Below, piece after piece: positions 1 through 64,000 of a DNA stretch of 64,000 nt (its first letter is position 1; each line of letters opens with the position of its first letter). The DNA lies in contig JAMFTG010000501.1 of assembly GCA_023974075.1 (NCBI GenBank), positions 62,001 to 126,000 on the forward strand. The letters are read 5' to 3'. Below the pieces are notes generated by a model, which saw only the letters and a program-made list of their open reading frames with translations, searched no databases and was not told the DNA's origin. This DNA comes from Chaenocephalus aceratus. Its lineage: Eukaryota > Chordata > Actinopteri > Perciformes > Channichthyidae. The position numbers were made by a program, and so were the translations under genes.

Positions 1-388
1 TAGCAATGGCTTTTCACATCACACCATTGTGTGATATATGATTAATATGATTAATATGATGAAATTAATGTTTTTAAATGTTCCCAATGATTGTTCATAT
101 AATGTTTCTTAAATGTTTTTGTATAAATGTATTTGTTCTGCTATATAATATGGAGAGTCTCACAGGAGTTTCACTGTTGAGAAACGGAGAGAGCAGGGGA
201 GAGAGATCTCACGTCTCGATTTATACACACTATGAGTCTGGCAGTATGTCCATTCGCTTCGTTTTCATCTGTAGATGTGAATTGATGTGTCGTTTGTACA
301 TTTTACTGGTGGAAAACAAAGCTAAATGTCTCGTTACTCTATTGACGAATCTATAAAGCACACTTATTCTCCATAAGCTCTCAGCGCC

Positions 389-1795
389 CAGTGCTCGCAA
401 TTAACGATGTCCCGATGTCCCGGGGACCATAACAATTCCTACTGGGACACAAATCTATTTTGTCTGGGACTATTTCGGGACAGTGAAAAAATAAATAAAA
501 GTAAACTTCAAAATGGGTGTTATTTGCAAAGTCATTGGGCTGTCAAATCATAGAATGCATTCTACGTCATCCACTCTGCTGCTGACTGCTGCTAGACTCG
601 CGCTAATGCAACGGTCACGACTTTAAAAAAAGAAGAAAGAAATGCTGAGGTGGTTGAATAAACAGCCTCCTGATGCAAGCCCCAATTCTGCCGACTCCCG
701 AAACGAAAACATCCCAAGTCCTGGTCATGATGCATCGTCTTCCACTGTGGTAAGTTAGTTGTCTTAAGTGTCAATGTTAGCTAGCGCTAACTAACGCTAG
801 CAACGGAAGTGTCAAGTGTGCCTTACAATGCATACAAACGTCCGAAAATGCGGTGTCATGTTCTTTTGAAGTTTGTGAAAATGAATATACAAATACAGTT
901 GATCAGAATAAGAGGTGTAGCCGATCATTTTTGTATTTTCTTTGTCAGCCAGTCAGTGACCAGGCTAGAATCTTTAGCTGCAAAAACGTAAGGCATTTAG
1001 CTAATCATTTAGCTTCTCATCTTTTTCTAGTGTTTTACTTTTTTTTGGTCAAGAACGTCAGTCAGATTGGGTGACGATTAGAAAGGGGGTCGCAAGGTAA
1101 TTTTAGTTTGTCAATCAACTCTGGTATGAGAATAATGTGTCATGTTGAGAGAGAGTAATGCTCCAGTTGTTTTTGTGCCTGGGGGGGGGGTGGGTGAATG
1201 AGTGAGAGCAAGATGATTGACATTCATGAATGAAGATAGAAGATCAATTTATATTCCTATAGTACTACTGACTTGTGAGGATAACTTGTAATTAGAACTG
1301 AAAACAGGTACATTTATTAAACTGTATTATGGAACTTCTGTTTTTTTATTATCATTCATACCACTTTTATTGCCAGATAGAGGGTTCCGATCATAAAACA
1401 CAGAGACCATACAGCCATACCATATTGAATTGAAAAATACAAATCAGAATTCTTCAATGTTGACATGACAATGATACATTAGTCTGGATATTGAGAAACA
1501 ATCGAAAAACATGTCTTAAATCAACTCTCTTCCCTTCTACTCTAGGAGAGGCAACAGATCAGACTAATATTCATATGTTTAAAAGAATAAGTATTTTAAA
1601 CTTACATGGTAGACCAGAGCCTATGGTGTGATGATTAAGTGACAAAAAAGTATCAAATTATATGTATTCGGCGTAATTGGGGGGGCGACGATACAAATTT
1701 TAATTTGGGACACTGCCGGTTATATCCGGGACAATACAAAGTAGAATTCGGGACAGTTGTGGGACACTGAAGAAAAAAGTTAATTTCGAGCCCTG
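389..1795. mobile_element. hAT-type DNA transposon, internally deleted
   Basis: The ends are imperfect inverted repeats, CAGTGCTCGCAATTAAC on the left and GTTAATTTCGAGCCCTG on the right. They are flanked by a perfect 8-bp direct repeat, TCAGCGCC, at 381-388 and 1796-1803. An 8-bp duplication with CAG...CTG ends is the hAT signature. At 1.4 kb with no long frame it cannot encode a full transposase (normally about 600 codons), so it is non-autonomous. Subterminal repeats of the GGGACA type occur near both ends. Confidence 0.88.
642..749 (+). pseudogene. Possible first exon of hAT transposase remnant
   Basis: An ATG opens a 36-codon frame beginning MLRWLNKQPP, rich in S, P and N. It ends exactly at a strong splice donor, GTG|GTAAGT at 749/750. 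It lies inside the hAT element, so the simplest reading is the first coding exon of its former transposase; the rest of the gene is missing. No catalytic or zinc-finger motif is visible in this short piece, so the assignment rests on position and the donor. Confidence 0.35.
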
Positions 1796-1999
1796 TCAGC
1801 GCCACTTGCCACTATTATAAACATTCTGAACGGCACATTTCCCTGTGTTTTCCACCATCAAAATGTACAAACGACACATCAAATCACATCTACAGATGAA
1901 GACGAAGCGAATGGAATTACTCGCAGACTCCTAGTGTGTGGAAATTGAGACGTGAGATCTCTCTCCCCTGCTCTCTCCGTTTCTCAACAGTGACGTCAC

Positions 2000-3071
2000 T
2001 TTCAGCTTCACTTTAACAATTCAAATTTACATTCTCTGTTAGCTTACGACCTCCCCGATTGAGCTAGCAAATATTGTCTTCGCAATTTAGCATCACACTG
2101 AATATGTGCTGAACTTGTCCTGGATTGGAATTTGTTCCATAATTTCCCTAGGAGGAGTTAGCAAAAATGTGCTTAAATTGCATGAAAAACACACATCTTT
2201 CAAAATGGCCGACTTCCTGGGGGGCGGGGCTAATGGAAGGCAATTTGAAATATGTGTGCTATCATAAGAGAAATGTGTATACAGCGTTTCGTGAAAAAAC
2301 TATATGCGAGTAGTTTGGAGTAATTTGTGACATGTATATCGTCAAAGATTGTGTATTCGCTATAGCTTATGTTAGAAATTAAAATCAATGTTTTATGGCA
2401 TAATTTAGTTTAAACATACCGTCAGCTTAAAAGTTGTTTTATTCTGAAAAAACGGAAGTTCTCGCACAATCTTAAGGCCAAGCTTTAATTCGGAAAATTC
2501 TTCATCTCCGGTTAGCATTTAGCATGTGGTTAATATTACGTCTTCTAGAAATATGAATGTGAAAATGACACGGAGTGTCGCACACCAAAACCTACTGACT
2601 TTAACACTGCATCTATAGACGTTGAGATATTATTATTGCTGAATATTAAATGAAGGTACAGTTTATTTTAATACGTTTTGTTTACAGGCGTCAGTAGGTA
2701 TGACAACATCCGGGGCTACCGTAAATGATAACTGCCGTAAAGTACTTCCAGTATTACTAAAGTAACTATTAAAGCCGTTATAATGCATTAAATAAAAAGT
2801 TATGAAAGAGATAAGGAGGAGAAAAGGCGTATGGAAGTAAGCAATGAATGTAAAATGGCGAAATCCTCTGTTTAACTCGAAGTCGGACATTGAAGACTAA
2901 GGCGGGGGCCCCTCCTTTACAGCACGGGAGAGGATAAAACCAGACGGCTGAGCACAGCTTGGTCTCTCTCCTTCGCTGCAGCCACACCAGGGACAACGCT
3001 GGCTTTTGTCTCTTCATTACCTTCTGCTTGTTCTATTACCACGTTACTTCTTTAAAGTACCCATTTGACCC
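2000..3071. other. Unassigned intergenic sequence
   Basis: AT-rich sequence with no convincing coding frame, splice pattern or repeat signature. Short frames of 60-80 codons on the minus strand have no recognisable domain. Confidence 0.5.
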
Positions 3072-3074
3072 TTA

Positions 3075-3695
3075 AGGCCCTGACACACCAAGCAGTCACC
3101 AGAGGACTAGCCGACGCTGAAGTCGGCTGTTGCCTGGCCGTGTTCTCCTGCGTTTTGGCCATGTGTCGCACGGGAACACACCGCACCGACTTCAGTGCAT
3201 GAGTGGCAATAACTCTCCTTACCAGCAGGCGGCGGTAGTGTGTATTCGTCATTCAAAAGAGGCAACAACCGGAAGACAGAGAAGAAGAAGAGTATCTTTT
3301 CTCCGTAATATCATACAGAGCTGGCCTCTCCTGGATCAAGGTGATGAGCAGGTCTTCGTTTGCATCATTCCAGATCGCCATGATGAGATGAAAATGAATA
3401 GCAGTCTGTGTGTGCCTTCTTAAATCGTTTGTTTACGTCCCTCACTTCCGCTTCGCTTCTCATGCACTGATTTGCTAGCTGAACAGCCAATCAGAGTGAT
3501 TATTTGGTCCGACTGCCAGACCCGATGCATGGCCGATTCAACATGTTGAATCGGCCATGCATCGGGTCTGGCAGTCCAAATAAGGCGTGTCACGGTCGAC
3601 GGTGCGGGACACACCAACCTGACTACGGCGCCGCGAATGCCCGACAGCCTCTGACGGCCTCTGACTCCCAAAATCGGGTTGGTGTGTCAGGGCCT
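3075..3695. mobile_element. PIF/Harbinger-type MITE with TTA target duplication
   Basis: The left end AGGCCCTGACACACCAA is matched by the inverse at the right end, TTGGTGTGTCAGGGCCT. The element is flanked by TTA at 3072-3074 and 3696-3698, the 3-bp duplication typical of PIF/Harbinger elements. It is 621 bp and has no transposase, so it is a non-autonomous copy. It contains the palindrome at 3511-3576. Confidence 0.85.
3511..3576. repeat. Perfect 66-bp palindrome inside the MITE
   Basis: Two 33-bp arms meet with no spacer at 3543/3544 (centre CATG). The similarity continues outward to about 3501 and 3582 after a short indel. The sequence could extrude as a cruciform. Confidence 0.9.
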
Positions 3696-4085
3696 TTATG
3701 CCAGAGACTCCATTGGTCTCCTTATTTTAAGTTTCTTTCCTGGGAGCGAAGTGTTTTGAGAGGCTGGTGTTACATCACATAAAGGCCTGCCTTCCCCCCA
3801 CCCTCGACCCACACCAGTTTGCCTAAAGAGCAAATAGATCCACTGAAGATGCCATAGCCATAGCTCTCCACTCTGCACTGAGCCACCTGGAGCATCGTGG
3901 GAGCTACGTCAGATTTCTCTTTCTTGACTACAGCTCAGCATTCAACACAATCATCCCGGACATTCTAGTTTGCAAACTATCAAACCTAGGCTTTCCCCCA
4001 CCCACCTGTTCCTGGATCAAACTAAGCTGCTGGTGACCTTCTACCGCTCTACCATTGAGAGCATATTAACATACTGCATCACAGT

Positions 4086-4660
4086 TACCTCATTCACACC
4101 AACGGTGTTTCAGGGCCGGTTCAAAGCTGGAGCTTGAAAAGTTTTCCTCTTCACACCGCAGCGGAGCAGCCTCTTAGCTCCGGAATCCGGTTTGTTTCAA
4201 GCACCAAAAAATGGTCCGGCCAGAGCAAAAGCATATGGCAAAAGCATACGTCGAGGCGGGGGAGGGGGCGGGATCAACTCCTGAACAACAACAAGAAGCC
4301 CGCGTTTTATCCAGTTTGTACACAACGATGGAGAAACTTAACAAGCAGCAGTGGTCCACTGAAGAGACCAGCTACCTACTGGGAATCTGGTCTTCCGAAG
4401 AGGTACAGAGGAAGCTGGAGCACAATCTTCCATTGTTGTTGTTGTTGTCGGTGTGAGCTGTGAGGGGGTTTCCGCACGGTTTGGCTTTTTGCAGGCACGC
4501 AAACGGGTACGTCATGACGCAAACGGGTACGTCATGACGCAGCACCAGTCGGACTCTGGGCGGTGTGAAAAGAGCCGGAGCGAAACCAAAGAACCGGTTC
4601 TGAACCTAAAAAGCTCTAGCATGGAGCTTGAACCGGAGTTGTGTTGGTGTGAATGAGGTA
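4086..4660. mobile_element. Terminal-inverted-repeat element inserted in Rex1
   Basis: An 18-bp perfect inverted repeat, TACCTCATTCACACCAAC at 4086-4103 and its complement at 4643-4660, bounds a 575-bp insertion that splits the Rex1 reverse transcriptase frame. A second, looser inverted match (CGGTTC...GAGCTT) follows inside. The terminal TA may be the target duplication. Family is uncertain; PIF/Harbinger is a candidate because of the SANT-like frame inside. Confidence 0.65.
4211..4456 (+). pseudogene. Myb/SANT-like DNA-binding domain fragment
   Basis: An 81-codon open frame inside the inverted-repeat element contains WSTEETSYLLGIWSSEEVQ followed by a K-L-E-H run. This matches the first helix region of the Myb/SANT-like (trihelix, MSANTD/Harbinger-associated) domain, with its spaced tryptophans at W-S-x-E-E-T and I-W. 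The frame ends in poly-leucine from a GTT repeat, so the second half of the domain is absent. It is either a relic of an element-encoded DNA-binding protein or a captured host exon. Confidence 0.5.
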
Positions 4661-5198
4661 TGTGTGGTACGCCAGCTGCACTGAGGCCGACAGCATGAGG
4701 CTCCAGAGAGTCGTAAAAGCAGCACAGAGGATCATCGGCTGCCCCCCCCCTCCCTGATGGACATGTACAGTACACCTCCCGCTGCCTCAGTAGAGCCAAA
4801 AACATTGTCAAGGGCAGTTCACACCCCGGCTTTCACCTGTTCGACCTGCTGCCCTCCGGCAAGCGCTACAGGTGGATACAATCCAAAACAAACAGACTCA
4901 AAGACAGTTTTTTCCCCAAGAGCCATCATTGCTCTTCACACCTGCAAGTCATACTTCTTAATCATCCTGCATAAGAAATATATGTGACTCTGTATATATA
5001 CATATATATCATTATTATTATTATTATTAAAAATACATACCTACTATTATTATTTATTACATTTTAGATTTTATTTTTTATACCCCTGGAAATAATTACT
5101 GCACTTTATTCCTTATTCCTAAGTATGTATGCTGCGTGTATTCGTTGTCTTATGTTGTGATGTTTTTTGTTTTGATGGCACCTTTTGAAAGGGAGAAG

Positions 5199-5247
5199 CA
5201 TTTCTTTCTCTCATTGTACAGTACATACATAATGAGAGAAAGAAATG
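5199..5247 (+). repeat. 17-bp perfect hairpin in LINE 3' region
   Basis: Arm CATTTCTTTCTCTCATT at 5199-5215 pairs with 5231-5247 across a 15-nt loop. It lies in the 3' untranslated part of the Rex1-like copy, just before its tail. Confidence 0.7.
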
Positions 5248-5553
5248 TAATAATAATGTCATTGTACATGTATAATGACATTAAATGATTATATTATATT
5301 CTAGTTGTTTTGCAACTACTAGTCTACTACTCAGCGAGTCTCATAGACATTGTAATGCTTGTTATTAACGATCTAAAAATGCATATGTTTTGTCTAACTT
5401 TCTATTGCTGGAAATGAGGGTGGAAGTGAACCCCTCACCCTGTCCGTCCCCATCCTCCCTCCCTCTTCCCGTTCTCCCAGACCCCTCTGGAGTAATATTC
5501 AAATACAGTTCGATAAAAGACATGGGAATTATAATTGAAGGGGATTATTTAAA

Positions 5554-5721
5554 TTCACTAATGTTAGGGTGCGCACAACCAAGCAAGGTTGTTGTATTTC
5601 TGTTTGTGGGGTGAAGCTCTGGAACAGTTTGAGTGAGGAGCTCAGGGGATGTCCTAACGTACAATTGGTTAAAAAAAGGAAGGACATGATTTTTGGAAGA
5701 TACAGGGATGAAATAGTTTAA
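5554..5721 (+). mobile_element. LINE reverse transcriptase C-terminal fragment
   Basis: A 55-codon frame ends in a stop at 5721 and contains ISVCGVKLWNSLSEELRGC and FGRYRDE. The KLWNSL-x-E-E-L block is characteristic of the C-terminal end of fish non-LTR reverse transcriptases. Only this end survives; upstream is out of frame. The downstream AT-rich stretch is probably its 3' untranslated region. Confidence 0.6.
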
Positions 5722-6027
5722 TCATAACTGGGTGTTTACGTTTTATTCATTTATTTGGTTTGTTATTTTATCTTTTCTTGATCAGCATTTACCTCTTTTA
5801 TGTATTTGTTTATTTAGTTATTTGTTATTATTATGTTTTTGTTTTTTTAATAAGAAATGTATTTTGGATGTTAGCGAAATGACTTACTCACACTCTGATT
5901 GTCGTTCATCTTCATGTCTCCCATTCGCTAGGTGGCAGTGTCACGAAAAACTAGGGTCCTAGGAATGTGGTCCTGAAACTGCAGCCTCCGGCATTGCTGG
6001 AACATACTATTGATACGGGCACTTCTG

Positions 6028-6245
6028 CTCTGACAGCCAGGCATGATGGGTAATCTGTGACGTTTTTCTCTCGAAAATATCAGGCCATTTAGTCCTCATG
6101 AGCCAATGAGCAGCTCTCATAGGAAAGAACGACACGCCGCCTCCGACACTGTATCCAGTTCCTATTAAACATCTATGAGCTAGACCCTTCTCACATTTTC
6201 GAGAGCAAAACGTCACAGATTACCCATCATGCCTTGCTGTCAGAG
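6028..6245. mobile_element. Small foldback/MITE-like element
   Basis: About 50-bp inverted arms (CTCTGACAGC...CAGATTACCC type) at 6028-6079 and 6195-6245 enclose a spacer of about 115 bp. There is no ORF. Target duplication was not identified. Confidence 0.6.
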
Positions 6246-6767
6246 CTCATAGAGCGCAGTTAAGTTTCCCCTTATGCCCCACCCCCGCTCTCAGTAGAAT
6301 GAATGGAGAGAGAAAATCAATCTGGATTCAGCTTTTAGTGCATTTTCCATCATTAAGAACCTAATTATTCTAATTAGGGCTATCAAATAGTTCATGTTGG
6401 GTAGTTTATTTAGTTTAAAACAAATTATCTGCCGATTTACAGACGTCTCTTTCCCAATCTTAGTCAATGGGTAAACAGTATTTTCTGATATGGACATTTT
6501 AGTACCGCCGTTTGGCCAACAGGAATATTTTCCTCAGAGTCCGGAGCACAACCTGTGGGCTTGGTTTGGACACACTTCGATTTGCAACTTTGTCATGTGT
6601 TTTTTTGATTTTGTTTTGGTTTGCATTTTTTGTGGTGGTTTCCACGTGTTTTTCTGATTCAACAACCGTGTTCAGACATTTTAAAACCGTGATGTTACAT
6701 CTCATAGCTATAAAGCACATGTAGTGTGAGCATTGAGAGGCTGCAGCAATGGGTTTGGACACAAGAC

Positions 6768-6819
6768 AGACACACACACACACACACACACACTGCAGGG
6801 CCTCACACTCACTGCCGGG

Positions 6820-6859
<40 letters not shown>

Positions 6860-6931
6860 GGGCCTCACACTCACTGCCGGGCCTCACACACACACACACA
6901 CACACACTGCAGGGCCTCACTCACTGCCGGG

Positions 6932-6976
<45 letters not shown>

Positions 6977-7070
6977 TGGGCCTCACACACACACTGCAGG
7001 GCCTCACACTCACTGCCGGGCCACACACACACACACACTGCCGGGCCTCACACACACACACACACTGCAG
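6768..7070. repeat. Compound (CA)n microsatellite / minisatellite
   Basis: Runs of CA alternate with a short GC-richer block (CTGCAGGGCCTCA or CTGCCGGGCCTCA) repeated about ten times. It lies just 3' of the last recognisable SNTX-like coding sequence. It gives long open frames in several phases on both strands, which are composition artefacts. Confidence 0.95.
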
Positions 7071-7076
7071 GCATAC

Positions 7077-9166
7077 TTCTGTCAGAAGCAGTTTGTAAAC
7101 TGAGGGAGATTCAGAATGTATCCTTTTGCTTTTACCTTTCAGGAATTCTGCAAGATGTGCAGGTTTTGCTGTGCTGACTTTAACAGCAATGCTTTCTTTG
7201 CTTCTTCCAGCTGTTCCACAATCACACCTGACCCTGACAGCATATCCTGTCTCTGGCTGAAGTCCTGAAATGACCACCTTCTCAGCTCCCGCCTTCATTT
7301 GCTCCCAGTGGAGATCTTCCTCTTTCACCTGTTGGTCTGGTTTGGCGTACTCTACGATGTAGCTCAAAACGTGGACATCTTGTCCGAGCTCAGCAGGTTT
7401 CTCCCAGCTGACTGATATCTCACGTGAGGTAGATTCAACGTGGAGTCTTCCAGGAGGGCTGCAGGGTAAGGTTTGAATGGATCCACTGACTTCATTGGCT
7501 GGCCCGGCACCTACTGGTGTCTCTGCCCTGCATCTGAACCTGTACTCTGTGTTAGGACTCAGGCCGCTCACTGTGACTTCTTCAGCTCTGGATGCTGTTT
7601 CTTGTTTCCAGCCGTCCTCTCCTCTGACACAGTACTCAACAGAGTAGGAGGTGATGTCCTCTGCTCCAAATCTGGGTGGAGAAATGTTCAGCGTCACACT
7701 GTTGTGGTTTATATCACTTCCTGTTACTGTTGCAGGCTTTGAAGGCGGCTCAAAGTTCTCGTTGACAAGAAAGCCGTCTGTATAAAGGTAGATGCTGGAA
7801 CCTTTCTGTGTCTCGTTTGTTAAACCCACCGTCAGAAATGTAATGTTCTTGTTCTCCTTGTTGGCCTCTGCAAAATCACTGAAGACCTTTGCTTTTTGCC
7901 GCATTGCTTCCCCTTCTTTTTTTGAGTTGTACCATTGATCTGGAGGGTGTGGATCTTGAGCATCGTCTGGTTTGGGTGTTTGTTGAAGGTAGTTTGATAA
8001 AGTTGAAAGGTACGGTTCATCACTTCCCAGCGAGGTGAAGACAAAACACACAGCCTGCTCTGCTTTGAAGCTTTCTTTGTACAGGTCTGTTTGAGATGAG
8101 ATGATCTTGGTGTTTGTCATCATGTCGGTTAGAGACATCACGGTGTATATGTCTCTCTCCTTGCAGTCCATCCACTCGTTCAGGTCCTTGCTGTTGAAAG
8201 GAGAAGAACATGTCTTCCTCAGGATCTCTGCGAGCACAGCTTCTTCTTCTCCTCCTCCTCGGATTGATGGCAGTTTCTTTGCCAGGGTTTGTTGGAATTC
8301 CAGTTTGAACTCAGAGCACATCTGTTTAAAGGTTTTGAGTTTTTCTCCAATCTGTGGGAACTGCTGTGCAGTTTGGGTTTTCTGTGCATCGTTGAACCTC
8401 ATGTCCAGGTCACTGAAAACCTCCAGGATACTCTGAGATTTTTGAACTAATCCTATACTTATCTGACGGACAAGTTTAGCGGCAGAAGAATCTAAACATG
8501 TCAGAGGCAACAGCCAGACCTTCACTGGTACTGCGTTTTCCCCGTTGGCTCCCAGCAGCTTTGGCAGACTTTGGTACACCTCTACTGCCTCCTGAAAGGA
8601 TGTAGGAGGTTTCTGAACGAAAAAGTCGCCAATGAATCTACAGGAGAATTTCTCAACGTTTTTTCTTTCATTGTCTTCGATTTTCAGCAAGCCTTCACCC
8701 TCTATTGACAGGGAGGGAATGTTCTTGATCATCACCTTCAAGTTTCCCTGTATATCTCGATGGTTCTCGTTGACAGACACCTCACGGTCAAAGACAAAGA
8801 AGGCTTGTGCGCCATAAAGGATACCTGTGACTACATGTGTTGCTATTCCTTGATCAAAAACATATGGATGCTTAACATTGCCTCTCCCAAGTTGATTCAT
8901 GGACAGTTCGTGGAACTTTGTGGTAGCTTGGTACATCAGTGTTACTCTGGCCTGATTTTTGGAAGTCTTAGTATCGCTCAGGTATTTGGCTGATCCTCCA
9001 ACCTCTACCAGTCCACTCAAGAAACTTGCCTTCAGTGATGCTTCAACATTCAGGGCTGAAGATTTGTCCTCAATTGATTCAGATGCAACTATATCAAAAT
9101 GATTATATTTTTGTTGTCTTTCTCCAATATCAGTTTTAAGGTCATCAAAGTCCCACAAAGTGATTC
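7077..9166 (-). CDS. SNTX-like (stonustoxin-family) protein, main exon
   Basis: Minus-strand exon. Its acceptor is TTTTGCAG|GAATC at 9167/9166 and its likely donor GAA|GTATGC at 7077/7076. With exon 1 the two add up to 730 whole codons, supporting both boundaries. Domains in order (approximate residues counted from the exon 1 ATG): MACPF-related SNTX N-terminal domain to about 240; helical FAT-like segment to about 370; thioredoxin-like domain, without CxxC, about 400-500; FN3 about 505-599; FN3 about 600-695, with ISVSWEKP. Stonustoxin-type venom subunits end in PRY-SPRY, whereas many non-venom teleost paralogues carry other C-termini such as FN3, so a venom role is not implied. The exon is open for 2.1 kb with no frameshift, suggesting a functional or recently functional gene. 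Sequence after the last FN3 (PSVYKLLLTE) looks like a linker to a further domain not found in this window. Confidence 0.85.
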
Positions 9167-9869
9167 CTGCAAAAGAAGAACCACAAATCAAGCTAGAACC
9201 AGAGTACATGTTAATACATACTATAACTTTAAGGGGAATCAAGGTATCGTCCTTCCAATAATTGTAGCTTTCTTGTTTGTTAGGAACTGAAATATAGAAT
9301 GATTTGTTCAGTGATGCAATTCCTGAGAACATTTATGATAATAAAGAAAGCTTGTCTTGCTTACAAGACATAAATACACAAATCAGTTTAATGTAGTTGA
9401 CTATTTTTACAACTGTTACACTGCATCCTTGTTGTGAACCTGACAGAATGTTGCAGACCGCAGTTGTTGAGCCAAAAAGTGATATGACCAGGCACTATGA
9501 TACAGGGTTATTTTTGGGTTATTTATATGGTAGTAATAGGAAATGTTTGAGTTTTTGAATTCTGTGAATTCTGAGCACCTTCGTCTAGCCGTCCTGAGTT
9601 TATTCCAACAAACAATAAAAGGCAAATACCTTCCATTTCAGCGGTTACAGTGACAGGTAACAGCAATCAGTAGCCTACACATTGTAGAACATTTTGTGAT
9701 TGCCATGGCATGTTAAACTAAAAGTATTCAACCAACCAGTCACTGTGTAAAGTTTGGCTAGCGCTGCTTTCAAACAAAGGATAATGACAGCACTACTTTC
9801 TCCAGCATCCATCACCGGCCAAAAGAACCCTTTATTTGTATCTCAAGATGTCATATCTGAATGCTGTCC

Positions 9870-9960
9870 TTTAGTGCATGCCCAAATGGATTTTCAGTTG
9901 AATATTTGAAGAGATTTGGAGCCAAGTTCTTCGATGTTTTTGATAAATCTGTTGTCAATG
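9870..9960 (+). mobile_element. Possible LINE fragment (P-N-G-F-S-V-E-Y block)
   Basis: A short frame CPNGFSVEYLKRFGAKFF resembles the P-D-G-F-x-x-E-F-Y-K block at the start of L1-group reverse transcriptases. It is too short to be sure. Confidence 0.25.
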
Positions 9961-10129
9961 GCCTCCTTTGTTTGTTAAGATATTGGCTCATATCCTGGAA
10001 TAAAAGCTACCTTCCATTGTTTCCCCACACCACACTGATTTGATATAAATATACTCTCTATTTTAATGTCAAGCATTCCTCAGATCCCAATCAAGCATGA
10101 CTCATGGTGTTTGAGTTGATATGGGCAAC

Positions 10130-10610
10130 CTATTTCAAAGTTTAGAAGGATTTGGAATTGTTCCAAAAGAATGACCTGATCTGCCCCTTTACTCTATGGA
10201 GTTCCACAGGGATCAATCCTTGGCCCCAAAACATTGTCTTTATACGCTTTACCTCTAGGCAACCGGCTCAGTCAGTTTCACTCTATCTCTCACCACTGTT
10301 ACGCTGATGACTCGCAGATTTACTTTAAAGTTTGGCTAAATGTGATGGGTAATATTAGTAATCTCCATCACTGCCTTTATGGATGTCACTTAACTTCCTT
10401 AATTTAAATTCATACAAAACCGAGGTCTTTCTTAATGTTCCTGGTAACTTTGTCTCTGAAATAAATCAACACCCGGGCCCTCAATGTTGAACCATACACA
10501 AGAAGAACCTGGGAGTTATCTTTGACCAGAATCTAAACTTGAGCCTCACATAAACAAGCTAGTCCAAACCTGCTTCTTCCATATAAACAAGCGACAAATC
10601 TTAAATAACT
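10130..10610 (+). mobile_element. Degenerate LINE reverse transcriptase relic
   Basis: The plus strand reads YGVPQGSILGPKTLSLYALP and, after a short gap, HHCYADDSQIYF. These are the G-V-P-Q-G-S and Y-A-D-D motifs of non-LTR reverse transcriptase, of the L2-like type seen intact at 15.1 kb. Frameshifts and stops follow. It sits in the SNTX-like intron in the opposite orientation to the gene. Confidence 0.7.
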
Positions 10611-10690
10611 TATTTATAACTTTTCATCTGTGTGTTTCGATCCTGGCAAAAAGAAAATGTCTGTTTTTAAAGGTGATGTTTTTTCCTCAC

Positions 10691-10790
10691 CAGGGATGAG
10701 TGAGTCGTTGCGGCAGTCGTACAACATCCCGAGGCTGAAAGGCCGTCCGAGCGCCGCCACCTCTATCATCCCGCTGCCTTTAGAGGTCAT
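10691..10790 (-). CDS. SNTX-like protein, first coding exon
   Basis: Minus strand. ATG at 10790 gives 33 codons plus one base before the donor GTGAGG at 10690. The encoded piece includes IEVAALGRPFSLGMLYDCR, the hallmark N-terminus of the stonustoxin-like superfamily. A second ATG seven codons downstream (10769) is an alternative start. The upstream frame stays open but has no family similarity, so the 10790 ATG or the 10769 ATG is preferred. The exon joins in phase with the exon starting at 9166. Confidence 0.8.
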
Positions 10791-11019
10791 CGCTTTGAAG
10801 GAACAGAAAATAATCGACAGCAGCTTGTTAGTTAACTTCCATGATTTGGTAATATCATGTCCAACCATGCTCACATTTTATTTCAATTAGACCTTAGTAG
10901 TAGTAATGATGCTGTGTCAATCACATTAGTATGCATACAAAGTGACAGGTGCTGTGACAGGTCACACCTTTCCCTACTTATGCTAATGGCCCCCTTTGTA
11001 TGCTAATGACCCCTTTGTT

Positions 11020-11234
11020 CGAGGTGTTATCACATGTAGGTGTGATATTCCACACTGTAGTAGACCCTTTGTTGTCAATCTAATCTAATTAACCTTTGAT
11101 GTCTGTCCTTTGATGTGAGGGGTGAGGTGTTATAGCGTGCAGGTGTGATACACCCCCCTGTAGTAGACCCTTTGCTGTCAATCTAATTAGCCTTGATCTA
11201 TAATCGAATTAGCCTCTGAAGTCGTCCTTTGATC
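11020..11234. repeat. Imperfect tandem duplication, about 105 bp x 2
   Basis: GAGGTGTTAT...GTAGTAGACCCTTTG occurs at about 11020-11117 and again at about 11126-11234 with roughly 80% similarity by eye. Confidence 0.65.
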
Positions 11235-11398
11235 AGTGTTTAATATAATTATTAATGTTAATAATAATGTGTTAATTAAGGCAGTCTCATATTGTCCTGT
11301 CTAAATTAGATTAGTTTTAATATGTTTAGTGTTAATTAAGACAGTCTCTGTGAAGTTGTGTGAGACTGTGTGAGACTCTCTCCCCCCTACCCCTTCCT

Positions 11399-11820
11399 TG
11401 TCATGATTCTCAGGTTATGTCACGTTTGTAGTTTTGTCTGTGTTGGTGTTTTTCTTGTCTTTGGGTTTCCTGTTTTATTGTGTAAAGTGTTCACCCCCGT
11501 TTCCTGCCTGTTTGCTTTCTGTCTGTTTCCCTCCCTGATTACCCGATTGTGTTCACCTGTTGTCCTTGTGTTTCTCCTCCCCTGCCCAGCTGTGTCTTGT
11601 TCTGTGATTACCCTTCTGTGTATTTAGTCTTCCCCTGTGTTCCATGTTGGTTCATTGTTTCCCCTCCATGTTATTCCACGGTCTGTGTTCCTTGTGCTGC
11701 TCGTTGGTTTTGGATATTTTGGATACTGCCTTTTTTTGCCACAGCTTTATATTATTTAATAAAGCTCGCTTTTCGTTAAATTCTGCATTTGAGTCCTACC
11801 TGCTTCACCCAAGCGTAACA
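11399..11820 (+). mobile_element. Solo LTR with 5-bp target duplication
   Basis: The 422-bp segment starts TGTCATGATT, ends GCGTAACA (TG...CA), and is flanked by TTCCT at 11394-11398 and 11821-11825. AATAAA lies at about 11758, followed by a U5-like stretch (TTCTGCATTTGAGTCCTACC). No internal retroviral or Gypsy genes adjoin it, so this is a solo LTR left by recombination between the two LTRs. Confidence 0.85.
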
Positions 11821-12110
11821 TTCCTCCCCCCTTCCTGCCATCCCCCTGATTTCGCTGTGCTGTCAGAAGATAGAGGGGGTGGAGTTAGTTTAAAAAAGTC
11901 ACCTAAAACGTTATTGTTCTCTCTAAATTAGATTTAGGTTTTTAAAATGATTTGTGTTAACATGGCACATGCAGTCACACGGCGAATACGCCTTTTTTTA
12001 CGAGTGGGAAAAAAGTCTGTCACTCAGGGCAGTATTACACTATTTATAATCAAGGGGGCGGTATTGCGCCTAAAGGTCTCAGTCCCCAGCGAGTTTTCTC
12101 GACGGCAGGT

Positions 12111-12608
12111 GACATAGTTACCGCCAACAGATCTGCCCTCACTGCTGACAACGTAGACAAAACTTGAAAATAGCGTAAAGCTTGAGTACCTTTATTATAA
12201 TGGCCTCACACACTCACAAGTTAATTACACATGTTAGACATTGCTCCTAAACACTTTCTTATTATTTATTTTAATATTTTCAAGACATTCTTTTTAGTTT
12301 TACAGCTTATTTAACCTTTTTGTTTGACATCAGCTAATATAAATAATACTGTTTGTGGTTTGTTTTTAACTGTGTAATACAGTTAATGATTCCAAATGTT
12401 AGAGTTCCTTATTTTCATACCAAAACTTGCTCTACTGTTAAAAATAAATAACAGCAAAAAAAAATGCATTTGGGACTTTTTTTTGCTTTTCCTTGTTGTA
12501 CCGAACCCGTACCGAACCGTGACCCCCAAACCGAGGTATGAACCGAACCGTGACTTCTGTGAACCGTTACACCCCTAGTGGGTATATATTAATGCTGCCC
12601 ATTATGGG
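12111..12608 (+). repeat. Direct repeat copy 1, with hAT right end
   Basis: About 500 bp, nearly identical to 14380-14907. Both copies contain the hAT-type terminal segment (GTACCGAACCC... to CCGTTACACCCCTA near 12575). They also share the same 33 bp beyond that terminus, which an independent hAT insertion would not. The pair is therefore a duplication of a larger unit. Confidence 0.8.
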
Positions 12609-12650
12609 CACAAGCAATTTTCACCCATTTATTAATTATATGTTTTAAAT

Positions 12651-12718
12651 GTGAGTGTTTCCTATCCACTAAACCTACAGGGACATCCCTGGAGGTTTAG
12701 TGGATAGGAAACACTCAC
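12651..12718. repeat. Perfect 26-bp hairpin, 16-nt loop
   Basis: Left arm 12651-12676 (GTGAGTGTTTCC...) pairs without mismatch with 12693-12718. The loop is itself nearly palindromic (CAGGGACATCCCTG). Confidence 0.9.
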
Positions 12719-12953
12719 AACAGGGAAATACGAAAACATCTTTTAAAACTACAATTGCCAGTAGAGACGTGCCATAGAACATGTTGCGAAACACACAATA
12801 GCCAGCATGTGCAGTTCTGGGGACGGGGTGGGGGAGGGGGGGATGGGGTGGAACCGTTCAAATCCAGTTTTGGACAGTCTGCCGTGGTTCCATCCCATTT
12901 CAAAGTGCTGTTTGACGCTCGGCGTAACCCTCGGCTCACACTCAAACATCCAA

Positions 12954-13145
12954 GAGCTTGAGGACTATCACGGGGTTTGTCAAGCGAAGCGGAGATAATA
13001 CTTACTTCCTGGTGTACATTTCTCTAAAGCAACTACTATGAGCTGCTCCCACCCTCGGTCCTGATGGACTCCAACTTGTGTTTATTAATCAAATAAACAC
13101 AAGGATAATTATGTGTTATTGTTGAGTAAATAACTGTGTGTGGTT
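12954..13145. repeat. Tandem duplication, copy 1
   Basis: GAGCTTGAGGACTATCACGG to TGTGTGTGGTT. It is repeated at 13170-13364 with small indels (for example an extra AAACAAAT near the AT-rich end). Confidence 0.85.
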
Positions 13146-13169
13146 AGGGTTTTCCAACATCCAATCACA

Positions 13170-13364
13170 GAGCTTGAGGACTATCACGGGGTTTGTCAAG
13201 CGAAGCGGAGAGAATACTTACTTCCGAGTGTAATATTCTCTAAAGCAAATGAGCTGCTCCGACTCTCGGTCCTGACGGACTCCAACTTGTGTTTATTAAT
13301 CAAACAAATAAATAAACACAAGGATAATTATGTGTTATTGTTGAGTAAATAACTGTGTGTGGTT
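13170..13364. repeat. Tandem duplication, copy 2
   Basis: Second copy of the 12954-13145 block, about 215 bp downstream of the first. Neither copy shows coding potential. Confidence 0.85.
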
Positions 13365-14085
13365 TAGAAAATAATACAAAATTAGAAGGAAAAAACTATG
13401 AAACAATACAGATTTCAGTATTCTGAGCCCCTACTCTCCCCATAACTGACGGCAACAAAAGTCCTACATTATTCAATTAAAATAAAAAAGTAAAAACAAT
13501 AAGTGTGGCTTGATATTGAGTAAGAAAAAGGTTGATAAACGCTGTGAGAATGGATCTCCGGAGAGCATTTCGCCGCGATCCCAACTCGTCTGTAGGAGCC
13601 ACATATGAAGCCATTTCTGTGTTTGTTACGACACATGTTTTTTGTGTCACTATAGGGTGGGCGTGTCATTGGATTTGTGTGGTGACGTTTGTGCTTATAT
13701 CCGGTTGCTTTTACCTGCGCACTTTGTAATAGATGGGGGAGTGAGCTAGAGAAGGAACATTTTTGCATGCAAGCACGCATACAAGGATATACGCAAAACT
13801 ACTTCCAGTTCTGTTTCATATGGATGTTGAGAGATGTATCCATAGATCTCTTCATGTTGCTCTAAAAGTGCACCAGATTGATGCTTTTAACTTCAATATT
13901 TAAAAAAAAATCTTCCCGGGGGAGCTTGCCCCCCCTAGAGGAGGTGAGGACCCCCTTAGAGGAGGCGAGGACCCTCCTAGAAGAGGTTAGGTCCACGGTG
14001 TTTACATGCTTATTTATACAATATGTGTGCTTATGCTAACATCATAAGACAAAAGTTGGTTCCGTGTTGTGTAGTGAGAACATGC
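13365..14085. other. Unassigned sequence with short G-rich tandem repeat
   Basis: No gene was recognised. At about 13930-13995 a roughly 27-bp CTAGAGGAGG(T/C)GAGGACCC unit is repeated three times. Confidence 0.5.
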
Positions 14086-14153
14086 TAGAGTGAGGGGGGC
14101 CCCCAAGCCAAAGCTCGCTTAGGGCCCCCAAAAGTATAGGGCCGGCCCTGTAT
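14086..14153. mobile_element. Possible DNA transposon end
   Basis: The stretch ends in AGGGCCGGCCCTG, a common terminus of fish hAT-like elements. The other end was not found. Confidence 0.3.
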
Positions 14154-14379
14154 TTACTAACAGTCATAGATATTTTTTTCCAAAAAAGCCTATGTGAGAG
14201 CTCTGAAGCAAAACACGGGTAAAGAAGTGGCTATAGCATTTGATACAACTCTAAAAGATAGTCAGATTCCTAAAAAGTTACAAACGGATGCTGGAATATA
14301 ATTCTTTGTTTCTTCAGCAAGCCTTCAAAATTCTTGTTAAATAATTATTTGTTCAGGATCTGGACACTGTTTAGGTGTA

Positions 14380-14907
14380 GACATAGTTACCGCCAACAGA
14401 TCTGCCCTCACTACTGACAACATAGACAAAACTTGAAAATAGAGTAAAGCTTGAGTACCTTTATTTAGGCATAATGGCCTCACACACTCACAAGTTAATT
14501 ACACATGTTAGACATTGCTCCTAAACACTTTCTTATTATTTATTTTAATATTTTCAAGACATTCTTTTTAGTTTTATAGCTTATTTAACCTTTTTGTTTG
14601 ACATCAGCTAATATAAATAATATGGCCATCTGAGTGTGTGTGTTACTGTTTGTGGTTTGTTTTTAACTGTGTAATACAGTTAATGATTCCAAATGTTAGA
14701 GTTCCTTATTTTCATACCAAAACTTGCTCTACTGTTAAAAATAAATAACAGCAAAAAAAGTTATGCATTTGGGACTTTTTTTTGCTTTTCCTTGTTGTAC
14801 CGAACCCGTACCGAACCGTGACCCCCAAACCGAGGTATGAACCGAACCGTGACTTCTGTGAACCGTTACACCCCTAGTGGGTATATATTAATGCTGCCCA
14901 TTATGGG
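14380..14907 (+). repeat. Direct repeat copy 2, with hAT right end
   Basis: Near-identical to 12111-12608, with an extra segment of about 26 bp containing GTGTGTGTTACTG at about 14623-14648. The 9-bp ACTGTTTAG occurs on both sides (14366-14374 and 14909-14917), which looks like a target duplication of the whole unit. Confidence 0.8.
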
Positions 14908-14917
14908 TACTGTTTAG

Positions 14918-16182
14918 ATGTTGGGAAAGTGCTGCACCCGCACTAGACCGACTGGAAAACTGGGTGGGACTTTCGGAAACAGTTCTAAATTGGTTTGAAT
15001 CCTACTTAAAGGATAGAAACAACTTTGTTTCTATCGGTAAATACACATCTGAGTTGACAAATATGACATGTGGGGTTCCTCAAGGCTCCATCTTGGGGCC
15101 TCTTCTCTTTAACATCTACATGCTACCACTGGCTCAGATAATGAAGAACAACAAAATAAGTTACCATAGCTATGCAGATGACACACACATTTACGTAACA
15201 ATTTCACCAGGAGACGATGCTCCAATTCAAACACTGAGTAAGTGCATTGAACAAATCAATGACTGGATGTGTCAGAACTTTCTCCAATTAAACAAAGATA
15301 AAACTGAGGTAATGGTTTTTGGAGCCAAGTTAGAACGTATAAAAGTTAGCGCTGAGCTTCAGTCTGCAATGTTCAAACCAACAGATAGAGCCAGAAATCT
15401 AGGTGTAGTCATGGTCTCTGACCTGAGTTTCAACAGTCACATTAAAACAGTTACTAAATCAGCCTACTATCACCTAAAGAACATATCTAGGATTAAAAGA
15501 CTAATGTCACAGCAGGATTTGGAAAAGCTTGTCCATGCTTTTATCTTCAGTAGACTCGACTACTGCAATGGTGTCTTCACAGGTCTCACTAAAAGATCTA
15601 TTAGGAAGCTGCAGCTGATTCAGAACGCCGCTGCTCGAGTCCTCACTAACACTAAGAAAGTGGATCACATCACTCCTGCTCTGAAGTCTTTACACTGGCT
15701 TCCTGTGTGTCAAAGAATAGATTTCAAAATACTGCTGCTGGTTTATAAAGCACTGAATGGTTTATGCCCAAAATACATTTCTGACCTCCTGCTAAATGAT
15801 GAACCATCCAGATCTCTCAGGTCTTCAGGGACTGGTCAGCTTTCTGTCCCCAGAGTCAGAACTAAACATGGAGAAGCAGCGTTCAGTTATTATGCTCCAA
15901 ACATCTGGAACAAACTCCCAGAAACCTGCAGGTCCGCTGCAACTCTGACTACTTTTAAATCCAGCAAGAAGACTTTTCTTTTTGTCGCTGCTTTTAATTG
16001 AACTATTCATATCTTAAACTGCACTGTAATTTTTATCCATGTACTTTTTCTTTTAATGTTTATTTTATTAGCTTTTCTTTTTTAATGCTTAATGTCTTTC
16101 ATTTTTTGTAAAGCACTTTGAATTGCCTTGCATTGAAAAGTGCTATATAAATAAACTTGCCTTGCCTTGCCTTGCCTTGCGA
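14918..16182 (+). mobile_element. L2-like LINE, 5'-truncated
   Basis: Contains the open reverse transcriptase C-terminal frame at 14964-16001 and a short 3' untranslated region. That region has GTAAAGCACTTTGAATTGCC, a second GTGCTATATAAATAAA block and a terminal (TTGCC)n repeat at about 16158-16182. A hairpin-like 3' end plus short tandem tail is characteristic of L2/UnaL2-type fish LINEs. The 5' boundary is set where coding similarity starts, next to the direct repeat. Confidence 0.85.
14964..16001 (+). CDS. L2 LINE reverse transcriptase, C-terminal 345 codons
   Basis: Uninterrupted frame. CGVPQGSILGPLLFNIYM lies at about residues 36-53. The catalytic YADDTHIY is at about 71-78, with both aspartates present. 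Then come the NLGVV block and the thumb/C-terminal blocks FIFSRLDYCNGVF, IQNAAARVLTNTKKVDHI, LKSLHWLPV and YYAPNIWNKLPE. The first methionine is internal to the RT domain: coding similarity (LDRLENW) continues upstream of 14964, so the true ORF was longer and endonuclease and fingers are gone. Because the frame is open, this is a recent copy. Bases 15641-15698 (residues around LTNTKKVDHI...LKSLHW) are the single-copy counterpart of the satellite monomer that fills 32.7-64 kb. Confidence 0.88.
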   Translation: MGLSETVLNWFESYLKDRNNFVSIGKYTSELTNMTCGVPQGSILGPLLFNIYMLPLAQIMKNNKISYHSYADDTHIYVTISPGDDAPIQTLSKCIEQINDWMCQNFLQLNKDKTEVMVFGAKLERIKVSAELQSAMFKPTDRARNLGVVMVSDLSFNSHIKTVTKSAYYHLKNISRIKRLMSQQDLEKLVHAFIFSRLDYCNGVFTGLTKRSIRKLQLIQNAAARVLTNTKKVDHITPALKSLHWLPVCQRIDFKILLLVYKALNGLCPKYISDLLLNDEPSRSLRSSGTGQLSVPRVRTKHGEAAFSYYAPNIWNKLPETCRSAATLTTFKSSKKTFLFVAAFN

Positions 16183-16189
16183 CCACGAC

Positions 16190-16285
16190 CACGGCCCCTG
16201 GTACCCACCCCCCCCGCCACACACACACATAACAACAAAGACTATAACATTCCTGTTGTGCAATAATACTTTTGTACAACATATA
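16190..16285. repeat. Direct repeat, copy 1 (hAT target)
   Basis: ACCACGGCCCCTGGTA... to TTTTGTACAACATATA. It is repeated at about 17902-18020. The hAT at 16286 landed in this copy. Confidence 0.8.
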
Positions 16286-16632
16286 CAGGGTTGGATTGTA
16301 ACGGAATACAATTAACGTCGTTACGTAATCAGAATACAAAAATCAAGTGACTGTATTGAGCTCGAGTTACCTTTGAAAAACGAGTAATCTGATTACAGTT
16401 ACTTTCGTAAACCTGAAGTGAATACATTTTGGATTACTTATTGGAATTATTGGTGGAAAGATTTCCTCACAACATTTAATATTCATTACTAAAGGTACAG
16501 CCGAATCATCAGCGCACAACAACTTTTACCGCCGCAGATGAACCAAAAAAGGTAGCGTTTGAAAAAAATGTGCGTGTCCGCTCAGTGAAGCAATAACAAC
16601 GAAACATGGAGGAACAAAAGTCTGCGTTTAAA

Positions 16633-16799
<167 letters not shown>

Positions 16800-17068
16800 G
16801 TGTGTGTGGTTAAAACACATCAGCCTGCGGCCGCTCTTTAGCCTTATGATTCTGAAGGTAAACAGTGACACAGAGGCTGAGTTAACCCTCCCGCTGCCTC
16901 CTGGTGCTGCAGAGATTTCATGAGGTGAAGGAGGTGTTCCTTCTATAGAACAGCTGTGGGCAGCAGATACTGTGAGCGTCACGGACATGAATTCCTAGAT
17001 CAAGGCAGACTGATGCACACACTCTCCTGTTTTGCCGATCTGGTGCTTAAACATCAGCCCACTCTCTT

Positions 17069-17416
17069 CAGTCTGCGTACAAATGACACGACTTTGCAAA
17101 GGCGTGCAATCGATACGCAGAAGTCCGATTTTTCCCACGTTACCTTTGTTATGAACGTATCTTAAATGCGTTTATTTTCTACATATCTTTGCCATTTATT
17201 TAACCCTAACCCTAACACTAACCCAATAAGCTGCGGTGTCGTTTATTGCAACGCAAACATTAAAACTGTCATTGGAACGGCGATCAAGCCTGAAGCCACA
17301 GAGCTCTTTGTTTTAATGTTTGAGGTGCAATATCAGCGTAGCATATGCACGCAAAATCGGACTTCTGCGTATCTATTGCACGCCTTTGCAAAGTCGTGTC
17401 ATTTGTAGGCAGACTG
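17069..17416. mobile_element. Foldback/MITE-like element nested in the hAT
   Basis: Inverted arms of about 64 bp (CAGTCTGCGTACAAATGACA... and its complement ending GCAGACTG at 17416). There is no ORF, and no clear target duplication. The interior holds a short telomere-like run (see 17198-17224). Confidence 0.75.
17198..17224. repeat. Short interstitial telomere-like run
   Basis: AACCCTAACCCTAACACTAACCC: two perfect CCCTAA units followed by a degenerate one. Too short to suggest a telomere fusion. Confidence 0.6.
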
Positions 17417-17901
17417 TGAGACCGGGTTGTAAACATATAGCTCTAAACCCCTGGCCAAAATGTCCTTAAAATGAAGTCCGAGTTCGACATTTTAATTCAT
17501 GTCCAGTCAACACTGGCAGGACAGAAGGCGACACGCCCGTTCTAAGCCGTGTCCCTCACTCCTCACATCCCAAGCTGCATCCCCAGAAAGTGCATTATGT
17601 TGTTACATCGTTTCAGATGTTATGTTTTAGTTGTGCTCTTGATAAGCCATTAAAACACGTTCAGTTTCCTTTTGCTTTTTGTGTCTCCTGTTCACTAAAA
17701 CATACCCATCTGTGATGGAAAAATAAAGTCATCCAAAAGTAATCTGAATACGTTTTTAAGACACGTAACTGTAACTGTATTCGGATTACTTTCAGAGCCA
17801 TGTATTCAATATTCAGTAACTGATTACATTTACAAAGTAACCCTCCCAACCCTGAACATATATTTACCGTAAATCTGTCCTGCAGCGGTCAAACTTTACA
17901 A

Positions 17902-18020
17902 CCACCACGGCCCCTGGTAGACCCCCCCCCCCCCCGCCCCCACATACATATAACAATAACAAAGACTATAACATTCCTGTTGTGCAATAATACTTTTGTA
18001 CAACATATATTTACCGTAAA
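17902..18020. repeat. Direct repeat, copy 2 (hAT empty site)
   Basis: Same sequence as 16190-16285, continuing uninterrupted through GTACAACATATATTTACCG. It shows the target with a single AACATATA. Confidence 0.85.
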
Positions 18021-18039
18021 TAGCTGTGCAATTTATACT

Positions 18040-18250
18040 ACCAACTTGTTTTACTTCCACCTGGCTGCTACTGTTGGTACTGGATGTGTATTTTGTAAAT
18101 TGTGAAATGTCTAGTTTTGTATCTGTCATATAGTTTTTATGCATATTCCTTGAGTGACATATAAAGACATCAAGCTGTCTTTGGCTCTTTGCTGTAACAA
18201 TTGTAAATATCCCCTCTGTGGAACAAATAAAGGGATTTTGATTCTGATTT
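18040..18250 (+). mobile_element. Probable LINE 3' end
   Basis: Ends in CTGTGGAACAAATAAAGGG followed by ATTTTGATTCTGATTT. The pattern 'TGTGG(G)AC(A/T)AATAAAGG plus short repeat' is common at the 3' end of fish Rex-type LINEs. No coding part was recognised. Confidence 0.4.
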
Positions 18251-18403
18251 ATATTGCGTTATAATGAGATAAAAGTGAAAAACGTCATAAATCCTGCTTC
18301 CTGCTCTAAAGTGTTCTTACCTTTGTCGTTGTTATCTGAAGATGAGGAAGCAGAGAGCAGGGAGCGTTTACAAATACCAGTGAGGAGGGGGGGGGCAGGA
18401 TGC

Positions 18404-18487
18404 TCTCTTTGGTCACATGATTTCACAGAAGCATGCAGACTGTTTCTGTGAAATCTCTGTTTCTGTGAAATCATGTGACCAAAGAGA
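18404..18487. repeat. Perfect 27-bp inverted repeat, 30-nt spacer
   Basis: TCTCTTTGGTCACATGATTT... at 18404-18430 is complementary without mismatch to 18461-18487. Confidence 0.9.
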
Positions 18488-18604
18488 ATCCGTTTTGTCT
18501 TAAAAACTATTTGTTAAAGATCTGATTGTGCAACAGGCTCAACAAGCTAGTGAGGAAAACACCCTTTGAGAACATTTCCCCACAACATGAACTGGAATGC
18601 TGAA

Positions 18605-18780
18605 GAATATTCAATCAATCAAATGTTATTTATCAAGTCTATTATCAGAAATGACACATAAGTCTCAGGGGCTTTACAGCATACCCTCTGACCTTAGACC
18701 ATTACAGCAACAAGGAGAAACTCCCAAAGAAACCCAGCGGTTAACGGGAAATGGAAGAAACCTTGAGGAGAGCAACACGT
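18605..18780. mobile_element. Teleost high-copy interspersed repeat
   Basis: Starts with a TCAATCAATCAA run and contains CTCAGGGGCTTTACAGCAT, AACTCCCAAAGAAACCCAG and GAAACCTTGAGGAGAGCAAC. These blocks recur in many fish genes and untranslated regions as a SINE/LINE-tail type repeat. The open frame across it is not a gene. Confidence 0.55.
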
Positions 18781-19164
18781 ATATCATGATGAATGATTAT
18801 TATAAACCCACAGTTATCACTGCTAGAGCAGCAGCTGTTACCTGTTTAGCACACATGATTAACACCCTGCTGCATCCTGTCTTTATGCTGTGCCTTAGAG
18901 GCCCGGGAAGCATTACTGACAATGTGTTGAGTTTATAAGCCTTAATTATTTGCCTGTGTATTTCCTGATATCACCTTTTATAAAACACAGACTTTGATTA
19001 TGGTGCATTTGAAACATTGAAATGTACTTACTAGTATTTTGTTTCAGGGAAAGTGGAAATATTACAATTACAACTTATTTTTTAACTAGATTGTAAATAG
19101 TGGCGTTTCTATATGTACACAAGTGGTGGGGGCAAGTGGCCGGTCCTGAGACCTGACTAGGGGG

Positions 19165-19231
19165 TTGTTGGTGAGACAAGGCGTGTGGTGCAGTGGGTCG
19201 AGTGTTGGTGTTCGGATCAGGGGGTCACAGG
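19165..19231 (+). mobile_element. tRNA-derived SINE head, truncated
   Basis: GTGTGGTGCAGTGGGTCGAG resembles a pol III A box (TGGTGCAGTGGGT). The B box expected after GGTCACAGG is replaced by the transposon end that starts at 19232. Confidence 0.45.
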
Positions 19232-20164
19232 CAGTGGCGTAGCTGTGGGTGGGCCCGGGTGGGCCTGGGCCCACCCACAGCCAATCAGCGCTTCATAGCG
19301 CAGAGCCGGGAAGCCCAGAAGGAAGTGCCACAAACTGCAGTTCATCTAGTGGCCGACAGGGGATGGATGCAAAAAGGAGCAATTCCCATAGACCCCATGT
19401 TAACATGCCCAACTTTACAGCAGAGAAACATGTTTCTAGCCTGGATCCAATAAAACTTATTCTGGATATAGTTAGATTCCACCTTCATGACAATGGAATA
19501 GGGAGTGCATTTTTTTACCGTGAGTTTTTATAGTAAGTAAAGTAACTTTTGCCGTGAGTGAATGAAAGTATTATTTCTTCTTGAGGTCTGCAGTTTAGCG
19601 TGTACACATTTGCTGAATATGGAAACACTCAGTGTGTGCCCACTGTGCGACTGTCAAGGATAAACAACCTGTGCCCCCGATATATGTCGTATGTATTATT
19701 GCTACACAAACATTACATTGCAGTTTAAGTGTCGCCAACTCTGTTTCTAACATGCAAAAAGACTGCAAAATGCGTCTGATTATTTTTAGTATTTTAGATC
19801 TTTTCCAATCCAGACAAGAGATCTCTCTCCCCCGTCTGTGTGTGAGGGGGGGAGCAGTTCACACACGTGCAGCTGCTACATGCAGCAACACACGGAGGAG
19901 ATGGCGGAGAGAACGCACTCCGAGGTGTGGTTAAACTATAGCGGTGTCAATGTGGACAATACTCGTTACCAAAAGTGGATTAAGAGTTTAGCATGTGAGG
20001 GCGGTAACACGAGCAATTTGTCTAAACATTTAGCAAAAGTGCTCCACATCCAGACGGAGGAATGCACCGGGTTCCACTGTCTTTCTAGCAGCTCTGTAGC
20101 CCCGTCCACGAGTAACGTTTCCACGTCAGGTGTTATGTATGCTAGCAGCAACACACGGAGTTAA
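19232..20164 (+). mobile_element. hAT-like transposon 5' part
   Basis: Starts with CAGTGGCGTAGCTGTGG, a hAT-like terminus, and includes the BED-finger-like frame at 19901-20164. The right end and the target duplication partner (GTCACAGG expected) were not found, so the element is incomplete or rearranged. Confidence 0.5.
19901..20164 (+). pseudogene. BED-type zinc-finger remnant of hAT transposase
   Basis: An 87-codon frame from ATG 19901 contains SEVWLNYSGVNVDNTRY, then GGNTSNLSKHLAKVLHIQ. The V-W-x-x-F/Y start and the N-L-x-x-H-L-x-x-x-H end are those of a BED finger at the N-terminus of ZBED-type hAT transposases. The two cysteines expected between them are missing, so the finger is broken. 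The frame ends in a stop at 20164, and no transposase core follows. Confidence 0.6.
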
Positions 20165-20372
20165 CTCAATGATACAAACATGGGTTAGTGATTAGAGGAA
20201 ACTGAGTTACTCTTTATTTTGTAAAGTTTCAGCTATTCTGTTCACAGTTCTGTCATCACATTATTTAATACGATTTGTTAAAACATTGTTGTTTCTTTTG
20301 ATGTGAAATATTATTTATTTAATTTAAATAAAAAGCAATGTTAGTTTTGCTCACAAGTTGTTTAGTTAGTTT

Positions 20373-21060
20373 TAGGGGTGCATACCGGTATCCGGTATTA
20401 CCGAAATACCGGTTACTGGTGGCTACGGTATACCATACCGAAATCAGATCCGGTTTCGATACTTTAAAAAAAAAAAAGAATTATATTTTTTTTAATTCAT
20501 TTTAAAAGTGAGTCCGTGGCCCGTGATGGCGGGTGTTATAAATTAGATTGCATAATCGTTTTTCTCCATATTTTATGTATTTTTCATTGTTTGTTCAATA
20601 CTAGAAAGGTAAGTCCCACAAATGAACTGTGGTGGGATTTGTTTTCTCTCACCAGTGAAGGCAAATGTTGATTTTAAAGATGAGATTTGTTTGTTTGTGC
20701 AATGCCGAGATCTCATGACCTTTATTCTATTATGTATTTGTTCTCTAGTCGAATCTCAGGTTTAACATTAATTATAACGGTGCTATAACGGTCTGTTTGC
20801 ATTGACAATATGTGCTAGCACGCGGCACACCTGATGTGTTATAAAAGATATTCCATCATCGATTCTTCATATTTGTTATGTATTTTTCATTGTTTGTTCA
20901 GGACTAAATGGTCCAAGAAGTCCCACAATTGAATTTAATATTCATTTGACATGTTAACTATATCGTAAAGCGCTTCATGGGAGTAATTGTGGGATGATAC
21001 ATGTTCAAAGTATCACGATATGTATCGGTATCGTAAAAAAGTCAACGATATGCATCCCTA
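20373..21060. mobile_element. hAT-type MITE with 8-bp target duplication
   Basis: Ends TAGGGGTGCATACCGG and the inverse of TAGGGATGCATATCG, flanked by GTTAGTTT at 20365-20372 and 21061-21068. It is 688 bp with no ORF. The interior is rich in CGGTATC-type subterminal motifs. Confidence 0.88.
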
Positions 21061-21126
21061 GTTAGTTTACCTTATTTTTGTCTCCAAAAGAACTGATAAA
21101 AGTACTGTTAAAGGACCGGATCGATA

Positions 21127-21660
21127 AGACATAGACATAGACATACTTTATTGTCATTTCAACGAGACACAGAGTGTACTATTAAAACGACATGTCGTTG
21201 TACTGGCTTACAGCAACAGGACAATATAAAAACTTGCTAAAATTGTATATATAAATAAATAATAGTGACGTGGTGCTGATAAAATTAAAGATAACGTGTG
21301 CGTTTAAAATATAAAGACTTACTATACATATAAATAAAATAGACATACGATAACACATATGTTCTCTTTGCACAGCGTAATGTAATCTCTGTGTTACTGG
21401 TCTGCTTGCTGTTCAGCAGTCTGATGGCTTGGGGGAAAAAGCTATTACAGAATCTGCTGTTCTGCTCTTAATGCTGCGGAACCTCTTGCCGGAGGGCAGC
21501 AGGGAGAACAGAGCCTGGTGAGGATGAGTGGGGTCTTTCAAAATGTTCTGGGCTTTTGTCAGGGAGCGTTTCTGAGCGGTGTCTCTGATGGGAGGGAGAG
21601 AAACTCCGATGATCTTCTCTGCTGTCCTGACCACTCTCTGCAGAATGTTTAGAGTCGGTG
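21127..21660 (-). mobile_element. Rex1-like LINE, 5'-truncated
   Basis: The minus strand encodes a C-terminal reverse transcriptase piece with VRTAEKIIGVSLPPI, KDPTHPHQALFSLLPSGKRF and a frame break near the end. The 3' end has AATGACAATAAAGTATGTC and a short (TATGTC)n tail at 21127-21150. Same family as 25.1-28.1 kb but a different subfamily. Confidence 0.8.
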
Positions 21661-22276
21661 AGGTCCTGATAATTTATTCCGGGAAATTACTCTGACCTAC
21701 TAATTGACCTGACCGAAGTTATTGAGTCTATGTAAGTTTACTGCTTGGCTCAGATCCACCAACGTCAGCAAGATCTCACCTCTATTAACTCCCCGAAGAA
21801 CAATTCAGACAACTCTTTTTAATCTGTTTAAGCGATCCCGAAGGATTTTGGTATCAGTAAATGAGGTGTGTTCCTACCTAAGTGTGTGTGTAGCAGGGTG
21901 CAGTCTCACCTTTGAAGCAGGAGAGGAGAGCACAGATGTCCTTTAAGTTGTCCCAGTCCAAAAGGTGGGATCAGTTTATTTGAAGAAAAATAGGTCCAAA
22001 CTAATACAGAGTTTTTACCTTCTCTCGTTACAACATTATAATCATACTAAACAAAAAATGATGCTGTGATCATGTTCAAATATGAAACTTTAATTCACAG
22101 TCTTACATTTATTACCAAAATGTTTCACTTCAACTGCCCAATTCAGTTGTGACATTTAAAATCTCCCGATAGAATTTAGAGGCATTTCCTCATAAAAAGA
22201 CCGGTGATAATAAAAAGCACATTCAACTTTTCTTTCACCAAATCAATTCACATCGATTCCATACCTTTTTGTCCAT

Positions 22277-22490
22277 CACAGATGGCGGGTACTAACATTC
22301 AAAAACCCATTCCTATCCGCATGAATTCGGAGGAAGGTCCTCACAGGTGGCGGGTACTAATACTCACACACATTTTGTTCCGTCACAGATGGCGGGTACT
22401 TACATTCAAAAACCCATTCCTATCTGCATGAATTCGGAGGAAGGTCCTCACAGGTGGCGGGTACTAATACTCACAAACGCATCTCCCATC
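22277..22490. repeat. 107-bp tandem duplication (two copies)
   Basis: CACAGATGGCGGGTACT... to ...ACTCACA(C/A)A. Copies at 22277-22383 and 22384-22490 differ at a few positions. Function unknown. Confidence 0.85.
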
Positions 22491-24420
22491 AAATCATTCC
22501 ACTCAGCAAACAAAGAAATTCACTCAGCTTTCAATGAAGAAAATCAAGAGATATTTACCAAGTTTGAGATAACCTTATCGAGAGCTATTAACCCAGCTCT
22601 GAAGGACAGAGCTTACCAGGAGAGAGTATACCAGGGGTTTCCCCCTCTCTCTCTCGCTCCCTCCAAAAAGCCCGTCCCTTTATGCTCAAAAAACAGGCTA
22701 GAAACCCTCATAAACACCTCCTTCATACCCAACCAACTAAACAAACTGGGCATGGCCTCTGATGTACCGGGCTGGACATGACCAGATATATTCCATAGCT
22801 TATGGCATAAAACACACCTTCCCATGTTTGTGTAAAAAGGACATGACCCCTGTAGGACTTAAAAAATATTATTCTCGGCTATGACATAACCACCTTTTTT
22901 GAGACCTCAATGTGTTTCTCCTTAAGTCAGGAGCCCCCCTCCCTGCTGTGAGAGGAGAGGGAAGAAACTGCCTACTATCTTATCAGAGAGTAAGGCATAC
23001 ATCATTATAGGTCTTACACTCAACTTAACAAACCACTTGTGTTTTGTTTATGCTGTAAATATAGAAAAACCTAAAATATGAAGCATTTTCATTGTGGGTT
23101 ATACAAGAATATAATTGATTATATTTGATTATAACTAACTTTCATTTTAAGTATTCAACATACTATGAAGTTCTCAACACCCTCTTTTTAAAAAGCAAAG
23201 TTATCAAAACAGCAACAGATAAAATCGTAAAAACACATACATATTACATACGTAAAACTTCAAGCATCAATATCATGAAAAGTTCTTCAGTATGTGTAAT
23301 CAGGACGACCTTTGATGAACCTGGTGTGGAGAACACCGAAAACAGAGAGATGGTGAAGTGGACCAGTGGCAGGGGTAGGTAGGGCTGCTGCTACCTGGCG
23401 TCTGATATCTGACCATGCAGTTATCAGGTAGTCGTCGTCCTTTTTTTGGGAAATCCCCTGCGATCTGAGTGGCTCAGCGGAATGGGGGTGCTGCACAGGT
23501 TTCCTGGGTCCAGGAGTTGGCTTCACTTGAGCCACTGTGACTGAAGTTGTCCCGCTAGGCAGGTTCAAATCCTCTTGGTAGATTGCTGAGGTATAAATCT
23601 CAACAATATAGCTAAGATCAAGTATAAATTATTTCTCTGATTCATTAAGAGTTGTTTCAGTTAAATAAATAAATAAAAAACGTCCCCAAGGGTTTTCTCC
23701 AGGGGGTCATGTATTCCATATTATTGCTCTGGAATTTCTATAGACAGCAAGGTGATTGTTTCTCCTCTTACTCAGTTGGCCTCTAACGGCAGAAAGCACT
23801 GGGCCATAATTTACTCTTATCAGTTTAACGACCTGACAGCCTACACCTCCATGCTGTGTGGGAACCAGCAAAAAAGGAGGAAGATGTGCTAAAAAAAAAT
23901 CTAATTTAAATGAACACTGTTGTAGGGTGTAGGCATATAACAATTAAAAATAACTGAAAATAAAACTAATAGTGTAAAATTAAAAAACAATAAGAAAAAT
24001 AATACAGGTTATAGGTTATTTCCCATTTCCTCTTTGATACTGAGGTATTCTCCATTCAAGCTCTAATGATCCATATGCTAATAGACAGAGTTTCGTCTTG
24101 CCATCTTTCTTTGCATAATTCACTAAAGATTCTAACAGTTCTACTGTTAAATCCTTTGCATTTGAGCTATTGCTTGTTACTCAGATTTAAATTCCCTCTT
24201 TTGCTCTATCGAATATTCCTTGGTACAGAATATTCGCCTCTTTCTAGTCACCCATATACAATTACTGAACTTAAACGGAAAAGGTGTCATAGTTAGATAT
24301 GACCTGACCTTTGCCCTAGGTAGCTTTTCCATACATATAGGAATATATTCAGCCTTGTCCAATTGATTGGAATGTCCCAATTTGTTTTACATATGTCAGC
24401 CCTAAAATTGATTAGTGGTT
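22491..24420. other. Unassigned sequence
   Basis: No host gene, transposase or reverse transcriptase motif was seen on either strand. Open frames of 60-145 codons have no recognisable domain. Confidence 0.4.
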
Positions 24421-24432
24421 CTTCCTCTATTA

Positions 24433-25069
24433 CAGGGGTGTCAAACTCAAGGCCCGGGGGCCACATTCGGCCCGCGACTTCATTTTATGTGGCCCCACAA
24501 GAGCTTACAAAGAATATAATATGTTTATTATACAGTTACATGCTACAGAAGCAAGTTGCCCATAAACTACATGTCCCACAATGCATCTCAAATATGACTT
24601 TTTTCTCAAATATGACTTTTTTCTCAGAATTTGCCTTTTTTTCTCAGAATTTGCCTTTTTTTCTCAGAATTTGCCTTTTTTCTTCAAAATATGCATTTTT
24701 ATCTTCAAAATATGCATTTTTTCATAGAATTCCTTTTTCTCAGAATTAGATTTTTATTTCAAAATGTCACTTCTATTTATTTTTTCTCCAGAATTTGGCT
24801 TTTCTTTTTAAACCATTTTGGGACATACGCACCTAGAGACTTGCAATTATTTGCCCTAGACTTCTGCTTTCAGACGTAGTTAATTATGAAGTTATTACCC
24901 TATCCGATGATAATCCAATGCAGAGGCAATGATGTAATATAATACATTATTTTATATATATGATATATTTATATATGTATTTTTATATAGTCTTAAAGTT
25001 ACAACCGGCCCTTTGAGTGCAACCATAATGCTGATGTGGCCCGCGATGAAATTGAGTTTGACACCCCTG
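24433..25069. mobile_element. hAT-type MITE with 8-bp target duplication
   Basis: Ends CAGGGGTGTCAAACTCAAGG and its near-complement ending GAGTTTGACACCCCTG, flanked by CTCTATTA at 24425-24432 and 25070-25077. The interior has a pyrimidine-rich minisatellite (24595-24730). The CAGGGGTGTCAAACTCA terminus is a well-known Charlie-type hAT end in vertebrates. Confidence 0.9.
24595..24800 (+). repeat. Pyrimidine-rich degenerate minisatellite
   Basis: About 18-20-bp units of the type TTTTTTCTCAGAATTTGCC and TTCAAAATATGCA, about eight copies, decaying at both ends. Located inside the hAT MITE. Confidence 0.8.
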
Positions 25070-25354
25070 CTCTATTATTTTAAGATGCTCAGGATGAACT
25101 TTCTTGAACCCATCCACCTCTACACATTGAACAAATGTTGAACATGTGTGTTAGATTAGATTAGATTAGAATCTTTAATGACCACACAGCCAGGCTGGTG
25201 GAATTTGTGTTCAATGCAGAGTATTACAGCTTGTTCCATACAGTTCAACATACAATAAACAGACAATAAAAAGTACAACACACAGCACAGGGCAAAGACA
25301 TATCATAACATAAAGTTCAAGGTGTGGTGGATTGTTATTGTTCATTGGGGTTAT

Positions 25355-26160
25355 TTAGAGTCCATTTAGTGTCCGTATTGCAAAGGGGAAGAAGCTGTTT
25401 TTGAAGCGGGCGGTTTTGGCGGACAGTGACCTGTAGCGCCTCCCTGAGGGCAGAAGTTGGAAGACATGGTGACCTGGGTGGGAGGGGTCAGAAATGATTT
25501 TCTTTGCCCTTGTGACAGTTCGGTGGTGGTGAAGTGATTCGAGTGATGGAAGGGGACTGCCGGTGATTTTTGACGCTTTATTGACGATACGTTGAAGTTT
25601 ATTCCGGGAGAGGTTGTCTGAACTGCTGTACCAGACGGTGATGGATGATGTGAGGATGCTTTGGAGGATGGCTGTGTAGAACTGGATTAGGAGATGTTTC
25701 CTCACTCTGTATTTCTTGAGCTGCCGCAGAAAGAATAGCCTTTGGTTGGCTTTGTTGTAGATGTGGTGTGTGTTGGTCTTCCATTTGAGGTTATTGCTTA
25801 TGTGAGTGCCAAGACATGTGAGTGATTCTGTGGTGGAAATGAGTTTGCCAGAGATAGATAGAGGTGATTTGGGCTGTGGCCTTCGCCTGAAGTCGATGAT
25901 TATTTCTTGGGTTTTTGCTGTGTTAAGTAGGAGGTTGTTTTCTGAGCACCAGGTGACTGCTTGATAGATCTGAGTGAGGTATTGTGTTTCATTATTATTT
26001 GAGATGAGTCCTGTTGTGTTGTGTCATCTGCGTATTTATATATGTTGACTGTGGGGTGCTGAGATGTGAGTTGGTTTGTGTAGAGTGAGAATAACCAGGG
26101 GGATAGGACACAGCCCTGTGGAGCTCCTATACTGAGGTGCAGAGGGAGAGATGTGGAGTT
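25355..26160 (-). pseudogene. Rex1-like RT, C-terminal half
   Basis: The minus-strand frame at 25355-25705 gives FYTAILQSILTSSITVWY, LQRIVNKASKITG and RYRSLSAKTARFKNSFFP, the conserved C-terminal blocks shared with the copies at 3.7-5.3 and 21.1-21.7 kb. Upstream, to 26160, the frame is broken. The YADD region is expected here but I could not read it cleanly in one frame. Confidence 0.7.
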
Positions 26161-26162
26161 AT

Positions 26163-26809
26163 TTATTTGACCCGTTGTTGTCTGTTCCAGAGGAAGCTGT
26201 GGATCCAGTGACAGATGCAGGGGTCAGTGTTCATGTCCATTAGTTTATTGAAGAGTGTTTCCGGGTTGATGGTGTTGAAAGCGGAGCTGAAGTCCAGGAA
26301 CAAGATTTGGGCGTAGGTGTTGGGGGATTCCAGGTGTTGTAGAGTGTGATGGATTGCCAGGTTGACAGCGTCATCAACGGATCTGTTGGTTCTGTAAGCA
26401 AATTGATATGGATCCATGAGGGGGGAGGTGCTGGTTTTTAGGTGCCTGAGAATGATGCGCTCAAATGATTTCATCGCCACAGATGTGAGGGCTATGGGTC
26501 TGTAGTCATTGAGGCAGGATATTTTATTAGACTTGGGTACAGGGATGTATTGGATTCCTTAAAACAGTGAGGAACTGAACACTGGCAGAGGGAGGAGTTG
26601 AAGATGTTGGTGAAAACAGGGGCCAGTTCTGCAGCACAGTGATGGAGTGCCACAGGGCTGATGTTGTCTGGGCCTGCCACCTTGTTTCTCTTCAGTCTCC
26701 TCACCTCTGCCTCTTTGATGAGGAATGGTGGGGGAGGGGGGGGAGATGGGGGTGATAGTGGAAAAACTGGAGAATGATCAAACCTGCTTGTCCGGAAGCT
26801 GATGGGCAT
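26163..26809 (-). pseudogene. Rex1-like RT, N-terminal half (two frames)
   Basis: The frame at 26492-26809 carries RRLKRNKVAGPDNISP (the K-A-x-G-P-D block that opens many LINE RT domains). The frame at 26163-26480 continues with FERIILRHLKT, DPYQFAYRTNRSVDDAV and FLDFSSAFNTINPE, which includes the first catalytic aspartate. A frameshift near 26485 separates them. Confidence 0.8.
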
Positions 26810-27950
26810 TTTCAGGTGTGGGGGGAGGCTTTGTTTTGTAGTTGGTGAGGACCTGAAGTTTTTTCCAAACTGTCCTAGTGTTATTGTTTGACATTTCCTG
26901 TTCTATTTTTGAAGCGTAATTGAATTTGGCTTTTCTTATTCCAGATCTAAGTTTGTATTTTGCAGCCATATAGTCCTCTTTATTTCCGGATTTGTATGCA
27001 TAGTTTTTGTCCTTTCTTAATTGTTGAATTTCTTTGGTGAACCAGGGCTTATTGTTGCTGTGTTGTTTTACTGTTTTCGTCGGGATGCACAGCTGCTCAC
27101 AAAATTGGACATATGACGTCACTGTGTCGGTGTAGGCATGGAGGTCCCCAGCTGCGTTGAAAACTTCCCAATCAGTGCATGCGAAGCATCCACGCAACTT
27201 TTCGATGGCTTCTGTGGACCAGGACTTGGAGGATTTTATTGGTGTTTCCGAGGATTTCAATTGTTGTTTGTACTTTGGGATAAGCAGCAGCATTGCGTGG
27301 TCGGACTTGCCGAGCGGAGCTCCCGCAGAAGCACGGTAAGCCTCCTTGAGTGGAGTATAGCAGTGGTCGAGTGTGTTGTTTCCTCTGCTGGGGCAGGTAA
27401 CTTGCTGGTGGTAGTTGGGAAGCTCCGTGGACAGATTGGTGTGGTTGAAGTCGCCTAACACAATTATTGCTCCCTCTGGATGTACGTTTTCCACAGAGGA
27501 GATGTGACTGGCTAGATCGCTCATGGTGGTGTTAGCATTAGCCTCAGGTGGAATGTAAACACCGATTATGATTATCGATGCAAACTCTCTGGGAAGGTAG
27601 GTGGGTCTGCATTTGACAGTTAGATGCTCCAGAAGTGGGGAACATGCATGGCTTAGCGAGGTGGAGTTTGTGCACCAGCGATGGTTGACCATAATGCATA
27701 TTCCACCACCTTTAGATTTGTGTGTTAGTTCCACTGACCTGTCGGCTCGTGGAGTGTGTATCCTGCGAGTGATACTGCTTGGTCGGGAATCGAATGATCC
27801 AGCCAGGTTTCAGTCAGGCAGATGGCGGAGCAGTCACCGTAGGTTTTGTTTGACTGGATCAGGAGGTGAAGTTCATCCATCTTGTGCCTGAGAGATCTTA
27901 CATTTGACAGCAGAAGGGCAGGGAGTGGGGGTCGGTATGGGTGCCTCTTG
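26778..27950 (-). pseudogene. Rex1-like apurinic-type endonuclease and linker
   Basis: The frame at 27725-28183 ends with LLLSNVRSLRHKMDEL and ICLTETWL, the first two endonuclease blocks (catalytic N and E). It shifts into 26778-27734, which continues with GGGICIMV, GVYIPPEA, IIVLGDFNHTNL (catalytic D-x-N) and GKSDHAML (catalytic S-D-H). A linker with KPWFTKEIQQLRKDKNYAY then leads to the RT. One frameshift near 27730 inactivates it; otherwise all catalytic positions are visible. Confidence 0.85.
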
Positions 27951-28149
27951 AACCGCGATAGGACACCGGAGCGCCTGCTCCCTTTGCCGGTTTGCTGCCA
28001 TGGCGTTGGGAAGCCAGGTGAAACAGGTAATATTTCCTTCGGGAAAGACGTTGATGACTCCAAAACTGCATGTTGGTTGTGTCTGAAGTTTAGTAGGTCC
28101 CAGCGGGTGTATTGGATAACACATGAAACTTTACACACATATAGGGCAG

Positions 28150-28482
28150 ACAAAAGTATGACAGACATGAACATAGCTTGCACTGTTGTAAGTGCAATCG
28201 CAGTTTCGGTATGAGGATTTTATTGTGGAGACAATATTTTCTCATCTGAAATAAGCCCACATGGCCTAAACTGCTGTGTAATTCACGCACAACCTGAGGA
28301 GCTTCTTCAGGGGGTACGTGAATGCTTCCACCCCTTTTCCACATACTAGGGAATATGGCAGTCAGGTGGTTAACTCTTCCCCTTCTTTGAGCAAGGTAAA
28401 ACTTCTCTATTACCCTGATAGTCAAATTCGATCTTATCTGTATGGCTACGGACATGATTCCACTCTAGGTACATGCCCGCCC
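28150..28482 (-). pseudogene. Retrovirus-like integrase N-terminal remnant
   Basis: A minus-strand frame contains a zinc-binding HHCC pattern: H-x4-H (in a LHSSLGHVG context) followed about 28 residues later by C-x2-C. A proline-glutamate-rich lead-in (VPPEEAP) precedes it, as in retroviral and Gypsy-type integrase N-termini. The catalytic core is absent; sequence below about 28150 is Rex1. It is an old, broken endogenous retrovirus or LTR-element fragment. Confidence 0.55.
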
Positions 28483-28485
28483 TGA

Positions 28486-28824
28486 AAGGCCCGTCCACAC
28501 AGCGGCATGCGTTGATGCTTCACCATTCACTTTGAATGGGGTGACGTCACTTTTAGCCGAAATGCATCGTGGGAAGCGACGTGGAGTGTAGCTGGCGTGG
28601 CTCGCTGCAAAAGTTGAGCAATGTTCAACTTTTGACGCCTCGGCAGAAGCGTCAGCCAATCGAATCATATGCCAGTACAAGCTCTAGCCAATCAAACCGC
28701 TGCTTGTGTGTCAGGGGCGGGAGATTCATGTGATTGGTTGTTGGTCGAGTTTCAGACACGCCCGCCGGCAAGCGTCAGCGCAGGCCGGCAAGCGTCAGCG
28801 CACGCCGCTGTGTGGACGGGCCTT
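28486..28824. mobile_element. Harbinger-like MITE splitting the pol remnant
   Basis: Ends AAGGCCCGTCCACACAGCGG and the inverse, CCGCTGTGTGGACGGGCCTT. Flanks TGA (28483-28485) and TAA (28825-28827) fit a TWA duplication with one mismatch. It contains an internal direct repeat of GCCGGCAAGCGTCAGCGCA. Confidence 0.75.
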
Positions 28825-28827
28825 TAA

Positions 28828-29160
28828 CTCTGCAATAAGACCCTCACTAGATGGGCATGTGTCAGCACTTCACCTTTCACATTGGTAAAATGCCTTTGTT
28901 CCCAGTTATTAAGCTTTTCTTTACCTGCTTTGTAACAATAATCACTATCAGTAACAATACGGATGTGTGTTGTTTTACGTTGTTTAGCAAAAAGAAGTCC
29001 CTCAACAAATGGCCTTTGCCTCAGCAGTTTGTACTGTACCCGGTATTGCACCCTTTTGCTTGCAAAGTACTTCACCTGAATTAGTTTTCATTATAAAGGC
29101 CCAAGTGGCTGCTTGGTCACCTTTTCGCAAACTCCCCTCTGTAAACAGTGTTACCTTTGG
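28828..29160 (-). pseudogene. Retrovirus-like RNase H remnant
   Basis: The minus strand reads a broken RNase H domain: an F-T-(D/E)-G-S start, a QTAEAKAI helix with the glutamate, and IRIVTDSDYCY with the third acidic residue, then THAHLVRVLLQ near the end. The first catalytic position reads as E rather than D, and frameshifts and a stop interrupt the middle. Together with the integrase piece beyond the MITE it marks a decayed pol gene on the minus strand. Confidence 0.6.
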
Positions 29161-30890
29161 AGCAGCGGTTTTTCTTTAAGGGTTTCAATGTTTCCCTTTG
29201 TGGCTTACTTCCTGAGGTCCTAAACTCCACATCTGGATCAGACATCATCCTCTGCCATTTTCCATTCTTATTCTCTCAGTTTTTTTATATTGATATTTTT
29301 GTTCTGGTGTTAAGATCATTTTTTGAATCTCCCTCTTTTCTTAACTACTGGAGCTATGTCTATATTAGATCTGACTTGGTTAAGAGTTGATTTGTTCTTT
29401 GGTGAGAGGAACACTATTCCCCTTGAGCTGGGTGGGGGTGGGTTGGATAGCCTGCTTTGGGAGAGTTTCTTACAGTCACCAGATCTTCCTCTCTGTGCTG
29501 AGGCCATAAAACTTTTAATGGATCGCTCCGTGGTCTGCTCAGATTTTCTTCCCCTCCAGAGGTCACACCTGTCTCTGACCCCGTGTGCTGGGTTTTTCTG
29601 CAGCACCTCGGGAGCAGAGAAAGGGGGAGATTTTTTTCCAAAAGTGTAAGCTCCTTCATGAGCAAAATAGTTTAGTTGATTTTGGTAAAGTATTTGAGCT
29701 TTAGCTTCGCAAAAAACGTCCTCATATTAGTTTTGAAGATATTGTTGGGGTTTGATATCTGCTGATAGTTCCCACTTAGGTTTTCTCTTAAAAGTACATG
29801 CAAAACAACCGGTATGTGTGGGTCATCTGATCACCACCTTGCCTTCTGACAGTTTAATAGTCCTTATCATATTATCACTCTGTGCTAGGACCTATTCGCT
29901 TTGCCAGAGCTACTGCTATTCCTCCTGCATGTTTTAGCTTCCTATTAGCAGGGTTCACTAACATGGTTTGTGTTAAGCTCAAAGAGCGCTTACAGGCTGA
30001 ACCCTCAATACAAGCACGGAAGAGAGGAGACGTGAGTATGGAAGTAAAATGTTTTATTTCCAATTCAAAACTCACACCATACTGCTGGGGAATTACTAAT
30101 CCGGATCTGGGAATTACTAGGGGGGGGGTGAGAGGAGGTCCGTAGTTGATGATCCGGAGGATGCCGGAGAGAGCAGGCTGAAGCCGGGGTTCGGAGATTT
30201 GCAGCGGAACACGGGTGAGATGAGCCGGGAAATCAGAGTTCAATAGAGTGAGCAGGCTGGAGCTGGTAGTGATAATAATCCGAGGTTCGCTGACGAGGTG
30301 GTGTTGGCTGGACGTGGCAGGCAGAGTAGTAGACGGATTCAGTGTATCTTTCACGACGAACTGGTGAATACTGGATGAGGAAGACGGGTACTTAACCTGT
30401 TAAGCCCGAAGGCCCCCGCCGATGGGGACCCTGTTTTTTTTTTTCACAACACTGTGCCACAGGGCATATTAATATTTAAAAACCTATTAATGTCTTATAC
30501 CAGATTAACGAGAAGAATCTCAGCTAACTGACAATACGAACCATTTTTACAGAAACAAAACACAAGTCTCACAAGAAGCGTTAGCATTAGCCCTTAGCTA
30601 AAACGGGCAGATGCTACTTCCGGTGCTAACTAGCAAAAACGATCTTTACAACTTAATATTTTCTGCACAAACTACATATCATCTGAAAGCTGATACTCCA
30701 CAGATTATTTGGTTATAAGTATCATCACTGTAGGACACAAACTTACTGAGCTAGCAGCCAGAACAGAGAAGAAAAAAAAACAGCAATTTTCAAAACCATA
30801 ACAATAATTATGTCTGTTGTTTTGTGATCAAAGCTCTTGTTCAAGGGAATAAAAACGCTGTTTAAGGTTAATCCAATGTCTCTTAGTCTT
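29161..30890. other. Unassigned sequence
   Basis: It may hold further decayed retrovirus-like sequence next to the RNase H remnant, but no motif could be read. No host exon was recognised. Confidence 0.4.
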
Positions 30891-31340
30891 GGAGCTTTGT
30901 TACATTTCAAGCCGTAACCTTTGACATTAGGAGCAGCAGAGGCATCAATCTGCATGTACTTTTCGAGCCGGTTCTAATGAGAGTAAGCTCAAAGCGGTCG
31001 GACCTTCCTTTGCGCCGTCGAGGGTACTGTCGGCATTGCGAATGTGACCTCTGACCTCAGTGTTGACCTTGTCGAAGGTCGCAGGGTCCCCAAATTCTGC
31101 AAGCGGGTTCCACACAAGTGCAACAACAAACTCTCGAAGTTTCGGAGCGCCAACCACATGTTTTCAATTTTTTTTATTTTCTTCCCCTCTGCCACCACAA
31201 GCCTGTCAGATGTTAAGCTCCAGACAGCATTATGAGAGAAAGTTTGACATTTTATTGAAAAAAAGTTCTGGGTGGGTTACAGTTTACATACTTCAGATTC
31301 CTGATCTGGGCCCCATTTAGAGGCCCCCTGTGAAATAAAT
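30891..31340. repeat. Direct repeat unit, copy 1
   Basis: GGAGCTTTGTTACATTTCAA... through TTGACCTTGTCGAAGGTCGC and GGGTTCCACACAAGTGCAAC to the GATTCCTGATCTGG block. It recurs at 31583-32020. Confidence 0.8.
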
Positions 31341-31416
31341 ATATCTCTTTAGCCCTTTTCAAAGTACTTTAAACACTCATGCAGCACTGAGGCTTCTCAA
31401 AAGGCCTTAACGGAAG

Positions 31417-31580
31417 GTTTTGTTACATTTTAAGCCGTAACCTTTGACATTTAGTTGCAGGAGAGGCATCCATTTGCATCTGCTCTCCGAGACGGTTAAA
31501 ATGACATCAAGCTCAAAGCGGTCGGACATTCCTTTGTGCTATAAAGGGCACCGTACGGCATGGATGCGTGACCTTTGACC
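31417..31580. repeat. Direct repeat unit, partial diverged copy
   Basis: The first third only (TTTGTTACATTTTAAGCCG... CAAAGCGGTCGGAC), more diverged than the two flanking copies. Confidence 0.7.
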
Positions 31581-31582
31581 TT

Positions 31583-32020
31583 TGGAGCTTTGTTACATTT
31601 CAAGCCGTAACCTTTGACATTAGGAGCAGCAGAGGCAACAATCTGCCAATCTGCATGTACTTTTCGAGCCGGTTCTAATGAGAGCACGCTCAAGGCGGTC
31701 GGACCTTCCTTTCCGCCGTAAAGGGAACAGTACTGCATGAAAACGTGACCTCTGACTTCGGTTTTGACCTTGTCGAAGGTCGCAGCGTCCCCAAATTTTG
31801 CAAGCGGGTTCCACACAAGTGCAACAACACACTCTCAAGGTTTCGGAACGCCAACCACATTCTTTCAATTGTCTGCCCGTCCCACCACAGACCCTTAGCT
31901 TATGAGAGGATTTTGTGAGAAAGTTTGACATTTAAATGAATAAACATTTCTGGGTGGGTAAGGGTTCCCATATTTCAGATTCCTGATCTGGACCCTATTT
32001 AGAAGACCCTGAATAAAAAA
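31583..32020. repeat. Direct repeat unit, copy 2
   Basis: Matches 30891-31340 nearly end to end with scattered substitutions and a short duplication of CAATCTGC. Confidence 0.8.
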
Positions 32021-32520
32021 TTAGGACCCCATATTAGGTTGACGGACACCCCCCCCCCCCCATAAGTATAAGTACACAGCAAGTGAATATTCATGTTACT
32101 GTGTAATATGTGGAAAGTGGGACCCCATATTGGGTTGACGGACACCCCCCCCCCAAGTATAAGTACACAGGAAGTGAATACTCATGTTACTGTGTAATAT
32201 GTGGAAAGTGGGATCCCATATTGGGTTGACGGACACCCCCCCCCCCCCAAGTATAAGTACACAGCAAGTGAATACATGTGTTACTGTGTAATATGTGGAA
32301 AGTGGGACCCCATATTGGGTTGACAGACACCCCCCCCATAAGTACAAGTACACAGGAAGTGAATACTCATGTTAAGGTGTAATATGTGGAAAGTGGGACC
32401 CCATATTGGGTTGATGGACACCCCCCCCCATAAGTACAAGTACACAGGAAGTGAATACTCATGTTACTGTGTAATATGTGGAAAGTGGGCCCTCATATTG
32501 CCTTTGGGCCACCCCCCATG
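32021..32520. repeat. About 90-bp C-tract minisatellite, 5-6 copies
   Basis: Each unit has CCCCATATTGGGTTGACGG, then a C run of 7-12, then AAGTA(T/C)AAGTACACAG, GTGAATA and TGTGTAATATGTGGAAAGTG. C-tract length varies between units. The last copy (near 32485) is diverged. Confidence 0.92.
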
Positions 32521-32714
32521 CAGTATAAGTACACACTGGTGAAAGGAGCGCCATCTATTGTCCAATGCATGCATACACACTCATATGCTGTTTGGGTACT
32601 CATTTAGACTGGCAGGCGACGGTATAAAGTCGAGTCGGTCCCTCCTCCTCAATATAGTGCCCACGAGTGTGTTATCCCAATGGGAAGAATGTCCATGCCG
32701 GCAATAAAAGGCTT

Positions 32715-33252
32715 ACCAGTGTAAAGACTTCAGAACAGGAGTGATGTGATCCACTTTCTTAGTGTTAGTGAGGAACCAGTGTAAAGACTTAAGAACTGGA
32801 CTGATCCACTTTCCTAGTGTTAGTGAGGAACCAGTTAAAAGACCTCAGAACTGGACTGATCCACTTTCTTAGTGTTAGTGAGGAACCAGTGTAAAGACCT
32901 CAGAACTGGACTGATCCACTTTCTTAGTGTTAGTGAGGAACCAGTGTAAAGACTTCAGAACAGGAGTGATGTGATCCACTTTCTTAGTGTTAGTGAGGAA
33001 CCAGTGTAAAGACTTAAGAACTGGACTGATCCACTTTCCTAGTGTTAGTGAGGAATCAGTTTAAAGACCTCAGAACTGGACTGATCCACTTTCTTAGTGT
33101 TAGTGAGGAACCAGTGTAAAGACTTCAGAACAGGAGTGATGTGATCCACTTTCTTATTGTTGGTGAGGAACCAGTGTAAAGACTTAAGAACTGGACTGAT
33201 CCACTTTCCTAGTGTTAGTGAAGAACCAGTTTAAAGACCTCAAAACTGGACT
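32715..33252 (-). repeat. L2-derived satellite array 1 (538 bp)
   Basis: Ten monomers in the order L S S S L S S L S plus a 27-bp partial, where L is 60 bp and S is 55 bp. It begins abruptly after GGCTTA and ends at AACTGGACT, where the cassette starts. In this and all arrays the monomer reads, antisense, as a piece of the L2 reverse transcriptase. Confidence 0.95.
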
Positions 33253-34120
33253 TCAGACTTCTACTCCTCTACCTTTTGGAGCAAACATTGTACTTTTCTA
33301 CTCACTACATTTATTTGTCAAATCAATAGAAAACGAAATCAACTTATACATTATGATTTACTATTATACAACTATTACAATGATAAACAGATGAATGGAG
33401 CAATAATTGTAACCATGTGATAAAATATCTATATATTATTCCAAAAAGGGTCACTTCTGAAAAGTATGTACTTTGAGATGCTACTTTATATTTGTACTCC
33501 TTTCAGAGGCGAATATTGTACTTTTTACTCCACGACATTTATTTAATACTCATAGTTACTTTGTTCATATATAAATACTGTACATGATATGCTGATATTG
33601 TATAATGCAGTGCTGTATGAATACACTACACAGTATTTGAAGTATCTACATTTTGTCCACACTGACAAACTGCAAAACTAAAATACTTACATATCTGGGA
33701 TGAAAACAGGGTTATAATAACCTTAATAATAATGCTTTGTAAAGTGCAATTATGTTTAACAAGTACTTTTGATGCTTGAAGTACATTTAACTGATAATAC
33801 ATCTGTACTTTATATTATTCTGAAATGAGTCACCCAGGAATATTTGTGTAATCTGTTTTAAAGACAAAGAAGCTTGTCTTAGTAACTAACTTACATTTTT
33901 GTTTTACTTTGTTTGAGATGAACAGGGACATACACCAGGTTAATGATTAGACACGGTAACATTTCCACACTGAGTAAACCTGAAAGTGAAGGAAAGATTG
34001 CTGCTTTTATCACATTTATAACCGCCCTAAAACTCAAAGTTCTTTAACTCAATATGTTTTATCAAGATGACCTGACAGTTTTACACCAATATAAAACAAT
34101 GTATTTATCTTTGTTGCTAT
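33253..34120. repeat. Cassette insert 1 (868 bp, AT-rich)
   Basis: No ORF of note. It contains two related blocks, one near TTTCTACTCACTACATTTAT and one near TTTTACTCCACGACATTTAT, similar to a common teleost interspersed repeat. Markers: TTTTGGAGC, TATTTGAAG, GCTATGC, ATCGATT. Confidence 0.85.
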
Positions 34121-34652
34121 GCAAGACACGTTTATCGATTCAGCCCATTTCAAGGAAATTCAAAGTGCTTTACAAAAAATACATTGAAAGCATTTAGACA
34201 TAGTGCAACAGAAACAAAACATAGAATGACATTTAAGTTTAAAACGGTCATTAAAAAGCTAAGAGAATACAAATAAAACAATCTAAAATAGGATAAAACA
34301 GGTTTAAAATACATTCATATAAGTTACAGTGCCGTGTAAGATGTGAATGGCTATTTAAAAAAGGTTTATGAAAATAGAATAGTGGCCTAGATTTAAAAGT
34401 AGTAAGAGTTGCAGCGGACCTGCAGGTTTCTGGGAGTTTGTTCCAGATATTTGGAGCATAATAACTGAACGCTGCTTCTCCATGTTTAGTTCTGACTCTG
34501 GGGACAGGAAGCTGACCAGTCCCTGAAGACCTGAGAGATCTGGATGGTTCATCATTTAGCAGGAGGTCAGTAATGTATTTTGGGCCTAAACCATTCAGTG
34601 CTTTATAAACCAGCAGCAGTATTTTGAAATGTATTCTTAGACACACAGGAAG
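34121..34652 (-). mobile_element. L2 LINE fragment 1
   Basis: Minus-strand 3' end of an L2-like LINE. It encodes SLHWLPVCLRIHFKILLLVY... through YYAPNIWNKLPETCRS, then a 3' region with GTAAAGCACTTTGAATTTCC that ends near GCAAG at 34121. The 5' side does not stop: the ORF runs straight into satellite array 2. Marker: His in the Y-F-H-K-P-F block. Confidence 0.9.
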
Positions 34653-35299
34653 CCAGTGTAAAGACTTCAGAACAGGAGTGATGTGATCCACTTTCTTAGT
34701 GTTAGTGAGGAACCAGTGTAAAGACCTCAGAACTGGACTGATCCACTTTCATAGTGTTAGTGAGGAATCAGTGTAAAGACTTAAGAACAGGAGTGATGTG
34801 ATCCACTTTCTTAGTGTTAGTGAGGAACCAGTGTAAAGACCTAAGAACTGGACTGATCCACTTTCCTAGTGTTAGTGAGGAACCAGTTCAAAGACCTCAG
34901 AACTGGACTGATCCACTTTCTTAGTGTTAGTGAGGAACCAGTGTAAAGACCTCAGAACTGGACTGATCCACTTTCTTAGTGTTAGTGAGGAACCAGTGTA
35001 AAGACCTCAGAACTGGACTGATCCACTTTCCTAGTGTTAGTGAGGAACCAGTTTAAAGACCTCAGAACTGGACTGATCCACTTTCTTAGTGTTAGTGAGG
35101 AACCAGTTTAAAGACCTCAGAACTGGACTGATCCACTTTCTTAGTGTTAGTGAGGAACCAGTGTAAAGACTTCAGAACAGGAGTGATGTGATCCACTTTC
35201 TTATTGTTGGTGAGGAACCAGTGTAAAGACTTAAGAACTGGACTGATCCACTTTCCTAGTGTTAGTGAAGAACCAGTTTAAAGACCTCAAAACTGGACT
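34653..35299 (-). repeat. Satellite array 2 (647 bp)
   Basis: Order L S L S S S S S S L S plus 27-bp partial (3 x 60 + 8 x 55 + 27 = 647). The first L monomer is the L2 coding sequence itself. Confidence 0.95.
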
Positions 35300-36167
35300 T
35301 CAGACTTCTACTCCTCTACCTTTTGAAGCAAACATTGTACTTTTCTACTCACTACATTTATTTGTCAAATCAATAGAAAACGAAATCAACTTATACATTA
35401 TGATTTACTATTATACAACTATTACAATGATAAACAGATGAATGGAGCAATAATTGTAACCATGTGATAAAATATCTATATATTATTCCAAAAAGGGTCA
35501 CTTCTGAAAAGTATGTACTTTGAGATGCTACTTTATATTTGTACTCCTTTCAGAGGCGAATATTGTACTTTTTACTCCACGACATTTATTTAATACTCAT
35601 AGTTACTTTGTTCATATATAAATACTGTACATGATATGCTGATATTGTATAATGCAGTGCTGTATGAATACACTACACAGTATTTCAAGTATCTACATTT
35701 TGTCCACACTGACAAACTGCAAAACTAAAATACTTACATATCTGGGATGAAAACAGGGTTATAATAACCTTAATAATAATGCTTTGTAAAGTGCAATTAT
35801 GTTTAACAAGTACTTTTGATGCTTGAAGTACATTTAACTGATAATACATCTGTACTTTATATTATTCTGAAATGAGTCACCCAGGAATATTTGTGTAATC
35901 TGTTTTAAAGACAAAGAAGCTTGTCTTAGTAACTAACTTACATTTTTGTTTTACTTTGTTTGAGATGAACAGGGACATACACCAGGTTAATGATTAGACA
36001 CGGTAACATTTCCACACTGAGTAAACCTGAAAGTGAAGGAAAGATTGCTGCTTTTATCACATTTATAACCGCCCTAAAACTCAAAGTTCTTTAACTCAAT
36101 ATGTTTTATCAAGATGACCTGACAGTTTTACACCAATATAAAACAATGTATTTATCTTTGTTGCTAC
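35300..36167. repeat. Cassette insert 2
   Basis: Markers TTTTGAAGC, TATTTCAAG, GCTACGC, ATCTATT distinguish it from insert 1. Confidence 0.85.
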
Positions 36168-36699
36168 GCAAGACACGTTTATCTATTCAGCCCATTTCAA
36201 GGAAATTCAAAGTGCTTTACAAAAAATACATTGAAAGCATTTAGACATAGTGCAACAGAAACAAAACATAGAATGACATTTAAGTTTAAAACGGTCATTA
36301 AAAAGCTAAGAGAATACAAATAAAACAATCTAAAATAGGATAAAACAGGTTTAAAATACATTCATATAAGTTACAGTGCCGTGTAAGATGTGAATGGCTA
36401 TTTAAAAAAGGTTTCTGAAAATAGAATAGTGGCCTAGATTTAAAAGTAGTAAGAGTTGCAGCGGACCTGCAGGTTTCTGGGAGTTTGTTCCAGATATTTG
36501 GAGCATAATAACTGAACGCTGCTTCTCCATGTTTAGTTCTGACTCTGGGGACAGGAAGCTGACCAGTCCCTGAAGACCTGAGAGATCTGGATGGTTCATC
36601 ATTTAGCAGGAGGTCAGTAATGTATTTTGGGCCTAAACCATTCAGTGCTTTATAAACCAGCAGCAGTATTTTGAAATGTATTCTTAGACACACAGGAAG
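36168..36699 (-). mobile_element. L2 LINE fragment 2
   Basis: Gln-type (Y-F-Q-K-P-F). Otherwise as fragment 1. Confidence 0.9.
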
Positions 36700-37401
36700 C
36701 CAGTGTAAAGACTTCAGAACAGGAGTGATGTGATCCACTTTCTTAGTGTTAGTGAGGAACCAGTGTAAAGACCTCAGAACTGGACTGATCCACTTTCATA
36801 GTGTTAGTGAGGAATCAGTGTAAAGACTTAAGAACAGGAGTGATGTGATCCACTTTCTTAGTGTTAGTGAGGAACCAGTGTAAAGACCTAAGAACTGGAC
36901 TGATCCACTTTCCTAGTGTTAGTGAGGAACCAGTTCAAAGACCTCAGAACTGGACTGATCCACTTTCTTAGTGTTAGTGAGGAACCAGTGTAAAGACCTC
37001 AGAACTGGACTGATCCACTTTCTTAGTGTTAGTGAGGAACCAGTGTAAAGACCTCAGAACTGGACTGATCCACTTTCCTAGTGTTAGTGAGGAACCAGTT
37101 TAAAGACCTCAGAACTGGACTGATCCACTTTCTTAGTGTTAGTGAGGAACCAGTGTAAAGACTTAAGAACTGGACTGATCCACTTTCCTAGTGTTAGTGA
37201 GGAATCAGTTTAAAGACCTCAGAACTGGACTGATCCACTTTCTTAGTGTTAGTGAGGAACCAGTGTAAAGACTTCAGAACAGGAGTGATGTGATCCACTT
37301 TCTTATTGTTGGTGAGGAACCAGTGTAAAGACTTAAGAACTGGACTGATCCACTTTCCTAGTGTTAGTGAAGAACCAGTTTAAAGACCTCAAAACTGGAC
37401 T
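36700..37401 (-). repeat. Satellite array 3 (702 bp)
   Basis: As array 2 but with one additional S monomer (nine S, three L, partial), accounting exactly for the 55-bp difference between units A and B. Confidence 0.95.
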
Positions 37402-38269
37402 TCAGACTTCTACTCCTCTACCTTTTGGAGCAAACATTGTACTTTTCTACTCACTACATTTATTTGTCAAATCAATAGAAAACGAAATCAACTTATACAT
37501 TATGATTTACTATTATACAACTATTACAATGATAAACAGATGAATGGAGCAATAATTGTAACCATGTGATAAAATATCTATATATTATTCCAAAAAGGGT
37601 CACTTCTGAAAAGTATGTACTTTGAGATGCTACTTTATATTTGTACTCCTTTCAGAGGCGAATATTGTACTTTTTACTCCACGACATTTATTTAATACTC
37701 ATAGTTACTTTGTTCATATATAAATACTGTACATGATATGCTGATATTGTATAATGCAGTGCTGTATGAATACACTACACAGTATTTGAAGTATCTACAT
37801 TTTGTCCACACTGACAAACTGCAAAACTAAAATACTTACATATCTGGGATGAAAACAGGGTTATAATAACCTTAATAATAATGCTTTGTAAAGTGCAATT
37901 ATGTTTAACAAGTACTTTTGATGCTTGAAGTACATTTAACTGATAATACATCTGTACTTTATATTATTCTGAAATGAGTCACCCAGGAATATTTGTGTAA
38001 TCTGTTTTAAAGACAAAGAAGCTTGTCTTAGTAACTAACTTACATTTTTGTTTTACTTTGTTTGAGATGAACAGGGACATACACCAGGTTAATGATTAGA
38101 CACGGTAACATTTCCACACTGAGTAAACCTGAAAGTGAAGGAAAGATTGCTGCTTTTATCACATTTATAACCGCCCTAAAACTCAAAGTTCTTTAACTCA
38201 ATATGTTTTATCAAGATGACCTGACAGTTTTACACCAATATAAAACAATGTATTTATCTTTGTTGCTAT
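37402..38269. repeat. Cassette insert 3
   Basis: Markers as insert 1. Confidence 0.85.
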
Positions 38270-38801
38270 GCAAGACACGTTTATCGATTCAGCCCATTTC
38301 AAGGAAATTCAAAGTGCTTTACAAAAAATACATTGAAAGCATTTAGACATAGTGCAACAGAAACAAAACATAGAATGACATTTAAGTTTAAAACGGTCAT
38401 TAAAAAGCTAAGAGAATACAAATAAAACAATCTAAAATAGGATAAAACAGGTTTAAAATACATTCATATAAGTTACAGTGCCGTGTAAGATGTGAATGGC
38501 TATTTAAAAAAGGTTTATGAAAATAGAATAGTGGCCTAGATTTAAAAGTAGTAAGAGTTGCAGCGGACCTGCAGGTTTCTGGGAGTTTGTTCCAGATATT
38601 TGGAGCATAATAACTGAACGCTGCTTCTCCATGTTTAGTTCTGACTCTGGGGACAGGAAGCTGACCAGTCCCTGAAGACCTGAGAGATCTGGATGGTTCA
38701 TCATTTAGCAGGAGGTCAGTAATGTATTTTGGGCCTAAACCATTCAGTGCTTTATAAACCAGCAGCAGTATTTTGAAATGTATTCTTAGACACACAGGAA
38801 G
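38270..38801 (-). mobile_element. L2 LINE fragment 3
   Basis: His-type, as fragment 1. Confidence 0.9.
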
Positions 38802-39448
38802 CCAGTGTAAAGACTTCAGAACAGGAGTGATGTGATCCACTTTCTTAGTGTTAGTGAGGAACCAGTGTAAAGACCTCAGAACTGGACTGATCCACTTTCA
38901 TAGTGTTAGTGAGGAATCAGTGTAAAGACTTAAGAACAGGAGTGATGTGATCCACTTTCTTAGTGTTAGTGAGGAACCAGTGTAAAGACCTAAGAACTGG
39001 ACTGATCCACTTTCCTAGTGTTAGTGAGGAACCAGTTCAAAGACCTCAGAACTGGACTGATCCACTTTCTTAGTGTTAGTGAGGAACCAGTGTAAAGACC
39101 TCAGAACTGGACTGATCCACTTTCTTAGTGTTAGTGAGGAACCAGTGTAAAGACCTCAGAACTGGACTGATCCACTTTCCTAGTGTTAGTGAGGAACCAG
39201 TTTAAAGACCTCAGAACTGGACTGATCCACTTTCTTAGTGTTAGTGAGGAACCAGTTTAAAGACCTCAGAACTGGACTGATCCACTTTCTTAGTGTTAGT
39301 GAGGAACCAGTGTAAAGACTTCAGAACAGGAGTGATGTGATCCACTTTCTTATTGTTGGTGAGGAACCAGTGTAAAGACTTAAGAACTGGACTGATCCAC
39401 TTTCCTAGTGTTAGTGAAGAACCAGTTTAAAGACCTCAAAACTGGACT
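38802..39448 (-). repeat. Satellite array 4 (647 bp)
   Basis: Same monomer order as array 2. Confidence 0.95.
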
Positions 39449-40316
39449 TCAGACTTCTACTCCTCTACCTTTTGAAGCAAACATTGTACTTTTCTACTCA
39501 CTACATTTATTTGTCAAATCAATAGAAAACGAAATCAACTTATACATTATGATTTACTATTATACAACTATTACAATGATAAACAGATGAATGGAGCAAT
39601 AATTGTAACCATGTGATAAAATATCTATATATTATTCCAAAAAGGGTCACTTCTGAAAAGTATGTACTTTGAGATGCTACTTTATATTTGTACTCCTTTC
39701 AGAGGCGAATATTGTACTTTTTACTCCACGACATTTATTTAATACTCATAGTTACTTTGTTCATATATAAATACTGTACATGATATGCTGATATTGTATA
39801 ATGCAGTGCTGTATGAATACACTACACAGTATTTCAAGTATCTACATTTTGTCCACACTGACAAACTGCAAAACTAAAATACTTACATATCTGGGATGAA
39901 AACAGGGTTATAATAACCTTAATAATAATGCTTTGTAAAGTGCAATTATGTTTAACAAGTACTTTTGATGCTTGAAGTACATTTAACTGATAATACATCT
40001 GTACTTTATATTATTCTGAAATGAGTCACCCAGGAATATTTGTGTAATCTGTTTTAAAGACAAAGAAGCTTGTCTTAGTAACTAACTTACATTTTTGTTT
40101 TACTTTGTTTGAGATGAACAGGGACATACACCAGGTTAATGATTAGACACGGTAACATTTCCACACTGAGTAAACCTGAAAGTGAAGGAAAGATTGCTGC
40201 TTTTATCACATTTATAACCGCCCTAAAACTCAAAGTTCTTTAACTCAATATGTTTTATCAAGATGACCTGACAGTTTTACACCAATATAAAACAATGTAT
40301 TTATCTTTGTTGCTAC
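39449..40316. repeat. Cassette insert 4
   Basis: Markers as insert 2. Confidence 0.85.
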
Positions 40317-40848
40317 GCAAGACACGTTTATCTATTCAGCCCATTTCAAGGAAATTCAAAGTGCTTTACAAAAAATACATTGAAAGCATTTAGACATAGT
40401 GCAACAGAAACAAAACATAGAATGACATTTAAGTTTAAAACGGTCATTAAAAAGCTAAGAGAATACAAATAAAACAATCTAAAATAGGATAAAACAGGTT
40501 TAAAATACATTCATATAAGTTACAGTGCCGTGTAAGATGTGAATGGCTATTTAAAAAAGGTTTCTGAAAATAGAATAGTGGCCTAGATTTAAAAGTAGTA
40601 AGAGTTGCAGCGGACCTGCAGGTTTCTGGGAGTTTGTTCCAGATATTTGGAGCATAATAACTGAACGCTGCTTCTCCATGTTTAGTTCTGACTCTGGGGA
40701 CAGGAAGCTGACCAGTCCCTGAAGACCTGAGAGATCTGGATGGTTCATCATTTAGCAGGAGGTCAGTAATGTATTTTGGGCCTAAACCATTCAGTGCTTT
40801 ATAAACCAGCAGCAGTATTTTGAAATGTATTCTTAGACACACAGGAAG
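40317..40848 (-). mobile_element. L2 LINE fragment 4
   Basis: Gln-type, as fragment 2. Confidence 0.9.
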
Positions 40849-41550
40849 CCAGTGTAAAGACTTCAGAACAGGAGTGATGTGATCCACTTTCTTAGTGTTA
40901 GTGAGGAACCAGTGTAAAGACCTCAGAACTGGACTGATCCACTTTCATAGTGTTAGTGAGGAATCAGTGTAAAGACTTAAGAACAGGAGTGATGTGATCC
41001 ACTTTCTTAGTGTTAGTGAGGAACCAGTGTAAAGACCTAAGAACTGGACTGATCCACTTTCCTAGTGTTAGTGAGGAACCAGTTCAAAGACCTCAGAACT
41101 GGACTGATCCACTTTCTTAGTGTTAGTGAGGAACCAGTGTAAAGACCTCAGAACTGGACTGATCCACTTTCTTAGTGTTAGTGAGGAACCAGTGTAAAGA
41201 CCTCAGAACTGGACTGATCCACTTTCCTAGTGTTAGTGAGGAACCAGTTTAAAGACCTCAGAACTGGACTGATCCACTTTCTTAGTGTTAGTGAGGAACC
41301 AGTGTAAAGACTTAAGAACTGGACTGATCCACTTTCCTAGTGTTAGTGAGGAATCAGTTTAAAGACCTCAGAACTGGACTGATCCACTTTCTTAGTGTTA
41401 GTGAGGAACCAGTGTAAAGACTTCAGAACAGGAGTGATGTGATCCACTTTCTTATTGTTGGTGAGGAACCAGTGTAAAGACTTAAGAACTGGACTGATCC
41501 ACTTTCCTAGTGTTAGTGAAGAACCAGTTTAAAGACCTCAAAACTGGACT
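40849..41550 (-). repeat. Satellite array 5 (702 bp)
   Basis: Same monomer order as array 3. Confidence 0.95.
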
Positions 41551-42418
41551 TCAGACTTCTACTCCTCTACCTTTTGGAGCAAACATTGTACTTTTCTACT
41601 CACTACATTTATTTGTCAAATCAATAGAAAACGAAATCAACTTATACATTATGATTTACTATTATACAACTATTACAATGATAAACAGATGAATGGAGCA
41701 ATAATTGTAACCATGTGATAAAATATCTATATATTATTCCAAAAAGGGTCACTTCTGAAAAGTATGTACTTTGAGATGCTACTTTATATTTGTACTCCTT
41801 TCAGAGGCGAATATTGTACTTTTTACTCCACGACATTTATTTAATACTCATAGTTACTTTGTTCATATATAAATACTGTACATGATATGCTGATATTGTA
41901 TAATGCAGTGCTGTATGAATACACTACACAGTATTTGAAGTATCTACATTTTGTCCACACTGACAAACTGCAAAACTAAAATACTTACATATCTGGGATG
42001 AAAACAGGGTTATAATAACCTTAATAATAATGCTTTGTAAAGTGCAATTATGTTTAACAAGTACTTTTGATGCTTGAAGTACATTTAACTGATAATACAT
42101 CTGTACTTTATATTATTCTGAAATGAGTCACCCAGGAATATTTGTGTAATCTGTTTTAAAGACAAAGAAGCTTGTCTTAGTAACTAACTTACATTTTTGT
42201 TTTACTTTGTTTGAGATGAACAGGGACATACACCAGGTTAATGATTAGACACGGTAACATTTCCACACTGAGTAAACCTGAAAGTGAAGGAAAGATTGCT
42301 GCTTTTATCACATTTATAACCGCCCTAAAACTCAAAGTTCTTTAACTCAATATGTTTTATCAAGATGACCTGACAGTTTTACACCAATATAAAACAATGT
42401 ATTTATCTTTGTTGCTAT
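41551..42418. repeat. Cassette insert 5
   Basis: Markers as insert 1. It starts the third dimer, which runs to about 45448 before array 7 departs from the array 3/5 order. Confidence 0.85.
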
Positions 42419-42950
42419 GCAAGACACGTTTATCGATTCAGCCCATTTCAAGGAAATTCAAAGTGCTTTACAAAAAATACATTGAAAGCATTTAGACATA
42501 GTGCAACAGAAACAAAACATAGAATGACATTTAAGTTTAAAACGGTCATTAAAAAGCTAAGAGAATACAAATAAAACAATCTAAAATAGGATAAAACAGG
42601 TTTAAAATACATTCATATAAGTTACAGTGCCGTGTAAGATGTGAATGGCTATTTAAAAAAGGTTTATGAAAATAGAATAGTGGCCTAGATTTAAAAGTAG
42701 TAAGAGTTGCAGCGGACCTGCAGGTTTCTGGGAGTTTGTTCCAGATATTTGGAGCATAATAACTGAACGCTGCTTCTCCATGTTTAGTTCTGACTCTGGG
42801 GACAGGAAGCTGACCAGTCCCTGAAGACCTGAGAGATCTGGATGGTTCATCATTTAGCAGGAGGTCAGTAATGTATTTTGGGCCTAAACCATTCAGTGCT
42901 TTATAAACCAGCAGCAGTATTTTGAAATGTATTCTTAGACACACAGGAAG
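42419..42950 (-). mobile_element. L2 LINE fragment 5
   Basis: His-type, as fragment 1. Confidence 0.9.
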
Positions 42951-43597
42951 CCAGTGTAAAGACTTCAGAACAGGAGTGATGTGATCCACTTTCTTAGTGT
43001 TAGTGAGGAACCAGTGTAAAGACCTCAGAACTGGACTGATCCACTTTCATAGTGTTAGTGAGGAATCAGTGTAAAGACTTAAGAACAGGAGTGATGTGAT
43101 CCACTTTCTTAGTGTTAGTGAGGAACCAGTGTAAAGACCTAAGAACTGGACTGATCCACTTTCCTAGTGTTAGTGAGGAACCAGTTCAAAGACCTCAGAA
43201 CTGGACTGATCCACTTTCTTAGTGTTAGTGAGGAACCAGTGTAAAGACCTCAGAACTGGACTGATCCACTTTCTTAGTGTTAGTGAGGAACCAGTGTAAA
43301 GACCTCAGAACTGGACTGATCCACTTTCCTAGTGTTAGTGAGGAACCAGTTTAAAGACCTCAGAACTGGACTGATCCACTTTCTTAGTGTTAGTGAGGAA
43401 CCAGTTTAAAGACCTCAGAACTGGACTGATCCACTTTCTTAGTGTTAGTGAGGAACCAGTGTAAAGACTTCAGAACAGGAGTGATGTGATCCACTTTCTT
43501 ATTGTTGGTGAGGAACCAGTGTAAAGACTTAAGAACTGGACTGATCCACTTTCCTAGTGTTAGTGAAGAACCAGTTTAAAGACCTCAAAACTGGACT
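42951..43597 (-). repeat. Satellite array 6 (647 bp)
   Basis: Same monomer order as array 2. Confidence 0.95.
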
Positions 43598-44466
43598 TCA
43601 GACTTCTACTCCTCTACCTTTTGAAGCAAACATTGTACTTTTCTACTCACTACATTTATTTGTCAAATCAATAGAAAACGAAATCAACTTATACATTATG
43701 ATTTACTATTATACAACTATTACAATGATAAACAGATGAATGGAGCAATAATTGTAACCATGTGATAAAATATCTATATATTATTCCAAAAAGGGTCACT
43801 TCTGAAAAGTATGTACTTTGAGATGCTACTTTATATTTGTACTCCTTTCAGAGGCGAATATTGTACTTTTTACTCCACGACATTTATTTAATACTCATAG
43901 TTACTTTGTTCATATATAAATACTGTACATGATATGCTGATATTGTATAATGCAGTGCTGTATGAATACACTACACAGTATTTCAAGTATCTACATTTTG
44001 TCCACACTGACAAACTGCAAAACTAAAATACTTACATATCTGGGATGAAAACAGGGTTATAATAACCTTAATAATAATGCTTTGTAAAGTGCAATTATGT
44101 TTAACAAGTACTTTTGATGCTTGAAGTACATTTAACTGATAATACATCTGTACTTTATATTATTCTGAAATGAGTCACCCAGGAATATTTGTGTAATCTG
44201 TTTTAAAGACAAAGAAGCTTGTCTTAGTAACTAACTTACATTTTTGTTTTACTTTGTTTGAGATGAACAGGGACATACACCAGGTTAATGATTAGACACG
44301 GTAACATTTCCACACTGAGTAAACCTGAAAGTGAAGGAAAGATTGCTGCTTTTATCACATTTATAACCGCCCTAAAACTCAAAGTTCTTTAACTCAATAT
44401 GTTTTAATCAAGATGACCTGACAGTTTTACACCAATATAAAACAATGTATTTATCTTTGTTGCTAC
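43598..44466. repeat. Cassette insert 6 (869 bp)
   Basis: Markers as insert 2, with one inserted A (GTTTTAATCAAG at 44401-44412). Confidence 0.85.
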
Positions 44467-44998
44467 GCAAGACACGTTTATCTATTCAGCCCATTTCAAG
44501 GAAATTCAAAGTGCTTTACAAAAAATACATTGAAAGCATTTAGACATAGTGCAACAGAAACAAAACATAGAATGACATTTAAGTTTAAAACGGTCATTAA
44601 AAAGCTAAGAGAATACAAATAAAACAATCTAAAATAGGATAAAACAGGTTTAAAATACATTCATATAAGTTACAGTGCCGTGTAAGATGTGAATGGCTAT
44701 TTAAAAAAGGTTTCTGAAAATAGAATAGTGGCCTAGATTTAAAAGTAGTAAGAGTTGCAGCGGACCTGCAGGTTTCTGGGAGTTTGTTCCAGATATTTGG
44801 AGCATAATAACTGAACGCTGCTTCTCCATGTTTAGTTCTGACTCTGGGGACAGGAAGCTGACCAGTCCCTGAAGACCTGAGAGATCTGGATGGTTCATCA
44901 TTTAGCAGGAGGTCAGTAATGTATTTTGGGCCTAAACCATTCAGTGCTTTATAAACCAGCAGCAGTATTTTGAAATGTATTCTTAGACACACAGGAAG
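44467..44998 (-). mobile_element. L2 LINE fragment 6
   Basis: Gln-type, as fragment 2. Confidence 0.9.
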
Positions 44999-47900
44999 CC
45001 AGTGTAAAGACTTCAGAACAGGAGTGATGTGATCCACTTTCTTAGTGTTAGTGAGGAACCAGTGTAAAGACCTCAGAACTGGACTGATCCACTTTCATAG
45101 TGTTAGTGAGGAATCAGTGTAAAGACTTAAGAACAGGAGTGATGTGATCCACTTTCTTAGTGTTAGTGAGGAACCAGTGTAAAGACCTAAGAACTGGACT
45201 GATCCACTTTCCTAGTGTTAGTGAGGAACCAGTTCAAAGACCTCAGAACTGGACTGATCCACTTTCTTAGTGTTAGTGAGGAACCAGTGTAAAGACCTCA
45301 GAACTGGACTGATCCACTTTCTTAGTGTTAGTGAGGAACCAGTGTAAAGACCTCAGAACTGGACTGATCCACTTTCCTAGTGTTAGTGAGGAACCAGTTT
45401 AAAGACCTCAGAACTGGACTGATCCACTTTCTTAGTGTTAGTGAGGAACCAGTGTAAAGACTTCAGAACAGGAGTGATGTGATCCACTTTCTTAGTGTTA
45501 GTGAGGAACCAGTGTAAATACTTAAGAACTGGACTGATCCACTTTCATAGTGTTAGTGAGGAATCAGTTTAAAGACCTCAGAAATGGACTGATCCACTTT
45601 CTAAGTGTTGGTGAGGAACCAGTGAAAATAATTAAGAACTGGACTGATCCACTTTCCTAGTGTTAGTGAGGAAACAGTTTAAAGACTTCAGAACAGGAGT
45701 GATGTGATCCACTTTCTTAGTGTTAGTGAGGAACCAGTGTAGATACTTAAGAACTGGACTGATCCACTTTCATAGTGTTAGTGAGGAATCAGTTTAAAGA
45801 CCTCAGAAATGGACTGATCCACTTTCTAAGTTTTGGTGAGGAACCAGTGTAAATACCTCAGAACTGGACTGATCCACTTTCTTAGTGTTAGTGAGAAACC
45901 AGTGTAAAGACTTCATAACAGGAGTGATGTGATCCACTTTCTTCGTGTTAGTGAGGAACCAGTGTAACGACTTAAGAACTGGACTGATCCACTTCCCTAG
46001 TGTTAGTGAGGAACCAGTTTAAAGACCTCAGAACTGGACTGATCCACTTTCTTAGTGTTAGTGAGGAACCAGTGTAAAGACTTCAGAACAGGAGTGATGT
46101 GATCCACTTTCTTAGTGTTAGTGAGGAACCAGTGTAAAGACTTAAGAACTGGACTGATCCACTTTCCTAGTGTTAGTGAGGAACCAGTTTAAAGACCTCA
46201 GAACTGGACTGATCCACTTTCTTAGTGTTAGTGAGGAACCAGTGTAAAGACTTCAGAACAGGAGTGATGTGATCCACTTTCTTAGTGTTAGTGAGGAACC
46301 AGTGTAAATACTTAAGAACTGGACTGATCCACTTTCATAGTGTCAGTGAGGAATCCGTTTAAAGACCTCAGAAATGGACTGATCCACTTTCTAAGTGTTG
46401 GTGAGGAACCAGTGTAAAGACCTCAGAACTGGACTGATCCACTTTCTTAGTGTTAGTGAGGAACCAGTGTAAAGACTTCAGAACAGGAGTGATGTGATCC
46501 ACTTTCTTAGTGTTAGTGAGGAACCAGTGTAAAGACTTAAGAACTGGACTGATCCACTTTCATAGTGTTAGTGAGGAACCAGTGTAAATACTTAAGAACT
46601 GGACAGATCCACTTTCATAGTGTTAGTGAGGAATCCGTTTAAAGACCTCAGAACTGGACTGATCCACTTTCTTAGTGTTAGTGAGGAACCAGTGTAAAGA
46701 CCTAAGAACTGGACTGATCCACTTTCCTAGTGTTAGTGAGGAACCAGTTCAAAGACCTCAGAACTGGACTGATCCACTTTCTTAGTGTTAGTGAGGAACC
46801 AGTGTAAAGACCTCAGAACTGGACTGATCCACTTTCTTAGTGTTAGTGAGGAACCAGTGTAAAGACCTCAGAACTGGACTGATCCACTTTCCTAGTGTTA
46901 GTGAGGAACCAGTTTAAAGACCTCAGAACTGGACTGATCCACTTTCTTAGTGTTAGTGAGGAACCAGTGTAAAGACTTCAGAACAGGAGTGATGTGATCC
47001 ACTTTCTTAGTGTTAGTGAGGAACCAGTGTAAATACTTAAGAACTGGACTGATCCACTTTCATAGTGTTAGTGAGGAATCAGTTTAAAGACCTCAGAAAT
47101 GGACTGATCCACTTTCTAAGTGTTGGTGAGGAACCAGTGAAAATAATTAAGAACTGGACTGATCCACTTTCCTAGTGTTAGTGAGGAAACAGTTTAAAGA
47201 CTTCAGAACAGGAGTGATGTGATCCACTTTCTTAGTGTTAGTGAGGAACCAGTGTAGATACTTAAGAACTGGACTGATCCACTTTCATAGTGTTAGTGAG
47301 GAATCAGTTTAAAGACCTCAGAAATGGACTGATCCACTTTCTAAGTTTTGGTGAGGAACCAGTGTAAATACCTCAGAACTGGACTGATCCACTTTCTTAG
47401 TGTTAGTGAGGAACCAGTGTAAAGACTTCAGAACAGGAGTGATGTGATCCACTTTCTTCGTGTTAGTGAGGAACCAGTGTAAAGACCTCAGAACTGGACG
47501 GATCCACTTTCATAGTGTTAGTGAGGAATCAGTGTAAAGACTTCAGAACAGGAGTGATGTGATCCACTTTCTTAGTGTTAGTGAGGAACCAGTGTAACAA
47601 CTTAAGAACTGGACTGATCCACTTTCCTAGTGTTAGTGAGGAACCAGTTTAAAGACCTCAGAACTGGACTGATCCACTTTCTTAGTGTTAGTGAGGAACC
47701 AGTGTAAAGACTTCAGAACAGGAGTGATGTGATCCACTTTCTTAGTGTTAGTGAGGAACCAGTGTAAATACTTAAGAACTGGACTGATCCACTTTCATAG
47801 TGTCAGTGAGGAATCCGTTTAAAGACCTCAGAAATGGACTGATCCACTTTCTAAGTGTTGGTGAGGAACCAGTGTAAAGACCTCAGAACTGGACTGATCC

Positions 47901-49515
47901 ACTTTCTTAGTGTTAGTGAGGAACCAGTGTAAAGACTTCAGAACAGGAGTGATGTGATCCACTTTCTTAGTGTTAGTGAGGAACCAGTGTAAAGACTTAA
48001 GAACTGGACTGATCCACTTTCATAGTGTTAGTGAGGAACCAGTGTAAATACTTAAGAACTGGACAGATCCACTTTCATAGTGTTAGTGAGGAATCCGTTT
48101 AAAGACCTCAGAACTGGACTGATCCACTTTCTTAGTGTTAGTGAGGAACCAGTGTAAAGACTTCAGAACAGGAGTGATGTGATCCACTTTCTTAGTGTTA
48201 GTGAGGAACCAGTGTAAAGACCTCAGAACTGGACTGATCCACTTTCCTAGTGTTAGTGAGGAACCAGTGTAAAGACTTAAGAACTGGACTGATCCACTTT
48301 CCTAGTGTTAGTGAGGAACCAGTTTAAAGACCTCAGCACTGGACTGATCCACTTTCTTAGTGTTAGTGAGGAACCAGTGTAAAGACCTCAGAACTGGACT
48401 GATCCACTTTCTTAGTGTTAGTGAAGAACCAGTGTAAAGACCTCAGAACTGGACTGATCCACGTTCTTAGTGTTAGTGAGGAACCCGTGTAAAGACCTCA
48501 GAACTGGACTGATCCACTTTCTTAGTGTTAGTGAGCAACCAGTGTAAAGACTTCAGAACAGGAGTGATGTGATCCACTTTCTTAGTGTTAGTGAGGAATC
48601 AGTGTAAATACTTAAGAACTGGACTGATCCACTTTCCTAGTGTTAGTGAGGAACCAGTTTAAAGACCTCAGAACTGGGCTGATCCACTTTCTTAGTGTTA
48701 GTGAGGAACCAGTGTAAAGACCTCGGAACTGGACTGATCCACTTTCTTAGTGTTAGTGAGGAACCAGTGTAAAGACTTCAGAACAGGAGTGATGTGATCC
48801 ACTTTCTTAGTGTTAGTGAGGAATCAGTGTAAAGACTTAAGAACTGGACTGATCCACTTTCCTAGTGTTAGTGAGGAACCAGTTTAAAGACCTCAGAACT
48901 GGGCTGATCCACTTTCTTAGTGTTAGTGAGAAACCAGTGTAAAGACCTCGGAACTGGACTGATCCACTTTCTTAGTGTCAGTGAGGAACCAGTGTAAAGA
49001 CTTCAGAACAGGAGTGATGTGATCCACTTTCTTAGTGTTAGTGAGGAATCAGTGTAAAAACTTAAGAACTGGACTGATCCACTTTCCTAGTGTTAGTGAG
49101 GAACCAGTTTAAAGACCTCAGAACTGGACTAATCCACTTTCTTAGTGTTAGTGAGGAATCAGTTTAAAGACCTCAGAAATTGACTGATCCACTTTCTAAG
49201 TGTTGGTGAGGAACCAGTGTAAATACCTCAGAACTGGACTGATCCACTTTCTTAGTGTTAGTGAGGAACCAGTGTAAATACTTCAGAACTGGACTGATAC
49301 ACTTTCATAGTGTTAGTGAGGAATCAGTTTAAAGACCTCAGAAATTGACTGATCCACTTTCTAAGTGTTGGTGAGGAACCTGTGTAAAGACCTCAGAACT
49401 GGACTGATCCACTTTCTTAGTGTTAGTGAGGAACCAGTGTAAAGACTTAAGAACTGGACTGATCCACTTTCCTAGTGTTAGTGAAGAACCAGTTTAAAGA
49501 CCTCAAAACTGGACC
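44999..49515 (-). repeat. Satellite array 7 (about 4.5 kb)
   Basis: The first eight monomers match arrays 3 and 5, then the order departs near 45449. It contains diverged monomers (GTGAAAATAATTAAG, GTAGATACTTAAG, CTAAGTTTTGG) and an internal duplication offset by about 1515 bp (the CCTAAGAACTGG/TTCAAAG pair at 45181 recurs at 46696). Confidence 0.93.
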
Positions 49516-50383
49516 TCAGACTTCTACTCCTCTACCTTTTGAAGCAAACATTGTACTTTTCTACTCACTACATTTATTTGTCAAATCAATAGAAAACGAA
49601 ATCAACTTATACATTATGATTTACTATTATACAACTATTACAATGATAAACAGATGAATGGAGCAATAATTGTAACCATGTGATAAAATATCTATATATT
49701 ATCCCAAAAAGGGTCACTTCTGAAAAGTATGTACTTTGAGATGCTACTTTATATTTGTACTCCTTTCAGAGGCGAATATTGTACTTTTTACTCCACGACA
49801 TTTATTTAATACTCATAGTTACTTTGTTCATATATAAATACTGTACATGATATGCTGATATTGTATAATGCAGTGCTGTATGAATACACTACACAGTATT
49901 TCAAGTATCTACAATTTGTCCACACTGACAAACTGCAAAACTAAAATACTTACATATCTGGGATGAAAACAGGGTTATAATAACCTTAATAATAATGCTT
50001 TGTAAAGTGCAATTATGTTTAACAAGTACTTTTGATGCTTGAAGTACATTTAACTGATAATACATCTGTACTTTATATTATTCTGAAATGAGTCACCCAG
50101 GAATATTTGTGTAATCTGTTTTAAAGACAAAGAAGCTTGTCTTAGTAACTAACTTACATTTTTGTTTTACTTTGTTTGAGATGAACAGGGACATACACCA
50201 GGTTAATGATTAGACACGGTAACATTTCCACACTGAGTAAACCTGAAAGTGAAGGAAAGATTGCTGCTTTTATCACATTTATAACCGCCCTAAAACTCAA
50301 AGTTCTTTAACTCAATATGTTTTATCAAGATGACCTGACAGTTTTACACCAATATAAAACAATGTATTTATCTTTGTTGCTAT
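49516..50383. repeat. Cassette insert 7
   Basis: Mosaic markers: GAAGC and TTTCAAG as in insert 2, but GCTATGC and ATCGATT as in insert 1. Private changes TATCCCAAAA (shared with insert 8) and CTACAATTTG. Confidence 0.85.
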
Positions 50384-50915
50384 GCAAGACACGTTTATCG
50401 ATTCAGCCCATTTCAAGGAAATTCAAAGTGCTTTACAAAAAATACATTGAAAGCATTTAGACATAGTGCAACAGAAACAAAACATAGAATGACATTTAAG
50501 TTTAAAACGGTCATTAAAAAGCTAAGAGAATACAAATAAAACAATCTAGAAAAGGATAAAACAGGTTTAAAATACATTCATATAAGTTACAGTGCCGTGT
50601 AAGATGTGAATGGTTATTTAAAAAAGGTTTCTGAAAATAGAATAGTGGCCTAGATTTAAAAGTAGTAAGAGTTGCAGCGGACCTGCAGGTTTCTGGGAGT
50701 TTGTTCCAGATATTTGGAGCATAATAACTGAACGCTGCTTCTCCATGTTTAGTTCTGACTCTGGGGACAGGAAGCTGACCAGTCCCTGAAGACCTGAGAG
50801 ATCTGGATGGTTCATCATTTAGCAGGAGGTCAGTAATGTATTTTGGGCCTAAACCATTCAGTGCTTTATAAACCAGCAGCAGTATTTTGAAATGTATTCT
50901 TAGACACACAGGAAG
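50384..50915 (-). mobile_element. L2 LINE fragment 7
   Basis: Gln-type with private substitutions (N-N-H-S-H and P-F-L-D-C). The open frame continues 5' into the satellite as LTNTKKVDHI preceded by NWF, so it crosses a monomer junction in frame. Confidence 0.9.
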
Positions 50916-53900
50916 CCAGTGTAAAGACTTCAGAACAGGAGTGATGTGATCCACTTTCTTAGTGTTAGTGAGGAACCAGTTCAAAGACCTCAGAACTGGA
51001 CTGATCCACTTTCTTAGTGTTAGTGAGGAACCAGTGTAAAGACCTCAGAACTGGACTGATCCACTTTCCTAGTGTTAGTGAGGAACCAGTTTAAAGACCT
51101 CAGAACTGGACTGATCCACTTTCTTAGTGTTAGTGAGGAACCAGTGTAAAGACTTCAGAACAGGAGTGATGTGATCCACTTTCTTAGTGTTAGTGAGGAA
51201 CCAGTGTAAATACTTAAGAACTGGACTGATCCACTTTCATAGTGTTAGTGAGGAATCAGTTTAAAGACCTCAGAAATGGACTGATCCACTTTCTAAGTGT
51301 TGGTGAGGAACCAGTGAAAATAATTAAGAACTGGACTGATCCACTTTCCTAGTGTTAGTGAGGAAACAGTTTAAAGACTTCAGAACAGGAGTGATGTGAT
51401 CCACTTTCTTAGTGTTAGTGAGGAACCAGTGTAGATACTTAAGAACTGGACTGATCCACTTTCATAGTGTTAGTGAGGAACCAGTTTAAAGACCTCAGAA
51501 CTGGACTGATCCACTTTCTTAGTGTTAGTGAGGAACCAGTGTAAAGACTTCAGAACAGGAGTGATGTGATCCACTTTCTTAGTGTTAGTGAGGAACCAGT
51601 GTAAAGACTTAAGAACTGGACTGATCCACTTTCCTAGTGTTAGTGAGGAACCAGTGTAAAGACCTCAGAACTGGACTGATCCACTTTCCTAGTGTTAGTG
51701 AGGAACCAGTGTAAAGACTTAAGAACTGGACTGATCCACTTTCCTAGTGTTAGTGAGGAACCAGTTTAAAGACCTCAGCACTGGACTGATCCACTTTCTT
51801 AGTGTTAGTGAGGAACCAGTGTAAAGACCTCAGAACTGGACTGATCCACTTTCTTAGTGTTAGTGAAGAACCAGTGTAAAGACCTCAGAACTGGACTGAT
51901 CCACATTCTTAGTGTTAGTGAGGAACCGGTGTAAAGACCTCAGAACTGGACTGATCCACTTTCTTAGTGTTAGTGAGGAACCAGTGTAAAGACCTCAGAA
52001 CTGGACTGATCCACTTTCTTAGTGTTAGTGAGGAACCAGTGTAAAGACTTCAGAACAGGAGTGATGTGATCCACTTTCTTAGTGTTAGTGAGGAATCAGT
52101 GTAAATACTTAAGAACTGGACTGATCCACTTTCCTAGTGTTAGTGAGGAACCAGTTTAAAGACCTCAGAACTGGGCTGATCCACTTTCTTAGTGTTAGTG
52201 AGAAACCAGTGTAAAGACCTCGGAACTGGACTGATCCACTTTCTTAGTGTCAGTGAGGAACCAGTGTAAAGACTTCAGAACAGGAGTGATGTGATCCACT
52301 TTCTTAGTGTTAGTGAGGAATCAGTGTAAAGACTTAAGAACTGGACTGATCCACTTTCCTAGTGTTAGTGAGGAACCAGTTTAAAGACCTCAGAACTGGA
52401 CTAATCCACTTTCTTAGTGTTAGTGAGGAATCAGTTTAAAGACCTCAGAAATGGACTGATCCACTTTCTAAGTGTTGGTGAGGAACCTGTGTAAAGACCT
52501 CAGAACTGGACTGATCCACTTTCTTAGTGTTAGTGAGGAACCAGTGTAAAGACTTCAGAACTGGAATGATCCACTTTCTTAGTGTTAGTGAGGAACCAGT
52601 GTAAAGACTTTAGAACAGGAGTGATGTGATCCACTTTCCTAGTGTTAGTGAGGAACCAGTATAAAGACCTCAGAACTGGACTGATCCACTTTCCTAGTGT
52701 TAGTGAGGAACCAGTGTAAAGACCTCAGAACTGGAATGATCCACTTTCTTAGTGTTAGTGAGAAACCAGTGTAAAGACTTCAGAACAGGAGTGATGTGAT
52801 CCACTTTCCTAGTGTTAGTGAGGAACCAGTGTAAAGACTTCAGAACTGGACTGACCCACTTTCATAGTGTTAGTGAGGAATCAGTGTAAAGACTTCAGAA
52901 CAGGACTGATCCACTTTCTTAGTGTTAGTGAGGAACCAGTGTAACGACTTAAGAACTGGACTGATCCACTTTCCTAGTGTTAGTGAGGAACCAGTTTAAA
53001 GACCTCAGAACTGGACTGATCCACTTTCTTAGTGTTAGTGAGGAACCAGTTTAAAGACTTCAGAACTGGACTGATCCACTTTCCTAGTGTTAGTGAGGAA
53101 CCAGTGTAAAGACTTCAGAACAGGAGTGATGTGATCCACTTTCTTAGTGTTAGTGAGGAACCAGTGTAAAGACTTAAGAACTGGACTGATCCACTTTCCT
53201 AGTGTTAGTGAGGAACCAGTTTAAAGACCTCAGAACTGGGCTGATCCACTTTCTTAGTGTTAGTGAGGAACCAGTGTAAAGACCTCGGAACTGGACTGAT
53301 CCACTTTCTTAGTGTTAGTGAGGAACCAGTGTAAAGACTTCAGAACAGGAGTGATGTGATCCACTTTCTTAGTGTTAGTGAGGAATCAGTGTAAAGACTT
53401 AAGAACTGGACTGATCCACTTTCCTAGTGTTAGTGAGGAACCAGTTTAAAGACCTCAGAACTGGGCTGATCCACTTTCTTAGTGTTAGTGAGAAACCAGT
53501 GTAAAGACCTCGGAACTGGACTGATCCACTTTCTTAGTGTCAGTGAGGAACCAGTGTAAAGACTTCAGAACAGGAGTGATGTGATCCACTTTCTTAGTGT
53601 TAGTGAGGAATCAGTGTAAAGACTTAAGAACTGGACTGATCCACTTTCCTAGTGTTAGTGAGGAACCAGTTTAAAGACCTCAGAACTGGACTAATCCACT
53701 TTCTTAGTGTTAGTGAGGAATCAGTTTAAAGACCTCAGAAATTGACTGATCCACTTTCTAAGTGTTGGTGAGGAATCAGTGTAAATACCTCAGAACTGGA
53801 CTGATCCACTTTCTTAGTGTTAGTGAGGAACCAGTGTAAATACTTCAGAACTGGACTGATACACTTTCATAGTGTTAGTGAGGAATCAGTTTAAAGACCT

Positions 53901-54077
53901 CAGAAATGGACTGATCCACTTTCTAAGTGTTGGTGAGGAACCTGTGTAAAGACCTCAGAACTGGACTGATCCACTTTCTTAGTGTTAGTGAGGAACCAGT
54001 GTAAAGACTTAAGAACTGGACTGATCCACTTTCCTAGTGTTAGTGAAGAACCAGTTTAAAGACCTCAAAACTGGACT
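50916..54077 (-). repeat. Satellite array 8 (about 3.2 kb)
   Basis: Begins L then S with TTCAAAG. It shares the diverged monomer series of array 7 (GAAAATAATTAAG at about 51317) and GGGCTGATCC monomers with arrays 7 and 9. Confidence 0.93.
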
Positions 54078-54945
54078 TCAGACTTCTACTCCTCTACCTT
54101 TTGAAGCAAACATTGTACTTTTCTACTCACTACATTTATTTGTCAAATCAATAGAAAACGAAATCAACTTATACATTATGATTTACTATTATACAACTAT
54201 TACAATGATAAACAGATGAATGGAGCAATAATTGTAACCATGTGATAAAATATCTATATATTATCCCAAAAAGGGTCACTTCTGAAAAGTATGTACTTTG
54301 AGATGCTACTTTATATTTGTACTCCTTTCAGAGGCGAATATTGTACTTTTTACTCCACGACATTTATTTAATACTCATAGTTACTTTGTTCATATATAAA
54401 TACTGTACATGATATGCTGATATTGTATAATGCAGTGCTGTATGAATACACTACACAGTATTTGAAGTATCTACATTTTGTCCACACTGACAAACTGCAA
54501 AACTAAAATACTTACATATCTGGGATGAAAACAGGGTTATAATAACCTTAATAATAATGCTTTGTAAAGTGCAATTATGTTTAACAAGTACTTTTGATGC
54601 TTGAAGTACATTTAACTGATAATACATCTGTACTTTATATTATTCTGAAATGAGTCACCCAGGAATATTTGTGTAATCTGTTTTAAAGACAAAGAAGCTT
54701 GTCTTAGTAACTAACTTACATTTTTGTTTTACTTTGTTTGAGATGAACAGGGACATACACCAGGTTAATGATTAGACACGGTAACATTTCCACACTGAGT
54801 AAACCTGAAAGTGAAGGAAAGATTGCTGCTTTTATCACATTTATAACCGCCCTAAAACTCAAAGTTCTTTAACTCAATATGTTTTATCAAGATGACCTGA
54901 CAGTTTTACACCAATATAAAACAATGTATTTATCTTTGTTGCTAT
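54078..54945. repeat. Cassette insert 8
   Basis: Mosaic: GAAGC as insert 2, TTTGAAG, GCTATGC and ATCGATT as insert 1, and TATCCCAAAA as insert 7. Confidence 0.85.
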
Positions 54946-55477
54946 GCAAGACACGTTTATCGATTCAGCCCATTTCAAGGAAATTCAAAGTGCTTTACAA
55001 AAAATACATTGAAAGCATTTAGACATAGTGCAACAGAAACAAAACATAGAATGACATTTAAGTTTAAAACGGTCATTAAAAAGCTAAGAGAATACAAATA
55101 AAACAATCTAAAATAGGATAAAACAGGTTTAAAATACATTCATATAAGTTACAGTGCCGTGTAAGATGTGAATGGCTATTTAAAAAAGGTTTCTGAAAAT
55201 AGAATAGTGGCCTAGATTTAAAAGTAGTAAGAGTTGCAGCGGACCTGCAGGTTTCTGGGAGTTTGTTCCAGATATTTGGAGCATAATAACTGAACGCTGC
55301 TTCTCCATGTTTAGTTCTGACTCTGGGGACAGGAAGCTGACCAGTCCCTGAAGACCTGAGAGATCTGGATGGTTCATCATTTAGCAGGAGGTCAGTAATG
55401 TATTTTGGGCCTAAACCATTCAGTGCTTTATAAACCAGCAGCAGTATTTTGAAATGTATTCTTAGACACACAGGAAG
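54946..55477 (-). mobile_element. L2 LINE fragment 8
   Basis: Gln-type. Its open frame extends 5' through one full L monomer into a second monomer. Confidence 0.9.
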
Positions 55478-58400
55478 CCAGTGTAAAGACTTCAGAACAG
55501 GAGTGATGTGATCCACTTTCTTAGTGTTAGTGAGGAACCAGTTCAAAGACCTCAGCACTGGACTGATCCACTTTCTTAGTGTTAGTGAGGAACCAGTGTA
55601 AAGACCTCAGAACTGGACTGATCCACTTTCCTAGTGTTAGTGAGGAACCAGTTTAAAGACCTCAGAACTGGACTGATCCACTTTCTTAGTGTTAGTGAGG
55701 AACCAGTGTAAAGACTTCAGAATAGGAGTGATGTGATCCACTTTCTTAGTGTTAGTGAGGAACCAGTGTAAATACTTAAGAACTGGACTGATCCACTTTC
55801 ATAGTGTTAGTGAGGAATCAGTTTAAAGACCTCAGAAATGGACTGCTCCACTTTCTAAGTGTTGGTGAGGAACCAGTGAAAATAATTAAGAACTGGACTG
55901 ATCCACTTTCCTAGTGTTAGTGAGGAAACAGTTTAAAGACTTCAGAATAGGAGTGATGTGATCCACTTTCTTAGTGTTAGTGAGGAACCAGTGTAGATAC
56001 TTAAGAACTGGACTGATCCACTTTCATAGTGTTAGTGAGGAATCAGTTTAAAGACCTCAGAAATGGACTGATCCACTTTCTAAGTTTTGGTGAGGAACCA
56101 GTGTAAATACCTCAGAACTGGACTGATCCACTTTCTTAGTGTTAGTGAGGAACCAGTGTAAAGACTTCAGAACAGGAGTGATGTGATCCACTTTCTTCGT
56201 GTTAGTGAGGAACCAGTGTAAAGACCTCAGAACTGGACTGATCCACTTTCATAGTGTTAGTGAGGAATCAGTGTAAAGACTTCAGAACAGGAGTGATGTG
56301 ATCCACTTTCTTAGTGTTAGTGAGGAATCAGTGTAACGACTTAAGAACTGGACTGATCCACTTTCCTAGTGTTAGTGAGGAACCAGTGTAAAGACTTAAG
56401 AACTGGACTGATCCACTTTCCTAGTGTTAGTGAGGAACCAGTTTAAAGACCTCAGAACTGGACTGATCCACTTTCTTAGTGTTAGTGAGGAACCAGTGTA
56501 AAGACTTCAGAACAGGAGTGACGTGATCCACTTTCTTAGTGTTGGTGAGGAACCAGTGTAAAGACCTCAGAACTGGACTGATCCACTTTCCTAGTGTTAG
56601 TGAGGAACCAGTGTAAAGACTTAAGAACTGGACTGATCCACTTTCCTAGTGTTAGTGAGGAACCAGTTTAAAGACCTCAGCACTGGACTGATCCACTTTC
56701 TAAGTGTTGGTGAGGAACCTGTGTAAAGACCTCAGAACTGGACTGATCCACTTTCTTAGTGTTAGTGAGGAACCAGTGTAAAGACTTCAGAACAGGAGTG
56801 ATGTGATCCACTTTCCTAGTGTTAGTGAGGAACCAGTGTAAAGACCTCAGAACTGGACTGATCCACTTTCCTAGTGTTAGTGAGGAACCAGTGTAAAGAC
56901 CTCAGAACTGGACTGATCCACTTTCCTAGTGTTAGTGAGGAACCAGTGTAAAGACCTCAGAACTGGAATGATCCACTTTCTTAGTGTTAGTGAGAAACCA
57001 GTGTAAAGACTTCAGAACAGGAGTGATGTGATCCACTTTCCTAGTGTTAGTGAGGAACCAGTGTAAAGACTTCAGAACTGGACTGACCCACTTTCATAGT
57101 GTTAGTGAGGAATCAGTGTAAAGACTTCAGAACAGGACTGATCCATTTCTTAGTGTTAGTGAGGAACCAGTGTAACGACTTAAGAACTGGACTGATCCAC
57201 TTTCCTAGTGTTAGTGAGGAACCAGTTTAAAGACCTCAGAACTGGACTGATCCACTTTCTTAGTGTTAGTGAGGAACCAGTTTAAAGACTTCAGAACTGG
57301 ACTGATCCACTTTCCTAGTGTTAGTGAGGAACCAGTGTAAAGACTTCAGAACAGGAGTGATGTGATCCACTTTCTTAGTGTTAGTGAGGAACCAGTGTAA
57401 AGACTTAAGAACTGGACTGATCCACTTTCCTAGTGTTAGTGAGGAACCAGTTTAAAGACCTCAGAACTGGACTGATCCACTTTCTTAGTGTTAGTGAGGA
57501 ACCAGTGTAAAGACTTCAGAACAGGAGTGATGTGATCCACTTTCTTAGTGTTAGTGAGGAACCAGTGTAAATACTTAAGAACTGCACTGATCCACTTTCA
57601 TAGTGTTAGTGAGGAATCCGTTTAAAGACCTCAGAAATGGACTGATCCACTTTCTAAGTGTTGGTGAGGAACCTGTGTAAAGACCTCAGAACTGGACTGA
57701 TCCACTTTCTTAGTGTTAGTGAGGAACCAGTGTAAAGACTTCAGAACTGGACTGATCCACTTTCTTAGTGTTAGTGAGGAACCAGTGTAAAGACCTCAGA
57801 ACTGGACTGATCCACTTTCTTAGTGTTAGTGAGGAACCAGTGTAAAGACTTAGTGGAACCAGTGTAAAGACCTCAGAACTGGACTGATCCACTTTCCTAG
57901 TGTTAGTGAGGAACCAGTGTAAAGACCTCAGAACTGGACTGATCCACTTTCCTAGTGTTAGTGAGGAACCAGTTTAAAGACCTCAGCACTGGACTGATCC
58001 ACTTTCTTAGTGTTAGTGAGGAACCAGTGTAAAGACCTCAGAACTGGACTGATCCACTTTCTTAGTGTTAGTGAAGAACCAGTGTAAAGACCTCAGAACT
58101 GGACTGATCCACGTTCTTAGTGTTAGTGAGGAACCAGTGTAAAGACCTCAGAACTGGACTGATCCACTTTCTTAGTGTTAGTGAGGAACCAGTGTAAAGA
58201 CCTCAGAACTGGACTGATCCACTTTCTTAGTGTTAGTGAGGAACCAGTGTAAAGACTTCAGAACAGGAGTGATGTGATCCACTTTCTTAGTGTTAGTGAG
58301 GAATCAGTGTAAATACTTAAGAACTGGACTGATCCACTTTCCTAGTGTTAGTGAGGAACCAGTTTAAAGACCTCAGAACTGGGCTGATCCACTTTCTTAG

Positions 58401-61400
58401 TGTTAGTGAGAAACCAGTGTAAAGACCTCGGAACTGGACTGATCCACTTTCTTAGTGTCAGTGAGGAACCAGTGTAAAGACTTCAGAACAGGAGTGATGT
58501 GATCTACTTTCTTAGTGTTAGTGAGAAATCAGTGTAAAGACTTAAGAACTGGACTGATCAACTTTCCTAGTGTTAGTGAGGAACCAGTTTAAAGACCTCA
58601 GAACTGGACTAATCCACTTTCTTAGTGTTAGTGAGGAATCAGTTTAAAGACCTCAGAAATGGACTGATCCACTTTCTAAGTGTTGGTGAGGAACCTGTGT
58701 AAAGACCTCAGAACTGGACTGATCCACTTTCTTAGTGTTAGTGAGGAACCAGTGTAAAGACTTCAGAACTGGAATGATCCACTTTCTTAGTGTTAGTGAG
58801 GAACCAGTGTAAAGACTTCAGAACAGGAGTGATGTGATCCACTTTCCTAGTGTTAGTGAGGAACCAGTGTAAAGACCTCAGAACTGGACTGATCCACTTT
58901 CCTAGTGTTAGTGAGGAACCAGTGTAAAGACCTCAGAACTGGACTGATCCACTTTCTTAGTGTTAGTGAGAAACCAGTGTAAAGACTTCAGAACAGGAGT
59001 GATGTGATCCACTTTCCTAGTGTTAGTGAGGAACCAGTGTAAAGACTTCAGAACTGGACTGACCCACTTTCATAGTGTTAGTGAGGAATCAGTGTAAAGA
59101 CTTCAGAACAGGACTGATCCACTTTCTTAGTGTTAGTGAGGAACCAGTGTAACGACTTAAGAACTGGACTGATCCACTTTCCTAGTGTTAGTGAGGAACC
59201 AGTTTAAAGACCTCAGAACTGGACTGATCCACTTTCTTAGTGTTAGTGAGGAACCAGTTTAAAGACTTCAGAACTGGACTGATCCACTTTCCTAGTGTTA
59301 GTGAGGAACCAGTGTAAAGACTTCAGAACAGGAGTGATGTGATCCACTTTCTTAGTGTTAGTGAGGAACCAGTGTAAAGACTTAAGAACTGGACTGATCC
59401 ACTTTCCTAGTGTTAGTGAGGAACCAGTTTAAAGACCTCAGAACTGGACTGATCCACTTTCTTAGTGTTAGTGAGGAACCAGTGTAAAGACTTCAGAACA
59501 GGAGTGATGTGATCCACTTTCTTAGTGTTAGTGAGGAACCAGTGTAAATACTTAAGAACTGCACTGATCCACTTTCATAGTGTTAGTGAGGAATCCGTTT
59601 AAAGACCTCAGAAATGGACTGATCCACTTTCTAAGTGTTGGTGAGGAACCTGTGTAAAGACCTCAGAACTGGACTGATCCACTTTCTTAGTGTTAGTGAG
59701 GAACCAGTGTAAAGACTTCAGAACTGGACTGATCCACTTTCTTAGTGTTAGTGAGGAACCAGTGTAAAGACCTCAGAACTGGACTGATCCACTTTCTTAG
59801 TGTTAGTGAGGAACCAGTGTAAAGACTTCAGAACAGGAGTGATGTGATCCACTTTCCTATTGTTAGTGAGGAACCAGTGTAAAGACCTCAGAACTGGACT
59901 GATCCACTTTCCTAGTGTTAGTGAGGAACCAGTGTAAAGACCTCAGAACTGGACTGATCCACTTTCTTAGTGTTAGTGAGAAACCAGTGTAAAGACTTCA
60001 GAACAGGAGTGATGTGATCCACTTTCCTAGTGTTAGTGAGGAACCAGTGTAAAGACTTCAGAACTGGACTGATCCACTTTCCTAGTGTTAGTGAGGAACC
60101 AGTTTAAAGACTTCAGAACTGGACTGATCCACTTTCCTAGTGTTAGTGAGGAACCAGTGTAAAGACTTCAGAACAGGAGTGATGTGATCCACTTTCTTAG
60201 TGTTAGTGAGGAACCAGTGTAAAGACTTAAGAACTGGACTGATCCACTTTCCTAGTGTTAGTGAGGAACCAGTTTAAAGACCTCAGAACTGGACTGATCC
60301 ACTTTCTTAGTGTTAGTGAGGAACCAGTGTAAAGACTTCAGAACAGGAGTGATGTGATCCACTTTCTTAGTGTTAGTGAGGAACCAGTGTAAATACTTAA
60401 GAACTGCACTGATCCACTTTCATAGTGTTAGTGAGGAATCCGTTTAAAGACCTCAGAAATGGACTGATCCACTTTCTAAGTGTTGGTGAGGAACCTGTGT
60501 AAAGACCTCAGAACTGGACTGATCCACTTTCTTAGTGTTAGTGAGGAACCAGTGTAAAGACTTCAGAACTGGACTGATCCACTTTCTTAGTGTTAGTGAG
60601 GAACCAGTGTAAAGACCTCAGAACTGGACTGATCCACTTTCTTAGTGTTAGTGAGGAACCAGTGTAAAGACTTCAGAACAGGAGTGATGTGATCCACTTT
60701 CCTATTGTTAGTGAGGAACCAGTGTAAAGACCTCAGAACTGGACTGATCCACTTTCTTAGTGTTAGTGAGAAACCAGTGTAAAGACTTCAGAACAGGAGT
60801 GATGTGATCCACTTTCCTAGTGTTAGTGAGGAACCAGTGTAAAGACTTCAGAACTGGACTGATCCACTTTCCTAGTGTTAGTGAGGAACCAGTTTAAAGA
60901 CCTCAGAACTGGACTGATCCACTTTCTTAGTGTTAGTGAGGAACCAGTTTAAAGACTTCAGAACTGGACCGATTCACTTTCCTAGTGTTAGTGAGGAACC
61001 AGTTTAAATACCTCAGAACTGGACTGATCCACTTTCTTAGTGTTAGTGAGGAACCAGTGTAAAGACTTCAGAACAGGAGTGATGTGATCCACTTTCTTAG
61101 TGTTAGTGAGGAACCAGTGTAAATACTTAAGAACTGCACTGATCCACTTTCATAGTGTTAGTGAGGAATCCGTTTAAAGACCTCAGAAATGGACTGATCC
61201 ACTTTCTAAGTGTTGGTGAGGAACCTGTGTAAAGACCTCAGAACTGGACTGATCCACTTTCTTAGTGTTAGTGAGGAACCAGTGTAAAGACTTCAGAACT
61301 GGACTGATCCACTTTCTTAGTGTTAGTGAGGAACCAGTGTAAAGACTTCAGAACAGGAGTGATGTGATCCACTTTCCTAGTGTTAGTGAGGAACCAGTGT

Positions 61401-64000
61401 AAAGACCTCAGAACTGGACTGATCCACTTTCCTAGTGTTAGTGAGGAACCAGTGTAAAGACCGCAGAACTGGACTGATCCACTTTCTTAGTGTTAGTGAG
61501 AAACCAGTGTAAAGACTTCAGAACAGGAGTGATGTGATCCACTTTCTTAGTGTTAGTGAGGAACCAGTGTAAAGACTTAAGAACAGGAGTGATGTGATCC
61601 ACTTTCCTAGTGTTAGTGAGGAACCAGTGTAAAGACTTCAGAACTGGACTGACCCACTTTCATAGTGTTAGTGAGGAATCAGTGTAAAGACTTCAGAACA
61701 GGAATGATCCACTTTCTTAGTGTTAGTGAGGAACCAGTTTAAAGACTTCAGAACTGGACTGATCCACTTTCCTAGTGTTAGTGAGGAACCAGTGTAAAGA
61801 CTTCAGAACAGGAGTGATGTGATCCACTTTCTTAGTGTTAGTGAGGAACCAGTGTAAAGACTTCAGAACAGGAGTGATGTGATCCACTTTCTTAGTGTTA
61901 GTGAGGAACCAGTGTAAAGACTTAAGAACTGGACTGATCCACTTTCCTAGTGTTAGTGAGGAACCAGTTTAAAGACCTCAGAACTGGACTGATCCACTTT
62001 CTTAGTGTTGGTGAGGAACCAGTGTAAAGACTTCAGAACAGGAGTGATGTGATCCACTTTCTTAGTGTTAGTGAGGAACCAGTGTAAATACTTAAGAACT
62101 GCACTGATCCACTTTCATAGTGTTAGTGAGGAATCCGTTTAAAGACCTCAGAAATGGACTGATCCACTTTCTAAGTGTTGGTGAGGAACCAGTGTAAAGA
62201 CCTCAGAACTGGACTCATCCACTTTCTTAGTGTTAGTGAGGAACCAGTGTAAAGACTTCAGAACAGGAGTGATGTGATCCACTTTCTTAGTGTTAGTGAG
62301 GAACCAGTGTACATACTTAAGAACTGGACAGATCCACTTTCATAGTGTTAGTGAGGAATCCGTTTAAAGACCTCAGAACTGGACTGATCCACTTTCTTAG
62401 TCTTAGTGAGGAACCAGTGTAAAGACTTCAGAACAGGAGTGATGTGATCCACTTTCTTAGTGTTAGTGAGGAACCAGTGTAAAGACTTCAGAACAGGAGT
62501 GATGTGATCCACTTTCTTAGTTTTAGTGAGGAACCAGTGTAAAGACTTAAGAACTGGACTGATCCACTTTCCTAGTGTTAGTGAGGAACCCGTTTAAAGA
62601 CCTCAGCACTGGACTGATCCACTTTCTTAGTGTTAGTGAGGAATCAGTGTAAAGACCTCAGAACTGGACTGATCCACTTTCTTAGTGTTAGTGAGGAACC
62701 AGTGTAAAGACCTCAGAACTGGACTGATCCACTTTCTTAGTGTTAGTGAGGAACCAGTGTAAAGACTTCAGAACAGGAGTGATGTGATCCACTTTCTTAG
62801 TGTTAGTGAGGAACCAGTGTAAATACTTAAGAACTGCACTGATCCACTTTCATAGTGTTAGTGAGGAATCCGTTTAAAGACCTCAGAAATGGACTGATCC
62901 ACTTTCTAAGTGTTGGTGAGGAACCAGTGTAAAGACCTCAGAACTGGACTGATCCACTTTCTTAGTGTTAGTGAGGAACCAGTGTAAAGACTTCAGAACA
63001 GGAGTGATGTGATCCACTTTCTTAGTGTTAGTGAGGAACCAGTGTACATACTTAAGAACTGGACAGATCCACTTTCATAGTGTTAGTGAGGAATCAGTGT
63101 AAAGACTTCAGAACAGGAGTGATGTGATCCACTTTCTTAGTGTTAGTGAGGAACCAGTGTAAAGACTTCAGAACAGGAGTGATGTGATCCACTTTCTTAG
63201 TGTTAGTGAGGAACCAGTGTAAATACTTAAGAACTGCACTGATCCACTTTCATAGTGTTAGTGAGGAATCCGTTTAAAGACCTCAGAAATGGACTGATCC
63301 ACTTTCTAAGTGTTGGTGAGGAACCTGTGTAAAGACCTCAGAACTGGACTGATCCACTTTCTTAGTGTTAGTGAGGAACCAGTGTAAAGACTTCAGAACT
63401 GGACTGATCCACTTTCTTAGTGTTAGTGAGGAACCAGTGTAAAGACTTCAGAACAGGAGTGATGTGATCCACTTTCCTAGTGTTAGTGAGGAACCAGTGT
63501 AAAGACCTCAGAACTGGACTGATCCACTTTCCTAGTGTTAGTGAGGAACCAGTGTAAAGACCGCAGAACTGGACTGATCCACTTTCTTAGTGTTAGTGAG
63601 AAACCAGTGTAAAGACTTCAGAACAGGAGTGATGTGATCCACTTTCTTAGTGTTAGTGAGGAACCAGTGTAAAGACTTAAGAACAGGAGTGATGTGATCC
63701 ACTTTCCTAGTGTTAGTGAGGAACCAGTGTAAAGACTTCAGAACTGGACTGACCCACTTTCATAGTGTTAGTGAGGAATCAGTGTAAAGACTTCAGAACA
63801 GGAATGATCCACTTTCTTAGTGTTAGTGAGGAACCAGTTTAAAGACTTCAGAACTGGACTGATCCACTTTCCTAGTGTTAGTGAGGAACCAGTGTAAAGA
63901 CTTCAGAACAGGAGTGATGTGATCCACTTTCTTAGTGTTAGTGAGGAACCAGTGTAAAGACTTCAGAACAGGAGTGATGTGATCCACTTTCTTAGTGTTA
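55478..64000 (-). repeat. Satellite array 9 (more than 8.5 kb, runs off the window)
   Basis: Uninterrupted 55/60-bp monomers to the window edge, with no further cassette. Multi-monomer blocks recur, for example a long block at about 61300-61970 repeated at about 63400-64000 and the GAACTGCACTGATCC monomer series repeated at 57585, 59570, 60412, 61135, 62100, 62835 and 63235. One truncated monomer is at about 57850. Confidence 0.95.

Follow-up and report, generated by a model that had tools for sequence, protein, structure and literature searches.

Introduction

Satellites born from transposons are already well known. Tandem units also occur in mouse L1, whose 5' monomers are the subject of PMC6454616. 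These monomers are promoter units of mobile elements. They resemble the units described here in that they are arranged in tandem, vary in number and occupy the 5' end of copies of a LINE, whereas our units derive from an open reading frame (ORF), not from a 5' UTR, and have no known promoter role. Satellites derived from transposable elements (TEs) are named in general terms in passages of PMC5615363. The passages of a 2025 review which bear on the subject state that tandemisation can affect nearly every part of every type of TE, name only untranslated regions for LINEs and discuss microhomology-based models (PMC12628747). The present locus is like the satellites treated there in that a TE segment was tandemised, and differs from the LINE cases in that the segment is part of an ORF. 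The first-pass annotation of this locus regarded a satellite made from a coding segment as a rarity, which is perhaps overstated if any TE part can be tandemised, although the LINE list in those passages of the review is indeed confined to untranslated regions.

Retrotransposon-derived satellites with adjoining parent sequence are described for Ogre elements of Lathyrus sativus, where, as here, arrays arose from repeats inside the retrotransposon and the parent lies next to or between the arrays (passages on Ogre in Vondrak et al., PMC7004042). Ogre is, however, a plant LTR element in which the source repeats follow the coding region, whereas here the source is a LINE ORF segment. Passages on satellite sources in PMC13170303 and PMC11136912 do not mention LINE coding segments, and a literature search, with subscription papers mostly outside its scope, found no earlier description of a satellite derived from an L2 ORF. 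What is notable here is therefore not the birth of a satellite from a transposon as such, but a LINE coding segment as its source, a succession of steps that can be followed, and the fact that another lineage has repeats at this position too.

Results and Discussion

Tandem arrays in the right half of the window

We analysed a stretch of 64,000 nucleotides from Chaenocephalus aceratus (the window). Its right half, from 32715 to the right end, holds nine tandem arrays (Table 1), the last of which continues past the end of the window. Tandem Repeats Finder reported periods of 55, 170 and 225 for the arrays between 32715 and 63978. When units were counted by an 11-base anchor at positions after 32000, with at most two substitutions allowed, 352 anchors were found and the summed arrays came to 19,836 bases, or about 19.8 kb of the stretch 32715-64000, in accordance with the earlier estimate of about 20 kb and 350 monomers. 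The description of the unit as a 60-bp monomer has to be changed: among the 343 anchor intervals shorter than 130 bp, 262 measured 55 bp and 79 measured 60 bp, with one each of 109 and 77, so the main unit is 55 bp long. Spacing is thus head-to-tail at 55 or 60 bp in 341 of the 343 intervals, as in tandem arrays of TE-derived satellite DNA.

Table 1. Coordinates of the L2 source, the arrays and the repeated cassettes in the window.
Feature	Coordinates	Strand	Basis or remark
Single-copy L2-type LINE fragment (RT and C-terminal ORF part, 3' tail ending in CTTGC repeats)	14917..16180	+	ORF, RVT_1, sequence
Segment homologous to monomer	15640..15699	+	alignment to arrays
Array 1	32715..33252	+	9 anchors; no L2 on left side
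Non-L2 segment X, first cassette, about 868 bp	33253..34120		recurs in all 8 cassettes
Antisense L2 3' part, first cassette, own first monomer unit included	34121..34711	-	alignment to the 14917-16180 L2
Recent higher-order repeat, period 4149 bp (2047 + 2102) with two cassettes in each	32965..44411		self-offset comparison
Array 2	34684..35299	+	11 anchors; adjoins L2
Array 3	36731..37401	+	12 anchors; adjoins L2
Array 4	38833..39448	+	11 anchors; adjoins L2
Array 5	40880..41550	+	12 anchors; adjoins L2
Array 6	42982..43597	+	11 anchors; adjoins L2
Array 7	45030..49514	+	80 anchors; adjoins L2
Array 8	50947..54077	+	56 anchors; adjoins L2
Array 9	55509..64000	+	150 anchors; adjoins L2; exits window

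The units are arranged in groups. The strongest autocorrelation over the whole region was at 55, 225 and 170, the last two being the lengths of one 60-bp unit with three or with two units of 55 bp, and longer periods, for example 1960 and 3875, appeared inside single arrays. After position 44950, with the L2 junction zones excluded, the longest open frame has 85 codons, so the arrays there encode no long repeat protein, and an Rfam scan of the window at gathering scores gave no match. Array length and higher-order structure of such a kind are seen in centromeric and heterochromatic satellites, and the locus would fit a functional satellite of that sort kept by selection; we nevertheless consider this very unlikely. 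The simplest reading is that the amplification was neutral or selfish, and we propose no host function.

Several other features of the window lie outside the satellite. A separate tandem repeat of 91/185 bp occupies 32024-32500, immediately to its left. On the minus strand, an open frame of 803 codons (6924-9332) has SNTX thioredoxin-like, stonustoxin helical and fn3 domains and belongs to the stonustoxin-like family, whose genes are common in fish. Probable pieces of another LINE lie at 25358-28219, also on the minus strand, with an endonuclease-like frame below the Pfam cut-off and a frame with an ALKBH8_N match, such matches being frequent in fish LINE ORFs. A pair of direct repeats (12111-12611 and 14380-14910, 93% identity over 531 columns) adjoins the L2 fragment described below.

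The source is a coding segment of an L2-type LINE

The left half of the window holds a LINE fragment, which we take to belong to the L2 clade, with an open frame of 369 codons (14892-15998). The 60-bp unit of the arrays is the antisense of ORF bases 15640-15699, which encode the peptide LTNTKKVDHITPVLKSLHW, and the frame contains this segment once. The reverse transcriptase match in the ORF (RVT_1, Pfam, E 1.4e-16) spans residues 30-171, while the coordinates place the monomer peptide at about residues 250-270. The source segment thus lies in the same ORF about 80 residues C-terminal to the Pfam domain, and what had been described as a piece of the reverse transcriptase is a piece of the C-terminal ORF part.

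Homology between unit and TE goes beyond chance. The best match of the arrays to the 60-mer of L2 was 59/60, compared with 32/60 after a single shuffling of the array half, so that the similarity is not of the chance level which the first-pass annotation had named as the outcome that would speak against it. The best match on the same strand in the first 32 kb was 31/60; the opposite strand there has a single strong match, the L2 copy itself, followed by one of 29/60. Among the matches listed (80 of 298), the units at 47530 and 63095 are 98.3% identical (57/58) to 15640-15697, which reproduces the 57 of 58 positions claimed earlier for 15641-15698, and the other units range from 84% to 98%.

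The closest homologue of the L2 ORF, among 120 listed of 6840, is 84% identical over 95% of the query, and most of the named homologues among the same 120 come from fish, such as Pundamilia, Oryzias, Xiphophorus and Danio; two, assigned to Vibrio parahaemolyticus and Alcanivorax profundi, are probably contaminants. A motif like SLHWLPV, which belongs to the source segment, was present in 238 of 241 fetched homologues, a set retrieved as homologues of this very region. Since the motif is so general in this set and the segment is single-copy in the L2 at 14917-16180, the direction was from L2 to satellite and not the reverse: the TE is source, not recipient, and this copy represents the unexpanded parental state. 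A satellite that existed first and was then captured by or copied into L2 is extremely unlikely, because the segment belongs to the L2 ORF and stands once in an open frame, and nothing was found in favour of such an order. The satellite is descended from coding sequence inside an L2-type LINE, and a piece of the parent L2 is still attached to it.

Two forms of the unit

The 60-bp units carry GTGATGTGAT, as L2 does, while the 55-bp units have lost 5 bp at that place and show two neighbouring substitutions. Over 46 shared positions the mean difference from L2 is 1.7% for the 60-bp form and 5.6% for the 55-bp form, and the closest units of both forms have no differences from L2 at these positions. 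We take the 60-bp form as ancestral because it is closer to L2 and has the five extra bases of L2. The unit adjoining L2 is of this form at all eight junctions. There are 91 distinct units, counting two of odd length. Mean pairwise difference (up to 5000 random pairs for each form) was 7.2% among the 55-bp units and 2.5% among the 60-bp units.

Repeated cassettes

Eight of the nine arrays, all except the leftmost, adjoin one and the same L2 3' part in antisense orientation, in agreement with the earlier proposal of an antisense L2 coding origin with the parent attached. The junctions lie at 34641, 36688, 38790, 40837, 42939, 44987, 50904 and 55466. Each of these arrays is preceded by a cassette unit of 1415-1416 bp, composed of segment X and the L2 part. 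In the first cassette the L2 part is 91% identical to the L2 at 14917-16180 over 412 columns, and the tail matches at 78% over 65 columns. Segment X presumably resembles a dispersed fish repeat. Direct repeats in X and the L2 part together (33253-34720) form three imperfect pairs, of which two lie inside X, and inverted pairs are absent. Exact junction patterns gave no match in viral or in prokaryote contig collections, which say little for fish DNA.

The seven units of 1415 bases differ from each other by 0-8 bases in all 21 pairs (the eighth, one base longer at 1416, was left out of this count). As the cassettes are nearly identical, the eight L2-array junctions are one event copied and not eightfold evidence. 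The first-pass annotation had stated that the L2 ORF passes without a break into the first monomer in all eight cassettes. This holds as far as the frame is concerned, for it is open from L2 into the second unit at 8/8 junctions (six ORFs of 165 codons and two of 176), but the cassettes count as a single observation. The junctions had also been taken to show that the array grew in place, which, not being independent, they do not prove by themselves. Units are more divergent than cassettes, which indicates that much of the unit diversity is probably older than the cassette duplication.

Cassette edges fall at the same base in all eight copies, with few base changes nearby, while the L2-joined arrays vary in length from 11 to 150 anchors; constant edges and variable arrays are as expected from exchange inside the arrays. 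The first seven units are common to arrays 2-7, and arrays 8 and 9 start with other variants. At an offset of 4149, at least 796 of every 800 bases are equal along the run 32965-40262, and no base differs between the 2100-bp stretches that begin at 34001, 38150 and 42299. Such identity, together with the four of 21 unit pairs that have no differences over 1415 bases, could mean that cassette copies, especially the three identical 4149-bp periods, are in part an assembly artefact of a shorter locus. We find this rather unlikely, given that the remaining 17 pairs differ by 3-8 bases and that arrays 7, 8 and 9 are unlike in length and unit order, and in any case an artefact of this kind would leave the L2 origin of the units unaffected.

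Probable origin and growth of the satellite

From the divergences of units and cassettes we infer an order of events which we regard as probable: a short duplication in one L2 copy, a 5-bp deletion, growth by unequal exchange and a recent amplification of a cassette of about 2.05 kb through the arrays. In the first step the 60-bp ORF stretch that encodes the source peptide would have been duplicated head to tail in one 5'-truncated L2 copy in reverse orientation. The probable cause would be slippage during replication, or a switch of template, from one short direct repeat to another, such as TCCT at 15640 and 15701. In the second, a slippage-type deletion would have removed 5 bp from GTGATGTGAT of the 60-bp unit, leaving one GTGAT, and with two substitutions given the 55-bp form. 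Unequal exchange would then have multiplied the units in groups of 170 and 225 bp. Most recently, misaligned exchange through the arrays would have multiplied the cassette (X, L2 3' part and array) to eight copies.

As for the site of the duplication, the intact L2 has three TCCT (15640, 15674 and 15701) within 65 bp. The distance from 15640 to 15701 is 61 bp, so that a duplication from TCCT to TCCT would measure 61 bp and a unit of 60 requires the loss of one base. A match of at least 4 bp is to be expected by chance at 3.5% of breakpoints in this L2 when the spacing is 61. TCCT microhomology may mark the duplication site, for which this is modest evidence. A single-strand fold at the source site was not unusual (z -0.13, 81 of 200 shuffles as good), and within the window neither an empty site nor an L2 copy with two units was seen. 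Nor did a tandem 20-residue unit occur among the homologues of the cassette ORF that were listed (120 of 2225), and array-only translation against the protein database gave four candidates and three hits, all single-copy L2.

Another course of events would be that the array was born in a mobile L2 source, with the units inside its RNA, and was retrotransposed here and then enlarged. The layout is comparable to that of mouse L1, as the array stands at the 5' end of a truncated copy in L2 orientation, where such monomers would sit, and internally repeated L2 copies do exist, since predicted proteins of another lineage (see below) have 2, 3 and 7 copies of a 9-residue repeat. On the other hand, none of the 241 fetched L2 relatives has a tandem 20-residue unit, the second copy of a wider region in P0156 lies 182 residues away, and 55 bp is not divisible by three, so that such units would shift the frame. 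We therefore hold an origin in a mobile source to be improbable and prefer duplication in the resident L2 copy with subsequent growth in place.

Repeats at the same site in another L2 lineage

The 241 L2 relatives were screened for a 6-residue word repeated within 60 residues, and six passed (P0053, P0091, P0173, P0079, P0099 and P0168). P0079, P0099 and P0168 owe their repeat to low-complexity stretches in other parts of the protein (the tail in P0079) and were rejected as parallels. At SLHWLPV, precisely where the monomer has its source, a 9-residue unit stands in tandem in P0053 (3 copies), P0091 (2) and P0173 (7). The three look like members of one L2 lineage and hence one further case rather than three. 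The unexpanded signature of this lineage is present in 59 fetched proteins, including records from Leuciscus waleckii and Danio rerio. These repeats share with the satellite the same spot of the L2 ORF, but they differ from its 55- and 60-bp units in unit length, in being in frame, in numbering 2-7 copies and in belonging to another L2 lineage.

Nine residues, known from protein sequences, would correspond to 27 bp, which is the distance between the TCCT at 15674 and 15701 in the L2 of the window; four matching bases are to be expected by chance at 4.3% of breakpoints with this spacing. It is conceivable, though we put it forward as doubtful, that tandem repeats have arisen again and again in the C-terminal L2 segment around SLHWLPV, so that LINE copies across teleosts would repeatedly seed satellites there, and that the two lineages duplicated between different pairs of TCCT, 61 bp apart here and 27 bp apart in the other.

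Many satellites bear no trace of where they came from. The present 64-kb stretch contains the parent in single copy, the ancestral unit, its shorter derivative, units in groups and the recently amplified cassette, which allows the probable succession of steps from transposon to satellite to be followed. Should this L2 site be repeated in other fish as well, the birth of a satellite would become testable by comparison.
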